Shown here in pieces: positions 1-64,000 of a DNA stretch of 64,000 nt. The DNA is from Clytia hemisphaerica (taxonomy: Eukaryota > Cnidaria > Hydrozoa > Leptothecata > Clytiidae), in NCBI GenBank assembly GCA_902728285.1, contig CACVBU010000360.1:62001-126000 (forward strand). The letters run 5' to 3'. The notes beneath the pieces were generated by a model that saw only the letters and a program-made list of their open reading frames with translations, was not told where the DNA came from and did no database searches. Every line of letters starts with the position of its first letter. Position 1 is the first letter of the stretch. The position numbers and the translations under genes were made by a program.

Positions 1-2
1 AT

Positions 3-2708
3 GGGCCTACTCATCTCCTTGATAATTCAACTTCTTGCATTGATCTAATTTTTTCATCAGCAGATCATTTGATTCTGGATACTGGTATCCTCCCCGCTTT
101 GCACCCTAAGTGCCATCACCAGATAACCTTTTGCAAGCTAAACTTTAAAATCCCCTTCGCTCCATCTTATGAACGAAAGGTTTGGGACTTCTCCAGAGTA
201 GATCCCGTTCTTATACGAAGGGCGGTAGATATGGTTGCTTGGGATAGGTGTTTTGAGGGTACTGATATGGATGGCCGGGTCTCCCTCTTGACTGAAACCA
301 TCATCAACATTATGTCAAACTTTGTGCCTAATAAAGTCATAACGATCAGGAATAAGGATGCGGTATGGATGACGGCTGAGATAAAGAGAGCCCTACTTGT
401 AAAATCGAAAGTTTATGAGCGGTATGTAAAAAATGGGAGGAGGAGAGAAGACCTCAAAAACCTTCAAGAACATCAATCTAGGTGTAGAAGGGCTGTCAGG
501 GATGCTAAAGATTCTTATTTTTCCCGCTTAGCAAATAACCTTAATGACCCAAACTTAGGTTCAAAGAAATACTGGTCTATTCTAAATCAATTTCTTCATA
601 GGAGGAAGTCGCCAAGGATTCCACCTGTTCGAGATTCCAGCAATAATCTTATTGCTGACGTCGCTACAAAAACAAATATATTTAATCAGTTCTTTGCTAA
701 TCAGTGCTCTCTCATAGACACTGATAGTGTTTTACCGCAACAAAAATATGTAACTAATTTTAGAATAAACAATATCGCTCTTGATGAAGCCAAAATCTTA
801 GCCCTCATTCGCGCACTTACGACTAACAAAGCGCATGGTTGGGATGACATCTCCATACAGATGATTAAAATCTGTGATGAATCCTTGGTTAAACCTCTTA
901 TGAAGATCCATCAATATTCTTTAGATTTTTGCATTTTTCCATCAAACTGGAAAAGAGCAAATGTTGTTCCTGTGTACAAAAACAAAGGGGACAAGAGCGT
1001 GGTAAAAAATTATAGACCAGTGTCTCTTCTGCCTATTTTTGGAAAAATCTTTGAAAAATGCATCTTTGACTCCGTCTACACCTATTTCGAAAACAACAAT
1101 CTTTTCACAAATTCCCAGTCTGGTTTCCGCAAGGGTGACTCTTGTGTGTCTCAGCTGTTATCCATAACACATAACATCCTGAATGGTTTTGATGTTGATC
1201 CACCCCTAGATACTCGTGGAGTGTTCCTTGATATTTCCAAAGCCTTTGACAGAGTTTGGCACGATGGTTTAATTTCCAAACTTAAGTCATATGGTGTTTC
1301 TGGCTCCCTTCTTTTATTAATCCAGAATTTTCTACACGGGAGACGGCAGCGGGTTGTTCTTGATGGTCAAGCTTCTGATTGGACGGAAGTCTTGGCAGGT
1401 GTACCTCAGGGATCTATTCTCGGACCCCTCTTTTTTTTTATTTACATTAATGACCTCCCTGAAGGAATCATTTCCATGATCAAAATTTTTGCTGATGACT
1501 CATCCTTGTTTTGGCTTATCCTAGACCATATTCGCTGTTCTCAAGAACTGAACAGTGACATGCAGAAGATAAGTGAGTGGGCTCATCAATGGAAAATGTC
1601 CTTCAACCCTGATCCTTCTAAACAGGCAGTTGAAGTGTACTTTACCCGGAGGTTAAATCCAGCTGACCCCCCAGAAATTATTTTCAATAATGCAGCCATT
1701 GCAATTCAGGATCATCAAAAACATCTTGGTCTCATACTTGATCAAAAGCTGGCCTTTGACCGTCACCTTGATGAAAAAATAAAAAAAGCTAATCAAGGTA
1801 TTGGTCTTATTCGCAGACTTCGTAAGTTTCTACCCAGGGAATCTCTTGTCACTATATACAAAACCTATGTTAGACCACACCTAGATTATGGAGATATCGT
1901 ATATGATCGTCCTGGTAATTCTACATTTTCTGAAAAACTCGAGTCTGTTCAATATGATGCCTGTCTTGCAATTACTGGATGCTTCAGAGGAACATCCAGA
2001 GAAAAAATATACCTTGAGCTAGGCTTTGAAAGCCTGGCAGACAGACGGTTAATTAGAAGACTCGTATTTTTTTATAAAATAATCAATGGCTTTGCTCCTG
2101 CTTATCTTACGAATATTCTTCCTCCCCAGAGAGGAGAGGAAGAACGCAATGCAGGGCGAAGGATAAAACCACCACTCGAGGCACCTTTCTGTAGAACCGA
2201 GCGTTATCGTGCCTCTTTCTTTCCTTTTTGCATAAATGAATGGAATAACCTCGGAGATCATATACGAAATCTTCCCACTATTAAGTCTTTCAAGCAAGCA
2301 ATTCTCCGATTTCTCAGACCCAGTGCTAACTCAATTTTCAGAGCTAGTGACAACGATGGTGTTGTTCTCCTTAACCGATTAAGGGTTGGTTTCAGTCATC
2401 TTCGTGAGCATAAGTTCAGGCATAATTTTGCAGACACAGTTGACCCCTTCTGCAACTGTCGACAAAATTCAGTAGAAACAACACAGCATTTTTTGATGCA
2501 TTGCTCTGATTACTCTAATGACAGACTTGTGATGTTTGACAGCCTTCTTCAACTTGACATAACCTTGTTTCCATTTAATCCCAAAACATTGTGTAGAATA
2601 CTTCTTTATGGCGACCCCAATTTTAGCATTGTCCAAAATCACGATATATTGAGTATAACAATAAAATTTATCCGTGATACAAGCCGTTTTGGGGGACTGT
2701 TATTTTAG
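3..2708 (+). CDS. LINE ORF2: endonuclease C-terminus plus reverse transcriptase (partial at 5' end)
   Basis: The frame is open from base 3 to the TAG at 2706-2708; the first ATG at 69 is internal, not the true start. The first ~25 codons read like the end of an apurinic-type endonuclease (LLDNSTSCIDLIFSSADH). The reverse transcriptase follows: YRPVSLLPIFGKIFEK, the catalytic block FLDISKAFDRVWH, the AGVPQGSILGPL motif, and the active-site FADDSS. Further on there is a thumb region, and near the C terminus a Cys/His cluster (CNCR...THQFLMHC-like spacing) typical of these LINEs. No stop or frameshift interrupts it. Its role would be target-primed reverse transcription of its own RNA in the nucleus. 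A short minus-strand ORF inside it is a shadow. Confidence 0.93.
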   Translation, partial: GPTHLLDNSTSCIDLIFSSADHLILDTGILPALHPKCHHQITFCKLNFKIPFAPSYERKVWDFSRVDPVLIRRAVDMVAWDRCFEGTDMDGRVSLLTETIINIMSNFVPNKVITIRNKDAVWMTAEIKRALLVKSKVYERYVKNGRRREDLKNLQEHQSRCRRAVRDAKDSYFSRLANNLNDPNLGSKKYWSILNQFLHRRKSPRIPPVRDSSNNLIADVATKTNIFNQFFANQCSLIDTDSVLPQQKYVTNFRINNIALDEAKILALIRALTTNKAHGWDDISIQMIKICDESLVKPLMKIHQYSLDFCIFPSNWKRANVVPVYKNKGDKSVVKNYRPVSLLPIFGKIFEKCIFDSVYTYFENNNLFTNSQSGFRKGDSCVSQLLSITHNILNGFDVDPPLDTRGVFLDISKAFDRVWHDGLISKLKSYGVSGSLLLLIQNFLHGRRQRVVLDGQASDWTEVLAGVPQGSILGPLFFFIYINDLPEGIISMIKIFADDSSLFWLILDHIRCSQELNSDMQKISEWAHQWKMSFNPDPSKQAVEVYFTRRLNPADPPEIIFNNAAIAIQDHQKHLGLILDQKLAFDRHLDEKIKKANQGIGLIRRLRKFLPRESLVTIYKTYVRPHLDYGDIVYDRPGNSTFSEKLESVQYDACLAITGCFRGTSREKIYLELGFESLADRRLIRRLVFFYKIINGFAPAYLTNILPPQRGEEERNAGRRIKPPLEAPFCRTERYRASFFPFCINEWNNLGDHIRNLPTIKSFKQAILRFLRPSANSIFRASDNDGVVLLNRLRVGFSHLREHKFRHNFADTVDPFCNCRQNSVETTQHFLMHCSDYSNDRLVMFDSLLQLDITLFPFNPKTLCRILLYGDPNFSIVQNHDILSITIKFIRDTSRFGGLLF

Positions 2709-2919
2709 TCTTTTTACTCTAACTGCTCTCCAAGCTCTTTTTGTTTTTGTTTTTTATTTTTTGTTAGTATTTATCCTCTGTAGTAAGTTTTTTTTTCTCC
2801 ATGCATTTATCAATTGATTTATTAATTTATTGTTAGCTTAGTTTGGGTTCCTTCCTCCTGGCGGTATGATCTGGTGGTCCTTTTGCGGGAGGTTAGGAAC
2901 CCTTAGTTTTGTACAATTT

Positions 2920-3534
2920 CGTCGCATCAAAATAAGAAAGCCTTAAGTCCATTTTTTCAAAAATTGAGTTATGACCATACCGATGCTTTACACCCCATTT
3001 TTTATCGAATTTTTGGCTTAAATCCATCAAAAACCAACCTAAAGTGGCCTAATTTTAAGTTTTTTGAAAAATAAGAATTTTTATTTTTGAAATTTTCTCA
3101 AGTTAAGAAAGTCTTAAGTCCATTGTCATTTTAGTTGGACTTTAGGACCTTTTAGATTAAGGTTTTAGTTAAAGAGTTCAAAAAAGTTAAGAAAGTTTAA
3201 AGCAAGAAAGTCTTAAGTCCATTTTGGAGTTAAGACACTTTTTCACTGGAAATTTTTCAAATTTTCAGTTTTAATCAAGGAAATTTACATAGAAAAAAAG
3301 GTTTAAGTCCATTCTCGAAAAACATGCTATGAAGAAGCATTCATATCTCCGCAATGGTATAAGTGACAATGTTGATACTTTAGAACTTGAAAGATCTTTC
3401 TTCATTTATATTCATATCAAAAAAGCAGCTAGCTAGCCCAACATGGTCAAAAATGGCAGCCATTTCAAACCTTTAAACTTGATTTTCTCAAAACTACAAA
3501 AATGGACTTAAGGCTTTCTTATTTTGATGCGACG
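2920..3534. mobile_element. 615-bp TIR element inserted in the LINE 3'UTR
   Basis: The ends are perfect inverted repeats of about 37 bp, beginning CGTCGCATCAAAATAAGAAA and continuing with GCCTTAAGTCCATTTTT. The flanks give ATTT on both sides, a likely 4-bp target-site duplication. The core motif AAGTCTTAAGTCCATT recurs inside near 3107, 3205 and (degenerate) 3298, so the terminal sequence is repeated subterminally. No coding frame is visible, so this is a non-autonomous DNA transposon (MITE-like). It landed in the LINE after the LINE had inserted. Confidence 0.85.
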
Positions 3535-3580
3535 ATTTGTTCGTGTTTCATATACTATAGATAAAAAAAAAAAAAAAAAA

Positions 3581-4291
3581 GTTTGTCTTGTATGAGTGAG
3601 ATGAAAAATTTATCTTTCAATACAGTTTTCGAAAGGCCATGGTCTGAACCAATACATCATAGACATACCATAAATGGGTATTTTATTTATGCATCATTTC
3701 ATTATCATCATTTGAAGCATTATTTTTCCCGCCCAAAAAAAGTCTGAAAGAGAAATTAATCCGGTCTCCCGGTGGGGGTCCGGATTTTCAACTTTTTCGA
3801 AAACGGGGAGGTGTGTTTGTTTTTATTTTCGAGTTCCATCCAGGCTAAATCATCAAAAATATACTAACGTACTAGCTTAAAACTAAGTCTTTTTAAACTC
3901 GGTCATCAAAGAGCACATGTGACCATGCATCGAATGTTTGCATTTAGGTTCAGGCAGCGCAGCGCAGTAGGAAAAAAATGGCGAATCTCCAATGCAGAAG
4001 AAGTATAATGGGAAGGTATTATTCTGAAATTTTAACTTATTAACTCGTTGTTCTATGCAGTTTCTGCTACGATTCTCTACAGGAAAGGTTGAAAAAGGCT
4101 TCTGATTGTCAGGAAAGAAATTTCAGTCCCATATCTTTTGTTTCTAGTGCATGAAAGAAAACCTAATGGGCCTGCCTAAAGCTAAAGCTACTAAACTTTA
4201 TTTTGAGTCTAAAAAAAGACAAATCATTGTTATCCTAGTCAGATTGTGAAAACGGAACTTTTTTTATAGCTTAAGGATGTTTTGCCTGGCC
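3581..4291. other. Intergenic stretch, nothing recognised
   Basis: AT-rich sequence between the LINE A-tail and the next inverted-repeat element. I see no convincing coding frame, RNA gene or repeat boundary here. Confidence 0.5.
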
Positions 4292-4791
4292 TCAATACAC
4301 CTTATCGGAAATTCCACCTCCTCGCGTTGCTGCTACGCAACACTAGCATTTTTGGGAGGTAAACAAAGCTCGATATTGCGGTTTTCAGGCAAAAAGCCTT
4401 TCAAAACACCCAAAATGTTTATGCCAAAGGAGCCTCCAAATCAACTGAAGAACCACCGAAGTTGTTGTTTTTCTCTTTCTAATAGCTTCTGCTAGGTAGG
4501 ATCTTGAAAGTTTTGTTTTGTTTGTTTTTTTCAAATTTAGTGTATTTTTATAGGAACATAAACAAGCCAGATATAAGCAAACGAGTTCTTGTTTTACGCG
4601 GGAACTTTTATACAGTCATAGAATTCATGTAGTATATTTACGTGACGGAAATGTAGTGTTGAAGGTTGGCGTACTCCATGGATTGCTGGCCATACCGCCA
4701 CTACTTGCGCTACCATTTATGTTTACCTCCCAATTTCAACGGATCCATTTAGCGCAATTGTTTTTGTGGAATTTCCGATAAGGTGTATTGA
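4292..4791. mobile_element. 500-bp TIR element
   Basis: A 26-bp perfect inverted repeat bounds this segment: TCAATACACCTTATCGGAAA plus TTCCAC on the left, and its exact reverse complement at 4766-4791. There is no coding frame of note; the 72-codon ORF inside starts at the left repeat and resembles nothing. It is probably a non-autonomous DNA transposon. I could not see a clear target-site duplication. Confidence 0.75.
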
Positions 4792-4939
4792 AGTTTAGTT
4801 AGGGAAAGAAAGATATCTTTTTTCAGTGGATGGAAAAGAATGATTGAGCTGGTTGGCAGACGATATCAATCATACTCCAGGATGCATGTGAAATTTTTCA
4901 ATCCGCGGACCTAGACGGGGGTTCGGTTATTATCAGTTA

Positions 4940-5427
4940 CCAGGCGATCTCAATCGAACAGAATCAACGATCAAACCAGTCGAACCAAATCGAACGCAAT
5001 CGACCGATTGAAATTCGATTGTCGTCCGAATATTACCGCAATTTTCAGATTCAATTGATATTCGATTGCGCTCGATTGGGATTCGATTGTGTTCGATTGC
5101 GTTCGATTGCATTCGATCGTCGATTCATTGACCCCTGGATTGTTCATCACATAATTTCTACGGGAAATCAAAAGTAATTTCATTCGGCTTGTGATGTTTG
5201 AGAGCTTGGATTTTGGGAAGCTGCAAGAATAAAGCCAGACGATCTCAATCGAATGGAATCGACGATTGAACCAGTCGAATAGCAATCGAACCAATCGAAT
5301 ATTACCCAGAATTTTGACGTTCGATTGAGATTTGATTGCGTTTGACAATCGAATTTCAATCGGTCGAATGTGTTCGATTTGGTTTGACTGGTTCGATCGT
5401 CAATTCCGTTCGATTGAGATCGTCTGG
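4940..5427. mobile_element. 488-bp long-TIR element rich in TCGATT, with CAGTTA duplication
   Basis: The terminal ~84 bp are imperfect inverted repeats, starting CCAG(G/A)CGATCTCAATCGAA on both ends. CAGTTA flanks each side (4934-4939 and 5428-5433), a probable 6-bp target-site duplication. A third copy of the terminal sequence lies inside near 5236-5300, so the element contains a nested or duplicated end. The dense ATTCGATTG/CAATCGAAT repetition makes it strongly self-complementary. The overlapping ORFs are a by-product of that repetition. Confidence 0.8.
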
Positions 5428-5698
5428 CAGTTAGGGTTAGGGTTGGAGCTCGAGAGTCACAATATAAGGTCAAAGGCCTTCTTAGGGGCATTCGTACCCT
5501 GTGACTTAACTTAGGATCCCGTAGGGATCCTTGAAGGGGCACCGGTAGGGTTGGGAGCTTTCTTACTCAAGGTCTGTAGATTACACCCTATAACTATTTG
5601 TCAATGACAGTACTCTGCCGTGTCTCGTTGGGGCAAGCAGTTAGGCAATGGGTTTGTAAACCAAGGTTGCTTGCATTTGGTGGTTCGAGCCGGGGTCA
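5428..5698. other. Short gap with a Pol III B-box-like motif
   Basis: The stretch ends with GGTTCGAGCC (near 5683-5692), close to the tRNA B-box consensus, after a GGGTTTGTAAACC segment that recalls a tRNA anticodon arm. No complete tRNA cloverleaf can be drawn. It may be the head of a decayed tRNA-derived SINE, or chance. GTTAGGGTTAGGG at its start is too short to be telomeric. Confidence 0.3.
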
Positions 5699-6795
5699 GA
5701 CAGTCAAGAACAAGTGCAAATTAGGATACTTTCGGCAATCTCTCTTACTTAGGAGACTATCTTAAATTGGATACAAAAAAGTATCCAAAATAGCAATCAA
5801 CATCCTAATTAGTATACATAGTGTCCTTCAGGGTCTCTTCCCCCCCATGCCTAGAATGAAAATTTTCCATCCCCCCCTCATTTTTTCCCACCCTGCCTCA
5901 AAAATTTTCTGCCCCCCCCCCCCCCTCAAGCATAAAATTAAAAAGCTGTAATTTGATGAACTTAACGCTTATTGTTTTCCCTAAGGTAGTTCTAATTCAA
6001 GAATAAATGGAAAGGATGTTTGTTTTTAAACCATAATATTAATAAAACTATATCATCTCATAAAACCAGATGTTTTTCAATTTTGAATTGATTTTGGTGA
6101 GTTCCCCCCCATGCCTAGAATGAAAATTTTCCATTCCCCCCCCTCGTTTTCCCCCACCCTGGCTTCAAAAAAAATTCTTCCCCCCTATACGTCCTTTTGA
6201 CCTCAAAACCCATTCCTCCCCTGAATTCAGGGGGGGAGGACACTATGGGATACTAAAAACCAAAAAACCTGTATTTTTCACCAACCAGAGACATCCGCGC
6301 CATCTTACCACTTCTAAGATGTAAATAATAAGCAAGTGAGATTGTGTACTGAATTTCATCAAGTTTGGCTGGCGGAATGCAAAACTATAGCCCAAAACCA
6401 CTCAAAATGTGCTAACTAGCATACGCAAAAGCTTTTTTCGCGTGAAAATCACCAGGCCCCCTCCTTCTATACGGCTACCGTTCCGTAAAAAGAAAAACAA
6501 ATCTTTAGCTCGTGTTTGCAAAATTTTAGGCTCTGAACGGCAGATTATTAGGGATTTTAATTTTCGAGGAATCCGCCAGAGAAATTACTTGAAATTTTGG
6601 TCAGTGGTGCAAATCTCGATGAAGAAAAGGTTTGCATAGTTTTCCAAACGCGGATCGAAGCAGTAGCCTCATAAATTCAGGTCAAAGTGTCTGCTCTCCT
6701 ATTTAGGATACCTAAATCTCCAAATTAGGATACAACTCTCCTAAGTTGGAGAGATTGCCGACAGGTATCCTAATTTGCACTTGTTCCTGACTGTC
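5699..6795. mobile_element. 1.1-kb TIR element with a second MITE nested inside
   Basis: The left end (GACAGTCAAGAACAAGTGCA then AATTAGGATAC...GGCAATCTCTC) matches, as an inverted copy, the right end at about 6720-6795 (...GCACTTGTTCCTGACTGTC). The repeats are ~60 bp and somewhat diverged. A copy of the CATAGTGTCC family (5817-6247) sits inside. No transposase frame is visible, so it is non-autonomous or decayed. Confidence 0.75.
5817..6247. mobile_element. CATAGTGTCC-family MITE, copy 1
   Basis: The ends are CATAGTGTCCTTC and, inverted, GGAGGACACTATG. The flanking five bases are GTATA on the left and GGATA on the right, consistent with a mutated 5-bp target-site duplication. The interior is made of C-runs and AT-rich spacers, including a repeated CCCCCATGCCTAGAATGAAA block (near 5845 and 6106). 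It has no coding capacity. It is nested in the 5699-6795 element. See copies at 17858 and 53763. Confidence 0.8.
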
Positions 6796-6804
6796 AGAGA
6801 CCTG

Positions 6805-7109
6805 TTTCACTGGTACGGGCAAATTTCAGACAAGAGATCCATACTCTCTATTCAAACTTACACCACATAAGCAAAAATCCCATCAGAAGCTACTCATTGA
6901 TACCAGACGTTAGAAAATTCCGAATGTTGGTTCTAGGAAATAGGAATCTTCCTGTAGAAAATAGCATTGGAAATGTTAGGATAAATTCAACGGATTCTGT
7001 TGAGCTACTAGGCATAACTATTGATAACAATCTTTCTTTTGCGACCCATATCAATTCACTTTGCTCTAAAACAAGGTCCAGAATCTGGAGTTTGAACAGA
7101 ACACTTTAA
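6805..7109 (+). pseudogene. Decayed LINE reverse-transcriptase fragment
   Basis: The frame around 6897-7109 contains KFRMLVLGNRNLPVENSIG and SVELLGITIDNNLSFATHIN. These resemble the stretch after the FADD box in CR1/Jockey-like reverse transcriptases (the NPDKxxxMVLG and LLGVxIDxxLxFxxHI blocks). The frame stops after ~70 codons and I found no catalytic block upstream, so this is a remnant. It is not the same copy as the LINE at 1-3580, whose equivalent segment reads HLGLILDQKLAFDRHL. Confidence 0.7.
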
Positions 7110-8285
7110 ATGCAAAAAAATCCACTTGAGTTAAAAAGTAACTTAGAAAGCCATATTGGCAACCTCAGCAAGTGGTTTTTCCAAAACAAAGGTTGTAAAT
7201 TCAATGTTTGGGGAAGGTAAATCTATAAAAGTTATTTGTTTTTGTGGAAAAAAGAGCTTAAAAAGCATTTTTTGTCTTAAATCTTAAAAATGAGCTATGA
7301 CTTATAAAAAGGACCTTTAGAAACCTATATGGCCAGTGTTATTTAAAAAAAGGCAATTGCACATCTGCATTTAGAGATCAGAAGGCTCTTGAAATAAATC
7401 TAATTACAAACACAAAAGAGGTGAACAAAAGAAGAACAAATAAGGCTCTCCTTAAATTGTTCAAATAAAGAATCCAAACAAGTTATATCGTTTCATTATG
7501 AAATAGAGCACGTGGGGACATCTGCCCGATGGTGTGTCAACGACCTTTCTTACATCATAGAGGTATAAAGAAAACAGGAGTTGAATGTGTCGGTAATTGG
7601 TCGTTAAAGTCTTTTGATTTCTTTTATAAAATGTATCAAAAGAAATTCTAAGCTCGCCCGATGAAATAAGACTTTTTAGTAGAACTCAAGTTTGCTCTGA
7701 ACATTCTAATAATCAGTATTGAAGATTCTAGCCTTTTAATATACGAAAATTAGATAAAACTTCGTCCACGAAACAAATTTATGTTCCATTTCGCTATCCG
7801 TTCAATTTTGTTTTGAAAAGATATTTTCTCAAGCCAGAAAATGAAAGTTCTTTATAAGCACACACAATTTCAGACTCAATTTGTAGACATAAAGTCGCTG
7901 GAGAATTTGGAGGAAAGTATCAAGCAATAGAGTTCACCTGAAAGAAAACATTGATCGAAAAATCTTATCATTTGATGAAGGATTGCCAAGTTTACAGGCC
8001 TTTTTTTAGTCCAAATATTTTCTTACACTGATGTCAGAAACAATGAATCTCGTCTCATCTAATTTCTAAAGCTTAAATGAGCCAATAAGATTTAACCTAT
8101 GGATAAAAGAGCTCATTAAAAATGCACGATATATGAGATTATGAGCATGCATACATCGTAACTTTTTTAATCGTAGGGCGAGCTTGGTTACAATAGCATA
8201 CTTCTCCTGTCTTTCTTTATACCTCCATGCTTACATCCCTTGCTCTTTGACATGGGTAAAAAAAATCCTTCTTGTCAATGCTTCT
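7110..8285. other. Intergenic stretch, nothing recognised
   Basis: AT-rich sequence with no convincing exon or repeat boundary. A CACGTG hexamer occurs near 7509, which is expected by chance at this scale. Confidence 0.45.
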
Positions 8286-8540
8286 TCAAACCAGCTTTCT
8301 CATCACCTGCAAAGTATAGTGCTGCAATTTTTCCACAGTTTCCTGACAAGCTACATGTTGTGGTAAACACCTTTCAATGACAGCGCGCTTTACCAAGTTG
8401 CCGTTTGAGTTGGCCTCCATTTTTGAAGTGTAACCCAACAACACATAAAAGCCCTCTACAATGGCTTCACATCTACTGGCACCAAGTGCAACATCGATAG
8501 ATACCTGATTTATTGGTATTTTACCCAGACCAGAATCCAT
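8286..8540 (-). CDS. Unrecognised ORF or exon, possibly a gene or transposon remnant
   Basis: This 84-codon minus-strand frame has a protein-like composition unlike the AT-driven shadow ORFs around it: balanced residues, and the segment VSIDVALGASRCEAIVEGFY followed by LVKRAVIERCLP. An acceptor-like ...AAATCAG falls just before VSIDV (near 8508) and a donor-like CTTTGCAG|gtgatg falls near 8309, so it could be an internal exon of about 200 bp rather than a complete gene. I do not recognise the family. Alternatives are a decayed transposon protein or chance. No neighbouring exon was found. Confidence 0.35.
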   Translation of the reverse strand: MDSGLGKIPINQVSIDVALGASRCEAIVEGFYVLLGYTSKMEANSNGNLVKRAVIERCLPQHVACQETVEKLQHYTLQVMRKLV

Positions 8541-10758
8541 TAAAGAACTATGGCAAAATCAAACTCTCAACCTATTTTAGATGATATATCATAAAAAACT
8601 TGTTTAGTTTATCTTCTTACTATTGTTGCCATTTCTTCTATTTTCTTATTACATTAGCCTTCAGATTTGAGATATTTTCCTGCTGAATGGCATCCGTATT
8701 CAGAGTATATGATTTTTGAGAAAAATCATGAATTTATGGAAAAATGAAAATGAAAAATGAGGAAGAAAAAATTGAATTGTTTGTCCTTTTGTGCTAAAAA
8801 TTCCATTTTTGTTACATAGATACTTTTCATTTCCCAATTCTTTCAGATAAACAATTATTTTTCAAATGAAATTATTGTTAAAGTTGTACTTTTCAGAACG
8901 TTGCCATTTGGAGTGAAAAAATATTTTAAAGGGAACCAAAAAGGGAACCAAAAAGTGCATCTGGGAGCTGAAAATTTTTTTTCAGTTAACATTTTCAAAT
9001 TTATATGTATCATTTCTCATAGTATCTGAAACTCGTTTGCAGTTGTTATAGAGCTACAGCACTTCCGAAACATGAATTTGCCATTTTTTAGGCTAAAAAG
9101 CCTTGAAATTAAAGCATGAAACATTTTTAGAGTAAAATATTTGGCAAGTTTCTACCTCTTGCTGAGTACTTTCAAACCAGGCATAAATTAATTGCCATTG
9201 GGGGAAGACTGGTTTTTAATTGAGAAATCATTTTTGGTTACGGAATGAGGGAAAATGATCTTACTTAACTGAAATAAAAATTATGAAATTTTCCCTCAAA
9301 CATTTTTTAAGCTGATACAGTAATCTTGAAAACCTTTCCATTAACCCTATATAGGGTTCTAAAGTTAAATAAAATTTTTACAGCCGATTCTGTTTCATAT
9401 CATGTGTACCGCATTCATGATAAATTTAAAAAATTGGTTGAGTGTTACCAAAAATCTTTTTGATTTTCTTAAAGTGTTATAGTTGCTATGGCTAAAAATC
9501 ATGACTTTGATAGCATGATCATCAGTCAGTGTCAATTTATTAACCACTTTAACAATGCAAATTTTTGGGTGACACTCTGTTTCATGGAAAAAATGGGCAG
9601 TTTTTGAGCTTTAAAATGCCATAACTTTAGTTTCGCTTGTGCTACAGACTCGTATGAGCTCTCATTTTTCAGCATTTTTTATTGTGCATCCTCTGAAATT
9701 AAAATCATTCAATGACAATCTCCACTTTATGCACAGTATCCTTTTGAAATCAAGGTGGTCTCTGGTTCCCTTTGAAATAATTTTGCCCAAGAATCTTAAG
9801 GGAAAATAACTTTTTAGATCAAATCAGGAGATGAAATCACCTCACAAAGCTCTAAAGTTATAGAGCTTGGTGCAGAATGTTATAAACAGTCTGTGTGTGA
9901 ACCCTTGTTGACAGACTTTCTGAACTTTGGAAACCCAGGCAAACATACATAATCAACTTACCATAAAAACTCTTTCACAAGCTCTGAAGACTTTCAAAAC
10001 GACTAAAAACCACATCAAAACATTAGGCACATGTATTTAGACTTCCAGCGAACAGCCATTTTGTTTCTAAATGAATCTGTTTTCATTTTCATTTTGTCAA
10101 CTTTTCCATAAAATATGTGCGTGCATCGAAATCATCAAAATGCACGTGAAAGTACTGCTAAGTAATACCCACAAAATCTGACCAATCAGCCTGAACCTGC
10201 ATTGCAGGGAAAAATCTCCCTGCAGGCGTGTTACCTACGCCAAGCGTTGAACAAGCAGCAAAAATATCATAAGTTAGAGCTGACTAGAGTGTGGAAAAAG
10301 TTTGACGCTTGGATTCCCAGGCTAGAGGCTTCAAAGAACCCATGCGCCAAAAATGAAGTTTCCAACACTAAAGTATAAAATTTTCATTTGTTTCTTCATT
10401 TTTCATCTTTTCCCCAAAATTGTAGTGCTCTGAATCTTTTCAACGATATATCTGTATAAATTTGGAGAACTGATTGGAAAATGGCAAAACAAACTTTAGT
10501 GCACACTTAAAGTGAATGGACTATTTTTATATTCTAGCCAAGATATTCTATTCGAATAAACATAACATCTTTATTGTTGAATCGCTTAAACGGCAAGATA
10601 AAATAAAAAATCCTGCCAATTATTTTTCGCCTTTGATCTTATCATATTATTGCCCCGTGTAACTGGCCCTTCAGTTAGTCTTGATTGGTTGGAATTGTCA
10701 TGATTCAAATATTCATCGATCAGTAACAACATAATTTCTGTACTTTTTTCTCTTCTAG
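8541..10758. other. Upstream flank of CYRI, no exon recognised
   Basis: AT-rich sequence, probably an intron or promoter region for the CYRI 5' non-coding exon. A strong acceptor at 10757-10758 implies at least one more exon upstream, which I could not place. AAAGGGAACCA near 8932 and its inverse near 9763 form a short inverted pair, too short to call an element. A CACGTG lies at 10143-10148. Confidence 0.4.
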
Positions 10759-10825
10759 ATAACTTATTTTAAAATCAGTAATATTTATAATAAATGAATT
10801 TAAAGTAAATGGTTGATTGAGTAAC
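10759..10825 (+). promoter_or_regulatory. CYRI 5'UTR segment with two tiny uORFs
   Basis: A strong acceptor (TTTTTTCTCTTCTAG) ends at 10758, so the start-codon exon probably begins at 10759 and an upstream non-coding exon should exist. Between the acceptor and the CYRI start are two out-of-frame or terminated ATGs: 10794 (4 codons, stop TAA) and 10809 (3 codons, stop TGA at 10818-10820). The second stops 5 bases before the real start. They could lower translation. Confidence 0.5.
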
Positions 10826-10898
10826 ATGGGTAATTTATTGCGCCTTATCACTGGCGAGAGCAAAGAAGATTCACAACAAATTTTTCTCGATTTTGAAA
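10826..10898 (+). CDS. CYRI coding exon 1
   Basis: Encodes [20 protein letters not shown] then LDFE, with the donor GAAA|gtaagt. It ends in phase 1; the split codon gives Asn with exon 2 (LDFENA, a family signature). The start is chosen because MGNLL is the conserved myristoylated N-terminus. Confidence 0.95.
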
Positions 10899-13800
10899 GT
10901 AAGTAGATCAAGTTGATAATTTCCAAGTTATTAAGATGTGGATTATTCTTTCTGTTTAATAGCCTTAATCAACCATACCGAAAACTTATAGTGCGAAAAG
11001 TATTATCACTGCTGTCTTAGGAAACCCCTGGTTATTTCAAATCCAGCATTTACACTTTTACCCTACCCTTACTGTTACCCAAATGTTTATTTTCAAATAG
11101 CCCTTTTTGTTTAAATGTGCTGTGCTTCATTGGGCTCTTCCAGAAAAAATTGAATATGGGGGGTGGAGGATGTAACATTTTTTTCAATTTTACCCCCCGG
11201 ACATAGTGAATTTCACCCCCTCCCAGAGAACAGATCTCATCCCCCGGACAAACATCAGTTGACCCTCTCTGACATTCAAAATTACCCCTAAACAGCAAAT
11301 TTGCCCCAAAAACAAGGCAAAGTTTTCAGATTTTTCACTGCCCCCAGACAATATATCCAATATATTCTCCACCCCCCCCTCCATCAACAAAAAATTTCTG
11401 GAAGAGCCCATTGTCGTTCAGAATATTTTTGATCCATAATTATTCTTGAATATACTCTTTTGCAAATCACCAGTCCCTGCTCCTAATACTATCCCAAGGT
11501 AAGATATTTTGTATATCAAGCTCAGATTTTTCAGTCGTTAAGAAATAACTGATGAGCTTGGAGTATGTACTTATAAAAAATTTATTTCTAGATGCAAGGC
11601 CCACACCAGAGGAACAGGAAGTCTGGGAAGTTGTAAATACTGTATTAGAAAATTCTTCAAAGGTCTTAGATGAACTAAAAAATTATAGGGGTGCTAGCGA
11701 TGAAATTCGTCAGGTATATTAATTATTTTTTTTCTATTTATATTTTAACTTTGAGCCACTTTTTTGTCAAGACTGGGAACCACCTCAATTTTAAAATATC
11801 TCAGTTTCCTAATTTTGAGAATGGACATTTTGCCTCGATATCAAGAAAGTCTCATCTCACTATTCAAAGGAATGATTTCTTGACACTTCTATACATTTTT
11901 TCCTTTTCCTTTTCCTTTAGGCTATTAGCAATTCCAGAGATGATGCACTGCAAGAGGTTGCTTGGCAACAAGTTTTGCCTTTGGTTGCAAAGCTAAAGCA
12001 TTTTTACGAATTTTCAATGGAATTAGGTATTTTTTGTGTTCTATGGACTATAATTATATCAAGACAGTTTAAAATCCGAAATGGATCATTCCATCACCAG
12101 GAAATCTCTCAGCGATCTACTTTCTCTCTCAGTTTTAACCACTGGTGATTTAAAAACAGAGTTTTTTCTAACTAGCCATGCACAGTGTTGATTATCTCAC
12201 ATAAGCATACCTTATTACATGAATATTACTAGGCAAGTATTTAAAGGCCTTGAAATTTATGCGATCTGAAATTAACACAAATTTTTTCTGCTTTTTCAAG
12301 GAAACAGCGGCTGGTTTTAATTAAGGGGGGTTTTTATTAACACAACATAAAATAATAAAATTACTAATAATATTCGTGTAATAAGGTAGATACTGGGCTG
12401 GGTAGAAATGATATAAATTTTTACATAATGTGTTAGAAATTGCTTTTTTACTTCCTTCTGAGTTGTAGGACTGCGAGATTCAAACTATGACTTTATTTTA
12501 TTTTATTACAGAAACAATTGTACCACAATTACTTCATGCATTGTGTGTATCTGGCACAAGTGCTGATCAACGATTAACTAACAAACAAGCATTGGCAAAA
12601 CAGTTTGCTGAAGTTTTACATTTTACACTCAAATTTGACGATTTAAAGGTAATGTCGATTTTTGGATCAGGTTCTTCAAAAGATATAAAGGTTTTTTATC
12701 AATTTTGGTCAATCATTAGTTACCAGTTTTGCGTCTATGATTTAGAATTCGACGTCAATATTAACCTATTTCATCCCAATACGGTGTTAAGGAAAAAGCC
12801 ATAGTCGTGGTACAGGCAATTCGAAAGACCTATTTGAAGTTTTTCCAATCTTTTAGAGCACAGTTGCCAAGGAATGGGGTTTTAATTAAAAGACCCTGGA
12901 AGTTAATTTCCAATTGATACTTTTTAATTTGGCTTAATGTCTTTATCATAAATCTTTTTTCTTTTTAGTTAACCAACCCAAATATTCAAAATGATTTTAG
13001 TTATTACAGAAGAACTCTCAGCAGAAAAAGGATAGCAAATGAGGTTTGTCTAATACTCTGCTGGATCTTAAGAGCTTTGAAAATAATACATGATGAAATA
13101 CCAAATAAATTAGCTACTAGGATGGTTGATCACAAGATATATATTATATTATTGTATATTTCTACAATAAACAGCAAAAGAAATTTGTGAGCAAGTACTA
13201 CGCTTTGGTCTTTGTTGGACCCACCCAGAATTACTGTAAATTGATCTGTTTTTGTTCCTCTATTCGTGCCTTCGTTCGTTACCAGCTATTCTCAGGATTA
13301 AAGAGTCCAAATTAGAACAAAATTGTTTTGGCTTTGTTGATTAATCTGGTAGGCACATAAAGTATCACTTGTTGATTATGATATTTCATTTCTTTTTCCT
13401 GTAGGATTCGGGCGTGTCTGCAGCTGACGATCAAGCTCAAGTGACGACAGAAATGGCAAACAGAATGTCACTTTTCTATGCATACCCAACACCTATGTTA
13501 AAGACTCTTAGTGATGCTACATCCAAGTTTGTGTCTGAGGTATGCTACCTATATCGTCACCGACTGCATTTTTGTAAAATAAAAGTGGTAGAGCTAAGCA
13601 ACAAGTTTACTAAGGCTCGAACCTCTGGGATAAGTCAAATATTCTGTTTACTATCTCCTAAAGTAGAAGTATTTTTTGTATTATATGATTATATAAAAAA
13701 TAACGATGGCCCTTGAACAAACAACCATAAGTATGGTATAATATTAGGGGTGGTCGTGGGAGGTTTTTTTCCGAAATTGAGAGAAAATAAAGAATTGGAT

Positions 13801-16800
13801 ATATTTCATGCAAAAGTGCAAAATTGCCTTGAATAAAACTTATTCAGGCTAATATATTCTACACTTTTCTCCTAATCATCGCCGTTGAAAATAAAATTTC
13901 AAAAGAAGCTTGGTTGATGTGTTTCAAAAAATGGTTTAAAAAATGAACTTTTCATAGTGTGCAAAGGGGTTTCAGGTCCCACCTAACTTTAAAGTAAAAT
14001 TCCCACCCTCAATCCAGATTCCCAGATCCCAGCTAAAATGCAATCCCTACGAAAAATTATACTAATTCGAGGAATGAAACAAAAATTCTTACAGTATGAG
14101 TATAGTCAGGGGGTACAGAGGCAGGGTACTAATCCATAGGGTACTAATCCATAGGGTACTAACTTGATTTTTCACTCAATTTCTTTTTAGTACCACCCAC
14201 CCATATTTAGTACCGGGTATTACTTCATTTTTACTGTAAAAAATAGAGACACCACCCCCTAAAATCTTATATTTTACAGATTAGACCAAAAGAGAGGGTA
14301 CAATGTTAGTTTTTCTGACTGAGATGGACAAATAATTCAAACTATCATTGATTAAGTCAGAGGCTTTTGTCCTTTGATTTTAATAACACACTTATTGACC
14401 ATTTCGGAAGTTTTGTCTTCACAAAAATCAAAAAGTTTCTCAATTAAAAAGAATTTCAAATCAAAAAAATAATATTTGAAAAAGTCAAAATATTACAAAA
14501 GACTACTTTTTTATTAAAAAAGGAGCTAAACTCTGTGAAAAGTACCCAAATAGTACCCTGTACTTGCTAGAAGAGTGAAAAATACACACCCCCACCCCTA
14601 AAGTAGTACCGGGTACTAACTTTTTTGAGATGCAAAAATAGACAAAAATAGACAAAAAAGAGAAAAGTATAGTATAGTAAAAGAATTACTTATAGAATAT
14701 TAAATTTAGAAAAAATTATAATTAAATTGGAAATAAGAAAAACTAACGTAATAACTTTTACCAAAACACAAAAAATCCCACCTAAAGAAATTAATCGCCA
14801 CCTTGTTTCTCCCACCTAAAACCTAAAAATTTCCAAATCCCACCTGAAAATTTTTGACCCAGAACACCAAACCCCCCTCTATTCTGGGGGGGGGGTGCAC
14901 ACTATGCTATTGACCAGTACTACCAGATTACTATTACACCATGGTATAAATATTCTCTGTGGAAACCCCCGCTACTTAAACTTCTTCTATTTAGCCTGAT
15001 ATATCTTTTCCAAAAAAGAATGAATCATTTTATTACATCAAAATCTTGTAATATTAGATTTACCTTGGGTGGGTCACCCGTATAAGTCATTTTAAAAGCA
15101 AATTTATATCTTTATCAGGGGTTTTATTGAGTCGAAAAATGATAAGAATCAGCTGCTCAATCAAATAGTGTCATATTAACGGTGGGTTTTATTGGGCTTT
15201 CTCACATATTTTTTATGAGGAATTTCTTACGTTATGCAATCTGGAATTACAACACTATTTTTTTCTTTTCGACTTTAAATAAGTTTATATCAATTTATTA
15301 CCATGTCTTAAAGACACAAAGCCCAATTGTTGCACATCTTGTTAAATCATTTTTCTAAAGTGAAAATATTTTAATCCTTTTTTTTAGCCTTTTAAAACCA
15401 ACCAAACCAATAGACTTGAAATTTTTGACTTTATATATGATACCTATTGGCCAATAAAGCTTTGTTTTTATAAAGGAAAAAAGTAATATATATTTTTTGA
15501 ACAATGATAACTTTTTTGCCATTTCCAAATTTAAGTCGTATATCTTCAAGATTGTGAAATCATAATTTCCAAAAGCGAAAATGTTTATGAGATTTTTGAG
15601 GTAAAATTGGATGATAACTATCTCATAGTAAATTTCCTTTCATCTCACTTTCTTTAGAAGGGATGTCTGGGTGTTATTATTAAAATCAGATAGGGGGCAC
15701 TTTGAACACATCAAAAGATACCGAATTGTGGTATCATTTCTTTTGATAAAAAAATCTTTCTTGTATTACTGCAGTTACTGAAACAAATTGACAGGCTTTA
15801 TGGGGTGGGAAAGAAAAAAATGTATAATCTTTTGTAAGAAACTTTTATAAGAAATCTTTAAAACTTACGTTCTCAATTTTTGGGTTTTAACAAACATTTC
15901 GTGGCTTTTTGCTGTAATTTCTTGAGAAATGACATGTTATAGAGTTTTCAAAGACTTTTTGGCCTCGAAGTCATGTTCTTATGTAATCTCGTTCTTATTA
16001 AAGAAACGTATATATGAAGGCCAAAAACCTAAAATAATATTTCTTCCGAAATTTTATTGACTGTTAATATCGTAATGAAAAGACCTATAGGTCTAAATTT
16101 AGAAAACTTTTAGGAAGTATGATGTTTTTTTAACTCGTTAAGTGCCACTGGTATCATACCAAAGATAAGGAGTTCCCTTTTTTAGACAAGGAAAGGGTTA
16201 AACCGAGGAGTTATTATTTGAAAGGCTTGCTCTCTGACCATTTGAATTATAATTCATAATACCTAATCACAAGATTGTATTAGTCAAAACTAAAATCAAA
16301 TAGCATTATGATGCAATTTTGTGTTTAAATAATAATGAAAAAAAAATTCGTCAAAATAATACCATCAAATTGTTTTGGTTTCAGGTAAATGGTACTTACA
16401 TATTTTGACAGATTAATCTTGAACCAACCGCAAAAGCTGATTAAGACAAAATATAAGCCCCTCCAATGCCTCTCTCTATTGTGTAAGAAAAAGTCTGAGC
16501 TTTATTATTTTTAATATGATGAAATTTTACAGTATTATAATTCTCTTCTTTTATTGTTGTTAATTTTCAGAACAAAAACCTGCCGATTGAAAACACGACA
16601 GATATGTTGAGCACCCTTTGTACCTTATGCCGTGTCATGGTCGAAAATGAGTAAGTCTTCACTGGGCTTTCTTCCAGAAAAAATAATTTTCACCAATCGA
16701 AAAAGATATCGGTGTCTAGGCAATTCCAATATTGACAGACAGGCGGGGTGTAAAAAAATCATTAAGAAATTGGATATCCTAGAGGGGACTCTTTATTCCA

Positions 16801-19800
16801 AAAAATGATATCTAAGAACTTCTAAGTAAATTAATATCCTTAATATAAAGGCGAATCCTTTTTTCTGGGAAAGCCCAATATTTTAATGTATATGGTAAAG
16901 TCACCCATAGCATTTATCACATGCCTAAATTTCCACCACAACTACTAATTCATCTGATATCTAAGCCCCGTGTTCCTAAAATGAAACAATATGTCTTATT
17001 TGTGTGATAGTTGAATTTCTTTTTGCTACATAAATTCTAAAATGTATCAATTTCCGAAAAAAACTGTTGATGAAAAAATTCCCAAAGCTGACAAATTCTT
17101 AAGAATCAAAATGAGAAGTTTGTTTTGAGAATGTTATATCTTCTTAAAATCTTTGTTTCTGGTCTTACTTAATTTTTTGCTTAATCACTGGTATATTTTC
17201 TAAACAAAAAACCCCGTCTCGGTTTTTTATTATACCCTACTGTAGTCATAGACCCGTCATAACATAAAACATATCGTTTCGGCCAAGTGTCAATTTCTCT
17301 TAATTCGGCTTTTTATATTTCTTTCTTACTTTCTTAGTTTGTCCTAACTTAAAACTATTACAGTAATCATTTAAATGCAAAAGGGAAACCCCTGATTTTA
17401 TTAAACGGATTTTCATGGGGTACAATTGGATTATTCAGGGCGAATGTATAACTGTCTAAATCTGAAGGGTCCAAGTGCAAAGACCAATTACCATCCTTTC
17501 CTTCACACCAGAATTTGGTGTAATTTGGTAAAGATGAATCTCTCTAATTCGATCTTCAAGGGGCCAAAAGTTTTCTTCGAATTTGAGAAAGATTCGAATG
17601 ATAAAAGTTCGAATTAAGGAGAGTTGGCTGTATTAAGAATCGCTCTTTAAACTCTTATCGTGAAAAGCCTAGCTGTTGTGTTTTGACAATATCCATGGGA
17701 AGAAATGCTGAGAATCTTGTAATAAGTTCAGTATTTCTAGACTTTGATCCTAGCGCAAGGTCCTATATAGAACTTCGATGATTTATTGATTGGTGATATA
17801 CACGCTTTTTTTTGAATGGTGTAAATCCATTTCATCATGGATATTCTTAACTTTTTTCATAGTGTCCTCCCCCCCCTTTATAAAGGGGGGGGATTCTGAT
17901 TTTGACCCTTTTTTTAAAGTATGGGGGAAAATGAAAAATTTGAAATTTGCTGGGGGAAAATAAAGAGGGGGGAAAACCATAAATTTAGGAGATTTTGACT
18001 GGGGGAACTTCACTGATCTCAAGGTGATCTTGTTGCAAAACCTATTTAAGCAATAAAATCAGCAAATCTTTTGGGATGAACCAACTTTTAATACAATTTC
18101 ATTTTTCCAGCACTTTCAAGGCTATTTTTTCAAGCTTTCCAAAATTTCAAACTTGATTTAAGGCATTTTTATGTTAACCATATGGGGGAACCGCAAAATC
18201 TTCAAATAGCTGGGGGAATTCAAAAAAGAGGGGGGAACCGAAAAATTTTGAAATATGGTGGGGGAAATAAAAGAGGGGGGAATGGAGAAAAATTTTGATT
18301 TTTAGTGGGGGGAACCAACCCAGGAGGACACTATGTTTTTGGGAAAATTATTCTAAAATATTTTTACAGCATTCTTTGGTTAGGATCCTAATTCAGACTA
18401 GATTTAACATTTAGTACATACGTCTCAAGGATAAAATGGCATTTTTGTGAAAGGAGTGAGCCCTGAGCCCTACTTGGGGGTAATTAACAATTTATAATTG
18501 AACATGCTCTAAAAATGGCATTCTTAGGTTTAGCTGCCAAATTCCATGATGGTGATATTCTTAGCATATTCTTAATTTTTTGGCCATTTTCATCATGAAC
18601 ATTCTTATAAAGTGTATCCTTATAAAAAAAGGTTTCGTCAGCTCTGAACGATAACGCCGATGAGTTATATATTAGTAGTGTAATGTAATTCTTATGAATG
18701 TTATAATTTTCAGTTTTCAATTGGTTTACATTACCAGGCTGTAGGATCTTAACCTGGTCTAGTCATTTGTGTGCAGTATTTTTAACTTGAAAAATACGAT
18801 GTAGTAGGAATCTTACATACTAAACACACTGACTGTAAGAAAAAATGATTACATAGGATTAGTGACATGCAAAAACTTGTAATGTCAATTCCAAAAATAT
18901 TCCTGTCAATTTTGTCTGAGCTGATGTTACAAAATTCTCTTTCTATCTAACTCCCTTTATCTTTTTGCTTTTCCTGCCTCGTCTTTCTCTCTGCGATAAT
19001 TTCAACATTTTGATAATTGCGGCTTTATGTCCTAATCTTTTTTGGAATGTTGTATAGAGTTTTTTTGGTTTCTCAACATTTTCTACCATGTTCTCCTTTG
19101 AGCGATACTCGTGAGAAACGTGTTATCACCGCAACTTCCACTTTTCATAACCAAAAAATAATGTACGAGACGTGTTATAGCCTATAGCGGCTTTTGTGAT
19201 GGGCTGTCGGGTGGAATAAGTTGAAGGGTCCTTGCTTGATGGTGTATATAAAGATCTCGTACATTTTAACACATTCAATGTATTGATTATAATGAATGTC
19301 TTTAGGTCCGGCGAGTGAAATTTTTAAACTGGCAAGTCCCAATTTGTTTGTGTCTGTCTCGGGCTAGAAAACATTACTGTCAGCCATACAAAATGAGACC
19401 CTTGTGCTTGACGAAGAAAAAAATTATAGCGGTTTTCAAGTTACACTTTTCATTTACGAATTAAAATACGACCAGATAATTTAATAAACTCTATCATCGC
19501 GGTAGATAGCTTTTGAAATCTCTCAGGGAAACTTTATGGGTTGAGAGAGTATATGATTATTAAGGGGCTTTTCTTTTTATGTGACACGATGATGAGAATT
19601 CCAGGGATGAGTGGAATTTCTTACTCACTTTTTTATGTCCTGTACTCTTATCTCGTTTTTAACAACACTATATCTTTATTACGTGGTCTGAAGATTTCGA
19701 TATAAGAACAATTTGACTACCTTAACCCTTTTCATATCATAAACTTACGTAATAGTCTTTAATGGCTTGCTTGGATAGTGTCATTATGATATCATTCTCA

Positions 19801-22800
19801 GCCTATACTTTGATCGAACGATCTTCATATTCTTTGCTTACATGGAGAGAATAGTTTAAGACTTCTGAAATATTTTTTTAATTCTCAACACTTTTTGGAA
19901 ACCTCAGACTAGGGTGTCAAAACCACTTTAACCGAACATCACCTAAACTTAGAGCACGTAGGATGTAAAGTTATATGAGCTCGCATAAATAAATGCTGTG
20001 GTGATTACTTCCCTATAACCGGCTATATAAATCTTTCTAAAGGAAATTAAGGCCCAGAATATCTTTAAGGTCCCCTAAAAAAACGAAATTTTGCCACAAT
20101 TTGCTGAATACAATATAAATAACCATAAAAGACTAATAGCTTTAATATGTCCATCCTAGGGTGTAAATGAAGTAGATCTGCACGTTGAAATCCCACAATG
20201 CAAAGCAATTAGATCTACAGTAGACTTTAGGGCGGGCTGAATTTGATGCAAAAAGTATTCTAATAAAAAACGTTTAATATAATACCAACTTTTATTTTGA
20301 TAAAGTGTCTACAATTTCTATTTTTAATGACCTACCACTGACTTAAAACCCTTAACATTTTCAAGTTGTAACTGTAGGTTTGATATATGGCCTCTTACTT
20401 TCACCAAAGATATTTCTTTTTTTACTAGTTACACATTGATAAGATTGTTATACTACTATTATCATATGTGGGACCATTGCTGAGACGGTTTAAATTACAA
20501 GACCATATAATGTTATGCATTCTATAGTTTGCAAATGAGATAAAGTAAGCTTAAAAAGGAAAAAAATCTGAATTTCCTTATGAAAACGTACTTTCAAAAC
20601 CCTTGTATTTTCTAACACCCTTTTCCTGGCTACTCCTTTTATCCCATACATCCTTCGGAGATCGCTGTCTTGTGCCATTTCACCCTACCTCTAAGGAAGT
20701 ATAACGTCCGGTCCTCAATACCCCTCTTCCTAACCCTTGTTTTGAAGAGTTAGACGTCAAATGCCTTTCTTTCTGAGTGCGTCAATGCCTTTCGAAATTT
20801 AACATCATTCATAGATTCGGACCAGTCCTCTTTTGCTAAGCTTTTGGTTGATAGATTTCTAAAACCCCTACAAGGTCTGTAAAATTTCGCCTGATTAAAA
20901 TAAGTGATTTCGTCCTTGGATGATGTTCTGAGAAGCGATTTCGTTTAACTGTTTGTTTACAACGACAGTTTGTCTATCAAAATGCATGTTCGGGCAGAAT
21001 ACTATGTGTTGACTTTAAAGATTTTATTAGTTTGTAATAGTAGAATGTTTGGGTCCGTTTAAATAAAATAAATCGCGATTAAGAAAGAAAAAAAAAGGTA
21101 ATTTTAGCAAACAAAAATTTTTCATGTAACGAACATGTTTTTTATATTACGTTGCGTTACTATTTGGATTGAATAAGATGAATGACAAGTTGTAAACCCA
21201 TTAAAGAATGTTTTTTCATACTCTTGAAATTTAAAACCATACTTTCAAGCACTACCCCCTGCTTTGATAGAGTAATTTTTTTCTTTTTGCCTCGTAATAG
21301 TTTTTGCCTGTGCTTTCGATCGAGCACGTAACACGGTTTCACGTTTTTATTATGCCATGTGAAGTAAATTCCATCTACCTAAACATCAGATTTATATCGA
21401 TTGAATGGGCGTGCTATACCACTGGCTCCGGAAAAATGGAGCTGCCTACCCGCCACCCCAAGAAGCAGATACTAAGGAAAATTCAACTGTTAGGAATATG
21501 TAAAAAAGCCGTTTGTCTATTGTTTCCTATATACAACTATGAATTTCATTTCATGAAGCTGTTCATTTTGTAACACGTAACTTGTAACCAGATTCCGTTT
21601 GATAATCCTGTTTTATGGTGCTTGGACAGCAGCTTTTCATCTAATATTTCTCTTTGTATAAGTCTTTTTGATACATTTTACAATTTTTATATCCCTCAAC
21701 CGTACCTCCCCCTCCTAAATCTTTCCTTAAAGAACAAGAAATGCAAAAAGCAAATTTAGGCACCGTACGTTTATTCTGTTACTTCAGGTTCCAATTGAAA
21801 CTTTTGATATTTTGATTAACCCTTGATAAACAAATAAAATTTCCTTTAATGTCATATTAACATCTTTCTAACGTCCATAAACGCCACAAAGCGTTAAAAT
21901 AAACTGTCGTGTGCCCTGCCTGGCACTGCAAATATGTCTACTCGAGAGTACTTTACGCTATATTCTACTAGACTGACTTCAAAATTCAAAACTGGGTGTG
22001 CTGTGCTTACCCGAAAATTGCTGAAAAAATAAATATGATTACTTTTTCCGTTTTCAGGGAGATCGCACAAAAATTCGAGAATGAAGAAACGAAGTTATTT
22101 GTACTTAGCGTCATGGTGAGACTTTTTTTTACATTTTTGAAGATGTTTGAGGTAAAGTTCTCATAGCGGACAACACGCTTATTCGAACTTCTATTATCCG
22201 AATCTTTCTATAATCTAGACTTATTCCCAGTTCTCTGTAATTCGAACAAATAAGATTCCCTGTTCGAGTTCGAATTAGCGAGAGTGAACTGTAGTATTAT
22301 TCCGGTATCGGACTGTTTTTCTTGCAAAATATCCTAATAAGAATTAAGAACTAAGAAATATGAACAATTTACACATTTAAGTGGTTACGTCGCCCGCGGC
22401 TTAACTGGGTCATTGATGTTCTAATCTCTTTCTGATAGAGCTATCATGAATACCGTAAACATGATGAAAACTGAGGACTCAAACCCAACGGTCAAAAGCT
22501 TTCTTCTCAAAATATTTCAATCTTTTGATTGATGATGTGACGGGAGTGATTTTTTTTCTCCTGTCTAACGCTTCAGTATATTTGTCCACGAATGGAAAAG
22601 AAAGATTGGTTCATCTTTTCAATACCTCAAAAGGGTGCGGTTTGTCAAGTGCTTCTTATTTTTGTTGATTTGTGGACTGTGTTGTGTGGCTGAGTGATTT
22701 TTGGTTCCTCACTTCATTAAATTACTCTGTTTACAACTCTGTGTTTTGTTGGGCTTGTTTTCGCTCCAAAAAATATGAAGTGTAAAAAATCATTTTTGAC

Positions 22801-25800
22801 ATTCGTCCATTGAGATGTCAGGTCATAAAAAGGCTGTATCGTCAAATCCTCATTTTGATAGTCTACCAGTTCCTCTACTCCTGGATTTCCTGTTTAGAGC
22901 GGTCCGCCAAAACCTTTGAAAATAAATGGTGTGGAATTAGCTTCGTCCCCGTGTATTCTAGGCTTTTTTTATGGTATGTTATTATCTGGTGCTATCAGTA
23001 ACATGAAAAAGCCGAGAATTCGTAGGGAACAAGGTTTGTGTAGTCCTAGACTTTAATGTCTTTCCAATTATCATTGCAATTCTATCAGGTATTTTGTTGC
23101 CAAGAACAAATTCCTTGGTTCATTTCTTCTACGCAAGTTTCTACTACTCCCCCCTTATCCGTTACACACGGCTTCCCCACTGCTCCTGTGGTAGACTTTC
23201 ATCTTACTATCTAAAGAATACACTATTGTGTAGTAGAATAGTTTGACTCTAATAATCTTTACTACGCTTAACATTTAAGTTAACAAATCTTGAAAATTGT
23301 TAGCTCTTTAATAGCACACTTGGTGTGGTCCATCTATCAATCCCTCAATATTCTTACCCACACACACTTCTCCTTTCAAACCCCATTGCTCGTTGTAGTT
23401 GTTGTGGTTTGTATGGTGTGGTTTTCACGGCTTGTTTTGCTGTCAACGACTGCTGCAATAGCATTCCGAATTTGACCCGCGCCAATATTGTAAATACTTT
23501 AAATAACAAGTGTTACATAACGTATTTTTTTGGACAATACCTATAAAATACACATTTTATTTATAAGACCATCCAAAATTTTTGAAGCCTTCGGATGTTC
23601 TTAACTTTTTGGGTTTTAAGCTTAAAAATGTTCTTAACATGTTCGTATTTTGACCATTTTGTAAGTATTTTTTGACCATTTATATAAGAAATAGGGTGTT
23701 TTATGAGTCCACAAAGCCTTAAAATGCTATCGCCTCGTTTTCGAATGGAATAATTGCTTCAAGTGTATTCCAGACATTGGGTATGCATTCCCAAAGAAGA
23801 GGAGTGTCAACGATTCCGATAAATAAACGCAAACACTAATCATGCCTAGTGATGTTGAAATATCCTGAAAGCTTGACTAAGAATCACTGGAAACGAGGTC
23901 TGCATTGATGTTATGTTTGTATTCCGCGAAAAGAGTGTTTTGGTGAACCAGAGGGTCAATAATCTTGTTTTTATCACATATCAGGACTTTCTAAATTACT
24001 GCACTAAAATCAGCGAACCGTTGGACTGCAACCCTATTATAATTTCTCAGGCTATTGTTCTTCTCATTGCATGGAGGTTGGTCGCTGCTTTAATAAAGTG
24101 AGTAAGGTACTATTCTATACCAAGAACTTTGTGAGCTGCTGCACCTGCTCTGTTTGCAGATGAATTCTTGTGAAGGTTAAATCGAAAACTTTGATCCGGT
24201 CAGAAGCAAGTCACATGGCAATTCGAAAGTTGAGAACAGGGTGTGGTCTGACCCCCTCCTTGAGTTTGTGTTGACAACAGTCATCAAAAGGTTAATCCGT
24301 AGGTCGCTCTCCAGTACATATACCCTGACACATGGCAAGGAAAATCATTATTTGAACTGTAATGTGATCAAAAAATAATACAGCAGACTCCAGGGTCATT
24401 ACCCGGAACAATTTTGCCCGGCTAACACGCAAATCTGTTTCGTAATTAAAGAACTTTATCTCGCAACTTTCAACACTTTTCATTATCTTAGCGCGTGATA
24501 AGGATTAGAAAGGGTCATAATGGTAATCGTTATATAATCATACCCAGCTCTTTCTTTTCGTGTTTCTTTTCAAACTGGGCTGGTATAATCTATTAATTAT
24601 TGCAAGAAGCTCATATTTTATCGGTCCTTCAATTGGTCTATTGATTGTTTAGGGCAATTTCATACAAGAGGTATGTTAAAGAGAGTTTCCAGGGCTTAGA
24701 TAAAAATCTAACATTGTATAACTCTATACCCATGGTTCCATATTTTCTTTCCAAGTGGTTAAAATTACGCTTTTTTCAAAAGAATGATGGTGCTTTTTCA
24801 ATTCGTCATGAATATCTTTAACTTTTTGTTGAAAATCAGCTTGACAAATATTCTTACGGTATTCTTAGGTTTGGATCCAATCCCAGCCACAATCTAGTAT
24901 GTAATACTTATCTCAAGCAAAAATTTAGCATTTTTGTTGAACCTTTTAGCATAGTTGGGTAATAATTGGCAGTTAAATGGTAAAATGCCCTAAGAATGCC
25001 TCTAAGGTTCAAATTACATGATGGTGGTATTCTTACCATATTCTTAATTTTTTTGGCCAAATTTCATCATAGATACACGCTTTTTTATAAGAATGGTGTA
25101 AATCCATTTTATCATGGATATTCTTAACTTTTTTGGGAAAATCATCCTATAATATTCTTACAGTATTCTTAAGTTAGGATCCTAATTCAGACTAGATTTA
25201 ACATTTAGTACATACGTCTCAAGCATAAAATTACATTTTTGTGAAAGGAGTGAGCCTTACTTGGGGGAAATTGACAATTTATAATTGAAAATGGCTCTAA
25301 AAATGGCATTCTTAGCTCGAGAAGCAAAATTCCATGATGGTGATATTCTTAGCATTATTCTTAATTTTTGGCCATTTTCATCATGGACCTTCTTATAAAG
25401 TGTATTCTTATAAAAAAAAGCGTGTTTTCTTATAAAGTATATTCTTATTAAAAAAAGCGTGTAATGATTCTGAGATGATTCCGGATTCAGGGTTTTTCAC
25501 ATACCCTCTTCTCAAGCCGAAACTGTTTTTTTTTCGAATACTTTTACATCGATTTTCGCTTCCTTGATGGTATTTGATTAATTACGTAACATCTTGCAAA
25601 ATATTAAGACAAAAGTAAATATGGATTTTTACTGAAGTGGATACAAAGAATATGACCATTCTTTATTTTCAAATGTTAAAAATCGTATAAAAGAAGTTCA
25701 AATGTAATAATGTCTTGATTGCTAAACCTGATAAAATATTTTACTCGCGCACACAGAGATTTCTCATCGACTGTAGCAAGAGGCACTTTGTCTTCTCGTG

Positions 25801-28800
25801 TACGAAATTTCGTATGCTTGACTATTGTTCTATGTTGTAATTTGACCTCAAATTAGGAACAAAGATAGGCCTCGCCTGTATTTAACTTTGTTACAGGATA
25901 CTGAAATTTCGATTAGCTCTATTTTTTGTTTGTATCAACCTAGTAACTGACTTAGATTTAGTCTAGATCAAAACTTTTAGTTTAAAATATTCAAAATGGC
26001 GAATAAGGGCCGTCGAGATCTGAACTTGAGCCGCCTCTATTGGTGCTTTTAATGGTATTTAGTCAAAAGAGAGTTCGGTGTGGTAACGCCCCCTTCCCGC
26101 TGGACTGTCCTATTAGCCGGATAATGAATCGAACACTCCAATATGACTAGAACGAACTGAATAAAAGAGAGGTTGTTGGGTCACTCACATCATCACTAAA
26201 TGGAGCACGTCCGTGAAGAAGTCTAAAATACACTCAAACGGTCGTTCTATTGCATTCATGCACTGTTATTTGTCTCTGATTTTGTTGCAGAATCCTCCTT
26301 AAAAAGTAGAAATTTCTTTCAAGGATTTCCTTCCAGTAAACAATCTTTCTCAGAAGACATTTCCTCCATTGAGACAACTTCCGCCCAAGCTCACCAAAGC
26401 CGGTTGGAACACTGTCTTGTATTAATCATTTACAGTATATGATGACGTCACTCGTATTTTAAGAAGGGTTAATCTCTTGTACCTTTACAGCTATTGTCAA
26501 ATTTCAGTCAGACCATCTCGTCAAATCATATTTTTTGGGGTGGGCCTACATAAAGACAGAGACATGAACACAGTCAAACATGTCAATATCACGGAATGAG
26601 ATGAGCCAATTTTTCGTAGGTTATTTGATACGTGGGGACGTTATGTGTCTTTTTGTTAACCCCAGGATGAAATTTCAGATGCATGTATCCTATTTCATCG
26701 GTTATCCATTTAGGTCTTATTTAGTGACTTCGTATACTATTCAATTGTTTGATTGCTTTGATGTACACCCTGTTCTAATGTTCCCATGCACTGTCGAGTT
26801 TTTATGAGAAAATCCAATTCCTTTGGAGATCGTTTTCGTTATATTGTTTTGCACTTTCGACTTTGTAAACAGAAATAATGTAATAAACTCCGACAAAATT
26901 TGGGTCTAATTTATCAAATCCAGTTTCCCAACTAACGTCTGCTACTTCTATCAGGCTCGCATTATACCTTACTTTCTATTGTTCTTAAACAATAGAGCCA
27001 TTTTTTAGGTACCAAAAACTTAATCTAGATATGCTTATAAACGTTATGCTTATAGAAAAAAATATGCATGGCATCTGACCTAACAGGACGTAACCGTGCA
27101 ATCGAGGAAACTTGTTTTACAGGGTCCACCTCTCACGCGACATTACTCAGCGATATTGACTCAATATAATATTTCGGACATTTTGAAATAATTGGAGATT
27201 TCCTGACCAATACCACGATAATCAATGTTAATTTAAGTGTTAAAAACCACAGAAAGGCATCGCTTATTCCACGTAACAGTTTAAACTGATTTTGAGGTGT
27301 AGTAACTTAACCAAGCTTGTACTATTCTATTAGACAAAGATTTAATCGTTCGGGTTTTTCTTTAGTTCTATCCATGATTTACACCTCCATTAAGACTTCA
27401 GTGTTAGCTCGTGTAAAGCTTCTCAAATTACTTTGAAGTTTTCCAAGCACGTTCTTAACATATTGGTCATCAAACCTTTGTGATTTTACATAGTTTTTTC
27501 TTACAAGAAAAACGTGTACACTTCTTGATACGGAAATGATTACTTTTTTACCGGCTTGAAAAACCATTTTTCCATGTTACTTTAAAATCTTATCGTTCCA
27601 TTTATTTTATTCGTATAATTTTTCATTATATTTGCTTTACTATGTAAAAAAGAGGCTCAACTTACCCCTCCCCCCTTTTTTTCCCCAAAACATGTCAGAA
27701 AGAGCGCTTATCCAATACTCACTTAATGGTCCTCAATTCAGGGATCACAATTCGTACCTTTCAATAGCTTTATTTTTTGGACAAAATCAGTCTTGACTAA
27801 GGCCATTTTTTGGTATAATAGGGGGGGGGGGGCTTAATGAATTTTTTTCCTTCTGTACAAACAATGGTGCGCCTTCTTAGCCACTATATTTAGGGCCCCT
27901 CATCTTTCCAGATCTTAGAATGGGCTCTACAGTTTAACTGTCTTTACCCCTAACCTGGTCTGAGTTTTGTGGTTTTCCCTTTACTATTGCGTACTATTGA
28001 CTTATTCACACATCTTTCGATAATTATTTTCGACATCAAGATGCGAATTGAACTTTAATTTTATCGGTCCTGTTAATATTGACTGAATTTTTTATTGCGA
28101 AATCTGTTGAAATGGTTGGTATGTTCAGGCAAAGGATGAAAAAAATGTCAAGGGAGCGAATGCTGCAGATAGTGCAGTGCCGTAGCTACCGGGGGGAGCT
28201 AAAGGGTGCTTAGCCCCCCCCCCCTCCATAATTTTTTTAAGAGTGATTTTTTTCATAAAATGCTTCCTACGGTAGGAGTGTAGACTCAAATCAATACTTC
28301 ATATAACTTTTTAAATATTTCCCGCTTTCCAAAAGGGAAATATTTATTAAAACGGGCTTTCTCCATAATTTCCCGTGTCAAAACGCCTTCCGTACGCCCT
28401 GACTGACGCCCGTTTTTATTTTCACAGCGAAAGATGCATCCAGTGAATTATAAGTAATGCATCATGATTCAAGTCGACTGATAAACTATATATATAATAT
28501 ATGTTACAAGTTCCTTACGGATTCTCAAGCCCAGTTATAATAAAACTATTACATGTTAGTAGCAGACCCGACTGGCAATTGTTATGTAGCAGGTTGAAAC
28601 ATGAGTATTTGCTGCTAGAAAGATGCAGTTTGTTTTCAAGTTAAAATCTTTAAAATAAATCAAACTGTGTGGGTTTCTTTACTTCCAAACAACCTACCAA
28701 TAGTTTTGGAACACTCCATAATAAAGGGAGATGGCTGTTCTTGTGGATTGACTTTCTGGTTACCCCATATAAACACGATGTGACATGAAAGTGAAGAGAC

Positions 28801-31800
28801 TTGTTGGTTTTTTTGATTTGTTGGTTTTTTGTTTGATTTCTTGACTCATATATCTCATGGCAAATGGGATAGCAAATGACTTTTCATGTATTGCTTGGCT
28901 TTACATATGATACATCTAACTTTGAACCCTCCAGAATGTTGAAAAAAGCATTTTATGAGATAAGTTTCGATTGTGATTGTAATTTTCATGGAAATTTTTA
29001 ATCGACAGATTTGACTTGGCGTCAGTTTTGTTTGGTTGATAAATCTTTAGCTTTACCATGACCGTGGGATGATTTTCAATAAACTTTGTTGTTATACACA
29101 GTTTTGTTTCCTACACATGATGACTCCAGCCATGATTGGTATCAGAATTTTGGAAAAAAAACATCTTACGACGACGAGAAATTGTTGATAGAAATTATAT
29201 TGACTTATTTTTACAATTTTGGTGGTGTGGGTTTTGTTGTTGTTTACACCGTGGGATCCTGTTAGGGTATCTTGATTGTTGTTTGTTGGAATTGATTACC
29301 AAAAAAAAGAGAACCTTTTTTTGATAAATACTTTATTTTTTTCATGAACCGTGTGGATGGTTGACATCTTTCTCTAGTCTTGTAAACCAATGCAGTGTCT
29401 GTTTTCAAATCTTGAATTCTCTATACCTACTGAACTGAATTGAAGCTCTGACTAGCTCTGTTTAAAGCTATTTAAATGCTTTAAAACTTTGAGGCATATT
29501 CTTTTCTTTGTTGCTATTAAGATAGATTTTTACTTTGTCCTAATGTAAATTTATTGTAAAGTTTTAGTTTTTTGAGTTTAGTTCATCTGCAGTAGTAATT
29601 TTTTCAGTAATCCTTAAATCTTGTGAATAAAGTAACATTTAACCAGACTTATTGCCCTCATTATATTCAAATTTTATTTTTTTTAGGACTGATGAGTACA
29701 TATTTTTAAATACCAAAACAAAGCAAACAACATGCCAGTTCTTTCTGGACAAATATATATGTAATACTTTATTATGTGTGCTTTGATTTTCTATTTTAAT
29801 CAACCCTCTCAACTGCTGATCTTTCAACTATCATTTAGGAGTATAGAATGGGCTTTCATAGTACCATTTTCTCTAAGTATTTTTTACCACTTGCGTGGAT
29901 TAAAATATTATTTTCTCACGATAAAAGCTCACCCTCAATAGGGTGACACGACATTTGTAGAGTTGTTGAACAACTTAAGACTTCGAATTGTAACTTGTAA
30001 CTCTCACCTTGCTTTCTTTTACTAAGGCTAATTATCCCTTTTTATATATGTCAATAATGACCTTCATTTTTAAGGAAATATTTAGTCGCAATTTTGCGAT
30101 TCTTGTTTTTCTCATACGACGACAAAGCCTATGTTACTTTTTTGTCGAAAGTGAAAGTCATCAGAATCCCTCTGTTTGTTCTCATGATCCACTGATGTAT
30201 TGTACGGAGTTTAATTTTACTAGCCTCGTCTGATTCTAAAGGTTCAAGATGAAGTTACTCTTTTTTATACGAACCATAAAATGGCTGTTCTTATTTTAGT
30301 GCCAAAGTGAGGTATTTTTGTAACTCAATTTACTTGAAATTCAGTTGTCCAAGCTGGATTCTGTTCTTGAATAGTTCTTATTTTGAGCCTCATTATTCAT
30401 GTAAAAAGTGAGTGCACATGTAGTCACCAGAAGGAATAACGATGATTTGGTTTGTCTGTCATATTTAGCCTGACATGTTGATTTAGACTAATCGAATTTT
30501 TTTGAGCAATCGAATGAATCGCATGAATCGATGAAACCTAGGGTAACTGAAAGGAATTCGATCAGTTCGTTCAATCAAAGTCGACTCAAATTTGAATTGG
30601 TTAGATTTTTCGATAATCGGATAAATAGTTCGATGCACATGCAGTCGATGGTGGGTTTGAAAAAGTTCGTGCTCTTTAAATGCCATTTAAGCATGCATAT
30701 TTTCATGGTCAGTACAGAAAAAAAGGAGCCACTTCCTTCTAGGCTACGTCATATCTTCCTTCGTTTCGAGCGTAAAACTCCTAATCTAGAGTAAGACCTA
30801 AAAGCCTGGATCTGTCTATTTTGTAGACTACTTCCTTCGGGCGGAAGCGTGGAGGTTTGTTTTGAAAAAGGAATTTTGGATCGGAATTTTTGTGCGTAGA
30901 CCGTCTTGACCAATAGTAGGCCTGCGTTTCTTCTATCCATCAATCAAGCACTTATCTTAAAACCAACTTAAATCAAACTATAAAAGGCCAATATTTACTC
31001 GTGACTAAAATACTCCACGCCAGTCTTGTTTAGTTAGGGGAGGGATAATTTAAATTTTGGCACAAAGGATTTTTCACCAACTCCAAATAAATAGGCTTTG
31101 TTTGTTCATTGCCTAGGAAAATCAAATCTCCTAAAACTTTGGCTATTTTCAAGGTTTGAAATTCACTTGCTTATATTTTGAGACACGTCAGCTAATAAAA
31201 ATATACGTAGCTTCCTCAATATCAATACTGTAACCCGATTGTTGAAGTCATTCTAATCTAGTAAATCGATAACTTATCGATTGATTAAATATCGATTGAT
31301 TAAATTTCTACTTTATATTGATATTAGACCCCAGATAACATCATTTTCCAACCTGTGATGACAAACCCTTTATACCTGGTGATGCAAATAGACCTTCTTC
31401 GGGTCAATGTGACGAATCATCGTTGCAATGAATATTTCACTACGAGTGAAGATGAAAAGTCATAACTTTTTTTGTTTTTGTAGGTTGGTGTTGTGATTCT
31501 TTACGATCACGTTCACCCTGTTGGTGCTTTCACGAAAGTATCCGCCATTGATGTAAGTCATTCAACATTTTCTGCTTCACAAGATTTGTTTCGCCCTAGC
31601 CTTGATTCATTAAGCATTTTTGGAAACACTCGCTTGCTTGGTTTCCTCCCTTACAATTAGATAGGGGTTCCAGATTTTAGAAGAGACTCTGAACCCCTGT
31701 TTTCTGAAATTTTCCAAATCATTTTGGCTCAAAAAAGAAACTTTCTCTGGGTTTGGAAACTAACATTGGATTGATTGGCTTTACAGTTAGACATTTACGT

Positions 31801-34270
31801 AGGTTTTCTGGTCTATCAGGTGGGCTCCATTCTTTTTAATGTTTAACGTTTCTTTCCCCTCGCGATATTTTTCTTTGCAAATTTTATTGAATTAGATGTC
31901 CATATATTAACTCTATAACTTTTTCTTAAACCTTTTTTACTATATTGACTTAGGATTTAGATTCGAGCTTTTTCATTTCATTTTGATGGATTATAGAATA
32001 CTAAATACGAACTACGTCACTAACACTAACTAGACACAGACCGTTTAAAAATGTTATTGCGCCATATCTCGAAAAAATCAACAGCCCTGTACGAAATTTT
32101 GTACATTCAGCTAATTTCTTTACTATATAAAAGTTGTAAAAAAAACGATTTCATTCAACGTTTGGCTTTAGGGTTTTCCAATGCATTCTATTCTATATCT
32201 TATGATAGTAATTATAGAAAGACACCATTATGTCGGTCACTATAGCAATCAATATTAACGCTTTAAATCTTCAGTAGGCATTGGATTAAGGGCGAATACC
32301 ACGAGAACAAGATGGCGAAATGTAAAACTCTAATAGGATTTTTTTTTTTATTTTTTTTATTTAAATCTCTTTTATCACCATTAGATTTGGTATAATAGTT
32401 GGTATAATAGTTGGTATATAGTTTGGTATAATTTTTGTTGAAATGATATCGAATATTGGACAAACTTTTTAATACCTCTAACCCACCCCATCTGTGATAA
32501 GGGGATTACGTTCATCAATGTTCTAAACTGTATACTAAGGCCTAGCTTGCGATAAAAAATTATTTTGTAGGTATTTTCACATAATTGAATGATTACTTTA
32601 CACTCGTTTCCTCTCCAGATGAGAGCCACCATTCGTGTACTGAAAGATCAACCTCAAGGAACAGTCGATGGACTATTTAACGCTTTACGGTAAATTATGT
32701 TTATTTTTCCTTGTATTACCACCAAAATCCTTAAAGAGGTTTTTTTTTAATAAGAACAGCCAAACTTTTTAAAGCTTTCGGATGTTTTTAACTTTTCGAG
32801 TTTCAAGCCTTAAAATGTTCATAATATGCTCATATCTTCACCATAATGTGAATATTTTTTGTCCATTTTCCCAAGAGATCGGGTGTTTTAGAGTCCTTAT
32901 ATACTTTGTTCTTATAAAAAACGTGCACCAGGGTTATTTATGTTTTCACAAATTGATACAAAAGAAATCATGCAGACATTTTTTGATTGACATGCACAAT
33001 TCAATAGAAAACCTATTGTCAATTACATTGTTAATATTAAACGACTTACAATTAATTTTAGTATTATTTGGGGCGACCATGTCGACCAGTAAAATCTATC
33101 GTTATATTTCTTCAGCACCTACAAACTCTTTACTGTACATATGATTCATTTTTTCTAAAAGAAAGCGTTTTCGGCAGATTAGAGGGAGTTATTTTTGATT
33201 AAGTCATCAGAAAAATAGTTTTTCACTTTCTTATTTTCTTTCGTGTAAAGCTGATACATTTAATTTGTTTGGATAAGGCAAGACGATATTTGAATTGTGT
33301 CGAATCTTTAACATTGGAAAAAAAAAGAGAAAGGCGATATTAGAGGTTTATGCTTTAAATGCTTTCCTACGTCATATACACAGATTTTCATACAAAAAGT
33401 GGAAAAAATTCCTCGTTAATTTAGATTGAGATATTGAATCTAATTACAAAATTGGTTTGTAGAAAAAAGCACATTTTCTAGATGATTTAAACTTTACAAC
33501 TTAGATTTGTATCAAGTGACTCAGCGAAGTGAGTCTCCACCTTTTTTGCTCAACTTTAATCGCGCACACTATCGCGTATGTTCCTGATTAGAAAAGCTGA
33601 TTTGCGAGGAGTAATGAGCACAAAAAAGTTTCTTAATCACTCCCATACACCGGAAACACATTCTAATTGTGATTTCAAGTTTTTCAAGCTTTTTAATGGT
33701 TTGCTCTAATGACATGTTTTTAATAGATTTTGATTTATTATCGACACAAACATACTAAAGGCCGCTACCCATTCAGCATTTTATGGTCGGCGAACAAGAC
33801 GCACGGCTCGGGCGCTTTGGTCGCTGTACGCTTTTCTCATTCCACTCTGCAGCACATGTTTTTCTCTCTTCTTTTGTTTATCATCTTTTTGCACATGAAA
33901 CACATCTTTTGCACACGAAACAAGAAAAAAATTCTCTTTTCTGATTGGTTGATTTGATAAAAACAAAGGGTAAGCTGTCCAGCTTCGCGAAAAAAGTTAA
34001 AAAGTTTCAACTCTTGTTGCGCTCAAAGCGAACGCCTTTGAAGGCTTGATTTGTGTAATTTATGCAATAATTAAGCCGCGCGCCTTGTTCGCCGACCATA
34101 AAATGCTGAGTGGGTAGCGGCCTTAAGATCTTTTCATAAGAAACGAAATGAACAAGAGCCATAAGGCACTCGATATTTTGAATTGTTGATTTTGTTCCTT
34201 TTTCAGGTATACGACGAAACATTTGAGCGACGATACGACTCCTAAACAAATCAAAATGCTACTTGCATGA
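10826..34270 (+). CDS. CYRI (FAM49A/FAM49B homologue): CYRI (FAM49) Rac1-binding actin regulator, complete, 11 coding exons
   Basis: Exons: 10826-10898, 11592-11713, 11921-12026, 12512-12648, 12969-13043, 13405-13539, 16571-16650, 22058-22115, 31484-31552, 32619-32689, 34207-34270. Together they make 990 nt: 329 codons and a TGA, against 323-324 residues in vertebrate proteins, with all phases compatible. CYRI proteins bind active Rac1 at the plasma membrane and restrain the Scar/WAVE complex. The start MGNLLRL keeps Gly2, the N-myristoylation site. [12 protein letters not shown] places two arginines at residues 160-161, the same numbers as the Rac1-contacting pair in [36 protein letters not shown] and TTKHLSDDT are family signatures. 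The gene lies tail to tail with Myc. Whether it is orthologous to CYRIA or CYRIB is not a meaningful question here if it predates the vertebrate duplication. Confidence 0.97.
11131..11410. mobile_element. TGGGCTYTTCCAG-family MITE, copy 1 (CYRI intron 1)
   Basis: The left end TGGGCTCTTCCAGAAAAAAT is mirrored by ...TTTCTGGAAGAGCCCA on the right. The interior carries C/G runs. The two short minus-strand ORFs here are artefacts of the repeat. Confidence 0.7.
11592..11713 (+). CDS. CYRI coding exon 2
   Basis: Follows TTTATTTCTAG and ends CGTCAG|gtatat. It encodes [15 protein letters not shown] through [13 protein letters not shown], matching the YKGAGxEIR block of the family. Confidence 0.95.
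11921..12026 (+). CDS. CYRI coding exon 3
   Basis: Follows a pyrimidine-rich TTTTCCTTTAG and ends TTAG|gtattt. It encodes [15 protein letters not shown] and [14 protein letters not shown], the KLKxFYEFS helix of the family. Confidence 0.95.
12512..12648 (+). CDS. CYRI coding exon 4
   Basis: Follows TTTTATTACAG and ends TTTAAAG|gtaatg. It encodes [20 protein letters not shown], nearly identical to the conserved QALAKxFAEILHFTLRFDEL core of CYRI proteins. Confidence 0.96.
12969..13043 (+). CDS. CYRI coding exon 5 (Rac1-contact arginines)
   Basis: Encodes [20 protein letters not shown] then RIANE. The Arg pair falls at residues 160-161. Flanks are CTTTTTAG and GAG|gtttgt. Confidence 0.96.
13405..13539 (+). 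CDS. CYRI coding exon 6
   Basis: Starts after TTTTTCCTGTAG and ends TCTGAG|gtatgc. The first ~12 codons ([12 protein letters not shown]) are a variable loop, slightly longer than in vertebrates; this accounts for part of the extra length. [20 protein letters not shown] then follows. Confidence 0.95.
13540..16570 (+). other. CYRI intron 6, repeat-rich
   Basis: No exon was seen. From 13.9 to 14.9 kb the sequence alternates between TCCCACC-type blocks and a repeated GTACTAATCCATAGG motif (14126-14165), with AGTACCGGGTA appearing at ~14209 and ~14607. It ends in a CCCCCCTCTATTCTGGGGGGGGG hairpin-like stretch near 14873-14896. It looks like an old transposon whose ends I could not fix. Confidence 0.5.
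14105..14630. repeat. GTACTAATCC / AGTACCGGGTA repeat block
   Basis: A short tandem GGGTACTAATCCATA (about 2.5 units, 14128-14165) is followed by two direct copies of a CACCC...AGTACCGGGTA segment about 400 bp apart. The origin is unknown. Confidence 0.5.
16571..16650 (+). CDS. CYRI coding exon 7
   Basis: Follows TTAATTTTCAG and ends AATGA|gtaagt. It encodes [20 protein letters not shown] then RVMVEN, against the family [16 protein letters not shown]. Confidence 0.95.
16663..16877. mobile_element. TGGGCTYTTCCAG-family MITE, copy 2
   Basis: It begins TGGGCTTTCTTCCAGAAAAA just inside CYRI intron 7 and ends ...TTTTTTCTGGGAAAGCCCA, an inverted and slightly diverged repeat. It shares ends, but little interior, with the copy at 11131-11410. 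Confidence 0.65.
17286..17633. mobile_element. pogo/Tigger-like MITE remnant
   Basis: The right end, read inverted, is TACAGCCAACTCTCCTTAATT followed by CGAAC; the left end near 17286 reads GTCAATTTCTCTTAATTCGG. This resembles the CAGTNGACTCTCNNTAATTCGAAC ends of pogo/Tigger-type elements. The 63-codon ORF inside is not meaningful. Confidence 0.45.
17800..18632. mobile_element. ACACGC(T)n element, interrupted by a CATAGTGTCC MITE
   Basis: The left end is ACACGCTTTTTTTTGAATGG, with ...CTTATAAAAAAAGG on the right (decayed). Outside the nested 478-bp MITE and its 5-bp duplication, about 350 bp remain and align along their length with the uninterrupted 351-bp copy at 25075-25425. Shared landmarks include ATCATGGATATTCTTAACTT and GGATCCTAATTCAGACTAGA. 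Confidence 0.85.
17858..18335. mobile_element. CATAGTGTCC-family MITE, copy 2
   Basis: The ends are CATAGTGTCCTCC and GGAGGACACTATG, flanked by TTTTT on each side. The unoccupied site is visible in the sister host element at about 25129-25140 (AACTTTTTTGGGAAAATC). The interior has repeated GGGGGAA blocks and a CCCCCCCTTTATAAAGGGGGGG palindrome at 17870-17892. Confidence 0.9.
22058..22115 (+). CDS. CYRI coding exon 8
   Basis: A 58-bp exon between introns of 5.4 and 9.4 kb. It encodes [20 protein letters not shown] (first codon split). It is easily missed by a gene caller. Flanks are CCGTTTTCAG and ATG|gtgaga. Confidence 0.92.
22156..22295. mobile_element. pogo/Tigger-like MITE remnant
   Basis: The right end inverted reads TACAGTTCACTCTCGCTAATT followed by CGAAC; the left side has GCTTATTCGAACTTC. 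It is a short decayed copy. Confidence 0.45.
23550..23725. repeat. CACGTTTTTTATAAGAACA-family element, degraded
   Basis: ACACATTTTATTTATAAGAC leads into the family body: AGCCTTCGGATGTTCTTAAC, then GGGTGTTTTATGAGTC and AAGCCTTAAAATG. It lacks a clear right end. Confidence 0.55.
24768..25070. repeat. ACACGC element, older diverged copy
   Basis: ACGCTTTTTTCAAAAGAATG starts a diverged version of the element that follows at 25075. It keeps CATGAATATCTTTAACTTTT, GGATCCAATCCCAG and TTCTTACCATATTCTTAATT in the same order. Confidence 0.6.
25075..25425. mobile_element. ACACGC(T)n element, intact 351-bp copy
   Basis: The left end ACACGCTTTTTTATAAGAAT is mirrored by ATTCTTATAAAAAAAAGCGT plus GT on the right. 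It is non-coding. It preserves the empty target site of the MITE at 17858. A further terminal fragment, TTCTTATTAAAAAAAGCGTG, follows at about 25443-25462. Confidence 0.8.
28175..28260. repeat. Possible DNA-transposon end with G/C runs
   Basis: GTGCCGTAGCTACCGGGGGG followed by AGCTAAAGGGTGCTTAG and a 13-base C-run resembles the CAGTGGCGTAGC...GGGGG ends common to many invertebrate hAT-like elements. No matching right end was found. Confidence 0.35.
31484..31552 (+). CDS. CYRI coding exon 9
   Basis: Encodes [20 protein letters not shown] then AID, the most conserved block of the family. Flanks are TTTTTGTAG and GAT|gtaagt. Confidence 0.96.
31553..32618 (+). other. CYRI intron 9
   Basis: Nothing except a short tandem TTGGTATAATAG (about 3.5 units, 32389-32430). 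The overlapping minus-strand ORFs come from that repeat. Confidence 0.55.
32389..32430. repeat. TTGGTATAATAG short tandem repeat
   Basis: Two full 12-bp units and two partial ones in tandem. Confidence 0.7.
32619..32689 (+). CDS. CYRI coding exon 10
   Basis: Encodes [20 protein letters not shown] then NALR (last codon split). Flanks are CCTCTCCAG and CG|gtaaat. Confidence 0.95.
32740..32926. mobile_element. CACGTTTTTTATAAGAACA-family element
   Basis: TTTTTTTTAATAAGAACAGC on the left and TGTTCTTATAAAAAACGTGC on the right are inverted partners. The body has GCTTTCGGATGTTTTTAACT and GATCGGGTGTTTTAGAGTCC, shared with the copies at 23550, 43585, 46501 and 57416. Confidence 0.7.
33759..34123. mobile_element. 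PIF/Harbinger-like MITE with TAA duplication
   Basis: The ends begin AGGCCGCTACCCATTCAGCA and continue TTTTATGGTCGGCGAACAAG; the right end is the inverted match with one early mismatch. TAA flanks both sides (33756-33758 and 34124-34126), the TWA-type 3-bp duplication known for PIF/Harbinger transposons. It has no transposase, so it is non-autonomous. ORFs on both strands come from the inverted repeat. It lies 80 bp upstream of the last CYRI exon. Confidence 0.8.
34207..34270 (+). CDS. CYRI coding exon 11 and stop
   Basis: Encodes [20 protein letters not shown] after the split Arg, then TGA at 34268-34270. The acceptor is CTTTTTCAG. Vertebrate proteins end ...SKQIKSMLQ, so the C-terminus is the normal one. 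Confidence 0.95.
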
Positions 34271-37200
34271 TCACTTCCTTTACGGCCAATTGGTCAATCT
34301 TTTGAAAACACTTTAAAATTATGCAAGATAATATAAATTAATACTGAAGAGAGGATGAGTTTGTATGCTTCACTTGCAGGGATATGTAGATTGGAGATAA
34401 TTAGAAATTTTTACAAGATTTTAACACTGTCTGAGGGTATTAATGACATTTTACTGATACCACCCACCGTAACCCTTTTTCGGTATCTAAAGTCTGTGTC
34501 TCAATATAATTTGCAGTGAAGACAAAAAAGGCTTTAACTTTTCCTAGATTTTGAATTAGATAGCGGTTTTGTGCTTGTTGAAAAGATTAGCAGGAGTGGA
34601 ATATTATCAAAAAGAAAAAACTCAAAAAAGATCGGAAAATGAAGATTGGAAAATGAAGAAGAAGAAAATCAACTTCTTCAATAATTGTGCTACTGTATAA
34701 TTATCATTTAACACGGTGATTCTTTGATCTTAGAACATCATTAATCCGAAAAAACTTTTCAATTATCTTTTGATAATATTCCACTCCGGATTATCTTTTT
34801 AACGAGCACAAAACCGCTATCTAATTCGCATTCTATCAAAAGTTACAGTCATTTTTGTCTCCGCTGCAAATTATACTGAGACAAACTTTAGTATCCTCCA
34901 TAACCACATTATTTAGGAATGAACCATTTTGAAAACCAAATTTTTTAGTGCAATTTTTTTTCATTTGAACTTTGTGAACATACTTTTTATTTGTAATTTT
35001 GTTAGATTTTTTGTGTTTTTTTTTTTGCTTGCATTGTAATTTTTTAGGGCTTTACTTTGTACACAGGAAAGAGGCTTTGACACAATCACCCTTGCCCATT
35101 TTTTTCTTCTTTACTTTATTGCTATTTGTAAATTGTAGATTTATTCAGAAAAGAAAAGTCTGGAAAAAGATATGAAACTGATTTTGGCGTGTAAAGGTTA
35201 TGTTATGTTTGTTATCCCCAAGTTTGACCAAATTTCATAAATATTGTTACGCATGAAAGGTATTTATATAGTTTCCAGGAAATTATTGATTTTGAAAATA
35301 TTTTGTGTTTCTGTTATTTAAGAAACTGTTAAAGAGGGGGTCATTTGAATAAATATTTGTTTACCATTTGCATTCGTCTTTATTACGCAATCATCTTGAC
35401 AGTGCTCATTTTGTAAAACAAAGTGCTACTTCAAGATATGAGAATAAACATTTTATGTCATGGCATTATATTGAAGAATAATAATAAAAAGAAAAATAAT
35501 CAAAACAAACTTTTTTCATAACAATCATAAACATTTGTCAATCTTTATCCAAATAAACAAATCGTCTTGTCTGAGGAAAAGAAAATTCCTGAGGGTTTTT
35601 CCTTCTGTTGTCTCGTCTGGCGTGAAAATTTTCGGCAGAACCCCCTGGATGGACAAACTAAAGAATCTTTTGTTTTTAGTAATTGAAATTTGAAATATTT
35701 GAAGATGAGAATAAAGTCATTGTTCTTTTAAAGCTGAAATGTGTACTGAAAATACTCAATTATGCAAATTACGCAAAGTCTTTATCTAATTGTTAGTTAA
35801 ATATTTATTAAATAGAAGCGAAAAAAAAATGATCATGTGGCAAGCCTAAACAACTTCACTTTTTTATGCCTTTCTTGAATAAAGCTATTTTTTAAGAGAA
35901 CAACGAAAGTTAGGGTTGTGTAAATTTTTCTATTTTTTCAAACAAAATGCATTATTAAGACAATATTCTCGTGAGGTCATCACTTAGCTTAGAAAAGGAA
36001 ATTGATTATAAAGATAATGTTGATTATCTTCCATTCGTCGTGGCCTTTGTTCAAATAAAAATCTTTTTCATGAAAAAAATGCCCATGCTTAATTTGCTAA
36101 AGGAAACTCAAACGTCCTAACGGAAATTGAATGAGGGAGCTAAAATAGAACCACCAGCTTTCAGAAGGCAGGGTTTTCCATTCTTTCCCTAGGAAATGTT
36201 TTTCACACGATCTAATACAATGTTTATATACTACATTCAAATAACAAATGTTCTTTTAAAAAACTTCGAGATCCATTTCACAATGATATACTAATATAGC
36301 AACTATTTTACTATGAAATAACTTGTAAAACCAGTTTTGAGGGTTTCATTCTGTTTTACATCAGCTTTTTATAGGAAACTTCAAAAGATTTTCTTATTTG
36401 TTATTGTTCTTGTAAAAAAATGTAAACTTGTTTTAGTCTGCTGCACAATAGACGTTTTTGTGTGCTAGTCAGGTGATAGAATCATGCAGAAAAAGAGCTC
36501 GAATGGAATTATACAAATGTGATAAACAACCAGTTTGTTTAGCATGGTTGCTGATCTCAGAGACCAGTTGTTAGAAATGTTTTCACCGAACGTTTGAGGG
36601 TTTAACAAAATCCAACACCATTTAATAACTGATTTAGCGCTTGTGAAAGAAAAAAAGTAAGCTAAATATAAAATTAACAACGTTTAAATGGATTTAAAGA
36701 TACTTAATAAAAAAGAGAAGAAAAGACTTGTAATAAACACGAGAACATGAATGGTGTCATGTCTAATGATTAATAAAAGAATGTAAGAATTAGAATGAAG
36801 TTTCTTTCGCAATGGCGTTACTTTTTCTGATTGTGTTTACAACTAAGTATTAAATTTAAGGCAGCTGATTACTTATCATATAATGTTAACTAAAATCATG
36901 TATTTACTTTCTGATCCAATTCAATATTATTCGTGTCAGATTCATATTACCAAGCAAAGAATATTGTTTCGAAAAGCTACTTTTTCATAAATTGACAATC
37001 ATTAGGGGGAAGGTAAACAGTCAGACAAAGACGATACATAAGTTATTCGACTTCTCTTTTTATAAAAATTCTTTTTTCTCATGAGTCGTCTAGTGAAACA
37101 TCGAATTACAAGTTAGGAGCTTTTTAAGTATTCCTCCGAGTATAAGCATCAGAAAAATTCAAAATAATTCATTTTAATACAAATGTTAACTAAATTCAAA

Positions 37201-38126
37201 TATGTTTGAAATAAAATTTCTAACAAAAGCTTTGAGAAAAAAACTTTTATTAGTTTGCAAACCAATGTAAACAAAAGTGCTCGAAAATACAAGATTTCTT
37301 TACTAGTTGTGAAAAAGCGAGTCAAAATATTATCTTAGAACTAACTTTCCCTTAGAAAACAACATTTTTATCCGAACACAAAAAGGTAATAAAAATATGA
37401 AAATTGCAACGCTTTTCCTATGTCGAATTTTTCATACCCCTCCCCGTAAAGGATTGAATGGACGAAATTTCAAATACTTGTAAATTCAATCAAAATTCTT
37501 GAGCTGATTTAACATGATGATAGATGTAAAAAAATTCGACAAAGGAAAAGAACTGTAAAAAGAGCAATACATAAAAAATAGTGGAAAACCCCAAAAACAC
37601 ATAAAAATGTTGTCGAAATCGTTAACAAACAAAAAAAGACTTATCAGTGTTATCAAAATCTTATTAAAACACGACAAAGAGAAAGCCTCCTGAAAATGAC
37701 TTTATGAAAAATTTGAACAAATACAGCATTTTATAAGCTGGCTATCTAAAAAGAAAAATTGAAAAAAGTAATTAAAAAATTAGCTATCATTCCCTAAAAT
37801 AATTTCGGGAGTTTAGATAACGAAAAAAGCCTTGGTTTTAAGTCATAAACTAATAAAATCTTACAAGTATAAATGCATATAGTTTTTACACGAGATCTTT
37901 AATATCTTTTAAATAGTTTTTTGAATATTTACATATAAACATTTCAGTTTTAAAATATAATTTTTTGGAAGAAAAAAGTTTGGGTTTATGTTTTAGTGTT
38001 TTGACTATTTAGTTCCTAACAAGACCAACCCTTTTTCTTGCGATAGAAATTATACAATTCCTCCTGACATATATATACTTTTAGGGTGCATCTTAAAAAA
38101 GCATCAGCTAGCTAAGCTCCACAATT
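34271..38126. other. Convergent CYRI-Myc spacer holding both 3'UTRs
   Basis: 3.9 kb between the two stop codons. AATAAA hexamers on the plus strand (for example 35348-35353) and TTTATT on the minus-sense side allow several poly-A sites, which I cannot choose between. Apart from the fold-back at 34481-34895, no further structure was seen. No ORF here looks real. Confidence 0.55.
34481..34895. repeat. Long fold-back inverted repeat in the CYRI 3'UTR region
   Basis: Left arm ~34481-34620 and right arm ~34756-34895 are inverted copies, about 140 bp each at high identity. The left arm includes TTAGATAGCGGTTTTGTGCT and GAGTGGAATATTATCAAAA; the right arm has AGCACAAAACCGCTATCTAA. The loop is ~135 bp. 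It starts ~210 bp after the CYRI stop codon, so if the transcript reaches it the RNA would fold into a long hairpin. Confidence 0.8.
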
Positions 38127-38620
38127 TCAATCAATATTACATACAGCCTTCAATAATTCTAATTTTCTCATCAAGTCTTCGTTACGTTGTCGTAATTTTT
38201 GTTTCTGTTCGTCCAACTCCTTTTCTTCACGTTTTAAGTCCTCGATATGATTTGCTGCCTTTTTCAAAACAATAACTTTCGGCGTTTTGTCAATTTTCTC
38301 AAGATTTGGGACACATTCACGTAATCTTTCAAAACTTTTCTTCAAATCGATTCTTCGTTTTCTTTCGAGGACGTTATGAGTGGCTCGCCTCGTTTCAGGA
38401 TCAGAATCGTAAGGACTTGTAGCTGATCGGCGTGAAGCACGGTCTGGTTTATCATTTTGAATTCGGCTGGGTGCACTTTTCGTTCTTTTGAAACAGACTT
38501 GTGGGTTTGACGTTTGAAGTTTTGCCAAAATTATCGTGTTTGGAGCTTGTTTGCGTTTGATTCCAATCGTGATGGGAGTGGAAGGAATTGCGTCAACTGT
38601 CACAACGTCAATTTCTTCGT
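38127..38620 (-). CDS. Myc coding exon 2 (acidic block and bHLHZ)
   Basis: Acceptor TTTTTCTTCTTCAG, then DEEIDVVTVDAIPS. The open frame runs on upstream to 38723, but that extension is intronic. A basic-rich linker leads into the bHLHZ; the C-terminus is LELLKAVCNID. Confidence 0.95.
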
Positions 38621-39437
38621 CTGAAGAAGAAAAATGAATGAACATTTTTTTTAGGAAAGAAAAAATTGCAAACATAAACATTCGAAAATTATGGGTGTAT
38701 TTCGCAATCGTTTCATCGACCAATCAGAAGCGAGAAAAACGTTCGAATATGATGTTCGAAAGATTTTAAGGGTCATTCTACATTTTCAATTCTTTTTAAT
38801 TCGTCTAAACTGTTAAAAATGTCGATTCCTAACTATAGAAAAAGCCAAAAATTAAATGTTTACCTGAGTCAGATTGTCCAGAGAGCATTGAGGGTAGATT
38901 TTCTTGTGACGAAGGGAGAGGGAAAACGGTGGTAGGGTCAACACAATCGGTAGATGACGGATAATCACCATGTTCTGTCGTAACGTTTGGGATGGGGCTT
39001 GCACAAGGAGTCGGATAAAGGTCTTCTTCTGTGTCGATAGAGTCGATAGAAAGTTTCGGTTGAGTAAAAGTAACATTACGAGATTTCTCTTTCGTGTCTG
39101 ATCCATGATTTCCCGACCACATACAATCCGATATCAACTTTGAGCGTAAATATTTAGCGTCCGGTAATACACAACTTGTAATATCAAACGCGGAGTCTAA
39201 ACTATCACAAACGTCTTGTAAACGATTAGCAATATCTTGAGTGTTGTCATTACATTCCGAAGTTTCGCCAAAGGTTCTCGGGGGAGAACTTGGCGGGGTA
39301 AGAGGTAGTGAAAATTTCCGCCACATATCATCGTTAGGATTCGAGTCGTAGAGTAATGTTTTCGAAGCCATATCTTCTTCGTTGTTGTAGTCGTTCGACC
39401 AATTACTTGAATTCGTATTTATAACACTAGTCACCAT
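38127..39437 (-). CDS. MYC: Myc proto-oncogene transcription factor, complete, two coding exons
   Basis: Exons 39437-38864 and 38620-38127 join to 355 codons plus TGA. Myc dimerises with Max and binds CACGTG E-boxes to drive growth genes. Myc box I is at residues ~36-53 (DDMWRKFSLPLTPPSSPP), with Thr47 and Ser51 at the spacing of the human Thr58/Ser62 phosphodegron. Myc box II is at 104-109 (DCMWSG). DEEIDVVTV follows the splice junction, as in vertebrate Myc. The basic-helix-loop-helix-leucine zipper fills residues 269-355, with THNVLERKRR as the DNA-contact region (His273, Glu277, Arg281). The protein is much shorter than vertebrate c-Myc (about 440 aa). The intron sits at the same place, beside the acidic EEIDVV block. 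Upstream on the same strand is CAD; downstream, convergent, is CYRI. Confidence 0.96.
38621..38863 (-). other. Myc intron between coding exons (243 bp)
   Basis: Donor gtaaac, acceptor cttcttcag. Unusually small compared with the kilobase introns of the two neighbouring genes. Confidence 0.9.
38864..39437 (-). CDS. Myc coding exon 1 (Myc boxes I and II)
   Basis: It begins exactly at the ATG: the minus strand reads TATTTTTAG|ATGGTG, so the preceding exon is non-coding. It ends TCAG|gtaaac in phase 1 after SGQSDS. It also holds an acidic stretch, DTEEDLYPTPCASPIP. Confidence 0.95.
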
Positions 39438-39641
39438 CTAAAAATAAGAGGAACTTTGATGAATACGCTTTCATTCATAACTTTATACAACAAGCTTTTA
39501 AAATAAAAAGGAGCAATGAGACATAGCACATCTAATTAGAGTCCCTGTGGTGATTCACAAACAGAAAGGTTGCTAGCAACAGCACATAAGTATGTACCCA
39601 TTTTTATCGCAAAGGCTAGATAAAATAAATGTAATACTTAC

Positions 39642-39686
39642 AATAATCTAAGTTGATCTGTCCAATTACTACTTCGTACGAGAGAT
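39642..39686 (-). other. Probable Myc 5' non-coding exon (45 bp)
   Basis: Flanked on the minus strand by TTTTTTCCATAG and GATTATT|gtaagtatt, both strong splice signals. It contains no Myc-like frame. Inferred because the Myc start codon sits right at an acceptor, which requires an upstream exon. Confidence 0.45.
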
Positions 39687-39878
39687 CTATGGAAAAAATA
39701 AACAAAATTTTGAAAAACAGAAACTTTTATTGCAAGCTCTGCTAAAACATGAGGCAAGTGATGCCGTGCCCCAGCAGGTACAAATCTTTCTGAAAAAGCC
39801 AAAGTTACAAAACTTTACTAACAACAAACTTTTAGATGGAAAACGAATGAAAATTGTGAAAGACTTCATAGTACTTAC

Positions 39879-40020
39879 ATTGGTTTTCTCGTTTGAGCAG
39901 CTTTCAAAGCTGTCCTCCGTTTATGTCTATCGAAGAGTAAACCCCAAAACGATTACGATAACAAAAGAACAAAAACATACATTATTGTGGTTTTAGAAAT
40001 AAAAAACCGGGGGCAATGAT
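39879..40020 (-). other. Probable Myc first exon, 5' limit unknown
   Basis: The minus strand reads AACCAAT|gtaagtact at 39879/39878, a strong donor. A TTATAAAG (minus strand, near 40050-40057) about 30 bp before 40020 could serve as a TATA box, giving the upper limit used here. Speculative. Confidence 0.3.
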
Positions 40021-41472
40021 AACAAAATCCTTTACTTATGAGATAATGAAACTTTATAATGAATTGACACCTCTTTGTTTTCTTTTTTATTATTCGTCAA
40101 ATTTTTAATAGAATCCACCATTGTTGTAAGTCTTTGCATAAAAAAAGAAAAAGGTTAGAATTTGAATGATGTCAAAAATAATTATAACCCCCGTCTCTAG
40201 TTTATCAATGAACTATCTACCAATCAAAACATCGATCAAACTTGCGCCAGCTCTCGAGAGGCTTCTTTTTTTGTAGAGCGGGAAAATCATCAGGATGTGC
40301 TACAAAATTGTAAAACCAGCCAGTTTGGAAATGCTATAATGAAGTTTGATAATTTTTAGACTTCTCAACTACTATAAGAATACGACTGAGAGGGTTTGTA
40401 AAGTTCCCATATATAGATTAAAATTTCTCAATAGATAAGCAACCACTTCTGAAAAAGCCCGGTTTTGTGGTTCTGAAGGTATATGTTGTAAAAATGATTA
40501 TGCTATATCATTTCTGTATAATTCTTTTTCTCTTATTTTGAGGAATTATATGTTATTGTGAGAAACTTTGAAATTCAAAGCGAAATACTGTACGATTTTA
40601 TCATCACTACAAGATTTGCTCACGTGGGTAGAGAAGTTCAAAGAGAAAACCCCATTCATATTAACTCAAGGAGAACAGCAATTTATTTGTTTAGATAAGA
40701 AAAAATGATATCGCAAACTCTAGGCTGATTTGAATATAGTACTCTTTCATTCATTCCCCTTAATTTCATAGTACTAACTTATATCGTGAGAGTTTAAGAT
40801 AAAGAAGAAATTATTCATTCAAAACGAAAATTCACTATGGAAAAACCGCAATCTAGAGTGTATTTTGACGGTTGAAAGAACTTCCTAAATTTCCGGCAAG
40901 AAGAGTGCTAATACCTTTCGTAAAAGTTCGCAAGAATGTAGTCCGCACTTTAGGTGAAAGTGACGGTTTTCAGGAAATTGGTTTTGCGAGGATTGTGGTC
41001 TACAATAAACAATCTTTCACATAAGCAAATGATCAAATGTTGTATTCCTTTTTTATGTCAAGATTTTTTGATTATTTTTTTCAATAATATGATAATAAAA
41101 AAGCCTATTTATCCCAAAAGTAAAAATATATAAAACTAAAAAAGGGATCTGGAAAAAAAGCTACAAAAATAAAAAAATCTCAAATATGAACCGCAAAAAT
41201 AATATCACAAACATCTAATTACTGTCGACAATACCAATTAACGAAATAATTAGAAACGAATTTGCAATGTCTCTTTTGGGAAAGTGATAAATTCTTTGAC
41301 CGAAAATTGTCCGACTTAAAAATTAATGACTACAAAATTGCCCTACAATCCATTATAATATATTCTTTTGTCGAGCTATAAAATTAGTGCTCAGATGGCT
41401 ACAATATTTTCGCTTTTTGTGACGTTTTCTTTTATGACAAAGATTACGTAAATTTTCGGTTTTCTCTGTCCA
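39880..41472. other. Myc upstream / CAD downstream spacer
   Basis: 1.5-1.6 kb that must hold the Myc promoter and the CAD 3'UTR. Only an E-box (40621-40626) stands out; no repeat element was recognised, in contrast with the flanking introns. Confidence 0.5.
40621..40626. promoter_or_regulatory. CACGTG E-box upstream of Myc
   Basis: A palindromic CACGTG, the optimal Myc/Max site, about 0.6-0.75 kb upstream of the likely Myc first exon and within 0.85 kb of the CAD stop. It could allow feedback on Myc, but one hexamer of this kind is expected every few kilobases by chance. Confidence 0.25.
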
Positions 41473-54993
<13,521 letters not shown>

Positions 54994-57415
54994 CTAAAAC
55001 AGGAAAAAAACAACTTCAGTCTATAATGTACCAACACTTCTTATTAGATAACAAAAAGACATCTCTTGAACAAATGCCGTACTATTAGGGAACGAAGTAT
55101 GCTGTACTTACGCACCTTATTGGATGAAAAAATGGTGGAAGAACTAGAACATACAATGCCAGGTACAAAGTACTCAAAAGAAAAGGCATAGTCTTGTCTA
55201 CTAATGACCTAAAGGATGATTAATTTGAAGAACAATCATTACTTATTTGTAATCATTGGTTTGATTGAAAAGTTAGGGGCAAGGGATATTCAGAATTGCA
55301 AGAGAAAAGGTTTTCATTTTGCTAGCTCTGTCAGGATTTATTCGTATCGATTGATAGGTGAAAAAATGGAACCAATTTTGGGGGATATTCTTACACTAAT
55401 AGTTTGAATTTTCAGTTTTATTTCGACTAAAGTCCATCTCTCTTTTAGGAATGTTTTACATTGTGAAATAAGAGTACAGATTGAAAGAAAAGTTTTGATA
55501 CTTGATGCCAATAGATCCTTTATGATGAGCCATCATTTTGAGGGTAAAAAAGTGATCTGATTTCAATGAAATCTAATACCCAAAACATAGGAATAATCTA
55601 AACAAAGCAAACTCGAAACCACAATATTTATTTTCATACATAACTTTGGCTGATTTACTGCTGACATTTTTTTGAATTTGTGCAATGCAGTGCGTCTATC
55701 CCCTTTGTTTCCATCTTAAAGTAACTCTGTATACCTCTCCTTTCAGTTACTAGTACTTACTAAGGCGTCGAATTGCTTTAAGGTAACACCCGGCGTGTTT
55801 GGCAAAGACACATGTCTCTACCTAACATAAATTTCAGAAGTCATAGGTGGTAAAAGAAAGTCCTTATTCAGTGAAAATTTCCATATTGTTTTTAAAGATT
55901 TTGAAGGAGTTGAATTAACAAAAGCAAAAACATTTCGACCTTTTTAGAGGAACAATATAAAAAAGTGTAGAAAGGGATTACCGCATAGCTTTTTCAGATT
56001 GACTGATTTGGAAGAAAAGCATTTAAGGGTCGAAATCAAGGTAATGGCATACAAAGGTAAGGAAGTGATAAACTGGTACATGATTGACTTTTCTTACGTA
56101 AATTACAAGTACGATGACACCACAAAAAATTGAGAATTTTTGACATCCAAAATATTACAGCAACCCCATTTCGGCTTGTTTAATGGGAAAGAAGGAGGGG
56201 TCTGTGGTTTGGTTTAACTCAAGAATATAGGACAACAATTAGACTCAAAATGGCCATTCAATATCTTGAACTGCTTTTAAGAACTATACATTTCTGGTCA
56301 AGCCTGGTCCGCTATTCGCAGTAGAGTTTTAATTTTCTTCATCCAAATTGTGCTCGAAATCAGCATTTCCATAATTTGTTTTTAAATTTAAATCAATTTC
56401 AGTCTGCTGTTCTTATAGAATTCTCAACTAAAAACAGAATCTGTATATACGATAAATTCCGTTTGAAACATTTTAAGGGGGTATCGGTTTGAATAACACT
56501 GTCAATGGCCATTAACGATCTCTTTTTAAAAGAAAATGACTTGTTTGAAAATGTTAAATGACCCCATTTGGTGGTCGAATCACTTTGGTAACAATAAGAT
56601 TGACGGTTAATATTTTTCTATAAGAACTAAAAAAACTGTTTTTATTGACTTTAGTTGGCATCATTTATTTGACTTTTAGCTTGGAATACTCAGAGTGGTA
56701 TCGTTTTCAAAGAATTTGTTTTCCAAGAAGTAAACAAAGGAATTTTACTACCGTTCGCAAACTGTTGACATTTAAGTGGTTCAAAATCAAATTAAATCAG
56801 CTGTCTGAAACAAGAAACTGTAACAACATTTACTTTCCTTACTACGCATGTTTCATGATGATTAAGCAAGAATGGGAGGCGAATGAATGAATGAATGAAT
56901 GAGTGAATGAATTGATAAAGGAATGAACAATCAAGTTAAGCTTAAAGTTTTCGAGCTGGGCTAGATAATCAGAAGATATGAACAGAGATACCAAAAGTCA
57001 TTTTCAAATTTAGGTAACTCTTAGAGGACAAGGAAAATATATCTTTTTTAGAAATATAATTATTTCTTTTCCCTGGCCTATGCCAGTTTTCTTAAGACTA
57101 TAAACTAAAAGTAAAGTAAGAAACAGTGCTAGTAGCGCAAAAGAAATGGTGGAGTTTTTCTTATAAAGGGACCGGCATTCATGGAGAATGAGAATGAGAT
57201 TTAGAAAAATGTTCTGCTGCCAACATAGTGGTTTTGCTTCATTTCAAGTGCAATTAGAAGTAACAACTTGAACGTTTTTTCTCAAGTCGCTATCAAAGAT
57301 TAAATGCATACCAAAAATAGACTCACGTCTCGCCACTGTAAGCACCTCACTGAGATGCTAATGCAAAACTTTTGAAGGGTGTAGTCATAATTGAGATAAG
57401 TAGTGTTTTTCAAAT
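54994..57415 (-). other. Upstream CAD intron or flank, nothing recognised
   Basis: No exon for the missing N-terminal third of the ATCase domain was found. A (GAAT)n microsatellite lies at 56878-56910. The short ORFs (for example 55216-55407 and 56645-56890) have AT-driven composition. Confidence 0.5.
56878..56910. repeat. (GAAT)n microsatellite
   Basis: About eight imperfect GAAT units. Confidence 0.8.
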
Positions 57416-57644
57416 ACAAGTTTTTTTTGTAAGAACAAACTTTTTAAGAACATAAGGCTTCGATGGCCTAAATATCAAAGAACCTTTCAAGGCTTCATGG
57501 GCTCTAAAATGCCCAATTTCTTGGGAAAAAATACTAAAACAATGGTAAAAATAAGAACATTTTAAGAACATTTTAGGCTTAAAACTCGAAAAGTTAAGGA
57601 CATCCAAAGGCTTCAAAAATTTCGGATGTTATTATAAAAAAACC
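57416..57644. mobile_element. CACGTTTTTTATAAGAACA-family element
   Basis: ACAAGTTTTTTTTGTAAGAA and, inverted, GGATGTTATTATAAAAAAAC. The body has GGCTTCGATGGCCTAAA, GCCCAATTTCTTGGG and AAGAACATTTTAGGC. Confidence 0.65.
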
Positions 57645-57734
57645 CATCTTCATAATTTGTGGATATGGTTCTTTGGAATGGTGATGTGATTTGATAACTA
57701 TAAAAAAGCTTTCCGAAAATATGAAAATAAAAAT

Positions 57735-59024
57735 CGTACAGCACCTGACCCCGAGAATGTAGGTGAAATTTGAATCAGACCTGAAAGATGTAGATTTGCA
57801 TTTTAAAAGATATTAAATATTTTTAACGAAATTTTGAACTCCCAAAATACTTTCCCAGGGGTTAGTTTCATTACTTTTGATAGATAGACCAATTTTTTTG
57901 GTCCTTGAAGTTGACTCCCATTTTCGTTATAGCCCCCAGAATGTAGGTTTGGTTTTATGGCTTTAAATCTAGTAATAGTATAATGTTGATATTTTTTCAA
58001 TTGTATTAATTCTAACAGCAAATTTTAGAAATGTTTTATGCAAAAATAATATTCTAAAGAGCATTTTGTTATTCTGAAAATTGGATTTTTTCACTTTTTA
58101 ACCCCCAGAATGTAGGTGAAAAGATTCGGTTGTTGGGAATGGAATTTCGGTATTCATCGGAAATTATTGTTCTCTAAGTGAAATTCATACTTTAGAAATA
58201 TACGCTGACAAAAAATTAACAAATATATTAATTTCATTTTACTACAAATGAGGAAAAGTAAAAGGAAGGACGAAAAGAGGAGACAAGAAAGTTCTTTTTA
58301 TTTTGTAGGTTGAAAATTTTGTGTTGAAATATGTGAATAATGTAACAACACCCCTGCCTCACAGCCCCGGTGGAACTTTTTTCCCACTTCGGGTCCAAAA
58401 ATTTATACTTAAGTCCAAATTGGAATAGAAATTCTATTGCTCCAAACTTAGGCAAATTTTCTGATTGGGCTGGGGCCCCAACGGGTCTGGGACACGTCGT
58501 AAAAGCTCAACATTTCAATATTAATCATCTCTCAGGTATTACTTTCATGTTATTAAAGTACAACAAACAAGTTTTATATAATTTGACAGACTTTTTATGT
58601 CGGGTTATAAAGGCCCCCAAATTGTAGGTCAACTAACCCCAAAAGTTAGGTCAAACATTTTCGTCAAAATATCTAACTTAGAACAGTAAATATTGAAATG
58701 AACTATTTTCCCCATTTCCTTAGTGCATTAGGACTAAGAAAATACCCAATCATCATAACTTAATTCCAATAGATTTCGATTTAGAGAGGATTTATTTAAA
58801 AAATGTCTCAGTTCGGGTAATATCCAATCAACTTCCATTCAGATTTTCGTTGGAAAAAATTAATTCAAGTTAAAATTTTCTGTCCAGAAATAATCAGTAA
58901 GATGTAACAGTATGCTCTGAAACAAATTTTTATGAAGTTGAACTATCGTTAGGGCTACAATACTAAAAAATGAGAAACCTACATTCTCGGGGTTTACTAC
59001 ATTCTCGGGGTCAGGTGCTGTACG
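57735..59024. mobile_element. 1.29-kb TIR element with internal CCCCAGAATGTAGGT repeats
   Basis: Perfect inverted ends of 28 bp: CGTACAGCACCTGACCCCGA then GAATGTAG, mirrored at 58997-59024. The end motif CCCCNAGAATGTAGGT recurs inside at ~57936, ~58101 and (diverged) ~58615, plus a second copy just inside the right end. A copy of the AACACCCCTG family is nested at 58347. No transposase. Confidence 0.82.
58347..58500. mobile_element. AACACCCCTG-family MITE, copy 2 (nested, shorter)
   Basis: AACACCCCTGCCTCACAGCC then CCGGTGGAACTTTTTTCC matches the inverted right arm of the copy at 49921. Its right end (GGGCTGGGGCCCC, GGGTCTGGGACAC) matches that copy's inverted left arm. The outermost bases on the right are decayed. 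Confidence 0.6.
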
Positions 59025-59997
59025 CGGTTCTTAATAGCTCCTTTAAAATTAATCTTTTAGAAAGAAAATAAATACCATAGCATAGTTGGGAGATACTAAA
59101 AAATCAGCTAAAACTTCGTCACCTTGCAAAAGAATTCTTATTGGGTTACAGTGTACTGAGAAAGGGCTGTATTTTAGATCAAGTTATTGCAGGATTACGC
59201 TCTTGATAGGCTCAAGAGTATAAGGAAGTTGTCGGGCTTTTTTCAGATATTTTTCAATGCAGTGAAAAAAGTATATATGAACAAGAAACGAAAAAATAGC
59301 AATCAAGTTCATTTTGAAGCATGAAGCGAACCATTGGAATTTTTAATATGTAAGCATTAAGAAAAAAAGAAAAGAAAAGATGTGATTAAAAACTGATTGT
59401 TCTTTAACCCACAAGTTAATTGTGGTATGTGTATTTTGTAAAAGAAATGCTTTTAAAACATTATTTTGGGAAAAAAACAGTATCATTACTTAATAATTGA
59501 GTTGCTGAAAGCTGAATTAATTTCATGGTCTGATTAATTTTATTTTGACGAGGTCAGAGGAAAACCCAACCATCGTAAGGGGGTTAGTATACCATAAAAA
59601 TTGACAAGAGTCTGACATAACAAGTGTTTTGATTCGACATATCTTATTGCTCAATGAATTGCAATTGCAAACACTGTTTGTTTTCATACACAATTGAGTG
59701 CCACGTTTTATATACCCATTGAGTCGTGTCCCCTCACTTTTTTTGCCGAGAAAGATTATTTTGAAAACTTCAATGAATTCGTTTCAAATTGACTCGAAAT
59801 GGGTCCTAAAATACCTCTTTCACCCTCAAAATTCAAAGTTTTTCTCCGTTACCCAACCATGGTGGGCAACGTCAATCTATTCCAATATTTGGCCCCCTCC
59901 CTTCAGCTCTCAAGCCGGGGGCCCTATCATGCAAAGAAAATTCGTAGCCTCGCTTTAAGAAACGAACATTGCACACCTTTCAAATTTTCAACAAAAT

Positions 59998-60083
59998 ACA
60001 CTTTTTTTATAAGAACATCCGAATTATTTTGAAGCCTTGTGGATGTTTTCAACTTTTTGAGTCTAAAATGTTCTTAATTTCAC
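59998..60083. repeat. CACGTTTTTTATAAGAACA-family fragment
   Basis: Left end and the GAAGCCTTGTGGATG...TCTAAAATGTTCTTAA portion only. Confidence 0.5.
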
Positions 60084-60319
60084 CGTCAACCCGTGTCCTG
60101 TGTTCAAAATAATGTCAATGCATTAGAATTTAATTCTTAGAGATGTATTTTTATCGAAGAATCATTGGATCTTTTAGATCCTAATGCGAAGCAGAGATTG
60201 ATCGTGCCCTTGAAAGTAACACTGGCTCTTAATCAACTATAAAAGGTTGATAGTCCGTTGGATATTGCTGGATATGGTTTCCTTGCCAAAAGAACAAAAA
60301 TTTTGCTCAAAACCATGGA

Positions 60320-60515
60320 TCAGAAAGGAGGGGCGTATGGGGGTTTGCGATTTCCGAGATACCGAATAATTTTGCTGAAATTTCCGAGATTCCGTAAAAG
60401 TTCACGGACTTCCGATACCGAAACAGTTTCAGCATTCCGAAATACCGAAGGAATTTTGCCCGATTTCCGAAGATCGATTTCCGGAATTCCGAAATACCGT
60501 ACGCCCCCCCCACAA
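60320..60515. repeat. TTCCG/CCGAAATACCG repeat flanked by GGGGCGTA ends
   Basis: GGGGCGTATGGGGG at the left and CCGTACGCCCCCCCC at the right form a short inverted pair. In between, TTTCCGAGATTCCG-like units recur six to eight times. Probably a small repetitive mobile element. Confidence 0.5.
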
Positions 60516-61669
60516 GATAGGTAACAAAAATCCCCTTAGCAGGAGTATGATGACTGATGTTGTTGACATTCGATAAGAGGCCTACCTAAGGAGATGGAAG
60601 AGATGTTATGTTGCAGACAGAAAACATTATAGAAATAATAAACACTCCATTCGAGTGGCAGATCTCAAGTTTTTCTCTTTTTCTTTCAATGGTATGCCTT
60701 CCATACACAATAAAAGAACAAACTTTATTAGAACATAAGGCTTCGAAGTCAAAACATTTATGAACATTCTAAGGACAACCGAAGGCTTTACAGAATTTAG
60801 TTTGGGCTCGAGTGCAAGGATTCGTATTTTTCCACACGTGACTTTACTGTCACGATAGACCATAAATTGACAAAAAGCCAAATTTCAGAAACATGGTTCC
60901 AATGTTAGAAAATTTTTACGGCTATTAAAAAGTTAAGGATCACGTTATTTTAGTATTTAGAATCAATAACAGCTACTTTGAATTGTCAAAAGCTCCTTAG
61001 TTTATTACGATAAGATGTCGTTAAAATATACTGTTATTTTTGAGTGAGCAAAAGATCAGGCTTAGACGATATTGATATCCGGCCTTTGAGCTAAAATTAA
61101 CAACGTGTAGACATCGAAAAGAATTGACAAGTTTTTATAGTAAGCGTCACAGACTTCAGACTTTTTACTCATTTCATAATTTTTGAAGTGTGAGAAAATT
61201 TCATGCTCATGAAAACCATTTTATTAGACGGGTAAGAAAATGACAATAGGACAGCAATGTTAGCTAACTGACAGCTGACTAATATCTTCGTGTTTGCTGT
61301 CAGTGACGTCATCTCCACATATATGAAGTGCCATGTCCGTCGACAACACCACGTCGAGTAAGTTCTAAGAGTGCTGCACGTCGGATGAACCAAAAGAGCC
61401 AAAGAATTCCAAATCTAAAAGCACTTCGTTGCAATGGTTTATGGACGTTTGACGTTCTGGCTCATTTTTCTTTTTTTTTAAATAAGGATAGGATGGAGAG
61501 CACCTCAGAAAAATGAGGTTTATTTATATAAACAAATGGAGTCCTGATTCCAAATGGTTAATATGTTATGCCTATAAAAGGAACAACACAACTCCAATTC
61601 AACGGTGGTCTTGGTTCCCGCTATAGTATCTGATAAACATTGTTGTCAAGTATATCTAACTCAGCATTT

Positions 61670-62340
61670 TTATACAGAGTGTTTCAAATAAAGGCTCAAT
61701 CCTTCCTTCTTTTTTATTGCATCTCTCAGATCACGAGAACGTATTATTTGAATGAATGACGTGTTTTTGACAATAAAAATTGACATAATATTGATCCGAT
61801 TTCAAACTCGTCTACAGTGTGCCTCAAACTAATCTGTTTTACTTCCTCATTTAATACAGCGTGTATCAAAAAGTAATTCCTCTACAGTGTGTCAATCATA
61901 ATGAACTTTCCTTTTATACAGCGTGCCTCAAAAAAAAGGCATCAATTTTCAATGATGACAGATTTGTGGTTTTCAGAGACATTGTGAATTATCCAATTAA
62001 TTCAAATTCCTCTACAGTGTGTGTCAATAATAATGAACTTTCCTTTTATACAGTGTGCCTCAAAAAAAGTATCAATTTTCAATGATGAAAGATTTGTGGT
62101 TTTCAGAGACATTGTGAATTATCTAATTTCAAATTCCTCTACAGTGTGTGTCAATCATAATGAACTTCCTTTTGATACAGTGTGCCTCGAAAAAAGAATG
62201 GATGATGAAAGATTTGTGGTTTTCAGAGCCATAAAAACTATCTAAGTTTAAATACTATACTTTTTTTTACGGTGTGTCACAAGAAAAAAGTATTAATTCA
62301 CAATGAAAAATCATTTGTGGCTTTGTTGATTATGTAAATC
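61670..62340. repeat. ~127-130-bp tandem array of TACAGTGTG units
   Basis: Three well-matched units start at 61881, 62011 and 62138, each with TCTACAGTGTGTGTCAAT(C/A)ATAATGAAC-like starts, a second ATACAGTGTGCCTCAAAAAA in the middle and GATTTGTGGTTTTCAGAG at the end. Diverged units extend the array on both sides. Overlapping ORFs translate it as a repeated peptide, an effect of the period. The TACAGNGTGTCTCAAAA core resembles the ends of mariner-type elements. Confidence 0.85.
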
Positions 62341-64000
62341 TGAAACGTCTCTGTCGTTTCACAATAAATATCCAGACTTCTTACTACTGAAAAAACATGA
62401 CATTTTTTATTCTTGAATAGGAAAATTACTCATTGGCTCAAGGTGGACACAACGAGATAATTCCAATGCAATAAACGTAAAGGATGGCAGAAGTCAAAAC
62501 AAACATTTCAGTTGCATTGTTCGAAAGGTTTCGGTACGACTACAATTTGATTACCTTATAAACTCGTTTAGGTTAGCTAACGAGGAAAAGCGGCCATAAC
62601 GAGCAAATAGCTCTCCAAAAACCAAAGGCCTATATAATACACTTGGGTTAACCAAAGTGATTAAAATTAAGATTGCATAGTCAAGAATTCAACTGATTAT
62701 CACCTCAAATGGGGCACAGATCGTAATAGAGTAGTTTTGTGAAAAAGTCCTCTAAACAGCTCGATGGTTTACTTCAAAGATAAGAAAACATCGAGTTCTA
62801 CTAAATTGTCAGAAACAAGCGTCATACGCGTGGTAAGATAGATGGTACAGAGACAACGGCGACCCTGCAACAATAGCTCGTCCATAAAGACTTTGAATAA
62901 CAACCCTAACCAAGATATCGTTGGTTAAACTCTGAAAAACTGAAAAACCTGAAAAACTAACTGCCGTTCGGCGGACAACCCTGATATTCTTCTAAACAAA
63001 TTTGTGAGATCAAGAGTAATTAAGGTCAATCTAGAGAAGAAAGCCCGAGAAAGTTCTGATTGAAGTGTGCGCCACATGTTTGTTAACAACAGTGGAAAAC
63101 ATGCTTTAGTCTCAGCTTTGGTCTCAGGCTTTGTATTGAATACAATCGTTATCAAAACGAGACAGAGATATGGGGTTAGTAAAAGTACCATCAATATAAA
63201 AGTTTGTTGACCCAATTAAAGACTTAAACCCTTTCAAATTGGATATTACCACTACTTATATGAAATTAATGAAAGTAATTTTCTATTTCCATTAAAAATA
63301 TTGTGCATATTTGTTATTGCATAAAATGAGAAAAATTGACGTGATATTTTTTATGAAAGCGAGTGAATTTTGGCTGTGCCTTGTCTGTTCTCACAATTAA
63401 AATATTCTTGATAAGTTAAATTAAGCATAAATTTTCCTTTTATCTAGGGTATTTCTCTGGGCTTTAAACTCCATAGTGTTAACTTGACACAGGAAAAATA
63501 ATTATATCATCGAGAGATTTTATTTTTAGTTGCATAAAACGACCCATGCCCTGTTAGAGATGATAAAAGGTAATTCGAGAGTCTTTTGATGGGATACATG
63601 TAATCGGATAAGCTATGGTTCGGTTTTGTTCTTATATCAGGAAACACAACTGCTGACACTCAGCTGGAATGCCAAAAATATTGAGCTCGTGTATTGATCA
63701 ATTGCATAAATCTGTCAAAATTCAGTAAATCGAAGCCGCCATTGAAAATAATCTAAGTGTAGAAAAAAGATTTCATGGGGTCGAATGTCCACTTTTGAGG
63801 GTATCTAGGCATTTAAAAAAATTCTGTGCCGTGTGCAAAACTATTGCATGCAATTTGATATTACCGTTCAAGAAATAGAACCCTTTAGAAATAACGTAGA
63901 TTCTGATTCATCCGAACATTTTTTAAACGACTCGCATCATACTCATCAGTAGGCCAAAAAAAGTAGATATTTTACACGAGAAAGGTTAGTCTCATATGGG
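62341..64000. other. Right edge, nothing recognised
   Basis: AT-rich sequence. The 96-codon minus-strand ORF near 62925-63215 overlaps a short TGAAAAAC repeat and has no motif. Confidence 0.45.

Follow-up and report, generated by a model that had tools for sequence, protein, structure and literature searches.

In the jellyfish Clytia hemisphaerica, the gene of CYRI, an inhibitor of Rac1-WAVE signalling, was found to lie tail to tail with the gene of Myc, a bHLH-zipper transcription factor. This raises the question of how old the arrangement is and why the two genes have stayed together. The window, which is the whole analysed stretch of 64 kb, was found to contain CYRI (CYRIA/CYRIB, FAM49 orthologue) on the plus strand at 10826..34270. 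The gene was identified by tblastn with a human CYRIB query, by its splice sites and by its translation. Its 11 coding exons were located at 10826-10898, 11592-11713, 11921-12026, 12512-12648, 12969-13043 and 13405-13539 (exons 1-6) and at 16571-16650, 22058-22115, 31484-31552, 32619-32689 and 34207-34270 (exons 7-11). In the splice model the introns contained GT..AG ends and the reading frame closes on a stop codon, giving a product of 329 aa with 100% identity to the database protein P0001, which is named CYFIP-related Rac1 interactor B-like of Clytia hemisphaerica. The Pfam domain PF07159 (CYRIA/CYRIB Rac1-binding domain) was found to cover P0001 over its full length (model 1-301 of 301, E 4.8e-135). 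The gene contained long introns of 3.0, 5.4 and 9.4 kb. Their length was considered as a mark of regulatory content and this was dropped, because CAD next door also carries an intron of about 8.1 kb and the intron size of CYRI is not special here.

The Myc gene on the minus strand was found to contain two coding exons encoding 355 aa in the splice model. The first coding exon (38864..39437) contained the motifs FSLPLTPPSSP and DCMWSG, which we take to be Myc box I-like and Myc box II-like, respectively, and its product matched Pfam Myc_N (E 8.6e-11, 42.6 bits, cut-off 24.4). It was followed by a coding intron of 243 bp (38621..38863, GTAAAC..CTTCAG) and by the second coding exon (38127..38620), which contained the bHLH-zipper and the stop codon and matched Pfam HLH (E 4.8e-14, 52.3 bits, cut-off 20.7). 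The intron lies directly before DEEIDVVTV, at a site presumably equivalent to that of the second intron of vertebrate MYC. At the positions that are invariant among six other Myc proteins (TPPxSP, DCMWxG and ExDVV) the translation was found to agree, the nearest database protein was P0121 (3 of 355 residues differ), and a 32-row midpoint-rooted tree placed Clytia Myc with hydrozoan Myc proteins with support of 99/98. A shared E-box link was also considered and dropped; the window contained four CACGTG sites against about six expected from base composition by a rough estimate.

CYRI (+) and Myc (-) are convergent, and their stop codons were found to be separated by 3,856 bp. This agrees with the original prediction, which had placed the genes tail to tail with 3.9 kb between the stops; the outer coordinates given in it were exact, with the CYRI ATG starting at 10826 and the Myc ATG at 39437. 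The interval between the stops (34271..38126) comprises the 3′ UTRs and the spacer, with 28.9% GC and AATAAA signals on both strands. It contained an inverted-repeat element (34497..34883) with arms of 116 bp that are 86% complementary, beginning 226 bp past the CYRI stop. The 70 segments with the best coding scores in the window all fell outside the interval; the ORF listing contained predicted ORFs of at least 60 aa there. A Rfam scan of the whole window gave no family at the gathering score. The next gene upstream of Myc, likewise on the minus strand, was found to be CAD, whose 3′ part (41473..54994) contained the aspartate carbamoyltransferase domain in six exons and was identified by tblastn with a human CAD domain (best E 1.9e-19). 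The tblastn segments give approximate exons at 54994-54920, 53576-53406, 52638-52483, 44333-44193, 41976-41881 and 41580-41476, and the 3′ end, with its stop ending at 41473, is backed by reading frames, splice signals and a terminal GRF-stop. The join of CYRI and Myc comes from one assembly, and a misassembled window or misidentified genes might produce it. Such an artefact is very improbable, as complete coding models with Pfam matches above the cut-off were obtained for both genes, both lie inside one continuous 64 kb stretch, and the linkage found in other species predicts the Clytia join.

This linkage was followed through the size of the contig carrying each protein, and sizes identical to the base were taken as a shared contig. 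Sizes for both genes were given for eight named species besides Clytia (seven non-vertebrates and the elephant shark), and the protein-search match lists contained equal sizes in six of the eight. These were Nematostella (CYRI P0020, Myc P0268; 19,319,694), Lingula (P0096, P0184; 777,183), Patella (P0079, SNE40_011588 and P0252, SNE40_011586; 48,777,860), Lineus (P0074, P0150; 25,598,605), Antedon (P0094, P0221; 22,273,604), and Amphiura (P0087, P0146; 64,221,909). The locus numbers of Patella are two apart, which indicates closeness if the numbering follows position, and the two genes of Lingula share a scaffold of just 777 kb; both pairs probably lie at short range. In Nematostella, Lineus, Antedon, and Amphiura the match gives linkage on a large contig only, and any two genes that belonged to the same ancestral linkage group would be expected to share a chromosome. 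Direct adjacency and strand were read from the sequence in Clytia alone. The crinoid Anneissia was found to contain the two genes on separate scaffolds (P0061, 1,515,431; P0215, 985,037), which speaks against tight linkage in this species except where each gene lies at the end of its scaffold; scaffolds of 1.5 and 0.99 Mb are too short to settle chromosome linkage. In the elephant shark Callorhinchus, CYRIA (P0093) and Myc-2 (P0261) were found on different contigs, although the two are possibly not partner paralogues. CYRI was sought in the contigs of IMG/VR and GTDB, and Myc (with P0121) in those of IMG/VR, by scans that need exact 8-residue matches; these gave no relatives, as would be expected of animal genes there.

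In human, the same two gene families neighbour each other as in Clytia, at 8q24 (MYC-CYRIB) and 2p24 (MYCN-CYRIA), and both pairs are presumably convergent. The genes MYCNOS and GACAT3 are non-coding. The published gene list of a human 2p24.3 duplication of 1.49 Mb has only MYCN, MYCNOS, GACAT3, and FAM49A, and no protein-coding gene is listed there between MYCN and FAM49A. On chromosome 8, two reports place the MYC promoter guides at chr8:127.736-127.737 Mb and FAM49B at chr8:129,841,470-130,016,672 (PMC8764030). The published 8q24 and 2p24 coordinates and gene lists agree with the human positions on which the original prediction relied. By these sources, MYC and FAM49B are about 2.1 Mb apart and MYCN and FAM49A lie inside the 1.49 Mb duplication, in contrast to 3.9 kb in Clytia, whose tight spacing is partly a genome-size effect. 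In mouse, the tabulated order on chr15 is Myc, Gsdmc, Fam49b, Asap1 (PMC5774710), so that Gsdmc sits between the partners, whereas the Clytia pair is directly adjacent. FAM84B flanks MYC (PMC6288875) and FAM84A is among the genes neighbouring MYCN, which fits a duplicated block.

The CYRI-Myc linkage is therefore older than the vertebrate duplications and probably older than the cnidarian-bilaterian split. The proposal that a single pair existed before the vertebrate duplications is supported by the agreeing human positions and by the shared contigs in six of the seven non-vertebrates besides Clytia, and the opposite outcome, in which most non-vertebrates carry the genes on unrelated chromosomes, was not found. 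We consider it quite likely that CYRI-Myc is an ancient microsyntenic pair whose members already lay close beside each other in the cnidarian-bilaterian ancestor, probably in tail-to-tail orientation. The close spacing was probably ancestral as well, beyond mere linkage, and so probably was the orientation, judged from the strands in the Clytia sequence and those presumed for human. MYC-CYRIB and MYCN-CYRIA would be the copies of this pair that the vertebrate genome duplications produced, and intergenic DNA would have grown between the vertebrate partners, with Clytia retaining the compact form.

If the genome has roughly 26,000 genes, one given gene would have another given gene as its convergent 3′ neighbour with a chance of about 1 in 50,000, and the adjacency in Clytia is beyond chance because the pair was predicted from vertebrates and not chosen out of the window. 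Between two hydrozoans, the gene order within chromosomes was found to be extensively rearranged with the chromosome content kept (PMC13119343), and among sea anemones, as among cnidarians at large, microsynteny is poor (PMC10719294), so a retained neighbour is not the default. The same hydrozoan shuffling would also allow chromosome linkage alone to be ancestral, with the tail-to-tail contact in Clytia arising later by intrachromosomal rearrangement; the large-contig linkage in four of the six matching species and the separate scaffolds of Anneissia are in line with this. Such a later origin is quite unlikely, as the Patella locus numbers, the Lingula scaffold and the human MYCN-FAM49A gene list argue for closeness outside Clytia, and it is unlikely that the same neighbour was reached independently in several lineages.

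As an ancient pair, CYRI-Myc is a further example of the known class of ancient microsyntenic pairs. Among surveys of ancient microsynteny in animals, the best known is that of Irimia in 2012. In the papers searched on FAM49/CYRIB and MYC synteny or microsynteny, the pair was not found to be presented as conserved across animals, and it may be listed in the tables of such surveys; a term search of main texts found Myc unnamed in PMC8851819, PMC12221973, and PMC10719294 and in the reference list only in PMC9023564. The pairs xrn2-nkx2.1 and pax1/9-slc25a21 (PMC11175523) likewise join a transcription factor to an unrelated neighbour kept across phyla, but their adjacency was scored in several genomes whereas that of CYRI-Myc was read directly in Clytia only.

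The reason for the retention is less firm. Regulatory DNA acting on Myc would lie downstream of Myc, in the shared spacer and the CYRI body, and breaks between Myc and this DNA would be selected against. We infer, tentatively, that this is the most likely cause. In a MYC-amplified CRISPRi screen, 2 of the 15 most depleted guides map to FAM49B, which may favour regulation, with the caveat that MYC is amplified and the guides may hit FAM49B itself or off target. Several observations count against regulation. FAM49B is reported to lie outside the MYC TAD and to be scarcely changed by deletion of a MYC enhancer (PMC8764030). In mouse, removal of the gene desert that flanks Myc on its other side left Fam49b largely unchanged, apart from a decrease in one model of mammary tumours (PMC6288875), and sea anemones gave no clear evidence of TADs (PMC10719294). 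The pair may also be ancestral with nothing holding it, one of those that survived by chance out of the thousands of neighbour pairs in the ancestor. Slow rearrangement would have helped, as would the short spacer of Clytia, which offers little room for breaks; this reading would replace the regulatory reason and not the ancestry. Mostly two-gene microsyntenies are equal in number across cnidarian, chordate, and protostome sets (PMC10719294), so surviving pairs are no rarity, and the AT-rich Clytia spacer contained the inverted-repeat element, regulatory elements there being putative. In our judgement, the closeness in Clytia and probably in Patella and Lingula, and the fact that both vertebrate copies have stayed linked over megabases, seem beyond a random pair, and neutral survival is a serious possibility to which we give somewhat less than even weight, slightly below that of regulation.

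Under the regulatory reading, the pair resembles the genomic regulatory blocks with bystander genes, in which a vertebrate developmental regulator with long-range enhancers is kept beside an unrelated neighbour. It differs from them in that an enhancer in Clytia CYRI is hypothetical and FAM49B is reported to fall outside the MYC TAD (PMC8764030). It is conceivable, though rather unlikely, that CYRI-Myc is among the oldest selectively kept regulatory neighbourhoods of animals, with the spacer and the CYRI introns controlling Myc since before the cnidarian-bilaterian split and the human MYC and MYCN gene deserts, which matter in cancer, as their expanded descendants.

Vertebrate MYC regulation relies on very long-range enhancers of unclear origin, and the MYC-CYRIB and MYCN-CYRIA loci lie in tumour-amplified regions. 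An ancient CYRI-Myc pair would give a deep date for both loci, and its compact form in a jellyfish tractable in the laboratory would allow asking if the oldest Myc control elements adjoin CYRI within a few kilobases. The pair would also allow a clean test of whether particular neighbours are retained in cnidarians even though their gene order is poorly conserved and TADs were not detected in sea anemones.

The CYRI gene was found to extend from 10826 to 34270 on the plus strand with 11 coding exons, and all of its introns were found to be GT..AG introns, the first five of 207-693 bp and the last five of 1.1-9.4 kb in the splice model. The CYRI protein was found to be identical across 329 residues to P0001, a database protein named by NCBI for the hydrozoan jellyfish Clytia hemisphaerica, the source of the window, and found on two contigs, the longer of 457,901 bp. 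The last CYRI intron was found to contain a MITE-like inverted-repeat element (33755-34127; arms 54 bp, 93%). Four copies of a dispersed repeat, each about 100-120 bp long, were found in the window (23555-23673, 32742-32860, 46610-46706 and 57526-57643), two of them inside CYRI introns.

The Myc gene was found to contain two coding exons on the minus strand (39437-38864 and 38620-38127), separated by an intron of 243 bp directly 5′ of DEEIDVVTV. Both the CYRI and the Myc families were confirmed by Pfam. On the Myc strand, an acceptor-like TTTTTAG was found immediately 5′ of the ATG (39438-39447, plus-strand letters), which would be explained by a non-coding first exon, such as vertebrate MYC has, or by a spliced-leader site, both being possible readings of the AG. 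The nearest Myc in the database was P0121, from a JGI contig, 99% identical with 3 of 355 residues differing, and these mismatches, set against the identity of CYRI and P0001, are perhaps strain variation. In a tree of 32 rows, the Myc of the window was paired with P0121 inside a hydrozoan group including Hydractinia and Hydra Myc2. Since three rows had long branches and 9 of the 29 inner forks were weak, the tree supports the identity of Myc rather than its detailed history.

The tail-to-tail arrangement of CYRI and Myc at 3.9 kb, as originally predicted, was confirmed, the stop codons being separated by 3,856 bp. The spacer was found to have a GC content of 28.9% and AATAAA signals on both strands, and though it contains ORFs, the 70 top coding-score segments of the window all lie outside it. 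A second MITE-like element (34497-34883; 387 bp, arms 116 bp, 86%) was found in the spacer just past the CYRI stop. The next gene on the 5′ side of Myc, absent from the original prediction, was found to be CAD, a pyrimidine-synthesis enzyme, of which the 3′ part with the aspartate carbamoyltransferase domain occupies six exons on the strand of Myc (minus; about 54994 to a stop ending at 41473). The CAD stop lies about 2.0 kb from the Myc ATG, giving the local order CYRI > < Myc < CAD; human CAD is presumably on 2p23, the same chromosome arm as MYCN and CYRIA. Among eight further ORFs of the window searched against Pfam, no family cut-off was reached except by a retrotransposon-type long open frame at 3-2705 (plus strand), which has a reverse transcriptase domain (RVT_1, E 1.9e-27) and is truncated by the window start. 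The flanks may contain more small-exon genes. A 130 bp unit in 2.8 tandem copies was found at 61875-62232, with a similar short peptide readable from the copies.

Two proteins of one species were assigned to one contig when their contigs were equal in length to the base, the length used for each protein cluster being that of its longest contig. Named species were compared by eye. The sample consisted of the best 120 of 1,559 CYRI matches, 62 Myc matches, and the best 120 of 2,132 matches to a six-sequence Myc alignment, whose query contained Lineus and Amphiura Myc, their match having already been seen in the 62-hit list. These two species, seen first, suggested the criterion, whose application then yielded the remaining four matches as well as the two misses. 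Species with one gene or without a length, such as Hydra (CYRI without a contig), were left out, and the sample, shaped by similarity through its best-scoring matches, contained no sponge, placozoan or ecdysozoan pair. Among the matches listed, CYRI and Myc were found on one contig in six of the eight species besides Clytia with lengths for both: Nematostella (anthozoan), Lingula (brachiopod; scaffold of 777,183 bp), Patella (mollusc; contig of 48.8 Mb), Lineus (nemertean), Antedon (crinoid) and Amphiura (brittle star). In Patella, no more than one annotated gene would separate Myc (SNE40_011586) from CYRI (SNE40_011588) if locus numbers track position, and in Nematostella, Lineus, Antedon and Amphiura the proximity is known at the level of large contigs only. 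In Anneissia, a second crinoid, the two genes were on different scaffolds, one of 1.5 Mb and the other of 0.99 Mb. The Callorhinchus proteins compared, CYRIA and Myc-2, were also on different contigs; these two are possibly not partner paralogues. The proposed origin of the pair before the vertebrate duplications is thereby supported, at an earlier date than was proposed. A literature search, with key microsynteny tables outside its reach, returned no paper presenting CYRI-Myc as conserved across animals.

The gene content of animal chromosomes has been kept over very long times. A shared chromosome for CYRI and Myc is therefore only moderately informative, being expected for any two genes of one ancestral linkage group. 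More weight can be given to their neighbourhood, since gene order within chromosomes is strongly shuffled. In published comparisons, the hydrozoans Podocoryna and Hydractinia have 13 chromosome pairs corresponding one to one with extensively rearranged order (PMC13119343), and two hemichordates are without apparent microsynteny (PMC11175523, supplementary figure legend). Few blocks of at least three genes are kept in cnidarians, and the number of blocks mostly of two genes is reported not to differ among the clades compared (PMC10719294), so the survival of a pair is not extraordinary.

In published human data, MYC promoter guides lie at chr8:127.736-127.737 Mb (PMC13202998) and FAM49B (CYRIB) at chr8:129.84-130.02 Mb (PMC8764030), and a germline duplication at 2p24.3 (15.85 to 17.33 Mb) has only MYCN, MYCNOS, GACAT3 and FAM49A (CYRIA) among its listed genes (PMC12878678). 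A table of mouse chr15 gives the order Myc, Gsdmc, Fam49b, Asap1 (PMC5774710). FAM84B adjoins MYC (PMC6288875) and FAM84A is one of the neighbours of MYCN (PMC10446492), which fits duplication of a whole block.

The pair may be retained by regulatory constraint, in which control DNA of Myc lies downstream of it, in the spacer and the CYRI body, and breaks there are selected against. In a MYC-amplified screen, two guides mapped to FAM49B were within the 15 most depleted (PMC13202998). Against such constraint, published studies place FAM49B outside the MYC TAD (PMC8764030), report mouse Fam49b expression mostly equal, and reduced in one tumour model, after deletion of the desert on the other side of Myc (PMC6288875), and describe sea anemones as without clear TADs (PMC10719294). 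The long CYRI introns are also paralleled by a long intron of CAD. Chance survival of an ancestral pair, with nothing holding the genes together, is almost as likely, and the content of the window favours neither explanation. Regulatory constraint is weakly favoured as the reason for the retention of the pair, since vertebrate Myc is under long-range control, the two duplicated pairs both persist and guides at FAM49B were depleted.
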